Part shown: piece after piece, positions 1-64,000 of the stretch | Numbering within the stretch: position 1 is the first letter of the stretch | Layout of the letters: the number at the start of each line of letters is the position of its first letter | Assembly: GCF_001540865.1 (NCBI RefSeq) | Contig: NC_033638.1 | Coordinates: 10,495,401-10,559,400, forward strand | Length of the DNA stretch: 64,000 bases | From: Ananas comosus | Taxonomy: Eukaryota > Streptophyta > Magnoliopsida > Poales > Bromeliaceae | Reading direction: 5' to 3' | Position numbers and translations under genes: made by a program | Notes under the pieces: generated by a model | Databases searched by the model: none | Told to the model about the DNA's origin: nothing | What the model saw: only the letters and a program-made list of their open reading frames with translations

Positions 1-319
1 AAAAAAAAAAAATTATTTTCTATTATACCATGGAATATATAACAATACTCAATTCAGCTACCACATTATTCCAAATAAAATACTTAAAGCTTTTAACTGC
101 CATATTATTTCATAAGTGACGTAGTAATGATTTTGTTATTATATTGTCTCACGGGCAAGCATATTTTGATTGTAAAATTGACTAAATCTTTCATATTTTA
201 TATAAAAATAAGAATATTTATTCAAGTAAATTTTTTTTATGAAGTATTTTGTAAGTAATCTGTAATTTAAAATTATTTTATTTTACTGTTATTATTCTAC
301 TGGGTGATCAATTGAAATA
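1..319. other. AT-rich intergenic DNA, no gene seen
   Basis: Poly-A and AT-rich sequence with no coding frame, splice pattern or repeat structure that I can recognise. Its last nine bases (311-319, ATTGAAATA) are the left target-site duplication of the Mutator-like element that follows. Confidence 0.7.
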
Positions 320-2546
320 GGCCAATTTGCATAAAAAATTCACTTATTTTGGGCTTTTGCAAAATCGGGTCACTTTTTTTGTTTTTGCAGATTCGGCCCG
401 CTTTTTCAGCAAACTGACCAAAATACTCTTTTTACTTTTTATCTTTCCTCTTTCTCTCTCCTCTTCGTTTCTCTCGTTCTTTTTTCTCGCCGGCAGAGCG
501 GAGGCGGAAACGGTCCGTCTCGCCGCTCACCCTCACTCTCTCGCTCTCGCCCTCGCCCTTGCCCTCGTCCACGCACCCCCCACCTTCCTCGCCTCCAACC
601 CCGCCAAGGCCGCGCCGCGACTTTTTTTTTTTTTGCTTTTTTCTTTTCTTTTCTTCTCCGACTCTTCTCCACCGTCTCCGACGACGACGCTTCTCTCGTC
701 CTTCCCTGCCCTTCTCATCTCTCCCTCTCCCTCATTCTCTGCCGCCTCAGACGACGATGCATCTTCGCCGGCGCCGACGTCGACACCGTGGAGGTCACTG
801 CGGCGCTACAGGCTCGGAGCGGGGGTCCTTAGCGGCGTCGTCACCGGCACCGTGGCTGTTGGCAGAGAGGGTGACAAAAAAAAATTATAGAAAAAACGGG
901 AAAAAAATAAAGATAAAAAATTATATAAAAGGAAGGATGAACATGAAATTGCATCGTTAACTACAAAAAAAATTATAAGTTGCACTACTTAAGATGTAAA
1001 CTGCAGTTTTTAGATGAAAACTACACTCTTTAAACAAAAATTACACTCTTTGAGAGATATTTACATTGTTTCTCTTCTTATTACACTATTTTAGATGTAA
1101 ACTGCATCCATTAAGATGAAAGTTACACTCTTTAAATAAAAGTTGTACTGTTTCTCCTCTTGTTGCACCATTTTTCCTCTTGTTACACTGTTTTTTATCT
1201 TAAACTGCACCTTTTAAGAGATATTTATACTGTTTCTCCTCTTGTTGCACCATTTCTGTGTAAACAAGAGGAGAAATAGTACAACAAGAGAAGAAACAGT
1301 GCAACAAGAGGAGAAACTGCATTATTTTAAGAGATATATATATTGTTTCTCCTCTTGTTGCACCATTTCTGTGTAAACAAGAGGAGGAAACAGTGTAACA
1401 AGAGGAGAAACTGCACTATTTTAAGAGATATATATACTGTTTCTCCTCTTGTTGCACTATTTCTGTATAAACAAGAGGAAAAATAGTGCAACAAGAGAAG
1501 AAATTATACTGTTTTAAGAGATATATCTACTGTTTCTTCTCTTGTTGCACTGTTTCTCCTCCTGTTGCACCATTTCTGTGTAAACAATAGGAGAAATAGT
1601 GCAACAAGAGGAGAAACAATGCAATAAGAGGAGAAACTGCACCCTTTCAAGAGATATTTATACTGTTTCTCCTCTTGTTGCACTGTTTCTCCTCTTGTTG
1701 TATCATTTCTGTGTAAACAAGAGGAGAAGTAGTGCAACAAGAGGAGAAACAGTGCAACAAGAGGAGAAATAGTATAAATATCACTTAAAAGGATGCAGTT
1801 TAAGATAAAAAAAAGTATACTTTTCGTTCAAAAAGTATAATTTTTATCTTAAAGCAGCAGTTTACATATTAAATAGTGCAACTTATAATTTTTTTTGTAA
1901 TTAACGAAACAATTTCATCTTCATCCTTCTTTTTATATAATTTTTTATCTTTATTTTTTTTCTATTTTTTCTATAATTTTTTTGTCATCTTCTCTACCAA
2001 CAGCTACGGTGCCGGTGACGACGCCGTTAAGGACCCCCCGCTCTGAGGCTGTAACGCCGCAGTGACCTCTACGGTGTCGACGTCGGCGCCGGCGAAGATA
2101 AATCATCGTCGGAGGTGGCAGAAAATGAGGGAGAGGGAGAGATGAAAAGGGCGGGAAAGGGCGAGTGGCGTCGTCGTCGAAAACGGTGGAGAAGAGTCGG
2201 AGAAGAAAAGAAAAGAAAAAAGCAAAAAAAAAAAGTCGCAGCGCGGCCTTGGCGGGGTCGGAGGCGAGGAAGGTGGGGGGTGCATGGACGAGGACAAGGG
2301 CGAGGGCGAGAGCATGAAGGTAAGAGGCGAGATGGACCGTTTTTGCCTCCGCTCTGCCTCCGCTCTGCCGGCGAGAAAAGAAAAAAGAACGAGAGAAACG
2401 AAGAAGAGAGAGAAAGAGAAAAGAGAAAAAGTAATAAGGGTATTTTGGTCAGTTTGCTGAAAAAGCGGACCGAATCTGTAAAAACGAAAAAGGTTGCCCG
2501 ATTTTGCAAAAGCCCAAAATAAGTGGATTTTTTATACAAATTTGCC
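320..2546. mobile_element. Non-autonomous Mutator-like element, near full-length hairpin
   Basis: The outer arms (about 320-1040 and 1810-2546) are long imperfect inverted repeats. Both begin with a GGC-AATTTG-like end and share the stretch around CTTATTTTGGGCTTTTGC. The 9-bp word ATTGAAATA sits directly outside both ends (311-319 and 2547-2555), which is the target-duplication length of Mutator-like elements. Each arm carries a GC-rich part (about 490-870 and 1990-2390) with simple Arg/Ser/Pro-rich open frames that look like by-products of CT- and CCG-rich DNA. No transposase is present, so it would have to be moved in trans. The loop is a minisatellite listed separately. Confidence 0.85.
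1040..1810. repeat. Inverted minisatellite in the loop of the hairpin element
   Basis: A short motif resembling CTGTTTCTCCTCTTGTTGCAC and its reverse complement alternate about ten times, separated by TAAGAGATAT-type spacers and TTTCTGTGTAAACAAG. The region can fold at several scales. A 78-codon open frame on the minus strand here is only the translated repeat. Confidence 0.8.
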
Positions 2547-2555
2547 ATTGAAATA

Positions 2556-2896
2556 TAATGTGGATTAATAATTAATAATAATAATAATAATAATTACTGA
2601 TCCGATTCTAATTCCTAAATTAGAGTCCGAGTAGAACTCGGAGACGGGATAAATTAGTAACATCTATATATAATAATTTACCCCAGCAGGTTTATTTCGA
2701 TCACACTTCAATCCCATACATTTTTTTGGTTCCCGTCGCCTTGTTCCTCACCAAAAACCCAAAACACCCGCCGCCCTAATCGCCACCTCGCATCAACGAT
2801 CGAGATCTCGAGAGCACTCTCTCCATCCGTCTAGGGTTTCGTCCTCCTCGCGCGATCCCCCCCATCGCCACCCTCTCCATCTAGGGTTTGGCTGCC
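2556..2896 (+). promoter_or_regulatory. Promoter and 5' UTR of the IWS1 gene
   Basis: A TATA-like box (CTATATATAA, about 2664-2673) lies roughly 230 bp before the ATG, so transcription probably starts near 2695-2710. The leader is C-rich with repeated CTAGGGTTT-type words, common in plant housekeeping gene leaders. A short trinucleotide run (ATA/TAA, about 2568-2592) precedes it. The Mutator-like element ends only about 120 bp upstream of the TATA-like box. Confidence 0.55.
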
Positions 2897-5800
2897 ATGG
2901 ACTACGCGAGCGATCCGTACGCCTCGCTCTGCCCCCTTCAAACCCTAATATCGTTGTCCTTTGCCTCTCTTCTCCTCCGATCGTGATCTAGGGTTTCGTG
3001 TTTTGGTATCGCAGGTACGTGGACGAGGACGGAGAGCCCCTCATGGACCCCGACGCGCCGCCCTCCGACGGCGAGCCCTCGCCCGGCCCCGGCGGATTCC
3101 CGGGCGATGACGACGAGGATGACGATTGGCGGCGCGAGCGGTCCCCGACGCCTGTGCTGGGATCGTCGGCGGCGGCGGAAGGGAAGGGCGGGAAGCCGAG
3201 GAAGCGGCTGGTGAAGAAGGGCGCTAAGGAGGGATCGCCGGATCGCAGCGGAACCCCGCCGATGTCGTTCGCCGGAGATGATCTGAACGATTGGGAGGAC
3301 GAGCCTTCGTCCTCCTCGAAGAAGAGGAAGTCCTCCTCATCCTCCAAGGGGGAAGGGAGCGGGAAGAAGGAGAGGAGAAAGAATATGGAGAGGTTGGCGG
3401 AGAAGGGATCCAAATCCGGATCGAAGGGTTCTAGGGATCACGGTGGTGAACAGGAGATGAAAGAACTGTGGGACACCATTGCCGGCGGTGATTCAGAGGT
3501 GCGCAGATCAATCTTGTTACTTTATTATTTCCCCAATTGCTGTTATATCCAAGTACTTAATTTCCCTTTTGATTATTTGGAATTTTGTTGGTGATTAGTA
3601 ATTTTAGGAATTGGTGACTTCAAATTGATCTTTCTTTTCTCTGTATGGATTAGGCGTGATTTTGATATGTGTTTATCTTAGCAATGCTTAAAATGCGTTC
3701 ATAGTTAGCTACTCATTAAACTAAGGTCGGCTAAAGCAAATTCTCTTTGTAGAGTTCATCTTCTCTGCTAGAGTGCTTTGTTTTCTCAAAGCTCATGTGC
3801 AAAAATAAAGTAGAATGGCGAAGCTATGTCGTTAATAAATTGGACAAATTTTATGTAGAATTTTAATTGTAACTGTAATTTTAATTCTCTCGGCTGCTTT
3901 AGTTATATAAAGATGTATAACTAAGCAGTCAAGAGAAGTAAAATTCTGGTTTCTGGGGTTTTGACGCTCCTGAAACTCATTCTTCGTCAACTTCACGATG
4001 CAAGTTTCTATTGCTACATTGCTGCAAATTCCCAAGAATGTGCGTCCTCTAGCTGGTTGTATAATCAAGTCAAGGCACTTAAATTAATTTTACTCTATGT
4101 GAATGGAACAGGATGACCAAGAGGGTGCTAGAACTCTTGACGATGATGCTTTCATCGATGATAGTGGAGTTGATCCTGCTGATCGCTATGGCAGTGACAA
4201 CGAGGCTGTTTCTGCTGGCGATCATCCTCAGGTTTGTTCTTCATTCTGCCTTTGGCCTATATACTGCATGCCTCCTGTTCACTGCCATCCTTTTATTCTC
4301 TTCAAGAGAACATATGACTCGATAGTAGCAGCATAATGCTTTTCTTCTGCACAATGGCATTTGCCTTTGCTTTTCAACGGGCAAGAAGCTACAGTGATAC
4401 TTTTTTTTTTCCTACTGACATTCTATCATTCCTTTTCTGATAGTAGAATTAATCCATCTATTTGCATAATTACAGGCTGAAGTGGGTGAGGAAGATGATG
4501 AAATTAACCAACTTTTAAAGGGAGGAAAGAAGAAAAAGAAGAATGAAAAATCACCAGCTGAGATTGCGATGATAGTAGAGCATCTCATGGCTGAGCTTGA
4601 AGTAGTTGCCGAGGAGGATGCTGAACTGAATAGGCAATCAAAACCTGCTATTAATAAACTAAGGAAGCTGCCACTGCTTATTGAAGTTCTCTCAAAGTAA
4701 GTTAAGCTGGCTGTGGCCAAAAATTTAGATTTTTGCTCAAACTACATTATTTTTTCTTATTCTTGATGTAGTCGCAGTGTTTCATGAGTTCTCACAATTT
4801 TTCCAATGTTGCAGAAAAAAGCTACAGCAAGAATTTTTAGATCATGGAGTGCTAACTCTGCTGAAGAACTGGCTTGAGCCCCTTCCCGATGGAAGTTTGC
4901 CGAACATGAATATTCGATCTGCAATACTGAAGCTGCTTACTGATGTAAGTAATAACTTTCATTTTTCATTCCCACTATTTGGCTACTTGTTTATTGTAAT
5001 ATTTGAGCATTACTCGTTTTTAGTTATACTGCTCATGTTTTCATAATTTGTATGTTTATTGAGTTTATGGACGTAGAAACCTGTTTACATACTTTCTTAT
5101 TTAATTTGTTCTATTGTGGTGCAGTTTCCTATTGATTTGGAGCAATACGACAGGAGAGAGCAGCTGAAGAAGAGTGGTCTCGGGAAGGTTTGCCCTCTCA
5201 GTAGTTTGTTAGAAAGTTCTGTATGAGATAGAAGTGTATGCTCGTTAACGCCTACGTCATACTTATGTGCAGGTCATTATGTTTTTGTCGAAGTCTGATG
5301 AAGAGACTACAGCGAATAGAAAACTGGCAAAAGAATTGGTTGATAAATGGGTAGGTATAATTTTCTATTGGAGCTAGTTGGTGCACATTTGATGAGTGCA
5401 CTTTCCCTTTGTTCTTTCAATTAGCCATGTATTATATTGTTTCTCTTTTACTAGTTGCACTGTTCATGTTTCTAGTTGCTACTGTTTAACCTGAAGAAAC
5501 GGAGGACATTTATAATAAGTTCATATCTTATTTTTATGAATTCAAAATTGCAGAGTCGGCCTATATTCAACAAGAGCACTAGGTTTGAGGATATGAGGAG
5601 CTTTGACGATGAGAGAGTTCCTTATCGAAGGCCAGCACATAAGAAGTAAATAGCTCTTAATATTGCTTTATTTTTTGTTGTTAACTCGAGCTGTTTTATG
5701 TTGCTGACCTTTTTTGTGCATTGTGTTGCTTTTTTATTTTACAATGAAGGCCCATATCGAGTGATGCTGGACTCCAATCTAGAGATGACGATCTTGATTT

Positions 5801-6667
5801 AGCTGAGTTCTCACAGTAAGATTTTATGACCTTGGAACCTGCTTTGTATTCCAATTGTTTTAATTTGTAGTCAAATACCTTTCTTTTCCCTTTTTTTCCC
5901 CCCTAATTTATGCCTTTCTATTTTTTGTGGTGTGGATCTGATCTCTGCTTTTAATGTGACGCCAGGGGCCGGAAGAGTGGCCAATCAGCTTCGAGGCAAC
6001 ATGCTTCTAGGCCAGAAGCATTACCCTTGGATTTTGTTGTGCGTCCTCAATCTAAGATTGATCCAGAGGAAATTAGGGCGCGGGCTAAGCAAGTTGTGCA
6101 AGATCAACGGCGGTTGAAGGTTGGTTTTCTGATTCTATGACTACTAACATATTCTTGCTGTTTTTCTACTGAAAATAGAACAGCCCCAAAAAATTTAAAA
6201 TAACCTTGAACAATTTCTTTTGCCAAGTGGAGTGGAATATTCCTCATTGATGCTCGCCCAACATATATTTCAAATATATGATGAAATAATATAGTAACCT
6301 TTTTGAACCTCTGGTCGTCTAACTAGGGTTCATAGGCCACATCTTAGAAGTGCTTGTAGACATATTCCGGCCTAAGAAAAGTAATGCTGATAGGGTAGTA
6401 TAGGAGAACATTGGAGCAATGGCGATCACAGATGCTTATGAAAGGACTTAAGTGATATCTATTGCGTTTTAACAGTCTTGTTTTTCCTTTTTTCCTCGTT
6501 GTTTTCATATTATTGGATTTAAAATTTGTGGACGAGCATATCATAATGTTTGTTTGGTTGATATGCAGATGAACAAGAAGCTGCAGCAGCTAAAGGCACC
6601 CAAAAAGAAGCAGCTTCAAGCATCAAAGCTCAGCGTGGAGGGCCGCGGGATGGTCAAATACTTATAA
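2897..6667 (+). CDS. IWS1: IWS1 transcription elongation factor (SPN1/IWS1 family)
   Basis: Eleven exons give a continuous 508-aa frame: 2897-2916, 3015-3498, 4112-4231, 4476-4696, 4815-4944, 5125-5187, 5273-5350, 5554-5645, 5750-5815, 5966-6119, 6569-6667. All introns are GT-AG. The first exon is only 20 bases (MDYASDP...), spliced to the acidic VDEDGEPLMDPD segment. The N-terminal half is low-complexity, acidic and lysine/serine-rich. From about residue 210 the TFIIS N-terminal-like helical domain follows (KLPLLIEVLSK, LLKNWLEPLPDGSLPN, AILKLLTDFPIDLEQYDRR, then GLGKVIMFLSKS and RPIFNKSTRF). The C-terminus (LQASKLSVEGRGMVKYL) is the typical conserved tail. In plants IWS1 works with SPT6 and RNA polymerase II and is linked to brassinosteroid-responsive transcription; that is family knowledge. 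Length is close to the roughly 500 aa usual in plants. Confidence 0.95.
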
Positions 6668-8964
6668 TCCGCAAACGTTGTGGGGCGTGAGATGTTTAAT
6701 TATCACTATGACTACCAATGACAAGTAATATTGCCTGCGTCATATTTCTCATTACATCAATTTATATTCTGCTAGCATGATGGTGGAAAAGATCTGCGTT
6801 CAATCAGTGGGCGGCGAAACAATCTAAAGGTTAATGCGTGTGTAAATCTCTGTTCTAGATATATATGTGGGGAAATTATCTCTATCCTCGATATTTATAG
6901 GGAAATTATCGATCTATGGTCCGTGTGTCTTGGAGGAGGATTTCATTGAAAATAATAACTATATATTCAGAGCCATTCGGAGGCTTGAGGCAGGTTTACT
7001 TTGCACCTTTACCAAATGTAGAGTTGTTCAATCAAATGATTGGGAAGTCAATAGCAGATATCATGGCGAAAGGTCCATTTCTCTTGTTTGAATATTCCTT
7101 TTCTGATATGTAATTTGATCATTTTGCTCAAGCCGAGTCCTAGTAGTTAGATCTAATCGTAGTGTAGTAATTATTACACTATTTTGTGCTGTGTGGTGTT
7201 CAATCGCATGTTCCTTCAAAATATACAACACACATTATTCCTGCTTTCAAGCCGTAATTTAGAACGGCAACTTACTTTCCTGGGAAGGAATTAACATCTT
7301 TAGCTGTCGCGAGGCATTCGATTGGTTACGTTGCAGGTGAAAAACTATTCTTCTAGATAAGAGGTGTAGTCTCTTTCCAATGAAAACTGGCTACGCCTCC
7401 ATTGTTGTTGAAACACGCACGGATGTGAAAACTTCATGAGTGTGGATCACCTAAGCTTCAAACGGTTCACGCTATATATATATATATATATATATACTTT
7501 ATATATAGATTACATTAGCACCATATAAAGTAATAATTTTACTCTTTCAAAAATATAAAAAACACGAAGCAATTGATGATAGAGCCACTTGTTACTTACC
7601 TGTAACCCTCCGGAATCTCCTATAAACTAATGCTGATATAAAATAACATCTCATGGGCCTAACATGAACAGCTGGATATATATATATATAGTCCTCTATT
7701 AGAGAGATAAAGTTTGAAAAACATTAAATTAATGTTGTGGGTAGAGATATGCATATGTGTTGCTCTCTTCGGCTACAACAGTGGCATGTGACGGTGAGCT
7801 CACTCGAAGCTGGGCCCAGGCTGTTTTATTCAGTAGCCTGTTCCTCTATATAAAAGTTAAAATCTCCAAAGCAGAGCACGAGACCCAACATGGGCCATGC
7901 TGAGGTTGCAAGGAACAACACGATAGAGGTGGCACCTTTTTTAGAGTTTCTTTTTGACCTCGTGCTTGTTCTTATATACTGTGAGATTCGTTTCAGTATA
8001 AGGATTGTTTGAATGAAATAGCATCTTTGAGCTAAAATAATGCTTTTGGATATGCTCAAATATCTCTGAAAATATTATTGATGAATTAGCATTACTCTTA
8101 GTTCGTCACTGATCATCGTTCGAGAAAAGTTCTATAGCTACTAATTTGTTGTATTGACAATAGATGTGTCAGAGTACTAATCAATAATATTTGAGCGAAC
8201 TATTAAGGAGGGGAATATTGGTTGAGACTTGGGAGTAGTGCTAATATTTAAGTTTCATCCTCTGATGCGAATTTTCTTTTATCTTTCAATAGAGCTTAAT
8301 TCAATTTTGCCAAAGTTAAAGGTGGAATTTCCAAACAAACCACTATTAACTGTGCTGCACATGGAATAATTTGGCAAAAAAAAAGTATCCAAATCCATAG
8401 CCTTAAATCAACCCAGCAAGAAAATACTACTATCATAAAGAGAGATCACATGGACTCAATCATATTTCACGTGAATAAAATTGGTACAAATATAGTATAT
8501 ACTAAAAGAAACAATGTGATAAGCACGAGATTCTCTCTTAAAGAGTGTACAACAACAAAGTAATATACTAATATCCACCCTCCCCCTCACTTTTCCTTAT
8601 CCCAATGTAACAAACTCCACAAAAAGAATGAATCGAATTGAATTTGATACCAATCTCTTCTCTTTACTCTTTTTTGACCCCTTCTACTTTAAACGCCACA
8701 TGATACTGTGGCAACAAAGAATGGTGTTAATCACAGCAAACCTTTATTACACAGTTAAGCATCCTGCTAAATCATGTACAAGGCGCCAAAGCAATCCCCG
8801 TTCCCTTTGATTTAATTCACAAGGAGAGAGCGAAAGAACCACCCTGGCTTTTTGAAATTAAAAAAAAAAAATTGATAATAATTGGTGAGGGAACAAACAA
8901 TAATACTACACAAATTGGTCAATTCCTATTGTACCTTCTTTTCTGAGGGAACTTTTTACAAGAA
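6668..8964. other. Intergenic region between convergent IWS1 and TRP genes
   Basis: Holds the 3' UTRs of the two converging genes and AT-rich DNA. An (AT)n microsatellite lies at about 7472-7495 and a shorter one near 7677-7690. I see no coding exon: short open frames near 6867-7113 and 8628-8810 lack splice context, codon bias and any family motif. Confidence 0.6.
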
Positions 8965-11900
8965 TTAAATGTCCTCCTCGGCTAACGATTGGGCGATTAG
9001 TTGCGGTGGGCCCGATGCGGACTTGTACTGGAGCTTGGCCTGTTGCTGGGCCCAGTAGGCCTGGGCCGCGAGAACCCTATCGAGGAGCTCTTGCGGAACC
9101 GGCTCTCCTCGCCGTCGTTGAGGCGAGATCCGAGCCGTGTGAACCAACGTCTTCCACTTGTCCTGTTGAATGCAGAAAAAGTAATTCTTTTAGGGGGACT
9201 TTTGACGAAAATACTTTCGCCACGATTAGCACATGGATAGATTAAGGTAAACATGTTTGAATAGACCGGAGAATACTAATCAAAGACCGTAAACTCAAAG
9301 AGCTGGGAAGCTTCCGTCGGCTTCGTAAGATGCTATGACTTGGTTAAGATGAAAAATGATTGGCTTTATCCAGAATATATTATTAGTAAGTCGTATAGGA
9401 ATAGGTTATCTTCTAATTCTATGTTGGATAAACCACTTGACCTTGTACGAGGGGAAGGTATACCACCTCTATTGCGTGTGAACCACAGCAACTATGTCAA
9501 AATTTAATACGTTAACTTACTTCCTAACTTGAAGGAACAAAATACCCTTTATTACACCGGAAAAATTCTAGATTTTACTTGTTCAAACGCCAGAAAAAGT
9601 GCAGGGTCAAAAGAAAAATGATGGAACAGATGACACGGCTTGTACTAAGTATAATACTATCTAAATTTGGCAAGATCTAATTTATGAAGCTGAAGCTGAC
9701 AAAACCAATACCTTGAGATCGACGTAGGTTCGGTGCTTTGCATTGTCAAAGGCCCGAAGCTTAACATCGCGCCACCTGGACAAATTACAAAAACAACCCA
9801 ATTTTGCCCCTCAGAAATCTATTATTCCAAACTTCAATTCGAAGAGGAGAATAGGTCAACACCAACAACGCACCTTCCAGTCCCGAGCTTCTCGACGGCC
9901 TGGACAAGCGCTTCCACCTCAGAGACGGAGAACGGCCTCCTGATCCTTCTCTGGGCGAGCTCCGACCGCCTCGACTTCCGCAAAGGAACAACGGCCAATG
10001 CCTCTGCATTCACAGGCGGGACTGGGACGATGGCTCGGGAATTTGAATTTTTATCACTATCAGGTGATGGATAATCGGCAGGAGAGTGAATTGAATCACG
10101 ATCACTCTCGGCGCAGTTTGGTGTAGAAGTAAATAGTGGTTGCGAGTTGGGATCAGATGCCTCGTTATCCAAAGGGCATTCATCAGGCAAAATCCTGCAT
10201 ATCGAAATCAATATTGGCCAAAATTAGGTTCCTCTATGAGATTTCATTGATATATAATATATCGAAATTTAGCTAGCTATTAGGCTAAAATGCAGATAAC
10301 CCCTTGATGATTTGCTATTTATCCCCTTGGTTCTGCAAATCTATGCATTGAAAAGCACTAGACTCTAGTAGGGGATTATCCTCAGTTATAATTATTTGAG
10401 GGCGAAAAGTGGAAATGTTCCGTAAATATCAGCAGTTATTTGAATTTGGCTACTATTGGAACTTGAAATTTTACTTCATCAATAACATATGGAGGAAGAG
10501 GGAAAAACAAGGTGTTTAATTACCTCGCTAATGGCTCAGTAACATCGCTGCTATCAAGGAAATTGGCATCTTCTTGTACTGTGAGTTCCACCGGATCTGG
10601 TGCTGAGTTGGGCTCCAAGGTAAAGCCCAAATTATTAAGGCCGCTGTGAGCAATGCCAGCTTGTTTTAGGGTTCGGTTATCATCTCTAATCTTCTTTCCC
10701 TCTAGAAGAACCCCGACAGATAGGCCACCCCCGAGAAAAGCTGTCACGGCCTCCATAACTGTTCTCTGCATTATAAAATTATAGCTATAAAACCAAATTG
10801 TTCATCACCTACTATAGGTATGTTGATCTGCTTATAGAAAGAATGGGGAGTACTAACTGAATTAAATCAACAGTGATTTATTGTTAGATCTCACAGTTAT
10901 GAAGGGTAAAAGAAAATAAGAAACCAGAAATGCTCAAGAATCCAATACCTTCAATGATCCAACAGTAGCAGTTTCAGGGATCTCAATAAAAAGTTCAGGC
11001 ACCTTAAAAGACTTGATACTTAGCTTCACTGGAAGAAAAAAAAAAAAAACAGTGTCAGAGTTTTACCAAGTCAGAAAACCCAGGTAGATTAAGTAAGTGT
11101 TAGCGAGTTCATTATTAACCCACATAGCATACCATGATCGTCTTTTGATTCAAATGATGGTATTTGAGGTGTCATGGAGGACGAAGTTGCCCCCTTCGCT
11201 GCAAAAATGAATGGAATCAGTTCAAAATAAATCTCCCAAAGAGGATATCAGGCTATTTTCTAATGCAAAGATAGATGTAACAAAACCAACCTCCATGAGA
11301 AGTTTCAAGCAAATCGCTTTCTTCGATCTTGATGCAGCCATTTGCATGAGATGGCAATATAGAACAATTCTTAAACAGCTTCCTCTTCTTGAAGGTACTC
11401 CTCTGTGTCCTTTGGCGAGTATAGAACATTCTCTTCTTATAAAAGACAGGTTTCGAATCTACATCTTTAAATTATAATGGAAAAGGATCAACTATCATTC
11501 GAATTTAAAAGCAACAACATTTATCATGAAGTAATCAAAGTACAAAAATTGATATCACGGCATTCATACCAGTGTTAGAAATCTCTCTGTCACGAAGCTG
11601 ATCAGTAGCAACTTTCCGAGACTTGGATGCTAAAATTTTCCTCATCCTACGATTAAATGCCTTGCTATTTATGATGCTTCTACAGCCAGAAGAATTTTCG
11701 TCATCATCTCTATTTACAGCAAGTTCCTTTCCAACCTGATGCTTCGAAAAGGAACTCGAATGAGGATTATCACAATCTCTATACAGAGGCAATTCAGCGC
11801 TACTATCAGAGCTAACTAAACCATTAGAAGGCTTTACATCCAAATCCATCCGATCCACCAAACAATACATTTCAGGAGAACTACCATCCATTTCAGTTTT

Positions 11901-12411
11901 AACAATTCCTACTTCGCATTGTGGCGGCGTCTTTGGTCCATCTCCCTTATACTCGGAGCTAATCACTATTAGTTCCTTTTCATTAGAGCTAACCTGGTCA
12001 AAAGATTCGGCTATTAACGGCTTCAATTCATCAAACCGCTCCTGCTTAATATCATCCTTTGAAACAGTTAAATTAGGTTGATTTGTTAAGTTAGCCGAAC
12101 TGGAAGAACTCTCTTTCTCTGTCAATAGTTTTCCAGCAACTGTGGCAAGGAGCTCGAATGCCTCAAGCGAGAACATTGGGCTGTTGTCGTCAGACTTCTT
12201 GTCGTCGCACTTCTTTCTAGCCGATCGTTTACCCTAGTATAGATGAAGAATTAGGGATGACAACAGAACTTCAAAATTGAATCGAAGAGCAAACAAATTA
12301 GGAGGGCATTTTATAAATAAATGTAAATACCTTAGCTGATTGCGGGAAATGTAGCATCGTTGGTGCACGATAGCTGCAGGATCCATGATCAGACCTCTTT
12401 TGAAACACCAT
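8965..12411 (-). CDS. Telomere repeat-binding protein, TRP/TRFL class 1 (Myb type)
   Basis: Nine coding exons on the minus strand give an unbroken 627-aa frame: 12411-12331, 12233-11570, 11458-11291, 11198-11133, 11028-10949, 10765-10524, 10194-9874, 9775-9712, 9162-8965. The protein begins MVFQKRSDHGSCSY, followed by the conserved FELLATVAGKLL block. A ubiquitin-like fold sits in the middle (KLSIKSFKVPELFIEIPET, then VTAFLGGGLSVGVLLEGKK). The C-terminal Myb-like telobox domain starts RRIRRPFSVSEVEALVQAVE and continues GTGRWRDVKLRAF, YVDLKDKWKTLVHTARISPQ. The plant-specific C-extension (RRGEPVPQELLDRVL) follows. Plant members bind TTTAGGG repeats in the nucleus and influence telomere length; some also bind promoters. 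Which of the paralogous TRP/TRFL genes this is cannot be settled by eye. Confidence 0.94.
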
Positions 12412-14125
12412 ATCTCGAATTATTCACAACAACAAGGAATTCAGCAACGATCAAGGAAGACGATGATCTTATCCATTAACTGTCTTTGAATAGAAAATCT
12501 GCAATTTATTATAGGGAAATACCATCAATTAATGAGCATACAACACTGAATTCGTGAGAAAAAAGTAATTTATTTGTGGATCAGCGGCGGGATTTTTAAA
12601 CTCGAAACTGATTTCAATTAGCTCAGATCACAGATGGAATTGATTTTAGTACGATGACTCGAGATGATTTCAGAACCAAGGGCAAAACCTGAGGAAATGC
12701 CTCGTAAATAAATGAGATACTTAAATCTCAGAAAAAAGAAAAAAAACCTGATTGCGATTCAGAAATAAAGTTATTATGTCGAATCCAATTGACAAAACAA
12801 AAGAATAATTGATTTTTGCTCCCACCCTTGATGTTTAGAATTCAATATAAGAAGGAATAAGGGGTGGAGAGGTAACAAAATTGGCAATAGATCAAAACAT
12901 TAAAAAAAGGGGGGAAAAAAAAAAAAGAAATGGAGGGAAAAATACCCGAAATTATGCTTACCCCATAAGAAACATCACAAATTCTTAAACCCAAAACCTC
13001 AAGAAGAAGAGGAACAGAAACCACATAAGAAGGAAAAAAAAAAAAAAAATTGGAGCGTATGGGAGGAGATCTTAACCCATGAACTCACGCAACTTAGAAA
13101 GGAAACGGAACAAAGATCTCAACTTTACCTAATCTTAGATCGAACTAATCAAACTTTTTTGGAATCTAACGTTCATCTCCATAAAATTCCTGAAATAAGA
13201 GAGGGGAATAGTTAGGGTTTTTAGGCCCGTTTTTAATGCGGAGATATCCTAAAATAACCACGAAACCCAACCACGAAGGGATCAAGACAAAAATCACATG
13301 CATAGGGATCCGTAAGGCTTAAGAAATTTAAAAAAGGTGCCAGATCCAAAACCCTAAGAAACGTAACACGTTAAAAACTAAAATCCCTGAACAGTAGATG
13401 CGATCTCGATCTTAATTCCCACAGATAAAATGACCCAAAATTCGAAATAAATGAATCAGAATCCCTTCTCCAAGAACAAAAATCCCCAAAAAACTACCGA
13501 AAAGGAGAACCTTTGGTACAATTCAACGAGATCGATCAAATGGCATCAAAATTATACGAAAAAATTAACCAAAATTGCATCATTGAAGCCCAATCGAACA
13601 ATTAAACATCGAGATCAGAGAGAAACCCTTGATCCAAATCTGCACGACCTAAAGGAACAGATCGACTAAGAAAAGCAACAAAATCGAACAAAAAATGGAT
13701 CAAAATTAAAGCTCCGAAACCCATCCGCACGCTTCCACCGAAAAAGGAGAACAATTCGACGAGCTCACCTTCTAGCAACCGATCGGCGACCAAAACCCTG
13801 GTCGAAAATCCCAATCTTTCCCTCCGATCGTCCAAAAACCCTCTTGATTCCACCAAAAAACCCCCAAAGAACCTCGGAAAAGAGCAGATCGGAGAATTCC
13901 TCCACAAAATTCCCAGATCCTCCGCAATTAAACGCTCGAATTCCGCCTCTTCAACGCCCAATTCCGCACAAAAAAACGTTTTCCCCAACAATTATTAATT
14001 TTTTTTATTCCTTCCCTTCTCCTCTCATTCTCGCTCTCTCCCCCACCTCTCTTTCGCTTCTGAGATCGCCAAAACCTCTCAAAACCACCTCTTTTGCTTA
14101 AACCCCCCGCTCTTATACATTTGAC
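12412..14125 (-). promoter_or_regulatory. 5' UTR, leader intron(s) and promoter of the TRP gene
   Basis: A TATA-like box on the minus strand (TGTATAAGAG, about 14112-14121) lies just outside a pyrimidine-rich leader, which suggests a start site near 14080-14090, about 1.7 kb before the ATG. The leader therefore probably contains one or more introns; their borders cannot be fixed without transcripts. Open frames at 13602-13991 and 13844-14101 look like shadows of this GC-moderate leader and match no family I know. Confidence 0.5.
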
Positions 14126-14909
14126 CCCTCACCACCGGCCCATCCCGTAAAACCCCCGCAAGTTTACCTGCTATAGCCGGTAATTCTAACCACCATGACC
14201 CATCGCCCAACTCCCTGCCTTCGAAATTTAGCCACGTGTCCATCTCGAAAAAACAAACGGTCATTTCAAAACCCTCTTCTTTAAAACATACGTATCTTTT
14301 AAAATTTAATCTTTTAAAATAAAATAACTATGAAAAAGTTTGGTTTGAGACGTGATGGAACACCGATTTCAAATTCTCAACTCTCTTTCCCAATTTGGAA
14401 AAATTTTCGCCTACGATTATATAAGGAGGTGCTTTTATGACAATATATATCGGATTACGACATTTGTCCCTCATCAAAGCTGCGGATTTAGTCTAATTAA
14501 TTTAAGCCGTTGGATTGCTTTTTCGGTGCTTTACTCTTTATGGACCATTAAAATAAATTTTACTTTTACTTTTTGTGTGCCGTTACAATTTTTTTTAAAA
14601 AAAAATAAATTTTTTAGGTGTCGCAACGAGCACAAATGTAGAGAAATTGTGGATAAAGTTGAGTTATTTTCGGAGGTGTAATTAAACAAGAGAAAAAAAA
14701 AAAAAATTGTGGATGAGAAGAATTAGGAAGATGCTGAAAGGGATGCTAAGATTCCGGGCAAGAAAGGAGGAGCGCCAGAGAAAAATTAGATAAAATTTTA
14801 TGGATCAAAGTTATTATCATAAACACCAAGTAAATTATTAAAATATTTATATAAATAATAAATATTTGTAAATAAAATTACATTTTTAAATAAATAATAT
14901 TATTGTGAG
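14126..14909. other. Intergenic DNA upstream of the TRP gene
   Basis: AT-rich DNA with short homopolymer runs. A 109-codon open frame at 14352-14681 has no recognisable motif and no codon bias. No gene is supported. Confidence 0.5.
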
Positions 14910-15140
14910 TTTTGCTACTGTGCTTGCAAAAGCACTAATCTCTTGATGTTTGTAAATTTTTTACCGTCAGATTTACGCTTTTAATTATTTTCACCTGTTA
15001 AATTATACTATTCAACTAACAATCCACTCAACCCTTAAAAGCCCACATCACCCTAACCGTATATCTCTTAACTTAATGACGAAAAATCTACAAGCACCAA
15101 TAACTTGATACCTTTAAAAGTATAGGAGCTCAATTCATAT
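14910..15140. mobile_element. MITE, copy 1 of a small foldback family
   Basis: The ends are roughly inverted (TTTTGCTACTGTGCTTGC on the left, GCACCAATAACTTGATACC on the right). The interior matches a second copy at 50640-50880 closely: ATTTTCACC(T/C)GTT, TATACTATTCAAC, CATTCACTCAACCC-like, then CTAACCG.ATATCT. The two copies have no coding capacity. Confidence 0.65.
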
Positions 15141-15830
15141 TATTGTTTTTGTAGAAACAATTATAATTTAACTTGGATCTTATCAGAGCTATCGAAATGT
15201 ACTTGCATTTGTCGTTATATTTCCAAAAAAAATACTTGTACGTACTCAATATGGATTCATGTACGAGGAGTGTAAATTTTACATATTTTTGAATGTGCAG
15301 ATAGCAGTATTATTTGATAGTATTTATATACCTATAATAATAATCTTTACGTGGAACTATAAAATTTTGAACTCTATTTTTTCGTTCATATACAAATTTG
15401 TTCGCCGGAGAGTTTTGAAAAATTGAAAGTTATGTAATGTCTCTTGCATGCTACAAATAAATTTCTAGATCTTCTTTTTCTTTATCAACTTGCTAATTGA
15501 TATAGAACATGCCAATAAAATGGCGTATTCATTGAAAAGTCCATATCTGACATTTTCTTTTCTTTTCTTTTTTGTCTTTTTTTTCCCACATGTATTTGGG
15601 TTTTTATTTTGAAATTATTGTAAATTTGGGTTGTTCTTTGTAGGTTTTAAGTAGTTGATTTATCGTTCACGAGTGTATGTGTATCCATCATGCGGTTTTG
15701 CATAAGAACCATGTACGTATTTATCGTCTTGTTTGAGCCTCTATTTATTTTCCACATAACACGAATATTATTTTCCTACTATTTATTTATTTTAAAAACA
15801 CAAAAAGAAAAAAAAACATAAAGCTCGTAA
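15141..15830. other. Intergenic AT-rich DNA
   Basis: No coding frame, RNA gene or repeat that I can support. Confidence 0.5.
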
Positions 15831-16205
15831 TTTTTGAGAAGGGGGATGGACGATGGGGACCCGATCCCGCGAGCAGGACCGTTAATTCTAACGGGAGCGA
15901 CGCTGACGTGGCTAGGGCGACAGCCACGAGAGGAAACGGCGTTAAATACGGGGGTAAACTGTAAAGAGGTGGGGTGGTGGCGAAGCGCGTGGTGGGCGTT
16001 GGCGGTGGTGCGCTGTTGCTGTTGTTTGCGGGACCCGCGACCCCGTCCACGGCACCAGCGGATGCGGGGCACGGCTTGGTTATCCCGTCCAATTGGGCCC
16101 GGCCCAATGGGCCGTTCCTCTGGAGCCCACATCGGGCGCCTGGGTTTTGCCCGAGCGGGTCCCACTGCCGCCACGTGTCCTCTACGAACAGAGGATGAAT
16201 CTGTA
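15831..16205. promoter_or_regulatory. CpG-rich promoter-like island without an attached gene
   Basis: About 370 bp of strongly GC-rich, CpG-rich sequence in an AT-rich setting. It contains ACGTGGC and CCACGTGTCC G-box/ABRE-type words and GGCCCAATGGGCC-type site-II/TCP elements (about 16095-16113), typical of plant gene starts. Open frames run through it on both strands but none has a domain, and no downstream exons were found. It may be the 5' end of a lost or misassembled gene: a one-base gap (N, 16226) and a poly-T run follow at once. Confidence 0.45.
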
Positions 16206-16225
16206 CCGTACAGCTTAGATATCGG

Positions 16226-16226
16226 N
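16226..16226. other. Single-base assembly gap (N)
   Basis: One N at the start of a long poly-T run, immediately after the CpG-rich island. Confidence 0.99.
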
Positions 16227-16245
16227 TTTTTTTTTTTTTTTTTTT

Positions 16246-17844
16246 GTAAGAACTTAGAAAATCTATGCTTAATCAGTAATCACATAAGCAAATTAAACAA
16301 TTTGAAATTAAATTTCAGATGATTCTCAGTGTCATGGTTCCGAAAAAGGAGTAGTGGAAAAGGATTCGATTTGAGACGCAAATGCAACTCCAGTAGCATG
16401 CAGTGTGACCTAAGCCAGCTTCAAATTGACTCGACCTGTACGGATGGGCCCCGGAAAAAGCGCCTTCCGAACTAACTCGTGGACGTAGCCATGCTCGAGC
16501 ATAATCCAACAGTGTACAAAAACCGTGTCAGAAATGTTTTTCACTTGGATCGATGTTGTGGGGTCGAGTTAGTGATGGACCCAACTGATCGGTCAGCTTT
16601 TCAGGCTCTAACATACATTACATAACATCGTTCGAAGTTGGAAAAGGCCTCTCCAAACCGGCCGGCCACCCGTTCGATCGCGACTTTACTAAAAAAAAGC
16701 ATCCTAATATATAAGATCTCGCTGAGACAGTATGGTTAATTGTCAGATACACGACCTCGCGTTCGATTCTTAAAAACCTTCAGTCTAATGTTAAAATTGT
16801 TGTTCGAATTTTAGGAGCTCAACTGGACAATGGATTCAGTAAAGCCAAGTGAACAAGAATAGGATGTTTTTATTTATTTATTTGTTGATGGAATCTTGCG
16901 ACGAGTGGGGTGGCCTCCGCGGATTCCCCATATATGATCATTGTATATATAGTTGTCATGTAAAGTGAATGAAGTGAGATCTAGAGAGAAAAGAATAATA
17001 TATAAATATATATATATATAAAAGAATATAAAAGAACTCTCATAAGAAGAAGCTAAGAAGCGTGACGCCGCTATTTATTCGGTCGGTGTTGCGTTAGAGC
17101 CAGATCTTAATCCCTTGATAAAGTCGTATCCAATGTGTTACTCTTTACAAGCTCTATAAAGTCTTAAGGACAGCTCAGGACAAAAAGAGAGTCCCATACG
17201 TAACAGTAATGCCACCTACATTCATGAATATGTAATTTAATTATTATTTCTTTTTGTTTTTTTTATCTCTATCAAAGTTCATTACAAATATGATTCTTAC
17301 TGCATGCCTTTTTATTTCCGGAAAATCACTGTGGGCTCGTTTACATTATCTTTTCATCTATATATACCGTAGTAAAGTAATTGTTATGATGCATTGAACA
17401 TCAAATTTAGAACTTAAAACACTATTTAGCTAGCTAATAGGCACCTGAAAAAGAACAATAGACATATGCAGCGGATAGATAAATTGTGTTATTGATTTCC
17501 AATCTTTCTTTAATTTTTCATTTCGATTGTACAGAAGCTTATTTCAGCTTTTCAATTCAACCAAAAGCCCTGCAAGCAATTATCCAAGTTGTCCCTTTTT
17601 TTTTTGCCTTTTATCTTTCCATATGAATGATGACCAGTTATGATCATTTTGGGCATCTTGCTACAGCCCCACTTTAATCTTTTTTACCAAACATAAGAAA
17701 AACAAAATGGTCACATCAATAAGAATATCTAATTAGCTTTGTATCAACGTTCCTTGTTGTGAATTTTGGGTAGATCTACATATCTATATATCCATGCGTA
17801 TCTTATATTTATAATTCATAAGAGTTATCGACCATTCCTATAAC
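16246..17844. other. Intergenic DNA
   Basis: No gene seen. A moderately GC-rich patch (16380-16700) and AT microsatellite-like sequence (about 17000-17025) are present. Short open frames lack motifs. Confidence 0.5.
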
Positions 17845-17990
17845 AAATAGCAAAAGGTTTGGTGGTTGGTACCCAAGACCCAGGTTCGAATCCTACTTGA
17901 TTCACATTTTCAGCGAAGTTTATTTCTAAATGAAAAAAAAGAAGCAGGTGACGTACTATCTATTTCTCAAAAAAAAAAGAAAAGAAAAAA
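17845..17990 (+). mobile_element. SINE (tRNA-derived, Au-like), 5'-truncated
   Basis: GGTTTGGTGGTTGGTACCC is followed by the polymerase III box-B word GGTTCGAATCC, then GATTCACATTTTCAGCGAAG and TTTATTTCTAAATGAA. It ends in an A-rich tract. Three other copies in the window (24301-24452 mirror-written, 48288-48424, 57560-57690) share the same order of blocks. The box-A part is weak or missing here. Confidence 0.75.
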
Positions 17991-18069
17991 GAAGATAATT
18001 TATAGGAGTTGGACTACTAAAGAAGCCACAAGTATAAGAGAGGACTTTTTGTGAGAACCTTGGCACAAA

Positions 18070-18289
18070 AAAAAAAAAGAAAAAAAAAAAGGGGGGGGGA
18101 GAAACATGCATGGATCGAGATTGCTTGACGTAAGGGGAAGCCCCATATGCCTACTGGGTTGTGTGCTCGGCTCTCCTATAACTAGTTGTGCCAGATCCCT
18201 CACAAGCAACCTTTTATGCCCTGCCCACGTGCCCCTGCATGCACATTAAAATAGCTTGGAGAGTTGGGTTTTGCCTCCTCCTCAGCATG

Positions 18290-18350
<61 letters not shown>
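18070..18350. repeat. Poly-A/poly-G run and (CT)n-(AT)n microsatellite
   Basis: A poly-A then poly-G tract near 18068-18100 and a (CT)n tract at about 18292-18332 running straight into (AT)n to about 18350. The open frame spanning it is translated microsatellite. Confidence 0.9.
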
Positions 18351-18582
18351 CCCTGTTCATTTATTATGTGTTAATTACTAGTTACTTTGTAGTTTAGAGC
18401 TTAAGGTTTAGGGTTTATGTGAAAGCATGAGTTGGTAATTTATTTGTTGTGAAAGATGATATGATTAATGCATTGTTCACTTTTTAATTAAGAGTATTCA
18501 AAGGATTATTGAATGAAGAAGGTAACATGTTAGCTTTCTTTCAAAAAAAAAGTATTCTGAGGAATAAAATCTAGGCTGAAGT

Positions 18583-19086
18583 CACTACAACAGAATTAGG
18601 TTATAGGGACACATGTTTGGAACACTTTTGAGTAAGTGTCACATTTATGCTAAAACTTAAAAACACATCTACTAATATCTAAATATAAAGCACAATCCAA
18701 CTAAAAATAAAAGATTACTCTACTCAACCGATCACACACAGTCCATTTGGCCCAATTACAAATAAAAAAAAAAAAATCAATTACCATTTTTTCTTTTCTC
18801 TCCACTCAATCCACTGAAATTCTAGACGAAGAGCCTTTACTGTCGTCCTCCTCCGCCACCGCAGCCAACGAGATAGAGTTTCGGCAGTTGCTAAATGCTT
18901 AAATAAGTGTTGATAAATTAGCAACACTCTTTTAGGTTATAGCGACACTCTTTAACTGTCACTATATACCTAGCGTCTCCACATATAGCAACACTTTTTA
19001 AAAGTATCGGTAATTTTAGCTAGCAGTACTTTTTTATCATGTACCTACATTTAAAAGTGTCGCTATAGATCGTTTTTGTTGTAGTG
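18583..19086. mobile_element. Non-autonomous CACTA (CMC/EnSpm) element
   Basis: The left end reads CACTACAACAGAA and the right end TTTTTGTTGTAGTG, an inverted pair with the CACTA signature. Both ends are flanked by the 3-bp duplication AGT (18580-18582 and 19087-19089), the family's usual size. At 504 bp it has no transposase and must be moved in trans. Confidence 0.9.
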
Positions 19087-21918
19087 AGTGAGTAGTTTCT
19101 CGCTTTGTATGTGAGGACACCATCCTGTGATTTATGTAAAATTTTTTTTTCATCATCTAATTCCATAAGCACATACGATATTAAGCCGGAATGATATATA
19201 TTCTCTCTCTCTCTCTCTCTCTCTTTTTCCTTTTAACAAATACATGCTTAATTCCTTGATCTAAATATATAGATACATGCACGGTTCATGTGACTTTCAG
19301 TTATAAAATTCTAGGACTTGCCATAATTTTGGTGGATACTCAATATAAAGACAAGATTTAAACGTTCATTCACTGAAATATATATAATAATATATAAATA
19401 CTATATTATTATATGATACTACTATATATACGTATACCTAATATACGTTATACTATATACTATTACCCCTTACGTACTACTATACGATACATTTTTATGC
19501 GTAAAAAAATAAAAAGGCATGTATAGCGCGTTTATATATAAAAATTTATTAGAAATTTGTTGGATGGTCAGATTCGGTGGTTGGATCCACCATCCCACTC
19601 ACTGGTGAATAGTGGACTTCAACTCATATGCGTGGGTTTAGATGCAAGATACGAGGTACCACTTTTTATCCCTCTATTTTGTTAATTCCCTAATCATTAA
19701 TTGTGACCCCCCAATAATTAATTAGGGCACTTAGCACTATTCTTCAAGAGAGAAAAGAAAAATTATTGCCATGCACCGCACTTAATTAATATTATTTTAT
19801 GAGTCCGGCTGCTATACTCTTATGAATATAGAGCCTCTTATACTCATAAATTTTTAGCCGTTAGATCTATTCTTTAATCATTTTCACCTGTTAATACGTC
19901 GAATAAATCGGCTTTAAATTTTAAATTTTCTTTGTAATAAGGTTTTGTAGGTACAGCGCATGATGCGTCGAGCGCATGTAATAATTTAGAGAAAGAGAGA
20001 GAGAGGGAGAGGGAGAAATCATGCACGTTGCTTGTTAGCTGGGCTATAGCATCAGGCTTCTCTCAAAGCAACAGCTGCTCCAACAAACTCCCCAGCAAGG
20101 AAAATAAATTAACATATGCATATAGAATACGCAATGAATTAATATGCCGTAGAATCCATTAGATATATTAACCCTAAGTTAATTAGGGCAGGGTACTTAT
20201 TAATTAGAGCGATCGAGCTAATGACGAAGATAATAGGGTTCATTAATTAATTAATTAACACTGTTCACATGGGAACTGCATGCGTATGATTCCTGTACGT
20301 AGCCGATCACATGCTCCTGTTTACTAAAGAGCGCGGGCGTAGTTAATTAGTTAAGCTGTATAATTAAAGGTTGTGGATCTTAGGGGCTAAATTAAGAACA
20401 TGTGTATTGGTTTAGTTGTAATTAAGGCCTCCATGTTATAATTAATAATAAGATAATATAAGTATTATCTATTAATTATTAGGTACTTTTATTGCTTGGT
20501 CATATCAATCAGTATGTGTTTCTACTAGCTCAGCCAAGGATGTCTTTGTCCCATCGAAAGTTAAAAAAAAATGAACTCACTTTTCGGCCACAAATGTTCA
20601 CTTTTGTTATTTGGTTTATTTGTTATTTGGTTTATCTTACATAACTTTACCACCGGTTAAAACTCAAACTTTTTAAAATAGTATAATTGACTTCGACTTA
20701 CCTCAAACCTGTGAAACAACCGTTGTATTCTAAAAGAATAAGTTGTTAGAAAACGGTGTTTATATAATTTTATATTTAACACTTTCTCATGTCTAGGCTC
20801 AAAACTTTTTGCAAAGTCCATGATGTGGATTTGAATTAAATGGGAGGAAATTAATAATGTTAGAAGCCCGGCACGACTTGATAATAGAATTATATAGAGA
20901 AACTTCAGTTTCACAACTATATATGCAAATAGACAGCAAAAAAAAATACAATTTTTATCTGAACTTTAATTCATCCGAAAAGCTATTTTTATCTAAACCT
21001 CATGATCAGTGAAACAAATAAGCGTGGAGAGTCTGGTGGAACCAGCAGGGTGGATGGTGAGTGCTTCCATCACATCCCATAGTGGTGCCAAAAAACTTTT
21101 TTGAGTCAGAATCGGCTCAATTCAATGTATCTGAGGGCCCAAGGCGGGGTCAAACAGGCACTAATTAAATTGGGGGTGCGATCCCCGCTGCCAAATTTCG
21201 ATTCAAATCCAACCAAAACACCAACTCGAAAGTTTAAAATTGGAATGATCGATCATCTCTGGCTCTCTGTTGTACGGTGAGATTCGTATGTCTGATCTAG
21301 GAGATTTTGTACATGTTCCGAACGTCTAGCATGTATATGTGTCTGCTAGCTGATCTAGCTCTTATTGTGTAAGCATGCAATAATTTAACTTGTTTTACAA
21401 TCGTCGTATGGTGATCGCCTGATCAATTGGATCACAACATCTTATAACTGTGTTCGAAGCGATGGCAAAGTAAAAAAAATAAACAGCAATCGGCTCTGCT
21501 TGTTATCTGAAAAAAATAATTTTATAAAAATAACAACGAAAGAAACAACTTGAAAATGAGCCCTATCCAAAATCTCTCCAACCCAAAATTTTTAAAAAAA
21601 AAGTCTGTACACATTTCAGAAATCGGAAAAAAAAAAAATCTAGATTTTGCCAAAATTATTTAAAAGATATCCCAAATTATGGGACCCAACGAGAAGCAAA
21701 ATTTTGACAAATTGTAAAGGTACTTCACATGGGGAATAACCCACCATCCACATGACAAATTGCTAACATCAAATACCGTGCATAAAAATTGGGCTGTTTC
21801 TTTTCAAAAACGCTATCCATTGCACTCGGAATATATTTATTCCGAGTCGAATTAATTTGCGGAACAAGCAAGGGGAATAACACACCTCTCGGGAGATGAG
21901 ATCGATTAAAACAATATA

Positions 21919-21950
<32 letters not shown>
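19087..21950. other. Gene-free intergenic stretch with MITE relic
   Basis: AT-rich DNA with a (TC)n run at about 19201-19224. A relic near 19803-19930 keeps the GTCCGGCTGCTATACT end and the TAGATCTATTC...TTTTCACCTGTTAATA interior of the small MITE family seen at 14910 and 50640. A 21.72-21.88 kb patch carries ATTCCGAGT palindromic words. No coding exon was recognised on either strand. Confidence 0.5.
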
Positions 21951-21955
<5 letters not shown>

Positions 21956-22495
21956 CTAGGCTGCTATACTATCGGTAGCACGGACGCCTTCGTGCTATCA
22001 AGTTGTTTTCAATGATGCCGCTTCTAAATCGACGATCAGCTCCGTTAGACTTGATCTACATTATTGAAGGTATTTGGAAACTAAATTTTATAATTTTTCG
22101 GTATCATTTACCTATCAAATGAGTAGTCTAAAAATGAACGGCTGAAAGTAAAAATCTCATAAAAAATGATGATAGAAGACTTGAATTTAAGATCAGAGGT
22201 ACTGATCTTACTCTAAATAGTAAAAAGAATTTTCTATAAAAATTTCATCTGATTTAGATTGTTTTACACCGTTAAATTTACAAATGCATCACATCTACCA
22301 TTAAAATTGTCAATTTTGAGACCTTTTGATCACTAGCCAAATGATGTCGAAAAATTCTGAAATTTAGTTTCCAAATACTTTCAATAGTGTAGATCAAGTT
22401 TAACGGAGCCGATCGCCAATTTGGAAGCCGCATCATCGAAAACAACTTGGTAGCATGGAAGCCTCCGTGCTACCGATAGTATAGCAGCCGGACTC
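21951..22495. mobile_element. MITE with about 50-bp terminal inverted repeats
   Basis: The left end (GGCTGCTATACTATCGGTAG...) and the right end (CTACCGATAGTATAGCAGCC) are inverted copies, extended inward by a TAGCACGGA and CTTCGTGCTA block. It sits inside (AT)n tracts. The interior reads AAATCGACGATCAGCTCCG and TTTTTCGGTATCATTTACC. The same interior appears in the mirror-written block (about 44350-44890) only when that block is complemented without reversal, so this copy is a useful orientation reference. Confidence 0.8.
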
Positions 22496-22616
22496 TATAT
22501 ATATATATATATATATATTTGCAAAAAAAGCTTATAAGTGGAATGTGGTGGTCCCTGTGCGTGGGTGCACGCTATCGTAAACCACGTCCTAGTAGGAGAA
22601 AACAGGGCCCTGTGCG

Positions 22617-22988
22617 GGGTTAAAGAACTTGGAATATATGTGCGGAAATAACTATGCCCCGAATTGGGAATAACTTTATCCTCATTCCTTTTTATTGTTA
22701 TAGTTTTTCTTGCCTATTCCGAGTTTCCCCACCATGCAGTAATTATTTTTTTTTTTTTTAGAGAAAAGTAACATGTCATAATTGCTATACCGTGAAGCAC
22801 ACTTTTGAATGAAAAAAAAAAAAACTATATTTACACCATACATAAAGAGTGTATATCTTATATTTTTTGATCCAAAAAATTTATAAAATTCTAAATAAAA
22901 ATTAACTTTAACAAATTTAGTATAATAAATAAAATAATACATACTATAAATTTTTCTTTATTTATTTTTGAGTGATAGTTAGCACTAA
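22617..22988 (+). repeat. Direct repeat flanking the filled gap, left copy
   Basis: Nearly identical in letters and order to 47943-48305 (CGGGGTTAAAGA.CTTGGAAT onward; a few substitutions and homopolymer indels). The two copies bracket the whole anomalous 23.06-47.94 kb insert. It looks like repetitive or duplicated DNA rather than a gene. Confidence 0.85.
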
Positions 22989-23058
22989 GGGTGGAAATCC
23001 AGTTTGCTATTCCCGAGCCAGCTCGTGTTCGGCTCGAAATGAGCTTGAGATCGAATCG

Positions 23059-23074
23059 NNNNNNNNNNNNNNNN
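23059..23074. other. Assembly gap (16 N)
   Basis: Sixteen consecutive N. Everything immediately to the right is mirror-written. Confidence 0.99.
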
Positions 23075-23200
23075 CCTTGTTGCTCTCTCTATCAACGTAG
23101 AAGTGACCAACATAGGTATCAAGAATAAAAATCATAATAATAATAATGAATCAGTATAAGGTTTGACCACATCATTGAAAAAAGATGATAATACTACATC

Positions 23201-23362
23201 CTAAATAAAAGAGAAGTTACACTACAGCTCGTTGTTGTTGGAAAATCTCTTAAATGACTTGAAGATAGCAGTCGGAGCGTTGGATCGTACGTAATACTGA
23301 AACCCCTTCCAAGTAGTGTTCGTGGTCCCTGAAGGGCTTTTGAACTAAAACTGCGGTAAACT
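23201..23362. other. Mirror-written last exon of an unidentified gene
   Basis: Complementing the printed letters and reading left to right gives an acceptor (TATGATGTAG) at 23191-23200. A 53-aa terminal exon follows (DLFSLQCDVEQQQPF..., ending GTSRKLDFDAI) with its stop at 23360-23362. The frame is open and the composition protein-like, but I do not recognise the family. Upstream exons would lie beyond the gap at 23059-23074. Confidence 0.5.
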
Positions 23363-24300
23363 AAGATCTTATTACATAATTACTTAAAAGAGAAAGAAAA
23401 ATAATATTGTACGTATCATTTTATTGGAGATAAAAACGAAAAATTTTTTTTAAGATCTCAGTAAAAAGAATCGGAATAATATAAAAACGAATAATTTAAT
23501 TATTAAATAGATTATTAGAAACGGAATACATCCAAAGTGACTCTCTATGTATGTAACCACGTCTATATTTACTTTAGTGACTGTTTATCCTCCGAAAACC
23601 AAAAGAACAAAACCAAACTTAAACTCAAAATATGTTTATAGGTTCAGTGGAAAAAAACCATTACCCGTTTCAATGTACATGAGATAATGATAATCAGAAA
23701 TGAGACAATGACGACCCGAGATATTTGATTAACATTAATAAATCAAAACTACAAAACTAAAAACAATCATCCCTACGTTACCAATTTCCCACTAATAAAA
23801 CAAGGATATCACTTTCAAAAGTTGATATAAACAAGTTACAAGTAGTTGAATTACATAATTCAAAATAAGAACACAAATAGAACAGAAGACTTTGAATGAG
23901 TTACAAAAGTTCCAAAAATTTTTACAAAGTTACTTATTAACTATATCCTTATCAACGTATATAAAAAGAAACATGACTTTTATGATAATATCTAATCTAC
24001 TCTCATCGTCAATCCTTTCTTATTGTCTAAAAAACCCTATAATACCTCGAGTGATATAACACTAAATACTTTTAGAGTTTGAACTTTATCAATATCAAGG
24101 TGGTAAATCTAAGATAAAAGTAGATGATTGTTGAACGGGCGTTAACAACTTTTAAAATTCTAATAATCAGAGTTCGATTTATCTTTATTCTTAGGGTCGC
24201 ATATCCATTACCTACGTCTTCCAAAATGAAAGTCCTACAATTCATAGTTGTATTCGTTAACGTATAAAAATAATAGATATAAACATATGAATTGTTTATA

Positions 24301-24452
24301 ATTTTTCTGGCTGGCAGAGATCGCGTTCACCGTTTCCCGAACTCCTAACTATAGGCTCCAGGGGTCAAGCTTAGGATCAACTAAATATAAAGATTGATTC
24401 AATAAAGATTTACTTCATTTGCTTCGCCTATTCCACGATGGATAGAGAGTTT
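24301..24452. mobile_element. Mirror-written SINE (Au-like)
   Basis: Read right to left the letters give GAGAGATAGGTAGCAC, TTTAGAAATAACTTAG, GGATTCGAACTGGGGACC, TCGGATATCAATC and CCCTTTGCCACTTGCGC. These are the same blocks in the same order as the normal minus-strand SINE at 48288-48424. It includes the box-B complement (GGATTCGAAC) and, unlike the other copies, a well-kept box-A side. Confidence 0.85.
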
Positions 24453-24875
24453 TTTTTTTTTTTTTTTAAATAACTTTTTAGTTTTACGTTAAAACAAGAA
24501 AGAAAGTTATATAAAATAATAATTACTTTCATTTATACGGTAACAATAGTTGTTTAATTCGTCCATCTCTCTAAAGAATACTTCTTCTTTTAATCAAGTT
24601 AATTCCTTAAAACTCTCGTCTACAAAAAGACTTATAAGTAGTTAGGTTAATTGGATCCTTTTTAATTAAAAGAAGTGAAAATGTTTGACAGTTTTATACT
24701 TATAAATTTGAGTAATATAAAAAGTTATCGTTTATGTCATATTGATATATTATATGTTGAATAAGATTTCTGTTTACCTGTTTAATATATATATATATAT
24801 ATATATATTATTTTTTTATATAAGTGGCCCAAGTAGACCGTAAATCGTGTTTTCTACTGAAAAAAAAAAAAAAAG

Positions 24876-25056
24876 TAAAGGGCGCATCTCAACCCTCAAC
24901 CCTTGAACCCTAGCGGAGATCCCTCGGAGCTCTACCTGCGGACGAGGAGTCGGTGCGCCGCACGTAGGCCTCGTAGGGGTTTTTTTCAAAAAACCTGTAC
25001 GACAGGTATTTTAAAAACAGGGAGAAACTGAACCGATACCTCATTGTTAACCTTCT
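24876..25056. repeat. Inverted repeat partner of 47057-47236, left copy
   Basis: About 180 bp that is the reverse complement of 47057-47236 (AACCCTAGCGGAGATCCC here, GGGATCTCCGCTAGGG there), including an ACCTGTACGACAGGT hairpin and a poly-A/poly-T edge. Because the two match as true reverse complements, both have the same writing polarity. A related direct copy of the inner sequence starts near 43110. Confidence 0.75.
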
Positions 25057-27409
25057 TCGTGAAAAATACTTTTTTTTTTTTTTTTACGAGGGAGAAGAAA
25101 AATCCAAAAATACAAAATTTAAAAGAAAAAAAATTTTTTTTGATAAACTAACGCACATTAATATTAATGTGATATTAATATTAATATATATTTAAGTTTA
25201 AGTCATAAACTAAACTATGAAAACCTAGGTTGATGACCTCAACCTTAACAGAATCTTCAGGGTTGACGTTGTCAACCTTGACATACTTCTCTGGGTTGAC
25301 GTCATTAATCTTAATATGAGTTTAGTTGGTGTCCACCCCTCTTATTAAAATTTGTTTTTTATACTCGAATGAAGGGATTATTGAAAAATTTATTTTTTTT
25401 TTTAATGTAACCTTTACTAAAATGATAGTGTATATATTTTATTTTTCTTTAAATCCTTACACGAGGAATTGACATACGTTGATTTGTTTAATAAATATCT
25501 ATATTATAAAAAATGACGTAGGTTAGTTTATTCTACATACATTAACAATAGCGATGTAAAGGTGGATGTACGTAGAAGTTGATGTAATATATTTTAAAAG
25601 AATTGGATCTTTATAACGCGAACGATTTAATCTTACATCCTAAACTAACATTATTAAGTTTTTTTAGCTCAATTTTTAATATTGTTTAATTTTAAACTTC
25701 TGATTTCACAGTGCGCGGAGTATTAAATTCCTGGTTTTCACATTAAATGGGAATCATATTGAATGAACATAACTGTAAAGTTATTTCTCAATAAACATAA
25801 TATAAGGACTATTTTAAAACGTATCGACAGGGTTGGTCAATTGTGTTGACGGTTCCTATTTACCTCATGATTTTGGGTTTTCTCAACTTTGTTGAGAGCC
25901 TACCACCACCACAGTTTATATTTAAAGTAAAACCTTATGTGTACAGCTTAAAGAGATCTTATTTCTCGTATCTAAAAAAAAAAAAAAAAAAAAAAAAAAC
26001 GTTAAAAAACATTTTAGAAAAAAAAAAAACTTTCAAGTATAACATAGGCCCTATCAACGTTTGTTTGGTTGTTATTGTCCACGAAGTGCTACAGTCAACA
26101 TCATAGGGTTCTTATTCTATTTGTAGACTTTTACAAGTCATACTCACTCGAATCGGTGTATACTTACGTTTTACGAATCCTACACAAACCAAATGCGTTA
26201 GAACGTACACCGCTAACGCACCTTGAATCTTCCGAGCTGTTAACACTCAAGTCGTACAAACCGCCTAACTCGGTATAGTTTACGTTTTACATTTATTGAC
26301 GTAGAAACACAGCTCGCTCACGTCAACATCGGACAAACAAATGACTCCTACTTTAAACCTAACTTCCTCAGCAAACCTACTTTATTTCAAGTGTATTATA
26401 GTATTTATAATGATGAGACCAAGGTCTAGATATCTTGTCTTCAAAGAGTTAAGATAACAAGTAAACCGTTTTTTATTTATTGTATTTTCGATTTTAAAAG
26501 TACCAATTATTAAATAAAAAAAAAGGAATGAGAAAAAAAAAAAAAAAACCACTAGTTAAAGTTAGACTCTACCTGGTGCTATAAAACTACTAAAATTCGA
26601 AGCTAGCTTTTATTTTGATGTCATTTGATTTTTTGCATTTATCGTAAATGCTGGCTTTTATTGTAGTAGGAGTGGCGAAAGTTATTTTGTTTATACGGGG
26701 TTCGCCACCGCAGTCACGCGAGCGTGGAGCCTAATGACTTATTGGGATTGGAAGTCCTGTTTTTCCATTGTTATTAAATAAAAAAACCTGAAGAACTAAG
26801 ATGCGTTCTTTGATAAGGTATTTTATACTACACTTTGGTTCGTGTAGAAAACCTCGATTTTTGTTACTTGTTGTATTTGTCATATAATAACTTTTCTTTT
26901 CTTTAGAATGTTACACATAGAACAGCGGCACCAATGGGGAACCTAGCATGTTTTCTCAAACATATTCTTCATGTTCATTTTTAGTCGAGACAAGTATCAT
27001 GTTGTGAAAGTTCATGTTACCACAGGTGTTTGACGTTGGTTAGTTTATTTATAAACGTTTTCTTAATATAGAAATTAGTTTTAGTTATTCAATGTTTTCG
27101 AATTACAGGAACAGCAAAGGCAGAGAGATTGTTTACAGTTCGGTTTTCGATTAATATTTTACATCCCGGTGTTTCCAAGTTGTTACTAGTCTTGGAAGAC
27201 CCATTGATTCATCATTGGAAAGAAAAGATACGTCTTGCTAGCTTCGTACAGCGAAAGAAACAAAGATCTTCATTTATTGCTTTGTATGACCTCAAGGAAT
27301 ACACGTTCGAACACCCCATAACGGGTAACTACGCCAATCGGCCTTAACTAAACACTCATCAATCAAATATTTCAACGACTCTTGAAGTCTTGTGCCTCCG
27401 TTATTTTAA
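25057..27409. other. Mirror-written intergenic DNA
   Basis: GpC-poor, AT-rich. The 25060-25330 part is a direct relative of 43150-43420. Poly-A runs occur at 25974-26000 and 26529-26548. I found no exon in mirrored reading beyond the end of the CLT gene. Confidence 0.5.
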
Positions 27410-28149
27410 AGTTAGTGAAAACTAGACGAAACGACCAACTCCTTACAACATATCATTGTTCGGATTATGGTCATAACGCCATGGTTGTTACTTTCTACAC
27501 AAATTCGAGCAGGGAACCCCGTACATTCGGTAGCCTTCTCTCTCTTACATCTACCTCCACCCGTGACTCTACTTTTTAATCTTTTTATTTATTATTAGTC
27601 GGGGCTTGTCTATATCATACTCGGATATTGTAAAAGACGAAACCATTAATCATCATGGTTCCTGAACTCGCAGCGCCGTGTTCTAGCATGGCTTTTGAAC
27701 GGCCGTGCTATGTCGTGTTACATACGACCCGGCACGGCTACGTACGACCCGGCACGGCTACGCACGGCCAGTGTTTTTTATATACACACGGCCGTGTATT
27801 ATCATACTTTATAAAAAACAAAAATCGTTGTTTTATAAGATGAACAAATAATATATAGAAATAGTTTAGAAAACTTCAAATAGCTTTTTTAATAAATGAT
27901 TAAATTTTTTATTTCCCAAAACTCAGCACACGTAGCCGTGCCTTCGATATAGAACAACCATGCTACACCGTGCCACCTACGCCGGGAGACGGTTACCCGT
28001 GGAATTAGGAACCAATCATCTGACTACAACGCAGAGACTAATAAGACAAAATAGAACGGAAAAGAAAAGAAAAAGTGGAAAAACATCGTTCTGGAATTTG
28101 TACTGGTTAATGAAAAGAAGATAAAGAAGGAAGAAAGACTGCCGTGATT

Positions 28150-28186
<37 letters not shown>

Positions 28187-31100
28187 TGGACGATTCCAAC
28201 GACGTTCTCTCCGATGATTACGTCTGCTGTAGAAGTGGTCTAATTCGTTACTATACAACTTTCGGTATAAGTAGTGTTATTTATCATCTCCGTCGTTACC
28301 TCGAGGAAGTGTTAGACTTCTTTTACCATATCGAAATTATACTATCTAGGTTACATTTTGATCTAAGTTTCTATTACTTGAGTGTAAATAATTGTTAAAA
28401 CGAGAAGGAGTTCCTGTTTTACTAAATCACTACCCCAGTCGTCATATCTTCGTATCAGGTGATTTTATCTTTCGTTAAGAGAATTAAGAGAACTTCGTCA
28501 AAATAACCTTATTATAAGAAGTTGTTCTTCTTTTTCTAGTAAGATAAATTCCCCGTTTAAGGGGGAGAGGAACGTACCATTCCCTAGCTTTGGATCGATT
28601 TTATAAACTGCGATGAAACTTCTCTATTTTCGTCTTTGTTATCCACAGTTGACAGGGTTTTTGCATATTTCCGTATTTGTTATCCACATTTTCAATAAAT
28701 TGCAGTGACTCCTGTAACCGGTACTTTCGAATTTTAAGTAGTGTTAAAGTTCTTTCTAGTTTAGGTACCTAACGTTTAGTTCTATATTTCTAGAAAAGGG
28801 GGGCGATAAAAGAATATTCTTTTCTCTTAAACCTAGGTTTCCAGTTACAATATACTTTGTCGTTTCCAAACTGTCTTCTTTCGTAATTGAATGATTAGAA
28901 AGATGTTTTACTATTCTTTACTCTAAGGTGGTGATGGATGGAATTTATGAAGTTCTATTATATTTTCTTTATAGTTAAGTTTCTGTAGTGATGTTTCTTT
29001 CTTTGAACGGAGAGTCTAACGGAGGGTGTAAGTGTTTCGTAGGTCGTGGTACAAAATGCATACGTCCCTCGAGTCACTTTCCTTAAGGAGAGTTCAATCT
29101 TTCATTTCCTTCTTCTTCTTTTTGTTTTTCTCGGACGTTCAAGTTTCTATTCTTTTGTGTGTTCTTAATACTGTGTTGTTTCCTTTACAATGGCACACGT
29201 CTTTATGGTTCGTTTGAAGTTTTATTACAAACATTATTTTTGGTTTTTATATACCGTCTTTTTAATAATAGTTTTACTAATTTTGAGTGGACTTTGGGTC
29301 TAGGTTTCCTTAATTGCTGTTTATACAGTTCGCCGAAAGGGATGTTCTTTTCATAGTTTAGTCAGTTTTTATTGTTTTATCATTTAATAAAAAAAAGGAA
29401 GAAAGCAAATTTTTTCTTAGTCCTCTGGTGTGTTGACTCTAAAGGTAATTTGTTCGATTTTTGTTATCGTTTGGACTTCTGCGAACCGTGGTAGTTATTT
29501 TTGTTTGAGGACGCTATTCATCGTATATCGAATCTCTAAAGGATTAGTTCTTAACTTTATATTAATATTATTCAATTATTGATAGTCGCCGAATTTGGAA
29601 CTCTTACCTACGTGGTCGAACTTTACGTCTGCTTTCATAGTACTCACGACCGGTTTATTTTAGTTGAAGTCTATCTTTAACTGGGAGTAAACGTGGTGAC
29701 GTCAATTTACTGTTTTTCCGTAATTCTCAGAAGACTTATAGGTAGTTATATACTTTTGTTCTCCAGAATATACTATTGTTATCCTCTGTTTCCTTTGTTT
29801 AAAGTGTGACCTTTGTGTTACGCGTTGTCTGTAAACACACTTATTCGTCAATTAACAACCAGCTGCCAAAGAGTTACGACGAAACCCGAACATGAAAGAA
29901 TCCGAGAAAACAAATGATTACGTAAGTACTTAGTCCTGCTGCTGTTGTTATATTTATTTTCCGATGGTAAAGCGAAACTCACTTTCGTAGGTTTAACCGA
30001 ATTTAGGTTTAATAAAGGTTTTTATACCTTAAGTCAAGGATCTAGTACAAACCGACATACCCACCAACTAAACCTAACGGTTAGTAGGTTTCAATGAACT
30101 ATCATGACTTCGCACTTATGCGAGTTCGTGAGATCGAATTAAGTTACCTCTCAAACGAAGTAGTCGAACAATGTAAAGCCCTTATAAGATAAGTTTTATC
30201 ACTATTACAGTAGTACGTTGATTATAACCTTCCTGTTATCCAAATAACCCTTCACTACTTTAGTAGGTTCTAAGGGTTGATTGTAATATAATGGTATCCG
30301 ACAGCCAAAACTATAATGGATTGGTCGACCCTTCGTTCCTATTATACACTATAACCTTACTCCGTCTATTTATTTTTTTACATTTATTTTTTATTTTTAT
30401 TATTACCAAGTTTCTTTAGAGGAGATAAAAAAAACGTCCGACTACTCTAAAGGATCATAGAGATGAGAGCTCGAAATTAGTAATATGTCACGAATGATTG
30501 CACCCTCCTTCTTCTTACTTCATAAACTTAAGGTCACGTTTTAAATCAGAAAATCTACTCTTATCCTGATAACCGTCTGGATTTTCTTTCCTCGTCGAAT
30601 GTCGGAATGCATTCATTTGTATATGGGTTATTAGAGTATCGTTACAGTGGTTTCATTATATCAAAACGACTAATACATCTTGTTGAAAGATACTACTGTT
30701 TCCTGTACACCTGTGGTTAATACTTAACAAACTAGTGTTGTTTGATTACCATGTTCTTTACTGTGTTTATTATTGAGCTATTCTTTTTTCTGTTATCTTG
30801 TTTCTACTATGTAATGTGACACGAACTTTTCAGGTTTGATATGGAACGATGGCGTTCTTAATGCGGTCGACAATGTTCCTTCGTTGGTTTCTAAACCAAC
30901 TCACTTATAAAGGAAGGGTTTTGATGATACCTCTTCTATTCGACGGTCTGGTTCTTTCTGACGTTGGTCTGTTCCTCTTCTTCTATTAAAATAATATGAA
31001 GCGTGTTAGGTCGTTTAGTATTAACTCCTTCAATAGTGATTATTGACGTAAGAGACTTCTATTAAGGAAAACAGGTTTTTATTAACTAATTTCAGAATTA

Positions 31101-32277
31101 CTAGGAGTAATAAAATAGGTGCTTTTGTTAATGACAAATTTTATTAGCTCGAGTTTAAATCATGGACTCTATTATACCCTTACCGTCCAGGTCCTTCGTA
31201 TCGACATTCGTGTTTGTGCTCCTTTGTGAATTCTCGTTTTGCTCGAAATTAGATGACCTCGTTAACGTTAGAGTTCAAGATCACTGGGACATTTTCGTTT
31301 ATAGAGTATCTGTTTTCCGTTGTCCTTTTAACGTAATTTAACAAACTATCAAAGTTAACCCAGCGTTAAGAACATTTCACCTGTTCACTGTAGGACTTCA
31401 AAGTATTCAGGAGTTTCATTCGGGAGAGACATAAGGAAATTGAACTTACCGACGGTTAGACCACACGATACAATCGTAACGTCGGTGAGTTGATTTCGAG
31501 CCCATCGACGGTACAATCGACTACAGTAAGTTAACTTCGACTACACCGGAGGTACATTTCAATTGCACCGACGGTGAAATCGAAGTGATAAAGAATTTTC
31601 CTCCGTTTCTTTATTGCATAGTTTAAGAGTCCACAACGAACAGTTGAAATTTTCTTGTTCCTGGTTCTCTTTTGATAGTTTTTTCAAGTCTCTGGTAATC
31701 ATGTTAAATGGCTATTGTTCGTCGTTTGTTTGTTTGTTACGCAGTAAGTATGGAGTTTTTTAGTACAAACACAATAAAAGTCTGTGTCACGTTTCTTAAT
31801 TGGAAAAGGTTACAAGAGTCTCTTTTAAGTCTCTGTCCATGTCAAATTGGTAGGTAACTACCTTCGTGATAACAATAACATATCGTACCCATACATAGGA
31901 CTCTTTAGGTTGTATTTTCCTTCGCAATACCCTAATGGAGGTCGTCTGTACGGATTTCGTTGTGGTTCCCGAAGTTCTTGTGGTTAACGGTATTTTGCTC
32001 AAAAACCTTCACGGTCGTAAAGGAATCAATGTTAAGGTTCTGCTATAGATTGCATGTCTTATCTTTTTATATGACGGTGTATAGACGTTACTTAATGCAG
32101 TGTTAACCGTGTGAAATATAACTATTTACATAATCGTACAGTTTTCTCGAGTTACCAGATAAGATATATAGTATCTCTTTGTGTACTTCGTGTTGCATAC
32201 ACGACGTTAGTTGATATGAAGATATCAACGTAGTTCGTTACATTTTTCTTTGTATGTGTGCACATGCGTGTGTGTAC

Positions 32278-32315
<38 letters not shown>

Positions 32316-33605
32316 AAAGTTTTCATAGACTCACCACTATGAAACGTTTTGACTATCATTTCGTAAACTTAACTACTAAGTAGATTTTTTAAACTTATAT
32401 GCTAGTTAGGTTAATCTATACTAGATCACATGAATTTTTAAGGTCTTTAAACTTTAATATCAAAAGGATAGAGAAGATGATTCACCAGAACTTTAATTTA
32501 TCTTTTAATTTTCAAGTGCGTTCTTCTAATAAGTTAATCTTCGATTCTTATTTAGGATAGAACATAAGATTCCGTGAACAAGTTATGTGTTGGGAAACGT
32601 AGGTGAACTACTCGTTTTTAATGAAATTTTCGGGACTAAATACAAAAATCTAATAAGTTTATCAGATCGACTAAAGCTTCGAACCTTCAGTACCTAGAAG
32701 TTAGGTTTATGAGATGTCTTTAAAACTCTTGATTCTTGTTCATTGTTAGTTTATGAGAACTCTCTTCGGGTCGGAATATATTCATTTGTAAATACAGGGT
32801 CTTTAAGCTTTACTATAATCTTTATCTTTAGTACCCAATTTTTACTTGACTAATAATGATAAAAGTCTGAAGTACCTAAAGGGATGGATAAGTAGAATTC
32901 AAGATATTCTATGTATTTAATACTACGGTACTAAGTAGTTAACAAGGTTATTCCCTTCCAAGTTGATCTTTTTCTGGATTCATATGTTTGTATTTAACGT
33001 AAGAGATCCTATGTTTGGGTCATTTTTGATGGACTTAAACATTTTTCTCCCTATAGGTCAATGGTTTATTTTAATGTCGGTTAAAAAGTGTAAAATAGTC
33101 TTTGTGGTCCACTTCGTCTATCCTTTGATTGTAGTATATATAGTGGCTAGTTACATGTAGAGTTTAAGGTGAGTATTTAGGTAGTTGGTGGTTATGGTTT
33201 TGTTCGTGGAGTTAAATGATCACTTTGAGTGGGTTTACACCACTAAACGCGCTCTTTCTTCCCTTTTACGAAGTACCCTTGCTCACGTTCGAACATCTCT
33301 TGCGCTAAGTACTGGCGATCTTCTTGGCACTGGCGCCTAGGGTGGCGCTAAGGCGGTACCTTGGGGAGCCCCTCGGGGCACGGCAGGGAGCTTCGGTATT
33401 TGCAGCGATCTTGAGCGCCGAAGCGGCTCCTACGCGGCGGCTGGGTCGAGGGAGGTGGCCTCACCGCCGCGGCTGCGCCCACGCTCCGCCTCTTCCGGTA
33501 CTCCCTCTAGGATCCCAAAGCCTGGCGCTAAGCTCGCTCCTAAACCCCTCCTCCTCCCCTCCCCCTCCCCCTCTCCCCCTCCCTACTCCTCTTCTCCTCT
33601 AGGTA
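27410..33605. other. CRT-like (CLT) plastid thiol transporter gene, mirror-written
   Basis: Read right to left without complementing, ten exons give one 421-aa frame with correct splice sites: 33605-33232, 32083-31938, 31202-31165, 30959-30844, 29697-29598, 29509-29474, 29340-29290, 29133-29010 (GC donor), 28314-28189, 27564-27410. The Ser/Pro/Arg-rich N-terminus (MDLLFSSSLPLSPSP) looks like a plastid transit peptide. The membrane core follows: NRVLYKLALVPMKHFPFFLA, YVAVYFSILYVRYR, LALPKTRFMAIGVLEALGVA, AIPILSQSFLVWQLIFS, VVNSFGSGFQALFVFLL, CEGAPLLPLLFIVMN. It ends LLLYNIPQPAKQIKSD. These match the plant CLT family, homologues of the Plasmodium chloroquine-resistance transporter that export glutathione and its precursor from plastids. 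The frame is intact, so the gene is probably functional in the real genome. In normal reading it is invisible. Confidence 0.93.
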
Positions 33606-35653
33606 CCCTCCCCTTTGGGCACCCTGCTGCTAGCTCGCCGCCCGTATCTGTGCTGGCGCGCGAGAGCCAGCGAATGCTTGCTGCGCGAGCTCCTAAGACG
33701 TCGCATCCATCCTTAGATCCTTCACCCTTCACTCTCTAGCATCAAAACATCAGCTGTCGCCCATGCTGTAGCCACGGCTGAGGACTAGCATTCGAACCTT
33801 ACTTTAGCATGAGAGCATCAGCCGTTGCCACGCTGTAGCCACGGCTGAGGAGCAAGTCAAAAGTGGTAAAATAACAATTCGAAAAATTTGAAAGACCTTT
33901 AGTTTAAAAATATTAAAAAATCGTAATAAACAGGTCTTAAATTCATCAAAGTTTTATAATTGTTAACGTCACCGATCATATACCTTTTAAACTCCGACAA
34001 TAACATTTTAACATTTAAAACTAAGGATGTTTTAAATTCCCCGTTAACGAATATATGAGACCTATTCAAAGACTAAAAAATTAAATGAGGAAAATCTTCT
34101 AATTACAACTTTTATGTAAAAAATGCAAAGTTAGATAAAGGTTGTATGAGGATTTCAATTTAAGACAATTACTTAAAAATTTTATTGACAATAGAGATAC
34201 TTAAATGATAAAACGGGAAAGTTTATATAGTAAGATGACAGTGGTTAAAAAGAATAAACGAAACTATGTTTTTTATAAAATCAAAAACCATAAAAGTTTT
34301 TATGGAAGAGTGGTAGTGGTTGTAAATAAATGGAAATCCCACGCAAACCAAGCTCAATAGGACTGTCTTAATGTCCGTTAGGACCGTCCTATTGACACAA
34401 ACCAATTAGGCGATATATTAGATCAGCAATTATATCGTAATGTTTAGCTCGTCCTAATGTAGTTTTTATAATTGCCCTCCCCCCAGCACATAGAATGTAA
34501 TGACTTTAGGCAATTATGATGTATAATACATTTTACTGTTAAAATGAGAGGTTGTTGGGATTTAGATTAATTGTTATAATAAAAATAGAGAGAGAACGGA
34601 AGGGAGAGGAGAGAGAGCGTGCGGCGAAAGAGAGCGAGAGAGAGAGAGTGCAGAGAGAGAGAGAGAACGCGCTCGCGTGCTTGTGGATAGTAGAAGATAA
34701 CGCAGCAGGAGGGTCCAGAAGGGAGATAAGCAGTAAAGACGTTTTTTATTATAAGTTTACTGGTGTTGTTCTCGTTAAAACCTTTTTTGATATGAAAATA
34801 CAATCCTAATGATTTAAAATATTTAACTTGGTTTGCATAATTACGATATTTGTAACATTAGATCATAATATAATGACATAATTTGGTTTGCGCGATTACA
34901 TCGTAGTCATCATTAGAGTGCAGCTTTAAGTTTTATGGACCTATACAGCTCTATGAAACATTATAATGTATTGAGCTTGGTTTGCCCGGGAATATCCCGT
35001 TTTCTCCGTAAAACTAAAAAAATTGAGATTATCTATAAATTGAGTGCAAATTAGGTTCAATTGAATTGTATACTATTGACATCCCCATAAAACTTTATTG
35101 CTTCCTTGTATACTCACAATATAATCTTTCCTTTTTTTATCTTCATTTACTCTATATGTTGAAAATTTAAATTTAAATTTTTAAATTTTTAAATTTTCAA
35201 TATATAAAGTTAAATTTTTAAATTTATATTTTAAATTTTTAAATTTAAATTTATATTATATTCCCTATTATAATAATAAAAGATAAATATTGATAGGTGA
35301 TAGGAAGAATAATATAAAATAGATAAGTTTGTGATAAAAAAAATAAAACTTTTTATTGATTTAAAAGTAGATTTGCGTTTAATTAGATAGAGGTCTAAAT
35401 ATAGACTTGAATATGTATAGAGACCTTATTTGTTAATAACGAATATAGCCTTGATTTCCTTCGGATGTCAAATCCCCGCCGAGTAATGCTTTGCACATTG
35501 CAAATCCCTAGAAACACGTAAAAAAGGTTTTTTTAAATTTGCAATCCAGAATCTTTGACACTGGATTGAGCTTTGGGGTGGCAACGCGTGAGGAGAACGT
35601 TGTCTCTTCTCCGTTGTTACCGCCGCCTCGAGAGGCTCCTCGAGTTTAGAAAG
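33606..35653. other. Mirror-written head-to-head spacer with repeats
   Basis: Lies between the start codons of the CLT and METTL4-like genes, so it contains both promoters. It also holds a GC-rich duplicated stretch (33750-33855, GCTGTAGCCACGGCTGAGGA twice), a fragment related to the MITE at 44350-44890, and a foldback whose ends read ...AACCAAACG and CCCGTTTGGTTC when reversed (about 34340 and 34985). A (GA)n patch lies at about 34585-34665. AT-rich palindromic runs fill 35160-35290. Confidence 0.6.
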
Positions 35654-38600
35654 TACCTCTGCCCGTAGATGGCGAACCTACCTAGGTTGCAGCAGAAGTA
35701 GCTAGGGCAGGCTCAGGAGTTGCTCAGGATGAGGGCGAAGCGGGAGAGGGGGAGGCTAATGATGAGGGCGTCGAAGCGAGGAGGGTTTTCGCGAAAAGGT
35801 CGTCTTCGGCAAGGGTTCTTCGCCTTCGCCTTCGGCTTCGGCGTGGTGCTAGAGTTACTCGCCCTTGCGCAGCGCCTCTTCGCAGTAGTCCAATAACGAA
35901 GCATCTAAAAATACAAAAGACCACGAGCAACAGAGAAAAAGGACAGAGAATAACTAGCTACTACTGCTATCCTTCGATCCCGAAACAACGACTCGCGCGT
36001 GTTTCGCGAAGAACGTCGTCGGCTAGACAACCCCGAAGAAGGGGTCCATTACCCTCCACTCCCCAGGAGAGTACCACCTCTTTCTCGACGACTCTTCTTA
36101 AAACAACTCGAGCCTTTGGTGACCTTTCGCGGAAAAACACTCTAGTGGGAGCCAGAGGCTCGCAGCTTGCTCCAACTAGTTCCATTTTTAATTCCATAAA
36201 CCGACTAAAGACCCACCTAAACTTCAAGAACCCACCTTCCCGTACTTTAGTAATCCAAATTAAAATCAACCGTGACCAACACAACAAGGATTGACAGATC
36301 AATACTTAAACCATCTTTACATACCTCTGGGGGAGTTGAAAAAAAAGAAGAAACTTTATCTCACGGAGAGTTGAAATTGAAAACCTAACAGCTCGGGACT
36401 TTAAAGCTAGAAAAATTACTTTAGCTCGTTACCAAAACAAGTTAAACTACCAAGACTAGTGAAAAATCGACAACTTCACACATTAATTACTAATTAAATT
36501 GTTTTAGGAGCGGAGCTTATTACTCTTTTTAGGTTAATTTCACATTATGTTGAACGGATACGTCTCTATACAAACATAATGTACACGACTAGAACCTAGG
36601 AACTTAAATATACTTACCGTAATATACCCCAAGAGATACGAAATGAAATAAAGTCGTTGTAAGATTAGTAATAAATTACGATCCAAGATCCGGAGCCGTA
36701 CTACAACCTTCCCGTCAACAAAGTAATAAATTATTAGATTAGCCATTACTTTGTTTACTACTACATCTTCGACTTAAAGTTTTAACGACGATATAAAATG
36801 GAGCGTCTTCGAGGAAGGTGTACCATACTTCTAGAACAAAAGACAAATTAATGAACGTCATTAGATGAGGATTTATGAAAAGGAAAGATTGAAAACCATC
36901 TTAAACGGGTTTTGTGAAAATCCTAGGTTGAAAAACATCGTAAGTGTTTCTAAGACAATTTAAATGCTAATGAAATACTAAAGAATGAACCAAAAAAATA
37001 AAAATTTACAACTTGCAATACTGTTTACTGTACCTTCAGACTGAACTCTGTTTAAGCACTAGAGCAAGGACCATTCAAATTCGAGTAAACCTTAATAAGA
37101 CTCTAAATCTAAAGAACGATTTTTCATGGTTTATTCAAAAAGAAGATAAATAAATACCTAGAACGGGGAAAGAAAGGGAAGTCGAGTCAGATCAGTTCCC
37201 AAATTAAATTATCATTAACTAGGGGGTACCCTCTTACCTTCACAAGTAGTCTTTCGTCGCACTCAAAAGAATACGTAGAGGACCATTGAACCGTGTACCT
37301 CATTACAACACGACTAAACAGGTTACGTAACTCAATAATCGGTTGTCATCAAGATTAGAAGGTAACGACTAAAAAGTTGTTCAAGTCCTTTAATTTTCAA
37401 GAATGACAATTCAACCGCTTCGGGTATCTAAAATTCTTCGTTAGATAACTTACGGATGAAGTCAGCCAAGTTAAACGTCTTAAAGTGTCAAGAAACTTAA
37501 GGTGTCTCTGGAAAAACTTGGAGGTTATATCTTAAGAGGAGGAGGAGGAGGAGAAGGAGGATACGGTCATATTTTGATGACAATCGCTGTCGGAAAAGAA
37601 AATTCCAACCAGTTAATCGGAAACTAAACTAAGCACGAGTTCATAAACCTACTAGTACCATGACTACTTGTAGTTATCGACAAGGTTTTCCTAAGTCTAT
37701 AGGTGCGATTCGAATTTTTTCCCGAATTTACTTTTGTTTACATAAAAAAGGTAAGGTTTGATGATACTGTTAAAAATCAACTTTACAGTTTTGTGAAAAT
37801 TCAGGTGTTCAATGTTTTATCAATGACAATAGAACCTCGTGAATACGAACAGGTTACGGTTTTTACTCTTGTGTTGAAAACACACGACAAACCGATACCA
37901 ATAACCGATCGGTGTATTCAAAAGAGATCGTCGAAGCTTCTGATATACAATGGAGACTGTAAGATAAAAAGTGTAACGTAGTAAGGAATGAAAACAATAC
38001 GTTATAAATTTTCACACTCACAACACTTTTTAGGAACAATGTCCATGGGTTGTAATGGATTGTCCATAAAAAAATTAGACGGACAATTTCTTGAACGAGT
38101 GCTCCTACCACGGGAACACCACAACACCTACTGATTAGCCCTCTTCAACGCGTACAAACAACTCTTTCTTGACGAAGGACCAACCCCCCACTGTCTACAG
38201 TGAGGGAAAATGACCGATTTCCATTCTACTACGACACGAGAATAACCTAAGGTGACGAAAAAAAAGAAAGGGGATCCGTCGTCTTTTACAATAACTCGAT
38301 GAATACTAAAAGGTTATACCAACCACTTTTAGATTACAACTATAGTTTGTACTACATCCAATTTGGTCTACCAAGAAACTAAACACTAAACCTGAACAAA
38401 GTAGTGTCTGGTATACTTACGAAGGAGTATCCAATGTAATTACACCACTCAAAATCAGCAATACTAGTTAAATACCGTATATGTAAACCGAAAGATGAAC
38501 CTAAAAGAAATGAGTCCGTCTCAAAAAAAGAAGAAAAAAAGAGGGGTCCTACAACTAAAGGTTACGTGTCTTTTTAAATTCATGAATTTTTCGTCGGTTC

Positions 38601-39311
38601 AGTAGTATTCACAAGGCCCACGAGTGAGTTCCTTCGGAGGTAATCTTTCATAGGAGGATATTACCGAAATGAACAACATTCTTTATATTAACGTATTGGA
38701 GAGTCATAGAGGGATCTTGTAAACACCGGTACGTAGTTGATTCACGTGTTACCGACCTTTTCTAGGGAACGACATAGTCGGGTTGACACTAAACCAGGTG
38801 TATCTTGTACTCCTGGAACTTGAAATCCAAGTATAGTTACCAGGAGTATAAACGTGTTTTAATAAAGAATCTTTGAATGTGAAAAACTAGTTCGTCAGAA
38901 AACGTTTTTCGATAATTAGATCTCATTCTTATACGATCAAGTCGTTAGGTTTGTATAAACATAAAAAGTAATTTTAATCGAAACAAAAATCTCCCCTTTT
39001 AAAGTAAAGAAAGATAGATCGCGTTTGAAGAAACAGAGAAATGGGAGGTCTGGTCAAGTGAGAGAGAACAAACTTCGTCGCATATATAAGTTTTCAAAAA
39101 ATATATCAGATCGACATCATCACAAGGAACAAAGTCGGGAATTGGTAGATTTCTTAATGATAACCTTGTATATGGTCCGGGGTTCGGACGTTTTACGTAA
39201 CTTGAAAAACGATCTCTTAACTGCCGACCTACCTAGAGAACCCCTTTACTTGGTGATGCAAAAGTTCTAAGTGACATAAAAGACTTTTTCTGTTTATTGA
39301 CCACGAGGATC
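35654..39311. other. METTL4-like MT-A70 adenine methyltransferase gene, mirror-written
   Basis: Complementing the printed letters and reading left to right gives ATG at 35654 and a first exon to 35890 (METGIYRLDGSNVVFIDP..., VLNESYSRF, then KRKRKPKPHHDLNERERVAE). Exon 2 is 35972-36182 (EARALLLSAHKALLAAADLL). Later exons encode QNCCYILPRRSSFHM (near 36780-36825), the catalytic FNLIVIDPPWENGSVHQ with DPPW at 37219-37230, YPTLPNRYFFNLPVKEL and LVVLWMTNREKLRMF with TPFYWLK (about 38036-38220), QVIISVPGAHSRKPPLE (near 38600-38640), and the end LLLEHIPGPKPAKCIELFAR, WISWGNEPLRFQ with stop TAG at 39309-39311. This is the METTL4 branch of MT-A70 enzymes, which methylate the N6 of adenine in DNA or U2 snRNA; the substrate is not decided here. 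Not every splice site was fixed. Confidence 0.9.
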
Positions 39312-40110
39312 CATGCCTTAAAACGCGAGACGTCTTTAATTAAACCGGCTCTACGTCGACTTTTAATCCAGCTGAGAAAAAGTGAAAGACCTCGGATGGG
39401 ACGACATAAAAAGAAATAGAACAGGATCTAGTTAATAAACAAAAACTTCTTGAAGGTCTACTTGAACAGGTATAAAACTCACATTAAAAATCTACAGTAT
39501 GAACTTGAGGTAATCCGAATTCACTCTGGGAAATTCTACCGAACCTAGGATCCTAGGACACAGGTAACTACAGGTTACACCGAATAAACCACATTTTTCT
39601 TAGAATAATACAATGATGTAACCAGTCCTTTCCAAAACTTAGTTTTGAACATCCAGTTAAGTCACGAAAATACATATCCCGTTACATCACTAGGTACTAA
39701 TCTCAATAAGACCTTTAAACCATTACTTTTAGTAATGAGGACACCAACAAAGACAGATGAGAGAAAGGAGACACGAACCTAACCGCGGAAAAGAAGAGAG
39801 AAATCAGTGGCTTAACCCGTAAACGGGAAGAAAAAGGGCGAGGTAATACGGAATACAAGAGGCAGAAACGGAGATAAACCACCGACAACAACGATTTAAA
39901 AGGACGAAAAAGACTAGACGACGACACAACAATAAGTAGAAGACATAACGACGTCTTAAGTCTAGCTAGTGACTTGAAACAATTGACAACAGAGAACTTT
40001 TACTAAAGAAGAGAATAAGTTTTGTCAAAACTTAGTAAGGAGAAAACCCTCCACTTTATAAATATCGAGCCGTCTCAAACTGCTACTTTAAAAAATTAAA
40101 ACCCCCGAGA
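39312..40110. other. Mirror-written intergenic DNA at the end of block 1
   Basis: GpC-poor, CpG-containing text without exons in mirrored reading. The switch to normally written DNA falls near 40.08-40.12 kb, because the element starting at about 40112 pairs with a right end lying in the normal island. Confidence 0.5.
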
Positions 40111-40111
40111 C

Positions 40112-40785
40112 TCGTGTGCGATCCCTGTACAAACAAAGTGGCTTTGACTTAAAACCCAACTTCACTTGAAACCCAACTTCACTTCAAGCCATTTTTAATA
40201 AAAAAGGGACAACAAACAAAGCATCAACACCTCCACTTCAAAGTAATCAAGACGACAAACAAACTATCCTTCACATACTACATTTTAATATTAAATATAT
40301 ATTTATTATTTATTAAATTATTTATTTTTATTATATCCATAAAAAAAATATGTATTTAATATCATTATGTTGTTATTTTAATATTTCATTTTTTAATAAT
40401 TATGAATTAATTAGTTAAAGATAGTATAAATTAACATGTTTGATTTATTTCTTTTATAATTTTGAATTAATTAGTTTAAAATAGTATAAAATTTATACGG
40501 TTGACTTATTTTCTCATTAATCATGGTATTAATTTATATAAATTTACATTGATAGAAATGGATAATATAATAAAATAATAAAAAAGAAGAGGAGGGGAGT
40601 GGCATTAACTAAAGCCGGGTGCTACCCGCTTCAGTTCATGCGACAAAATCCAATTGAACCCAAAACTGGCATTGAAAAAATGCCGCTTGGTTTGTTGCCT
40701 TCACTAGCAAATACCGCTTTTGCTGAAGGGGGGGAGACGTGAAGGTGGGTTGAAGGAGGGTTTGTTTGTACGGGATCCAACAGAA
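40112..40785. mobile_element. MITE with CCC(T)GTACAAACAAA ends
   Basis: The left end CCCTGTACAAACAAAG and the right end TTTGTTTGTACGGG are inverted copies apart from one base. The interior is AT-rich and contains a partial tandem duplication (GAATTAATTAGTT.AA.ATAGTATAAA, near 40404-40420 and 40464-40490). It has no coding capacity and lies downstream of the FAR1-related gene. Confidence 0.6.
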
Positions 40786-41129
40786 AGTCATTAAAACACT
40801 AAAGAAGAAGTTAACTACCGCCAAGCACATCCTTGTTAATTTAGGTCTAATAATAACAAAATAAAATCAATATTATGAAAGACATTCCTGACTCTAAAAA
40901 AAACTGTCACGTTGATTTGAGAGACAACTACTACAAATACACACATTAAATTAATGTATTCGTGAGCAGTTCAAAGCCTGCTTTTACTCGATTTTACCTC
41001 TTCTATGCGCTAAAAATCAAAAGTGAATTCACTTATCATTGAGGCCAAAAGGCCTCTTCGGTGCCTCATCTCAATTGTTGTGGCAGAGCTATATTATCTA
41101 TCATGTGAAACAAGTAAATTTGTTAGTAA
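40786..41129 (-). other. Region downstream of the FAR1-related gene
   Basis: Probably the 3' UTR and 3' flank of the minus-strand FAR1-related gene. No other feature was seen. Confidence 0.4.
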
Positions 41130-43073
41130 TCAAATACAATAAAAATTTATTAAAAAAATGATGTATAGTATCATACTCTGTTGATCTTTACTTTTCTTAG
41201 GATTTCTTTTCTTTCTCTCCAGAATACTTCTTTTCCTCTTTTCTTTTCTCCCTTTTTGTAGTGGTGGAGGTTTAACTGTGATATGACTATGAATTGTATC
41301 AATCTCAATGGTTTGTCGGATCGATGCATCGAAAGTATCATCACTCTTTTCATTCCCTATAATTGATTCATGCAAAATTTTCTCCACGCCTAGTGTTAAT
41401 GCATTGAGTCCTTTTTCCAAATAGATGAGAGCTTCTTTACAATTGGAGCTCTTGGCTGCAACAGAAAGGGCTTTGTGGCAAACCCGCGCATAAGTTGAAG
41501 CATCATCACCTACCATAGATTGCGGCACACATAAAGCTATTCCATCTTTTGCATACTTAGTCCACCTTCTCAATATGTAGCGGTTTGGGAGGTCAACAAT
41601 ATTGTTAATATACAACACCTTTAATGCATGTGCACATAAAATTCCATAATACTCAAATCTACGGCAAGTGCATTGTACAATATGATCTTCTTTGTTCAAA
41701 ATGACAACCTCCTCATCTGTGGATGATAATATTGATACCTTTGTAGTACTAGATAATTCATCAAAAACTAATAGTTGACAAGTACTTGCAAACGCCTTTT
41801 TACAATTATCCTCAAATTCTTTATATAGCGTTCTCGTATAGACATTTGCTGCAGTAATCAACAAGGGCACATCGGGCAAAAAGGGAACTGACTTAGTTTG
41901 TCTTGATTTATAGTCTTCGTATAATTCTTTCTCACGAAAATGCTTCAAGGCTCGATCATATTCTTTCAAAAGCTCACTAAGAGATAGTTTTTTGTGAAAG
42001 AATTGCTTCAAATGGCTATTCATACTCTCGCTTCTTTGTGTCGTCCTCATGTTAGCACAAAAGGAATCACGACGGAACACCTCAGCCCATTTCTCACGAA
42101 GGCAATATAGGTTTTGCAACCATGCGTTTTCTTCAAGATTATAGGTTCTCAACATGTCTTCCCACCTCGCCACAAAATTTTCAATTGAACGAGCTTCATA
42201 GGCACAATCTTTAAGTACTTTTGAGAACTCTGGAAACTTTGAGATAATGTGGCCGAGATTCGTGTTGGCATTTTGGAATATATGCCAAAGACATAAACGA
42301 TGACACGTATTAGGAAGAGCTGATGAGATTGCTTTAGCCATGGCCGCCGATTGATCTGTGAAAATAGTAATGGGTTCTTTTCCACACATACAAGATAGAA
42401 ATGTTTGAAAAAGCCAAATAAAGGACTCAGTTGTTTCATCACACAAAAGTGCCGCTCCGAAAATAACCGTTTGCTTGTGATTGTTCACTCCAAGAAGGGG
42501 TGCGAGCGACATATCATATTTATTAGTTTGAAATGTGGTGTCAAAAGAAATGACATCACCGAAATATGCATAATCAACAATCGACCGTCCATCTGCCCAA
42601 AAGAAGTTAGCTATTTGTCCTGATTCATGAACTTGGATAGAATAGAAAAAAGAAGGATCCTCCTTACGCTTCATTTGCAAATATTCTAACAAAGTTTGAG
42701 TATCCTGGCCATGTAAGTATTTAGCTCGTTGTCCACTAATATAGTTATTACAATCCATACGAAGGAATCCAACATTCTCAATTCCTTTGGTCCCTTCTTC
42801 AAAGAAATTGAAAACATGAGCTGGTTTAATACCGGCCTTACCCATTTGATTCATAAATTGTTTTTGTGCTGGTAAAATTTTCCTTTGTGACCGTAACATA
42901 TGAACTTTATTTGGACTAGTACACTTATGACTATGATCCAATATAACTCTTTTTATAGTCCAAACATTACTACGATCAATTTTGAATTCAATGCGGGCTT
43001 GGCAATCAACTCTCTCAATTCTTCGTGGCCTTTTTGCTTCATAAGTAGGGTGGTCTTCTCGTTTTCCTTGCCT
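41130..43073 (-). CDS. FAR1-related sequence (FRS) protein, 3' part
   Basis: A long minus-strand exon encoding the rest of a FAR1 domain (RQGKRED...CQARIEF...VWTIKRVILDHSHKC) and the MULE transposase-like domain (YAYFGDVISFDTTFQTNKYD, ESFIWLFQTFL, ITIFTDQSAAMAKAI, HRLCLWHIFQNA). The SWIM zinc finger follows (C-x-C-R-R-F-E-x-x-G-I-L-C-x-H, about 41605-41670 in coordinates). The frame stays open above the first candidate start at 42941, so no start codon belongs here. The missing 5' exons are mirror-written at 47394-47941. FAR1/FHY3/FRS proteins are transcription factors domesticated from Mutator-like transposases, acting in light signalling and development. Joining both parts gives 777 codons, a normal size. 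The extreme C-terminus could be altered by an unseen 3' intron. It may be a host FRS gene or an autonomous element gene. Confidence 0.88.
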   Translation of the reverse strand, partial: RQGKREDHPTYEAKRPRRIERVDCQARIEFKIDRSNVWTIKRVILDHSHKCTSPNKVHMLRSQRKILPAQKQFMNQMGKAGIKPAHVFNFFEEGTKGIENVGFLRMDCNNYISGQRAKYLHGQDTQTLLEYLQMKRKEDPSFFYSIQVHESGQIANFFWADGRSIVDYAYFGDVISFDTTFQTNKYDMSLAPLLGVNNHKQTVIFGAALLCDETTESFIWLFQTFLSCMCGKEPITIFTDQSAAMAKAISSALPNTCHRLCLWHIFQNANTNLGHIISKFPEFSKVLKDCAYEARSIENFVARWEDMLRTYNLEENAWLQNLYCLREKWAEVFRRDSFCANMRTTQRSESMNSHLKQFFHKKLSLSELLKEYDRALKHFREKELYEDYKSRQTKSVPFLPDVPLLITAANVYTRTLYKEFEDNCKKAFASTCQLLVFDELSSTTKVSILSSTDEEVVILNKEDHIVQCTCRRFEYYGILCAHALKVLYINNIVDLPNRYILRRWTKYAKDGIALCVPQSMVGDDASTYARVCHKALSVAAKSSNCKEALIYLEKGLNALTLGVEKILHESIIGNEKSDDTFDASIRQTIEIDTIHSHITVKPPPLQKGRKEKRKRSILERKKRNPKKSKDQQSMILYIIFLINFYCI

Positions 43074-43109
43074 AAAAAAAAAAACTTCACACCCGCTTTA
43101 AAAACTCTT

Positions 43110-43500
43110 CACGATTCACCGTTCAGAGAGGTTAATAACAATAACGCCGGACACTTCGTTGTTAACCTACTTCGTGAAAAAATCTCCTTAAAAAAAGGAG
43201 GGGGAAGGAAAAAATCCAAAAATAAAAGATTTTAAGAGTAAAAGAATTTTTGACAAACTCCACACATTAATATTAACGTGATATTGACATTGATATATGT
43301 TTAATTTAAATTATAAACCAAACTATAAAAACTTAGAGTGATGACTTTAATCTTTAAATAAACTTTGATGTGGTTATAATCTTCGTCAAGATAGATGTTG
43401 TTCACCTTTCTCGTTCAAATTTGGTTTATTTTCAAATAGTGGGTTGTTCACTTTTCTCGTTCAAATTTGGTTTATTTACAAATAGTGGGATTATTGAAAA
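43110..43500. repeat. Repeat related to 25020-25330 and 47027-47047
   Basis: Shares CAGAGAGGTTAATAACAAT with 47027-47047, and TTGTTAACCTACTTCGTGAA with TTGTTAACCTTCTTCGTGAA at about 25043, then ATTAATATTAA and ATAAACCAAACTAT-type words. It also has an internal duplication (GTTCACCTTTCTCGTTCAAA and GTTCACTTTTCTCGTTCAAA, about 43396 and 43446). Confidence 0.65.
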
Positions 43501-43509
43501 ATTTATTAT

Positions 43510-43726
43510 CTCATCTCGATGATATGATAGCCTTCATATTTCACTAACTAGTAAAGATTAGTAACCTAATTATAATAATTGGTTACTCCTGGTGAGTTGG
43601 TATACTCCTGATCGATTGGGATTCCCCTGGCGATAGTAGAGTTGGCATCTTAAAAACTAGTTTCTTGATTTTTTAGTCTTCGTGGTTGATAAAATACGAA
43701 GGCTATCGTATCATCGAGATGTGATT

Positions 43727-43780
<54 letters not shown>

Positions 43781-44275
43781 TCCCGATCTTATGAAAATGT
43801 TCATAGTGGGTTCACTATGAACACACAAAAATCGGTAACCTAGATGAAAAACTAATGATTATCAGGAACCTAGTTTGTGATAAGGTGGATGGTGGTGGAT
43901 GGTGGTGGATGGTGGTAGTAGAGTTGGAGTGTAGAAAGGTAGGTTCCCGATTTTTATGTGTTCATAGTGAACCCACTATGAAAATGTTCATAAGATCGAG
44001 ATGATATATATATATATATCTTAATCCGACCTTATGATAATTATCATTTTGCGAGAAAAACGATAGTTCAAAAATTGGGAACCTACTTTTTAACATCCCA
44101 ATCCTACTATAAACAGTCAATTTCAAGTTACCAGGGGGATCCCAACTGACCAAGGGTGACCCAATATCATAAATTAAGTTACCAATCTTTACTATTTTTC
44201 TCAACTAGGTTTCTGATTTTTTGATCATCGTTGTTATCTTAAAACGATAATTATCATCGGGTCAGGTTAAGATAT
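43510..44275. mobile_element. Cluster of three nested MITEs and a long (AT)n tract
   Basis: First, 43520-43725 with inverted ends ATCTCGATGATATGATAGCC and GGCTATCGTATCATCGAGAT. Second, after (AT)n at about 43728-43780, 43782-44003 with ends CATCCCGATCTTATGAAAAT and TCATAAGATCGAGATG and a GGTGGATGGT tandem. Third, 44020-44275 with ends CTTAATCCGACCTTATGATA and ATCATCGGGTCAGGTTAAG. All are mirror-written. Confidence 0.65.
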
Positions 44276-44288
44276 ATATATATATATA

Positions 44289-44344
<56 letters not shown>

Positions 44345-44347
<3 letters not shown>

Positions 44348-44895
44348 ACGACCATACAAATACCTTCGTGCCTCCGGAGGCACGAAGGGTCAGCAAAAGC
44401 TACAAGCCTGAAAGCTTAGCTGCTAGCCGAGGCAATCTCAACTAGATCTCATAAACTTCATAGATCTTTTATTTAAAACGCTAAAAAGCTATAGTAAACG
44501 GATCACTAGCTTCCCCGAGTTTTAGTTATTAAAATTGCCGGCACCACTCGGCCAACGTTCAAATTGCCATATCTTTATAGGTTTAGTGTACTTTAGTACT
44601 ATCTTTTAAGAAATGTGGTATATTTTGTTCTAGTTATTGAAACTAGATTTTAAAATTAAAGTATAGTAGTATAAAACATTCTAAAAATAAAAGTCGGCAA
44701 CTAAAACTCGGTGAAGCTAGTGATCCGTTTACTATAGCTCTTTAGCGTTTTAAATAAAAGATCTATGAAGTTTATGAGATCTAGTTCAGATTGCCTCGTC
44801 TAGCAGCTAAGCTTTCAGGCTTGTAGCTTTTGTTTCACGTTCGTGCCTCGAGAGGCACGAAGGTATTCGTAGGATCGGCGTGAGATATATATATA
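44345..44895. mobile_element. Foldback MITE, mirror-written relative of 21951-22495
   Basis: The ends include inverted GCCTCCGGAGGCACGAAGG and CGTGCCTCGAGAGGCACGAA blocks, and an AAGCTTAGCTGCTAG / CTAGCAGCTAAGCTT pair further in. A (TC)n microsatellite precedes it (44291-44344). A diverged third copy lies at 45160-45715, and part of another near 33890-33940. Confidence 0.75.
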
Positions 44896-45160
44896 TATAC
44901 TCAACCTGACCTGATGATAATCATCGTTTTAAAATAACAATGATGGTCAAAAAATCGGAAACCTAGTTGAGAAAAGTAATAAAGATTGGTAACCTAATTT
45001 ATGATATTGGGTCATCCCTGATGAGTTGGGATCCCCCTGGTGAGTTGAGATTTGCTAATTATAGTAGGTCTGGGATGTTAAAAAGTAGGTTCCCAATTTT
45101 TGAACTATCGTTTTTCTCACAAAATGATAATTATCATAAGGTCGGATTAAGATATACATA
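44896..45160. mobile_element. MITE, inverted copy of 44020-44275
   Basis: Starts CTCAACCTGACCTGATGATA and ends ATAAGGTCGGATTAAG. The interior (GGGATCCCCCTGGTGA, AAAAAGTAGGTTCCCAATTT) is the reverse complement of the copy at 44020-44275. The two flank the 44345-44895 element. Confidence 0.7.
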
Positions 45161-45770
45161 TCAGACCGACCATATAATAGCCATCGTGCTTTTGGAAGCA
45201 CGACGCTTCAATAAAAGCTACTACGCCGAAGGTTTAGTTGCTAGCCGATACAATCTAAACTAGATATGATAATTTTCGTAAATCTTTAGTTTAAAATATT
45301 AAAAAACTGTAGTAAATAGATAATTTACTAATCAGATTTTTATTTACTGACTTTTACTTTTAGAATATTTTTTTACTACTATTACTATTATCTGAACTTA
45401 AATTTTAGTTTCAATGACTAGAATGAGATTCATTATTTTTTTTTAATATTTTTAAAGCAGTTCAAACCTAATAAAATATGGCAATTTAAATGTTTGCGTA
45501 GTGTAGTCGGTAGTTTTAACAGTAAATTCTTTAGAAAACTAATGGTCGGTTTATTACAACTTTTTAATACTTCAAATCAAAAGTTTATAAAAGTTATTAC
45601 ATATAGTTCAGATTGCCTCGGCTAGCAACTAAACTTTCTGCGTAGTAGCGTTTGTTCAACCATCTTCCCTTCGGAAGTACGATGGCTATCATATGGTTGA
45701 ATCAAGATATATATATCTCAGGCCGACCTTATAATAGCTATCGTGGTTCTCAAACCACGATAGCTCAAAA
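45160..45770. mobile_element. Diverged foldback MITE, mirror-written
   Basis: The inverted ends CAGACCGACCATATAATAGC and the ATGGCTATCATATGGTTGAA region enclose an interior that parallels 44345-44895. A further short palindrome (ATCGTGGTTCTCAAACCACGAT, centred near 45752) follows. Confidence 0.6.
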
Positions 45771-46010
45771 AATGGCAATTTAAATTAGTAAACTAATAAA
45801 AATAGGCAATCTAATATGATAAGTTGGTTGATGAGTAAGTTGTGATTTCCTGGGTATAGTAGGATTGGCGTGTAAAGAGTTTGCTCACTTCGAAAATTTT
45901 TGAAACGGGTTGTGTATTTTTAGAGGAGACCGTAGGCGATTAATTCCTACTGCAGTGTTAGAACGCATTCTAGCTCCCTAGTGACCTACGTGGGCCGAAT
46001 GGCACGTGGC

Positions 46011-46216
46011 GTACGGACTTTTAACTCTAAATTTGGTAATTTATATAAAAGTCCGTTAATTTTCGATATATTGCAAACGTGGTGTACGGACTTTTAACTC
46101 TAAATTTGGTAATTTATATAAAAGTCCGTTAATTTTCGATATATTGCAAACGTGGTGTACGGACTTTTAACTCTAAATTTGGTAATTTATATAAAAGTCC
46201 GTTAATTTTCGATATA
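46011..46216. repeat. Tandem repeat, 73-bp unit, about 2.8 copies
   Basis: GTACGGACTTTTAACTCTAA recurs at 46011, 46084 and 46157. Each unit contains its own inverted pair (ACGGACTTTTA and TAAAAGTCCGT) and ends with TTTTCGATATA. The copies are almost identical, so the array is young or recently homogenised. It lies in mirror-written DNA. Confidence 0.85.
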
Positions 46217-47056
46217 AACTTTAGTATTTAAAACTTATACATAAAGAACACTTAAAAAAAAATTATGTCGTTAAAAATCTTGATAAACTGCATTCATATT
46301 CTTTTAGGATAATTTTTTGAAATCTCTTTTAATTTTATAAAATATTAACAAATATTCATCACCACGAATTCGTTAAATCATGCATGTTCTTATTAAAAAA
46401 ACAGATTTTCTTAAGATTATTTCTAGTGATGTTGTCCAATGCAGTTTCTATAAAATTTTTTTACGGCTACAATGTTGTATAATTCTTCGACATACCAAGG
46501 TTGATAGTTTTTATCAAAAGTCAGTTTTTTATTATAAAATCATCTTCTTTTTTCAAAATGCGAAATTGTAGACTTAACAGTCTTCTCTTCTTAATTAAAT
46601 ATTTGTTATAAACCTATTTTCACGGATTAAACTGTCTCTACTAGATATTATAGATCTTATGGATGTACGTTTTTTTACAAGTTTTTTTAGTCATAGGCTC
46701 AAATATTAATAGAAAATATATATTTAGAATATTCACAGTGCCTTGTGTGCTTTAATTAACTTTTCTCTTTTCTTTAATTAAAACTTCGAAGATAAAATCA
46801 AAAAAAATGGGAATCTCCACACCACATTCCGTATGAGTATGTGGGCCACGTAAGTTAAAAAAAAAAAAAAAAAAAACTCTGCCTCCCACACCTTAATGAA
46901 CGAAAGGAGATGAATACACTTACCTGCCGATTCTAGCTGAGGCGTTAGGTAACTGGTTCAGTATCTGTGCACCCAGTTTCTAAGGCACTGCACCGTGAAA
47001 TATGGGACATCATTTTTTCACAGCCGCTCAGAGAGGTTAATAACAATTAATTAACG
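46217..47056. other. Mirror-written intergenic DNA
   Basis: AT-rich with a poly-A run at about 46859-46878. A GC-moderate stretch (46880-47056) leads into the inverted repeat. No exon is supported in mirrored reading. Confidence 0.45.
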
Positions 47057-47236
47057 GTTACATCCCCCGAGAAACTGCCTGTTTTTAAAATACCTGTCGT
47101 ACAGGTTTTTTTAAAAAAACCCCTACGAGGCCTACGTGCGGCGCACCGACTCCTCGTCCGCAGGTAGAGCTCCGAGGGATCTCCGCTAGGGTTCAAGGGT
47201 TGAGGGTTGAGATGCGCCCTTTACTTTTTTTTTTTT
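47057..47236. repeat. Inverted repeat partner of 24876-25056, right copy
   Basis: Reverse complement of 24876-25056, ending in a poly-T run. It lies directly in front of the mirror-written first exon of the FAR1-related gene. The pair could be the long ends of a Mutator-type element, but no target duplication was confirmed. Confidence 0.7.
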
Positions 47237-47393
47237 TTTTTTTTTTTCGGTGGTTTGGAGACCAAAAGATCTCTCTCTCTCTCTCGCTCTCTCTTTCTTT
47301 GTCTCTTCTTTTTCGGTACCACTCTTCTTCGACAACTACTTGGTACCACTCTTCTTCGACAACTACTTCTTCGACAACTACTTCTAATTCTTT

Positions 47394-47941
47394 TACCTGT
47401 TGTGGAACCTGTTTTTGGGATTAGTTACATTCTTGAAAATAATGATAATGATAATAAAATTAATATAACTGAAATTTTTTACAAACGATCTATACCTTTT
47501 CGTTAGTTCAGATATACTTAAGTGGTTGGTTCTTAAACTCAGAAGAAGATGTTTAAACCATTTTCGTTATAGTACACCTCTTCTTAACCATGTAAGATTA
47601 TTACTTAGGAAGGGTAAGTTATACGGTTTATAATCGAGGAACGGACAATGTAGTCGGCTTCGTCACCATTTATAGATTTAAGTTTCCGAATTAAACAGTG
47701 AATATACACTAAAAAAAAGAAAAAATACATTAAAATAACTAATTACAACTAATGAAATCTGAATAGACGGTTGACCTATAAGACACCTTCTACTTGGGTT
47801 TCAACCATACTGAAAATATAGACTTCTTCTTCGAATATTAAAAATGTTACGTATACGTTCTTTTTAACCGAAGTCATAGTCTTTTTCGGTGTGATGATCT
47901 TCTTTTCTATTATGACATGTTTGATTCACCTAGCATACATC
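47394..47941. other. FAR1-related gene, first exons, mirror-written
   Basis: Complemented left to right, exons 47394-47427 (MDNTLDKNPNQ), 47491-47666 (MEKQSSLYEFTNQEFESS...) and 47760-47941 form one frame with GT-AG introns. The third exon starts the FAR1 zinc-binding domain (KVGMTFISEEEAYNFYNAYA, RKIGFSIRKS, VQTKWIVC). It stops in mid-codon at 47941. That codon is completed by the minus-strand base at 43071, giving C-R-Q-G-K-R and continuing to the stop at 41130. Upstream in-frame ATGs (near 47366-47370) could extend the start by a few codons. A GGTACCACTCTTCTTCGACA-type tandem repeat precedes the start (47316-47385). Confidence 0.88.
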
Positions 47942-47942
47942 N
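47942..47942. other. Single N at the right edge of the mirrored block
   Basis: Marks the exact switch from mirror-written text back to normal sequence, in the middle of a FAR1-domain codon. Confidence 0.99.
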
Positions 47943-48305
47943 CGGGGTTAAAGAGCTTGGAATATATGTGCGGAGATAACTATGCCCCGAATTGGGAATA
48001 ACTTTATCCTCATTCCTTTTTATTGTTATAGTTTTCATGCCTATTCCGAGTTTCCCCACCATGCAGTAATTATTTTTTTTTTTTTAGAGAAAAGTAACAC
48101 GTCATAATTGCTATACCGTGAAGCACACTTTTGAATTAAAAAAAAAAACTATATTTACACCATACATAAAGAGTGTATATCTTATATTTTTTAAATCCAA
48201 AAAATTATAAAATTCTAAATAAAAATTAGCATTAACAAATTTAGTATAATAAATAAAATAATACATACTATAATTTTTTTTTTTTTGAGAGATAGGTAGC
48301 ACACT
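47943..48305 (+). repeat. Direct repeat flanking the filled gap, right copy
   Basis: Nearly identical to 22617-22988, with differences mainly in homopolymer lengths and a few substitutions. Its right end runs into the SINE at 48288-48424. Confidence 0.85.
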
Positions 48306-48424
48306 ACCGGCTTCGTTTATTTAATTTAGAAATAAACTTAGCTAGAAATGTGAATCAACTAGAATTCGAACTTTGATCTCGGATACCAATCACCAATTCT
48401 TTGCCACTTACTTTAGGGACGATC
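48288..48424 (-). mobile_element. SINE (Au-like), minus strand
   Basis: Printed as the complement of a SINE: GAGAGATAGGTAGCACAC, TTTAGAAATAAACTTAGC, GAATTCGAACTTTGATCTC (box-B complement), CGGATACCAATCACC, then TTTGCCACTT. It is the normal-orientation reference for the backwards copy at 24301-24452. Confidence 0.8.
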
Positions 48425-50639
48425 GATTATTATAAAAATATTAAGATATAAAGTTATACACTAATATATAATGTGGATAACATTGCTCTTAATTACATTG
48501 GGAGAGGTCTCCTCCATGAGTTTGTTTTATCCTTTTATATTTTTTTTTTTCACGTTTTAATTTTAATAATGTTTTATTTTGTGGTGGTGGTGATGGGTGT
48601 CGGCGGAGAGCGATGGATGGAGCGAGCACACAAATCTCGCGTAGTATATTATTATTATTATTTTTTTTTTTATTATGTAATGAGTCACTGTCAACAGTGA
48701 GTAGGAGTAGGACACGCATGGGAGGGGCCCACGTTTCGTGGTCCTCCACCCTACTGTGCCCGGCTAGTTAGGTATTGAATGCAGTAGCTACACTTCTTAA
48801 TTTTTATTGAAAAAATTTTAAATATCATTCTTATAATAATTTTCTATTTTTTTAAAATTTTAATATTCTGTAATTTTTTTTTATTTTCTCCATTAATTTT
48901 TTTTGTCTATTTTTATTTACAGACTTCTTCGTTTTGTAAACAATAATTAATCACATTAATATTTACGGCCACTACTGCACTATTGTTCTAATTCTAATAC
49001 TCATATTTAGGCGTCCGTCAACTGTTTCTCATAACAATAATCAACAATAAATAACAACAAAGTAATATACTGAAAAACATTTAACTGCATATATTTTCTC
49101 TTGTGTTGTCTTGCATCTTTATTTATTTATTTACTTTTTTGTAAAATTGATTTTCGTCGCGCTGCAAACATCATCATTTGTATTTAAATTGGGGCATTCT
49201 CTGGTCGTCTGAGTACAGGGATTTTCATGCGTACAATTTTCAAATCGCAGTTTGTTAGAAAGATGTGTGTGTGTGTTTTTGTGGTTTTTGTGTTTTTTTT
49301 TTTTTTTTAATTCGTCTATGTAGATGAGCCATTCCATTCATTTAAAATTTATAAAAAGGACCTCTCAAAACATGGTATAGCATGAAAAGCTGAGTTCAAC
49401 CAAACTCGAGGATTTGAAGTAGCACAGACATGTGCCGATATGTTATTTTTCTGCATCTTGCTATTTCTACTACTTTTCTAAAGCGTGTTTAAAAAGCAGA
49501 TTAATCTGAGCACGGTTTCTACATATCAAGCACATGAATCATAAGGCCATGTGTTATTTCAAGGCGGCGGAGGCATGGCATAAATAAGGCCATTAATGCA
49601 ACCTAACCATTCTGAAGGCCAACGCGCTTAAGTTGTTTTCAACCAACAACTGCTCAAAAAAAATGATGCATGGGGTTGTACCAACAAGCAAGCAAGAAAG
49701 AAAGGAAAAAAAAAAAAAAGAGAATAAAAGAGCTCGACTAAGTTGGTCTAAGTTGTACTCTCCCAAACTAGTAGTAGAGTCTTCGTTCGGGTTTGGTTTT
49801 CTACCTCAACTGCCAGGTTTTGACCAGACATCAAAAATGACCACATCCAAGGGAAAACATGTGTTAAATTATAATACCTTGCCTTGCCACCTAACTTTTT
49901 AACTAATGGACTGGAGGTCTGTATTGTCTTTGTATCTGCGGTGTTCATCGTTGTCTAATATTTATCTTTCCTGAGAATCAAGGATTCAAGATCTGAGAAC
50001 TTTTATCCTGTAAGTCTCCCTAGCAAGGATTCCCAGCCCAAACCCACCGTCCAAATCCCCTAGTTTTTACAAACGAGAATGAATCACTATACAATAGCCT
50101 TCTTGACATCTTTTCTTCGCACGAAAAGCAACAGTTTCCATATGTATATATACTTCATTAATTGCCAAAACACTCTATTGTATACATCAACACACCCGAA
50201 CATAAAAGCAGAAGCATAAACTAGGGCAAACAGGTGTGCTCGACCCATTCTCGGATAGGAAAGAGCCAATGGCAACTTTTACATGTTTGGCTGTTTGTTG
50301 CTGTTCTAGCTGTAGCATTTCCGTGGGTCCGTGTAGCAGAGCTAGCTTTATCCCTAAGTCGACCGACAAAGTGTTCTGTGTACTGCCATCCTAAAGGTAC
50401 AGAAGATAGCCACACCACTAGCAAGAAGTGAACTTACGAACGATAAAACAAGCCTTTTGATAAATTTGCTACCATTGTTCTTTCCGTGTATAAACATAAC
50501 AACAGTTCTATGTTGTAAACAGAGGTGGGCCTTGCGTGGCTAACTACTCCTCAGGAAGCCTTTTCGGTCCCATTTAGACATTGGAACAAGCAATTTAGTG
50601 ACAACCATTTCAACTATACTATGCTTAATATTTAACAGT
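48425..50639. other. Intergenic DNA, no gene recognised
   Basis: AT-rich, with poly-T and poly-A runs (about 49297-49309, 49709-49720). Open frames near 49633-49948 and 50187-50431 overlap on both strands and show no family motif. Confidence 0.5.
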
Positions 50640-50880
50640 CCGGCTGAAATACTATCGATAGCACAAAACATTTAGTGCTATCAAATTTTCTATCATTAGA
50701 TTTACCTCTTTTATCATTTTCATCCGTTCGATTATACTATTCAACCAACCATTCACTCAACCCTAGGAGGGCCGCATCATTCTAACCGCATATCTTTTAA
50801 TCTAAGGGTAGAAAATTTAATAGCACCAAGTCATTAGTGCAATTAATAGTATTCCAGCCTAATTCAGTATTTAATTCCTC
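50640..50880. mobile_element. MITE, copy 2 of the 14910 family
   Basis: The ends are GTCCGGCTGAAATACTATCG and ATTAATAGTATTCCAGCCTA. The interior shares TATACTATTCAAC, CATTCACTCAACCCTA and CTAACCGCATATCTTTTAA with the copy at 14910-15140. Confidence 0.7.
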
Positions 50881-51266
50881 ATAAGAACAACATTTACTAA
50901 AATCTTTCTATTACATAATGTGCAATTGAATAAAGCGTGAACCTTAAAACGGCATCCAGGGTAGGTAATTACCACTGCTACATGTTTAGATTCGAACTTG
51001 CATAAGAAATTCAACTAAAAATGCAGGTGATCATAATGGCGTAAAGACTAAATAAAAGTACAAGAAACAAGCAGAACGGACAAAAATCTTGTATTTCTAC
51101 TAGCTAGGCTAGGAATAAAATGATATATAAATACACCAAACTGATTACCCTCTACACAACCTCCTCAATCTAAATAATAAGAGTGGCGGGAAAACACAGA
51201 CCATGCAATATAAAAGGAAAAAGCCTGAAAGAGTTGAGATTGGGAGCTCACTACCTGAAGAGCTCC
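50881..51266 (-). other. 3' flank and likely 3' UTR of the ORP gene
   Basis: No coding frame; AT-rich sequence just downstream of the minus-strand stop at 51267. Confidence 0.45.
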
Positions 51267-54200
51267 TCATTCAGCAGGCGAGTTAGTATACTGCCATGGG
51301 TTGAATCCAATTGAAGTGATGCCGATCTCGTCGTTCGAATTAGAGCTATCGATTCTGGCCCTGTGTTCAGTATATTTACCATTGTATTCATAAACCTCCA
51401 AGTCGCCCCAAGGAGTGGGAGTGATTTCACCAGTCAAATTGAACCATCTCGGAGAATACTGGTCCCCCTTAGCCTCACGATTTCTTTTCTCCCCTCTCTG
51501 CTGATCCTCCAGTCTGAAACGACACAATTTCAATGTTAGAAGGTGATAAATCAAAAAGGTCAGGTAAGGCGTTTTTTTTAATTTCAATTGCAGAAAGATT
51601 TCAAATTTCGAACTGCAGGAACTCACCTACTCTTTTCAGTACCCGCTTTGGACAAATCACCTTTTTCAAGAGCGTATCTATCAGGTCGCAACCTAGAGTC
51701 CGATGCCAATAGCTGTTTTGGGGCTGTGTCGAAGCTGTTTATTTTGTGAGCAAAGTATGTGTACTGGAACTTGTCATTCGGTGGAGTAGCTGCTACTCTC
51801 CAGATCTAGAATTAATACAAAATGAGCACATCGTTAATGGTCAATACAAACAGCTCTACCACCAGAATATAATGCCCTTCAAAGAAAAAAAAAAGAAAAA
51901 AAGAAAAAAAGAAAAGAAGATAATCAAGCATCATGTTTACAAAGAGCTTTTGATATATCACGTAGCATACAAAGCAATATTACAAGAAATATAACAAATG
52001 ATACAACCATATTTAAGAAAAAAGACCAAAGTTTTGCACTAGATTCAGCCAGCAGCATTACTAACTCTATGTACTAATATGGCAGAAAAATGACAAACAA
52101 GTTTTGTATGTGTCCAACTGAATAACTAGCAAATTTTAAAGTATTTGTTTCCATCATGAAATAATGTCTAGTAAAAATATATATATATATAGTAGTGATG
52201 ACCAAACTAACAACGAAAAAAAAGGTCAAAACTATCAAGCAATAGAATATATGCAACCAACCTCTTTCAGTTCAGTGCCAGGTAAGGGCTCTCCTTCGAG
52301 ATCACATGGTTGGCAACTCATCAATTCATTCCACTTCCCAGTCATTAGCAACTTTGGTTCCTCTGCAGCACTGTATACATATCCATCAACTTCATATCGG
52401 CCAGCACTGTAGAATCAATGAAATTTTTTTATAAGAGAAAGTATGTAATGCATGATGGACTTAAGACAAGGCAATAGAAAGAGAAGCAAACAAATCTATT
52501 AACATCATGGTTGTTGATTATATTCCTTTTATGCATGCCCACACGAAATACGTACCGTACATACGTACATACACACACACGCATACATATGTATGACTGA
52601 TTCTTGCTTCCAACTAATCTATATGGCTATAATATTACAATGAGTGAAAACCGAAATGATACTAACTTATTTGGTATGTTCAAAGACCTCGGAAAGTTAG
52701 AGCTAAATGAAAATCTGATACCATACCCAAACCAGCCACATGGTTGAAAATATAAAACAACTTTGTCCCCTGTTGTCAAGTTTGTCATAATCATTTCTCC
52801 AGGTGAGTCAACCCATGTGCGTCCAAATATCAGGTTGTTGACCTTTGTAGGAGGCGGCACCAAATCCAAGACAACGCCGTCTCTTTTAAGGGTTACCCGA
52901 GTCCTAGATCATAGGAAAAAAGAGCGTTATAGTCATTACAATTTAGCCATAAATTAGCACGCTATGCAGTTAGAACCATCACTCTCATGCAGTCAACTAT
53001 CAGATCTTAACTAAAAACTGAGATCTGAATAATCTATTAAGCAGCGTGAAGTCGTGAACAACAGTTTCTAAAATAGATTCCTCACCTTCCAACGGGATAG
53101 ACTTCCAACGAGTTTCCTAAGAACTTAGTTTTCAACTTGGAAGTTATATCATAGGTAAAATGCTCATTTTCAGAATGCCCAACACTCATGGGGGGATGAT
53201 GGCTGACCTAAACAGAGTGAGTGAAGAAGAAAACAAGTCAATTATCAACGCAGTAATGCAAGAAAGAACAAGCTGCATAATCACGCAGGATTAAAGAAGT
53301 TATTCGAAAGCAACAGTTCTAAAAATTATAAACAGAATAAAATGTGAACCTGCTCTGAGAGAAATGTGATGCCATCATGATTAACCATCTCGTAAGTCTC
53401 TCCGAGGATAGGGTTGAAGGGCTTCCAAGTTCGTTGATAAGCAAAATAGACCGATATTGCCCACGAAGCTGGAAAGTATTACCAAGACATCTGTCAGTAA
53501 ATCAAAGCACATGGCAATAAATAAAGAAAAAAGAAAAGGAAAAATGAAAGAAACACTTACAAGCATATGCCATTCTCATGTAAGGATCCTCACATTCATC
53601 TGCCTGATCTAATAGGTGACAGTACTCCATTATCTGCAAGAAGAATGAAACTTTATAGCTTAACCACTGTCAGTAGGATAATGTGGTGCTCAAAACAACT
53701 GCAGAAAAATACTAGCTTGATGTAGAGTTTGCAGGTCCTAAAAGAACTTCAACATCAAACATGAAAGAAGTAGAAACTCATTTTGATTGTCTATGACTCA
53801 AATGTTTGATAATATAATACTTGACCGTGATAATGTAATACTGACCAGGCAAAGGGAAAACAGTGTCTTAACAATTTTTTTAAAAAAAGGGGTTCATAAA
53901 ATAGTCTCATATAATAATCAAGAAACAACTATTCACTAATTCAGCGTCTTCAAGAGCCTATGTGGTACATCTAGTTAAATGAAAAAAGAAGGTCAGTAAG
54001 AGTTGTCATACAACAATATCCTAATTATACTTTATAAAGAAAACAAAATATATCCAAAGAAAGAAGCACAAATTAAACTAAAAAATGAGCAGGTTTCGAA
54101 GTTAAACTAAAAGCACTAATGGCCTCATCACCTGCTGTTGTAGCTCTGTGATTTTATACTTCTATACTTGTTCCAACATGATCTAATACGCTATATTAAA

Positions 54201-56441
54201 ACTCAGTAACGGTCATACAATAAATCAAACATAGCCACCAATCCGTACCAATCATAGGTATACATGTAGTAAAGCTTTCAATGAGTTCCACAAATATTGA
54301 GTCAAATGTGAGAAAGACGCCTCCAACAACTAAAAATAATGGGCCACATTGGTGATGTTACTTGGCAGCAAGAAGCAAGGACTGTGGCCATCTTACATCA
54401 AAATCCAACAGAGCTAAGTAGGAACCACAGTGTTGCTTAGTATAAATACTACAAACCTCTGCCATTTTCTGAAGCATTGTCATCGGCTCAAAAATAATAA
54501 CAGGAAGTGTCACCATTGATGTAACATCGGATCCTATATACTTGTGCATCATCTTCCAATAACTATCCCGGTCCTGCAAAGCAACTATATAGTCAAAAAA
54601 GCACAAAAGGTGTGCATAAACACATTTTGATCTGCAAATAAGGAAAAAAAAGATCTAAGAGAAAATGATAAATTACGCATATTTCAATTAGCCGAAAACA
54701 AGAAAGAAGCTACCAACACAGTAAGAGCATGTCTCGTACATGAGAAAACTTCACACAATGGAAAAAAAAAAGGACAGTTTTTCATGAGTGGCTGTCAATC
54801 TAACTCCAGAAATTGGCACCTAATTCTGTGAAAATGTGAAAAAGAATGATAGAGGGGCTTGCTCAACTTGGCGGCTCAGAACCTTAAATTCAGGAAGTAC
54901 AAGTAAATGAATGTTCAAAGGATTGTTGTAAGGATCAGATGATAAGGTTAAGAAGGATATGACCAATAAAGAGATTCTCTTCATACGGTACTTAATGGAA
55001 GATAAGATAAGGCCTTTTTGGGATCAGCAAAAACCACACCTCTTGCTTCCACCTTCCTCTCTGAGCTTCAGCCTCTGCATCCTCTGTACCTCCTTCAGGA
55101 TTGATTACTTCGAGTCCTTCATAACCCAACAACCTAAACAGAAGATAGAGCAATTAGCCTAGTAAGATTTTTGGAGAACTACAAAGGAGTTAGGGGAAAT
55201 CAATGATTGCATAGTTGACAACATGCTTTACAATTTACATATAGACAGCAGTTATTAACAACTGCACATATTTACATCAGTTTTAAAATAAGATACAGAA
55301 GTCAGCTATGTGTTAAACTATCAAGGCCCTTTAATCGACATGAAAACCAAGGGACCTCTAGAAGAAACTAACTGATGCAGCATATGATGAAGTACAAGAC
55401 ATTGAGAGGTGCATAAGCTTATAATGATCCCGTAAACCTTTAGGCCCTACTTGGATGCCGGAATAAGTTGCCCTGCTTGGCTGCTTGGATGCCGGAATAG
55501 GTTATCCAATGATAACTTACTCACTATGAGAAATTTGTTTTGTGATTGGAAATAAGAGTTTGACTTTTGCTCCTTAAAAGGTCTTGACATCCATGTTTTG
55601 GTCTGATAGCACATTTCATCTACGAAGTAATTTATTTTATTCTAGAAAAATAATCTAAAGGCTAAGTATGTTATTATTCTATTCTAGACCATTGATCACA
55701 CTCCTATCTATTAAATACTACAACCTTCTTCAGTAAAATCCAAAAAGATGTCCGTGCATCCAAACAGAGTCTTATAAAGTGCAACTCAGATAAAAACAGC
55801 TCAAATGGAAGAAGCAAAATGAAAATCCAACATAAAATTGTTGGATGTCCCAAATACTGGCTCGATTTCACACAACCTGCTCGATTTCACACAACCTACT
55901 CGTCGCAAGGCTGCTACCCAGAATTAAAATAAGAGATCCGATTTAGAGAAACAGTTAGCGAGTATGAGCATGTGTTTAATCCAGCATAGGGTTCAAAATT
56001 CACTCTATGGGAACATAGACAGCAAGCAAATTAGAGCAATAAAAGGTAAAAGCCATAGATGGTGATAAAAACGGATTAATTAAAATACGATCCCAGTTTA
56101 CAGATGATACGTAGTAGGTATACGAGAGTAAACCAATTAGAGCATAGAAAGAGGACAGTTTCCCCGCAACAACTAAACGGTGACGCATAAAGCAAAAGCT
56201 CATCTAAATTACATCCACATGGATCTGCTAAATTAGGCACATCTTTTCACGAACAAACAATACTAAGATTAAGCGCACCTAATATGTACAATAAAAACGA
56301 GAAAATTAGGTTAGATCCGGGGGTGTATGCGTACCCATTGACCGATTTGTGCACGGCGCTACCCCAATTCCTCATGCCGGAGGCGAGCGAGGAGAAGAAC
56401 CCACCTCCCGACGACTTCTCGCCCGTCGAATCCATCGCCAA
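51267..56441 (-). CDS. Oxysterol-binding protein-related protein, ORP3-like
   Basis: Ten minus-strand exons give an unbroken 459-aa frame: 56441-56335, 55133-55040, 54573-54457, 53633-53561, 53468-53350, 53207-53086, 52903-52727, 52406-52262, 51805-51627, 51513-51267. The short N-terminus has no PH domain ([20 protein letters not shown]). The sterol/lipid-transfer domain runs [55 protein letters not shown], then the family signature SEQVSHHPP (about residues 168-176). It continues [33 protein letters not shown] and ends [26 protein letters not shown]. This is the short plant ORP3 type (about 450 aa), thought to carry sterols or phosphoinositides between ER and Golgi membranes. An upstream in-frame choice between Met1 and Met3 (MAMDS) is open. 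ORP3A, 3B and 3C cannot be separated by eye. Confidence 0.95.
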
Positions 56442-57559
56442 AACCCTAAATCCGAACCACGAAGAGCTCAGAAACCCCTTTCAAAGAGATCGAACTCCGC
56501 GATCGCCCGATCCGCGCTCCGGTTAGGTCAAATCAACCAAAGGAGGAGGGTCAGGATCGGCGTCGGCGTCGGCGTCGGCGGAGGCGGAGAGCTCTGGGGA
56601 TCGGGGGCGTGTTCGGAGCTCGGGGAACGGCGACCTCTTTTGTACGGGGGCGGAGGAGACGGGGGAAGAAGATGGATTGATAGGGGGATGCGGTTAAAGG
56701 ACGAAAATGCCCCTTCTCGTGTAGAATCTGGACCGTTCGTTCAAAGTTATATTATGCCGTCGTAAAGCCGTGATCACGGATCGAAGACTCTCAAACGCTG
56801 CTGCTTCCTAATCCCGTGTTGCTAACTTGCTATTAGCTGTATAACTTTTTTTTTTCCCCCCCTTTTTTAGTTTTATGTCACTTGCACCAGAAATAATCGG
56901 TTATTAATAACAGTATAATTTTAATAGGATGACCTAGATCGCAATTAAGATCTACTTGGCTTTTAACTAAGGTGATTGGTTTCAATATATTTTGAGTTAT
57001 ATTATTATATATTATGTATTGAGTATTTATGAGTCATTCGTGTCGCGTAATTGAGCATAATGAAATTTAATTCGATTTTATGAAGTATGAAACATTAGTA
57101 ATTTAGCTTTATATCCTGAGAGAATCAAGAGAAAATTTTTCCATTTACTTAATTTTGGGTTTTACACCCGTATAGAGGGCATCACCATGTGAGAAATTTA
57201 GACCATCTTATCCCAAAACAAAATATAAGCTAGATCGTAGCTCATATTTTCACTGATGCAGAGACACATGTGAGTATGAAATATAATGAAAGTTGTTATA
57301 TTCTCTTGACAAATGAGATATGATTCGCTGCTTTATCTCGCTGCACATGGATGGCAGGTTGTTTAGTTGCTGGCTACTTGATTTTTTTTTAAAAAATTAT
57401 TATTTATTTATTTCAATATTTATAGAAGATGAAGAAAGCTGGCTCGGCAGGCTGTGGGCTGTCTCGGTAGTCCGTCAAAAATCAAACCGTATCAGGCCAC
57501 TGAATCAGCATGGTTCGACACACATCAATATCCCCGCTGCTGACTAACCGTTCTTAGAG

Positions 57560-57690
57560 TAAGTAGCAAAGGACTTGATGGTTGGTATCCGAGACCCAAA
57601 TTCAAATTCTAATTAATTCACATTTCCAGCTAAGTTTATTTCTAAATAAAATGAACGAAATGGATAGCGTGCTATCAATTTAAAAAAAAA
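57560..57690 (+). mobile_element. SINE (Au-like), diverged copy
   Basis: GTAGCAAAGGACTTGATGG and TTGGTATCCGAGACCCAAAT, then a decayed box B (TTCAAATTC), ATTCACATTTCCAGCTAAG, TTTATTTCTAAATAAAATG, GGATAGCGTGCTATC and a poly-A tail. It shows the most complete 3' half among the plus-strand copies. Confidence 0.75.
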
Positions 57691-57951
57691 AATAAAAAAT
57701 AAAAAAATCCCCGCTGCTGCCGTACACAGCTAACACCCAATCATGGATCATGCTGTGCCAGGCCATAGCACCTGCATCGCTCGCACCGGTACACGAGCCG
57801 CTACAGTACCCAACCCGTGCCAGGTGGAGCTCCTAGCGGTACCGGGCCAGATGGCCCATGGGCCGCTCGATTGCTCCCGCGCCTCTCAGCCCATTTACTT
57901 CGCACGCATGGAGTAGTCTATGTCTCCGCCATATCTTCGACTCTTCCGCCT

Positions 57952-57971
57952 CATCCCTCTCTCTCTCTCTC

Positions 57972-58003
<32 letters not shown>
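57952..58003. repeat. (CT)n microsatellite in the RAB5IF-like promoter
   Basis: Nearly pure CT dinucleotides with one interruption (CA), about 270 bp upstream of the ATG. CT-rich tracts are frequent in plant core promoters and leaders; a regulatory role here is only possible. Confidence 0.85.
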
Positions 58004-58007
<4 letters not shown>

Positions 58008-58271
58008 CAAAGTAGGATACTCTCGCATCGATCCAATCACATCTCCGGATCCAGTCTCCGTTTATTTATTTATTATATATTATTTATCTAGTTATTTATA
58101 TTTTATCTGCCTTTTCCCCGACCGTAGATCGCTCCGAGTTCCTCTCAAGCTTCGTCGTGTACCCCACCCGCCCCCGCCCCCTCGCTTGAAACCCTAGAAT
58201 TTCGTCCCCTCCTCCGCACCATTCGCGCACCTCTTAACCCCTCTCCACCTCCCGATCCTCGCTTTCTACCT

Positions 58272-61200
58272 ATGAAGAAATCGAAATCGGCCAAGTCCCA
58301 GCCGCAGCTGCAGAACGGCCACGCTCTCCCCTCCAAATTCGCCAAGTTGCTCGATCCCGATGCTACGTGGGACAAGGTGAGCGATATTGATCGCTTGTGC
58401 TCGATTTGATGCTATGTTCGTGGGAATCGGATGGTGATTTAGGGGTTTTTGTGCTTGTATTTGGAGATCTTTTGATTGGTGGGTGTGATTTTACTGCGTT
58501 TGTTTGTGTTAGGATCAATTGGGGGACGTACTGCATTGGATCCGGCAAGTGCTAGGTCTCGTTTGTGGATTGGTGTGGGGTGCGGTGCCTCTCGTTGGCG
58601 CAATTTGGATTGTCGTGTAAGTTTTGTAAATGTGTGACCTTACTGTTGATTTACGATTCACTAGCATTTATTTGCCAAGTTGTTTTATTTAATGACCAGT
58701 GTTTAGTATCACATCACTTAACCAATAATATGCATTATTAAACTTTTCATTTATTGGACTGTTGGATACCAAACAGTAGATGAACGAGCTTGTTTTGAAT
58801 TTTGTCTATACACTATTTAACTAGTGGAGGATGAATTTTTGGCCTCAGCATTTTTGGATGATATGTGTTGGAGCAATAGAGGGTGTAAATTTCTCATGTT
58901 ATTTGTATTTAATCGCGACGGTGCATGTTATAATTGCCTGTCCCATGCTACTTAATGCCGATGGTTAGTTAAGTTTGCATCTTTTAGAAAGATCTCACAA
59001 ACTATTTATGGATCTTCCATCTCTTTGTTGTGTTTTTTCAGTGCTTTCAGTTTTTTTTTTTGCTTTTATTTGCATTTTCGGGAACATTGGTATCTTGGAC
59101 ATAAGGCATAGCTGATGAGTAATCCTGTGAGAGTCGGGATAGTGGATTTTCTTGTATTGGTTAGGTTCACACTCTTTTGTTATATCCTAGAAAGACAGTA
59201 TAAATACATTTGTTATCAAAGGAAAATATTGTTCTGATTTTAGAGTAACAAGAAGCTAGCAATCTATATTAGACATTTGTTATAAATTCTTCATTATGTC
59301 ACATCCATCATTATACCCCCTGTTTTGTTTTTGCTCCTGGGTTGATTGTGCCGCAGTTAGGTAGTTGATCAATCGCACTTAAAGTGCCAACTGCTCGAGC
59401 TTTGCAGATTAGAGGAATATTATTGTTATGTTTGTTTGTTTAACAAATTAATGTTTGGAGGTCATTGCTTGACAAGGCTTGCTGTGTTTAATCTTTTTGC
59501 TTTAGCATTGGAATGCCTAGAGAGAAAACATCTTGCATACCTTAAGTTTTGCCAACATGATTTTTTTTTTTTTTTTTTTTTAACCTTAAGTTTTGCTAAC
59601 ATGATTTTTTTTTTCTTTTTTTGTTGAACTTTTAGTGGGTGAGTATCGGCCCCCTTTCCAATTTTTCTGCAAACAGTGGGCTGGAATATAGTATCAAGAT
59701 TGTGCCCTTAGCTTGTATATCTAAGTGTTAGTAGACCAGAATGGAGTGTTGCATAAAAGTGAAGAAACATATTCTTCTGGTAGTTATATTAAAATGACTA
59801 GAATATGGGATTTACCATGTAAATTGAATGATATTCATGCCGACAAACATTTTCATGACCTAAATAACTGCTGATTTCCAGAACATTTCATTGCTTTTGA
59901 TGACTATGGAAAGTCTAATGGCGGAAACTTTAAGCAAAGTCCAATACTTTGTTTCGAGTACAAACTTTACCATTTTGTAATTTTTCTATGTGGTGGCAGC
60001 ACTACCTACGAAGTTATGGTAGATGCCTTGTTGTTTGCGGTCATCATATTGATAAAGAAGGATTGAAACTAAGATGGACTTATTGAAGGACTATTATGGT
60101 TTAGAACATTTTTTTACTAAATTGGTATGCTGTTGCATGAATGTTGAGGTTTGATGAAGAGAGGCACCTTAGATGGTAAAACCGTAAAAGTGATAAATGA
60201 TTCCTGAACAACATTTTTTGGAGCAGGATAATGATTATTAGTCACTTCAGCTGCGGTTGTGCTAATGGGATTACAGAACGAAGTCACATAGGAGAACAAT
60301 AGGGGATGTTATGCTTGCTGTCCTAGGGTCTGTTAGAGTAGACAACTTAACGAAGAACAGTATATTATTTATTTTGATAACTCTCTTGTTTAGCAAGTTT
60401 AGGGCGAGAACTTAATCAGAACTGCAGTGCTTAGTTGACAGTGAGTTGGCTGTAAGAATAACCTACTGACATAATCCTCCGCCCCCCTTTCTGTCTTGAG
60501 TAGTGCCCTTCACTTAGGAACATGGTAAAATATATATATATAAAACCTTTATATTAAAACCTTTCAATTAAAGTCCACTTCAAGGACTTCAAATTTGAAA
60601 CAGAGGTTGAACTTGATCGAAAGTGCATGATAAACACCAGGTTTATACACTGAAAGTGATATTACCCTGTTGTAACTCATATAAGCAATTGCTATGAATA
60701 GTAAGTAATTGGATAGGTATAGGATGCCGAAGTTGCAATCAATACAACTGTGTAAACACTAGGATTATTTGTTGTGATTTCTTACAGTAGACTATTTATT
60801 GCGATTTCTTGTAGTATCAGGTGCTTTTAAGTAGCTAAAAAGTTGGTAAAATTCTAATTGTGGTTAAATAACAGTCGAAAGTCATACCTATTTAGCATAA
60901 TAAAATTTTCAATGCAGTCGAATTTTGCAAGTCCAATTTCATTTCTAATTGTCAGAAAAGAAATTGTCAGACAGGATACATATTATGGGAGTCTGCTAGG
61001 ATTGGCTACGTGGTGAACAAGTATATTGGTGCCTATAGAAGCCTCCTCCCAATGACCTAGATATTATGTGTTACTTCTATATTTGAGCAGAGATTATTCT
61101 TTGTTTTGGTCTTTAGATCAGCTTTAAGACAGGATCATGGATCCCATCTTATGGCCTCTGCTTTATGGTTACATTAATATGCCATCTGGTGACTTCTTTT

Positions 61201-62484
61201 CCCTTTGTATAAAGAAGAAAAGATCCCACTGCCTATACGTTGTGTCATATGCATAAACATATGCATTGTTGTTTTAGTTTTTTTTTTGCATTTCTATTTT
61301 GAAGTGTGGAGTCATGTGGCTGAATACTCTGGCAGTTTAAAGTAATCAGTCTGGGACTTGTAATTATGTTGTGTTGAATATTTTGGGTGCTGTCACTTGT
61401 ACCTAGCCTCCGTCATTTCTATTATACACTAAAGCAGAACCTATAATATAAGCTTTTAGTATGCATCCGATACTTTTTTGTTTAAGAATTATGTGAAAGG
61501 CCTGTTATTGCCATTGGCCCTGACTGTTATTTTCTGTCAAATTAAAGCTGCTGCAGTAGCGTTCTGGACTGATGGAAAAGAAATGTCTGAATGTTTTGAC
61601 CTGTAATTTTTCTTCTCGTCAATGTTGCTTGAGTGTCTTCTGAAATGGTTCTTGTCTTCTCAATTGATTTCAATGTCTATATGTACAATAATCTTAGTAA
61701 GCACATTGAAAAGTTGCATCTCTTGTTGCATTTGAACTCTAAATGCATTTTTGCTTTTCCTGTTGGACCTTTTGAGCGTGCTTACCATGCTTTCCTCATC
61801 AAATGGTTCTGAGCCAAATAAAATTATCTGTAGATATTTATTGCTGTAACTGATAAGAGACATGCCTGAATCAAAAAAAATTTCATCTTTAGCAGAAGAA
61901 ATGCTGCAAATATGGTGTATATTTATGACTAAATTGTCGTGAACAATATTTATTTCTCTATGCATATTTTGTAGTTCTTTATTCAACATATATATTGCAG
62001 AGTGCAATGCTTCTGTCAATCTCAGTTTTCAATATGAAGATACTAGTATTCCTTTCATACCTTTCTGCTCGTTTCCTTTCAGATTTCTGGTGCTCTCTTC
62101 TGGAATTATTTATGGGTACTACACATATATACTGAAGATAGACGAGGAAGAATTCGGGGGTCACACAAATCTGCTTCAAGAGGGGCTCTTTGCTTCATTC
62201 TCCCTTTTTCTGGTAACTTTATTAAGCAATTATACTTTCTTTTAATAGAGCTATTATATGGGCTATGGAGTGATTAATTTTGGCCCTAAGCCCAAGTCAT
62301 TTATGCTAATTGAGGTGATTCATAATCAACCAGCATCTCGCGGACAAGAACCTTTTTAAAGAAAATCATGCTGTTTTTAATCTCTTATCTTTGATCTGAG
62401 TTATTGGCTGGCTCATAACCAAGAACTTGTTCTTCTTATTCGCAGCTTTCATGGATCCTAGTATACAGCTTAGCTCACTTCTGA
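58272..62484 (+). CDS. RAB5IF/OPTI-like small ER membrane protein
   Basis: Four exons give 125 aa: 58272-58376, 58513-58616, 62083-62212, 62446-62484. All introns are GT-AG; the second is about 3.5 kb. The short basic N-terminus (MKKSKSAKSQPQLQNG) is followed by WDKDQLGDVLHWIRQVLGLV, a first membrane segment (CGLVWGAVPLVGAIWIV) and a second (FLVLSSGIIYGYYTYIL). Then come the acidic motif KIDEEEFGGHTNLLQEGLF and a third membrane segment (ASFSLFLLSWILVYSLAHF). This order matches the RAB5-interacting-protein family, related to EMC6. The human member RAB5IF/OPTI partners the TMCO1 insertase at the ER translocon and has also been tied to respiratory-complex assembly. The function in plants is inferred only. 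A later alternative 3' exon (after 62660) cannot be excluded. Confidence 0.9.
58617..62082 (+). other. Unusually long intron of the RAB5IF-like gene
   Basis: About 3.47 kb of AT-rich sequence with poly-T runs (59561-59581) and no second gene that I can recognise on either strand. Open frames at 59436-59627, 60117-60299 and 61660-62179 show no motif. Confidence 0.65.
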
Positions 62485-63857
62485 GTCACTGCAAGATGCG
62501 GCTCTCCGTATCGTTTGCAGAATAGCTTTTTCCCAAAACGGGTGTAAACTGCTTCTTTCGACGAGGCCTGTAGCTTAGACCTGTGTAGAATGAGGAAAAT
62601 CAACTTAGAGATGCAAGTACTGTTAATCAGTTAAGTTTTACTCTCTTGATACCCTGCAGATGTGGGTGAGAGATTGGCCACCACCTGGATATATGATTTT
62701 TCACTCGAGGTAAATAAAAAGATATTTATCTGATGAAGAGATTCGTAAGTAGCCTCCAATTATTTTGTCTTGTGTTTCATGTATTCTCTAGCGAAATGCT
62801 AGTTTTCATATTCGTTACAATAAGCACTCGAAATAGCTGTTTAAAGATAATAATAACAGATACGACCTGTTTGTGTGTGTGTCTGGATTTTTGCTTGACA
62901 TGTTTTAACAAAGATCTTCAAAATGGTCTTTCCCCTTCCGCAGCAACCGGAAAAAATTCCAAATTTTACAGGGAAAGGGAGGACTATGCGACTTTAGCAA
63001 CAAGTAACCAGTAACATTGCAGTTGATGTGTTGCCAAGAAGAAGGGTCTCAATTGAAGATTGCATGTTAGCCCCTGTATGCTCCGGTAAATCGCGTCCGT
63101 GAAACAGCAATTTGTAAGATAGTAGTTAGGGTTCGTGTTTCGAGTTTACGGATTAGCATCTAGAATTTGCTTTGGCGAATTAAGTGAATAGATCACTCAA
63201 CAATTGTGCAGAATATTTTGAGGGAGGCCTCGAACTTGGTACGCATAAACTTATTAACCTAACCACTCTTAATTAATGGCTTGACATGCCACAGATGAGT
63301 AGTAACAAAGGTTACGCAGTTGTCGCTGGGGCAATCAAGAGCACTTCTTTCTCGCCCAAATGATGCTTTAATTAATAATTAATAATGCTTATCATCACGC
63401 TTGAGCTTTTAATAAAAAAATCTTAACTCATTGGGTTTTTTTTTTTTAAGGATGCTAATAACATTTTCCAGTAAAATAATGAATATAAAACCTAAATTAG
63501 CTGCCTATTTGGATCATCTTTTTTTTTTTTTTTTTTTCCTTATCTTATTCAGGGATTAGTCGCGTTGTAGCCATATATGAGAGTGGAAATATCTGCTCCT
63601 AATTAAAACGGAGCCAAATAGCATGGAATGGGACAATTCATCGTGTACCTTAGCATGTGGGTTACTCCGTTAGACGTGAGCACGAAAGCAAAGCATATAC
63701 TTGGTGCTTAATTATCTATTTTAATTAGGTCTCTGTTTTAGGGAATCAATGCGAGTCAATGCTATAAGTACGGATATAATCCTCCTGGCTTATCATCAAT
63801 ATTATATTTCACACAAGCACATGGCACATGTGCGCGTATCTAGTACTCCTTTGGTAG

Positions 63858-63888
<31 letters not shown>

Positions 63889-64000
63889 AAAGGTGGCAAG
63901 ATATATTCGTTTTATCTATTAAAAAAGTAAACTAGTCATACAAAATAAAGCAGCAGGACCTTAGATAAAAGAAAAGAGAGAAAAAAAAAAAAGAAGAGAG
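62485..64000. other. 3' flank of the RAB5IF-like gene and intergenic DNA
   Basis: Contains the 3' UTR and AT-rich DNA with poly-T runs (63430-63440, 63518-63538, 63858-63884). No further gene is supported up to the window end. Confidence 0.55.

What the first reader, a model, noticed from the sequence alone, without database searches (positions are those of the whole stretch)
23075..47941. About 22 kb of the window is written backwards: reversed without complementing
Standard reading of both strands gives no gene here, yet plain reversed text (or plain complement) gives complete plant genes with correct splice sites. CpG/GpC balance is inverted relative to the flanks. DNA strands are antiparallel, so no inversion, transposition or rearrangement can produce this; it must be a data-handling error in gap filling or scaffolding. 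Any annotation, repeat masking or synteny of this interval is void until corrected.
Basis: partly seen in the sequence, partly recalled or inferred. Interest (0 to 1): 0.97.

Follow-up and report, generated by a model that had tools for sequence, protein, structure and literature searches.

The report
Pineapple contig pasted in backwards
In what is very likely the published pineapple reference genome, a 25,000-letter piece of text is written mostly backwards without swapping the paired letters, so its genes cannot be read there, and backwards text turns up at many other places in that assembly, probably from a gap-filling or contig-merging step.

Summary
The window lies in a 382-Mb assembly that is very likely pineapple F153 (contig C18). 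The 24,867 bp of 23075-47941 sit between 16 Ns and one N. The first 18,000 bp (23075-41074) and last 4,867 bp (43075-47941) are reversed without complementing; exactly 2,000 bp between them are normal. Complemented, 25558-41074 equals a correctly oriented stretch of C15 of the same assembly (no substitution, one 17-bp gap at an N) and carries CLT and METTL4. Each block was reversed in place: undoing that rejoins a split FAR1 reading frame, restores a 4,811-bp Mutator-like element with 163-bp inverted ends and a 9-bp target duplication, and gives the order of C15, which holds the empty site. A public pineapple FAR1 protein ends in two residues that match the reversed text, so the public record appears to carry the error. 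It is not unique: reversed probes of two repeat families gave 47 and 42 matches; two further 10-20-kb stretches read as reversed; four of seven contexts examined hold mirror repeats (92-100%), three beside Ns. The tool responsible is inferred. No biology is needed.

The parts
1..23058 (+). left neighbour contig, normal text (one N at 16226)
   Evidence: Markov LLR and CpG/GpC
22615..22985 (+). near-duplicate of 47943-48302 (93%); no other strong copy of this stretch among the 40 scored of 744 first-look candidates in the genome
23059..23074 (.). 16 Ns, left edge of the inserted contig
23075..41074 (.). block A, 18,000 bp, reversed without complementing; complement 25022-25511 and 25558-41074 = C15:4267793-4268282 and 4268764-4284297
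24860..25021 (.). right terminal inverted repeat of the Mutator-like FAR1 element (reversed text), followed by the 9-bp TSD CTCTTTGAC
27446..33305 (.). CLT (CRT-like transporter) exons, readable only in the complement
   Evidence: tblastn with an approximate recalled plant CLT query: seven hits in the complement (E 3e-17 to 0.008), best hit in the printed text E 0.17; exon 1 gives a CRT-like Pfam match below the curated cut-off
35633..39287 (.). METTL4 (methyltransferase-like protein 2), 9 introns (GT-AG imposed by the aligner), readable only in the complement
41075..43074 (-). block B, exactly 2,000 bp, normal text; body of the FAR1/MULE transposase, printed minus strand
43075..47941 (.). block C, 4,867 bp, reversed without complementing; complement 43075-47077 = C15:4264194-4267801 (99.3-100% in three pieces, with length differences at repeats), then the left part of the FAR1 element
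47078..47239 (.). left terminal inverted repeat of the FAR1 element (reversed text), preceded by the TSD CTCTTTGAC
47760..47941 (.). FAR1 N-terminal exon in reversed text; the seam to block B is 47941|43074
47942..47942 (.). single N, right edge of the inserted contig
47943..64000 (+). right neighbour contig, normal text

Best explanation
Window 23075-47941 is a 24,867-bp stretch between two runs of N whose first 18,000 and last 4,867 letters are written backwards without complementing, most likely put there by a gap-filling or contig-merging step that mishandled minus-strand pieces. SHOWN: block sizes 18,000 / 2,000 / 4,867; identity of the complement of 25558-41074 with C15; true order complement(C) - reverse complement(B) - complement(A). 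SHOWN: reversed text of the same kind elsewhere in the assembly, some of it overlapping a neighbouring contig as a near-exact mirror image. INFERRED: the contig was carried as two overlapping pieces of 20,000 and 6,867 bp (2,000 overlap); stretches covered by one piece were complemented but not reversed, while the doubly covered 2,000 bp came out right. INFERRED: the contig is a second copy of the C15 region misplaced in C18 between two contigs whose ends resemble each other. INFERRED: the faulty step belonged to the original assembly.
For: Composition, Markov and repeat tests. Genes only in the complement. C15: 25558-41074 aligned with 0 mismatches and one 17-bp gap at an N; the only METTL4 matches in the six-frame search of the assembly are 8 of 8 on C15. 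Collinear chain with C15: 18,795 bp if reversed in place, 16,024 if complemented in place, 0 as printed. FAR1 Pfam model: positions 1-35 at the end of reversed C, 37-88 at the edge of normal B; joined 67.3 bits, 75.0 with the serine that the exact seam gives; C1689 has the same junction uninterrupted for 25 bp beyond it, then diverges. TSD CTCTTTGAC on both sides of a 4,811-bp element with 163-bp TIRs; one CTCTTTGAC in the 40 kb fetched of C15, at the empty site. Elsewhere: 47 and 42 reversed-probe matches; C20:85001-105000 reads as reversed, its complement encoding a sugar transporter (PF00083, E 1e-83) whose correctly oriented copy is C8:12272467-12273585, 99%; mirror repeats beside N1 or N25 at two places on C7 and one on C4.
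Against: For the artefact itself: none found. For the mechanism: the 18,000/2,000 pattern is seen once; the C20 stretch shows no normal 2-kb block in 20 kb (best 2-kb LLR +3.2, against +40.8 for block B), which a fixed 18-kb step would require. The window holds no mirror repeat of 100 bp or more, unlike the C7 and C4 places, so large and small inserts may come from different steps. For the small inserts composition is weak or contrary: C7:12426397-12432000 reads as normal (+63) although a reversed probe matches inside it; the C4, C1 and C6 contexts read as normal overall, and C6 has no mirror repeat. Only 13 of 24 loci fetched by reversed probes have negative LLR. Block C differs from C15 by a few substitutions, small indels and longer length differences at repeats. 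The seam rc(B)|complement(A) has no second copy in the genome and rests on the TIR/TSD and C15 order. The assembly's method paper was not held.
Confidence: 0.87

Rival explanations
1. The blocks were complemented in place, order kept (for instance a letter swap applied without reversal, or a reversal whose swap skipped lower-case letters).
For: Genes inside each block read equally well after complementing.
Against: No FAR1-like N-terminal sequence precedes the seam in any of three frames (older boundary 43071|43072); the C15 order is complement C before complement A; TIRs and TSD would not bracket one element.
Confidence: 0.04
2. The text was altered downstream, when the window or the held genome copy was prepared, and not in the public assembly.
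For: Raw reads and the public FASTA could not be read here; the contig length given for P0121 (10,911,977) differs from C18 (10,910,764).
Against: The public pineapple protein P0121 ends ...IALPQQLR: the final LR and stop equal rc(41066-41074), which is reversed text, and it lacks the FAR1 domain lost at 43074.
Confidence: 0.03
3. A gap filler inserted the pieces: PacBio- or contig-based fills were pasted reversed, with 25 Ns left where a fill did not close (PBJelly-like). This is one form of the best explanation.
For: C7:5927701-5930156 lies between N1 and N25 and its first 803 bp mirror the 803 bp beyond the N25 (99.4%); further mirror repeats at C7:12426259 (before N25) and C4:10201072 (N1). 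PBJelly defines gaps as 25 or more Ns (PMC3504050, passages).
Against: The window interval is bounded by 16 and 1 Ns, is longer than the C7 and C4 inserts, and has no mirror overlap; that F153 was processed with PBJelly was not found.
Confidence: 0.35
4. A genuine recent duplication of the C15 locus lies on C18 and only its text orientation is wrong.
For: The interval sits at a defined place in a 10.9-Mb contig.
Against: Zero substitutions over 15.5 kb although F153 heterozygosity is 1.89% (PMC6139296, passages); left contig end and right contig start are near-duplicates, as if adjacent.
Confidence: 0.08
5. A biological process made parallel-strand or mirror-image copies.
For: None.
Against: No polymerase or recombination known to me copies text into reversed text (own knowledge); round block sizes and adjacent Ns.
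Confidence: 0.001

Closest known systems
Ordinary assembly inversion or mis-orientation
   Same: A piece inserted in the wrong direction at contig joins
   Different: An ordinary inversion is reverse-complemented and its genes remain readable on the other strand; here METTL4 and CLT are readable on neither strand
Haplotig or duplicate contig misplaced in a scaffold
   Same: The interval duplicates most of C15:4264194-4284297 and sits between contigs whose ends resemble each other
   Different: Two of its three blocks are reversed text, and it carries a transposon that C15 lacks
Reversed (not complemented) genome used as a null, as in REPET
   Same: Identical text operation, used as a simulated genome for score thresholds (PMC4981986, passage)
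   Different: Here it stands inside the assembly that is being annotated
Mutator-like element with FAR1-type transposase
   Same: 163-bp TIRs, 9-bp TSD, FAR1, MULE and SWIM domains
   Different: Nothing unusual; it serves as the internal ruler for the order of the blocks

Membership tests
Reversed-without-complement artefact | neither printed strand carries the genes; the complement does | tested here: met
   METTL4 923 against 47 or less; CLT
Reversed-without-complement artefact | a correctly oriented copy of the same sequence exists | tested here: met
   C15 for 25022-25511, 25558-41074 and 43075-47077
Reversed-without-complement artefact | no raw reads support the printed text | not testable with these tools
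   no read data available
Ordinary inversion | genes readable on the opposite printed strand | tested here: not met
   printed minus strand score 47
Complemented in place | block order conserved against the counterpart | tested here: not met
   order is C, B, A on the complement strand
Mutator-like (MULE) element, FAR1 type | long terminal inverted repeats | tested here: met
   163 bp with at most two mismatches
Mutator-like (MULE) element, FAR1 type | 9-bp target duplication and an empty site | tested here: met
   CTCTTTGAC on both sides in the restored contig, once at C15 near 4267793
Mutator-like (MULE) element, FAR1 type | transposase domains | tested here: met
   MULE PF10551 1.3e-28, SWIM PF04434 3.3e-08; FAR1 PF03101 8.1e-21 joined
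PBJelly-type gap fill | insert bounded by a run of 25 Ns | tested here: not met
   16 and 1 Ns here; N25 present at two C7 places
PBJelly-type gap fill | the tool was used on this assembly | tested here: inconclusive
   method paper not held; the search (11 papers, 10 listed, none opened for this) gave no statement

The most novel reading that the evidence does not exclude
Reversed, uncomplemented text is a systematic component of the pineapple F153 reference: perhaps a hundred or more inserts, up to about a tenth of the copies of some repeat families, many of them second copies of loci present elsewhere in correct orientation (both cases tested were), so that gene counts, repeat content, haplotype and synteny statements based on this assembly are contaminated. 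A CpG/GpC inversion scan would detect the same fault in other draft genomes.
Probability: 0.6. Interest if true: 0.7.

Novelty: not a real feature. Interest (0 to 1): 0.5.

Why it matters
Reversed text is invisible to gene finders, repeat maskers and aligners, and looks like sequence private to the genome. A public pineapple FAR1 protein appears misbuilt because of it. One study counts 26.21 Mb of F153-specific sequence against GL1, using an F153 assembly it lists as 377 Mb (PMC8824783, passages); whether reversed text contributes is untested. The diagnostic (GpC above CpG in most normal text here, the opposite in reversed text, plus mirror repeats at gaps) is cheap and general.

Tried and rejected
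Rejected: complement-in-place and lower-case letter-swap models, and two rounds of reversal (FAR1 seam, C15 order). My first boundaries, 40110 and 43071/43073, were replaced once C15 and C1689 were seen; searches use older coordinates. My early reading of the N at 47942 as the B|C join was dropped when the seam proved exact without it. I also asked whether C15 itself is the reversed side in 40111-41074, because composition there is neutral: the shared repeat on C13 speaks for C15 being normal. A search of fetched FAR1 relatives for support of the other seam gave nothing. The 18,000/2,000 pattern was looked for on C20 and not found. Phrase searches for printed reports of this fault listed 0, 7, 1 and 14 papers; two were opened for the matching passage only (PMC8920891, PMC4981986) and use reversal as a control. 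The library lacks most subscription papers. Papers seen as passages only: PMC6139296, PMC8774480, PMC8824783, PMC3504050, PMC4981986, PMC8920891.

Limits on counts: the repeat-probe searches score only the best 40 candidates (53 and 141 reversed; 1,150 forward for the second family), so the ratio 141:1150 is crude, and several matches lie side by side. The interval's own copy of the second family is not among the 42 listed matches. Of 24 loci fetched through reversed probes, 13 have negative LLR and 3 a mirror repeat of 100 bp or more at 90% or more; of 29 others (some overlapping the interval) 2 and 0; of eight 10-kb loci 4 and 4. The two probes are not mirror-symmetric beyond 9 and 18-21 bp. 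No scrambled-probe control was run.
Full report
WHAT WAS CHECKED. Dinucleotide counts agree: CpG exceeds GpC in 14 of 17 kb of 23-40 kb and 3 of 5 kb of 43-48 kb (one tie), against 7 of 39 flank kb (block totals). A Markov model trained only on the flanks scores the two blocks at -317 and -60.5 nats for printed against reversed text and the middle at +42.9, while 52 of 52 left-out, overlapping flank segments score +30 to +117 (older coordinates). Repeats shared with the flanks match only via the complement, 14 pairs against none. METTL4 aligned as a spliced gene scores 923 in the complement and 43 to 47 in the other three readings (introns restricted to GT-AG by the aligner). CLT exons appear in the complement only (query recalled and approximate).

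WHERE IT COMES FROM. The METTL4 model is 97% identical to pineapple protein P0001; apart from 14 residues that I left out at one exon join and the last seven residues it is the same. The window is C18:10495401-10559400 of a held assembly of 381,958,007 bp in 3,128 contigs; the published F153 assembly has 381.9 Mb in 3,133 scaffolds (PMC6139296, passages). That the two are the same is inferred. In this assembly METTL4 is found, correctly oriented, at C15:4278841-4282531 (8 of 8 matches).

EXACT ANATOMY. Complement 25558-41074 equals C15:4268764-4284297 with 0 mismatches and one 17-bp gap at an N. The first reversed block is therefore 23075-41074, exactly 18,000 bp from the run of 16 Ns. The second block begins at 43075 and ends at the single N at 47942, 4,867 bp. 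Between them lie exactly 2,000 normal bp. The whole is 24,867 bp.

TRUE ORDER. The FAR1 N-terminal exon in reversed block C ends at 47941 and its continuation begins on the printed minus strand at 43074: TGTAG|TAGGCAAGG, reading WIVCSRQGKRED. The Pfam FAR1 profile is split at positions 35 and 37 and joins at 75.0 bits. Contig C1689, 87% alike up to there, has the same junction unbroken for 25 bp beyond it and then diverges. So the order on the complement strand is C, B, A: each block was reversed in place. In that order the contig has an 18,795-bp collinear chain with C15, against 16,024 bp if complemented in place and 0 as printed. It contains a 4,811-bp element with 163-bp terminal inverted repeats and CTCTTTGAC on both sides, while C15 has CTCTTTGAC once, at the corresponding site. 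Reading frame, counterpart and target duplication are separate kinds of evidence. Block C is not identical to C15: a few substitutions, small indels, and longer length differences at repeats.

CONSEQUENCE IN PUBLIC DATA. The public pineapple FAR1-like protein P0121 starts inside the gene, lacks the FAR1 domain and ends ...IALPQQLR, where the last two residues and the stop equal the minus strand of reversed text at 41066-41074. The fault is therefore very likely in the public record and not only in the copy used here. Its contig is given as 10,911,977 bp, while C18 here has 10,910,764 bp; the difference is unexplained.

PLACEMENT. The end of the left contig and the start of the right contig share 93% identity over 371 bp (360 bp on the right), and among the 40 scored of 744 first-look candidates there is no other strong copy of that stretch. 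This suggests that the two contigs are neighbours and that the interval is misplaced (inference).

HOW FAR IT SPREADS. The plain reverse of one high-copy repeat gave 47 matches at 73-93% identity, and that of a second family 42 matches, with 141 first-look candidates against 1,150 for the forward probe (only 40 scored in each, some matches side by side). Seven places were looked at in 10-kb loci (eight loci). C20:85001-105000 and C17:4843001-4853000 read as reversed throughout by the Viterbi call (single kb near zero). The C20 stretch encodes a sugar transporter in the complement whose correctly oriented copy, 99% identical, lies on C8. Four places contain mirror repeats of 92-100% identity. 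On C7 an insert between N1 and N25 begins with the mirror image of the 803 bp that follow the N25, as expected if a fill overlapping its right neighbour had been pasted in backwards; part of it also mirrors 481 bp after the next N (95.6%). The others are C7:12426259 and C4:10201072 beside Ns and C1:4811499, a mirror palindrome without N. Composition does not confirm these short inserts: the C4 and C1 contexts read as normal overall and the C7:12426397-12432000 part as normal. The seventh place, C6, reads as normal and has no mirror repeat beyond the probe match. None of 29 loci fetched for other reasons has a mirror repeat of this kind.

MECHANISM. Most likely pieces on the minus strand were complemented but not reversed by a filling or merging step. 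The 18,000/2,000/4,867 pattern fits a contig cut into 20,000-bp pieces overlapping by 2,000, with only the doubly covered part right. This is inferred from one case; the C20 stretch does not show it. The small inserts beside N25 resemble PBJelly products, whose gap definition is 25 or more Ns (PMC3504050, passages). That PBJelly was used on F153 was not established.

VERDICT. An assembly artefact, not biology; unusual in kind, and apparently spread over this assembly. Four phrase searches found no printed report of it.

Noticed in passing
window 47078-47941, 43074-41075 and 23075-25021 (in true order): A 4,811-bp FAR1-type Mutator-like element with 163-bp TIRs and a 708-aa open frame, present in this contig and missing at the C15 site (9-bp empty site): probably a recent insertion, heterozygous in F153.
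   Followed up: partly
L015 (C1 near 2016900): A 99.3% copy of the left end of that element stops at 47835, where the window copy has AAGCTT (HindIII) in the complement, and is followed by sequence shared with many plasmids that looks like cloning-vector lacZ: BAC vector apparently left in the assembly.
   Followed up: partly
C15:4268284-4268762 (L010): A fragment of the element's left end stands between two single Ns inside the otherwise empty-site copy on C15.
   Followed up: no
window 22615-22985 and 47943-48302: Near-duplicate ends of the two flanking contigs (93%), suggesting they belong together.
   Followed up: partly
L057 (C1:4811499-4812766): A 1,268-bp mirror palindrome at 92% identity without any N.
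   Followed up: partly
window 320-2546: A large imperfect inverted repeat (320-1819 against 2546-1184, 72%) with internal tandem copies.
   Followed up: no
protein P0121: Public pineapple FAR1-like protein that starts inside the gene and ends in residues matching reversed text.
   Followed up: yes
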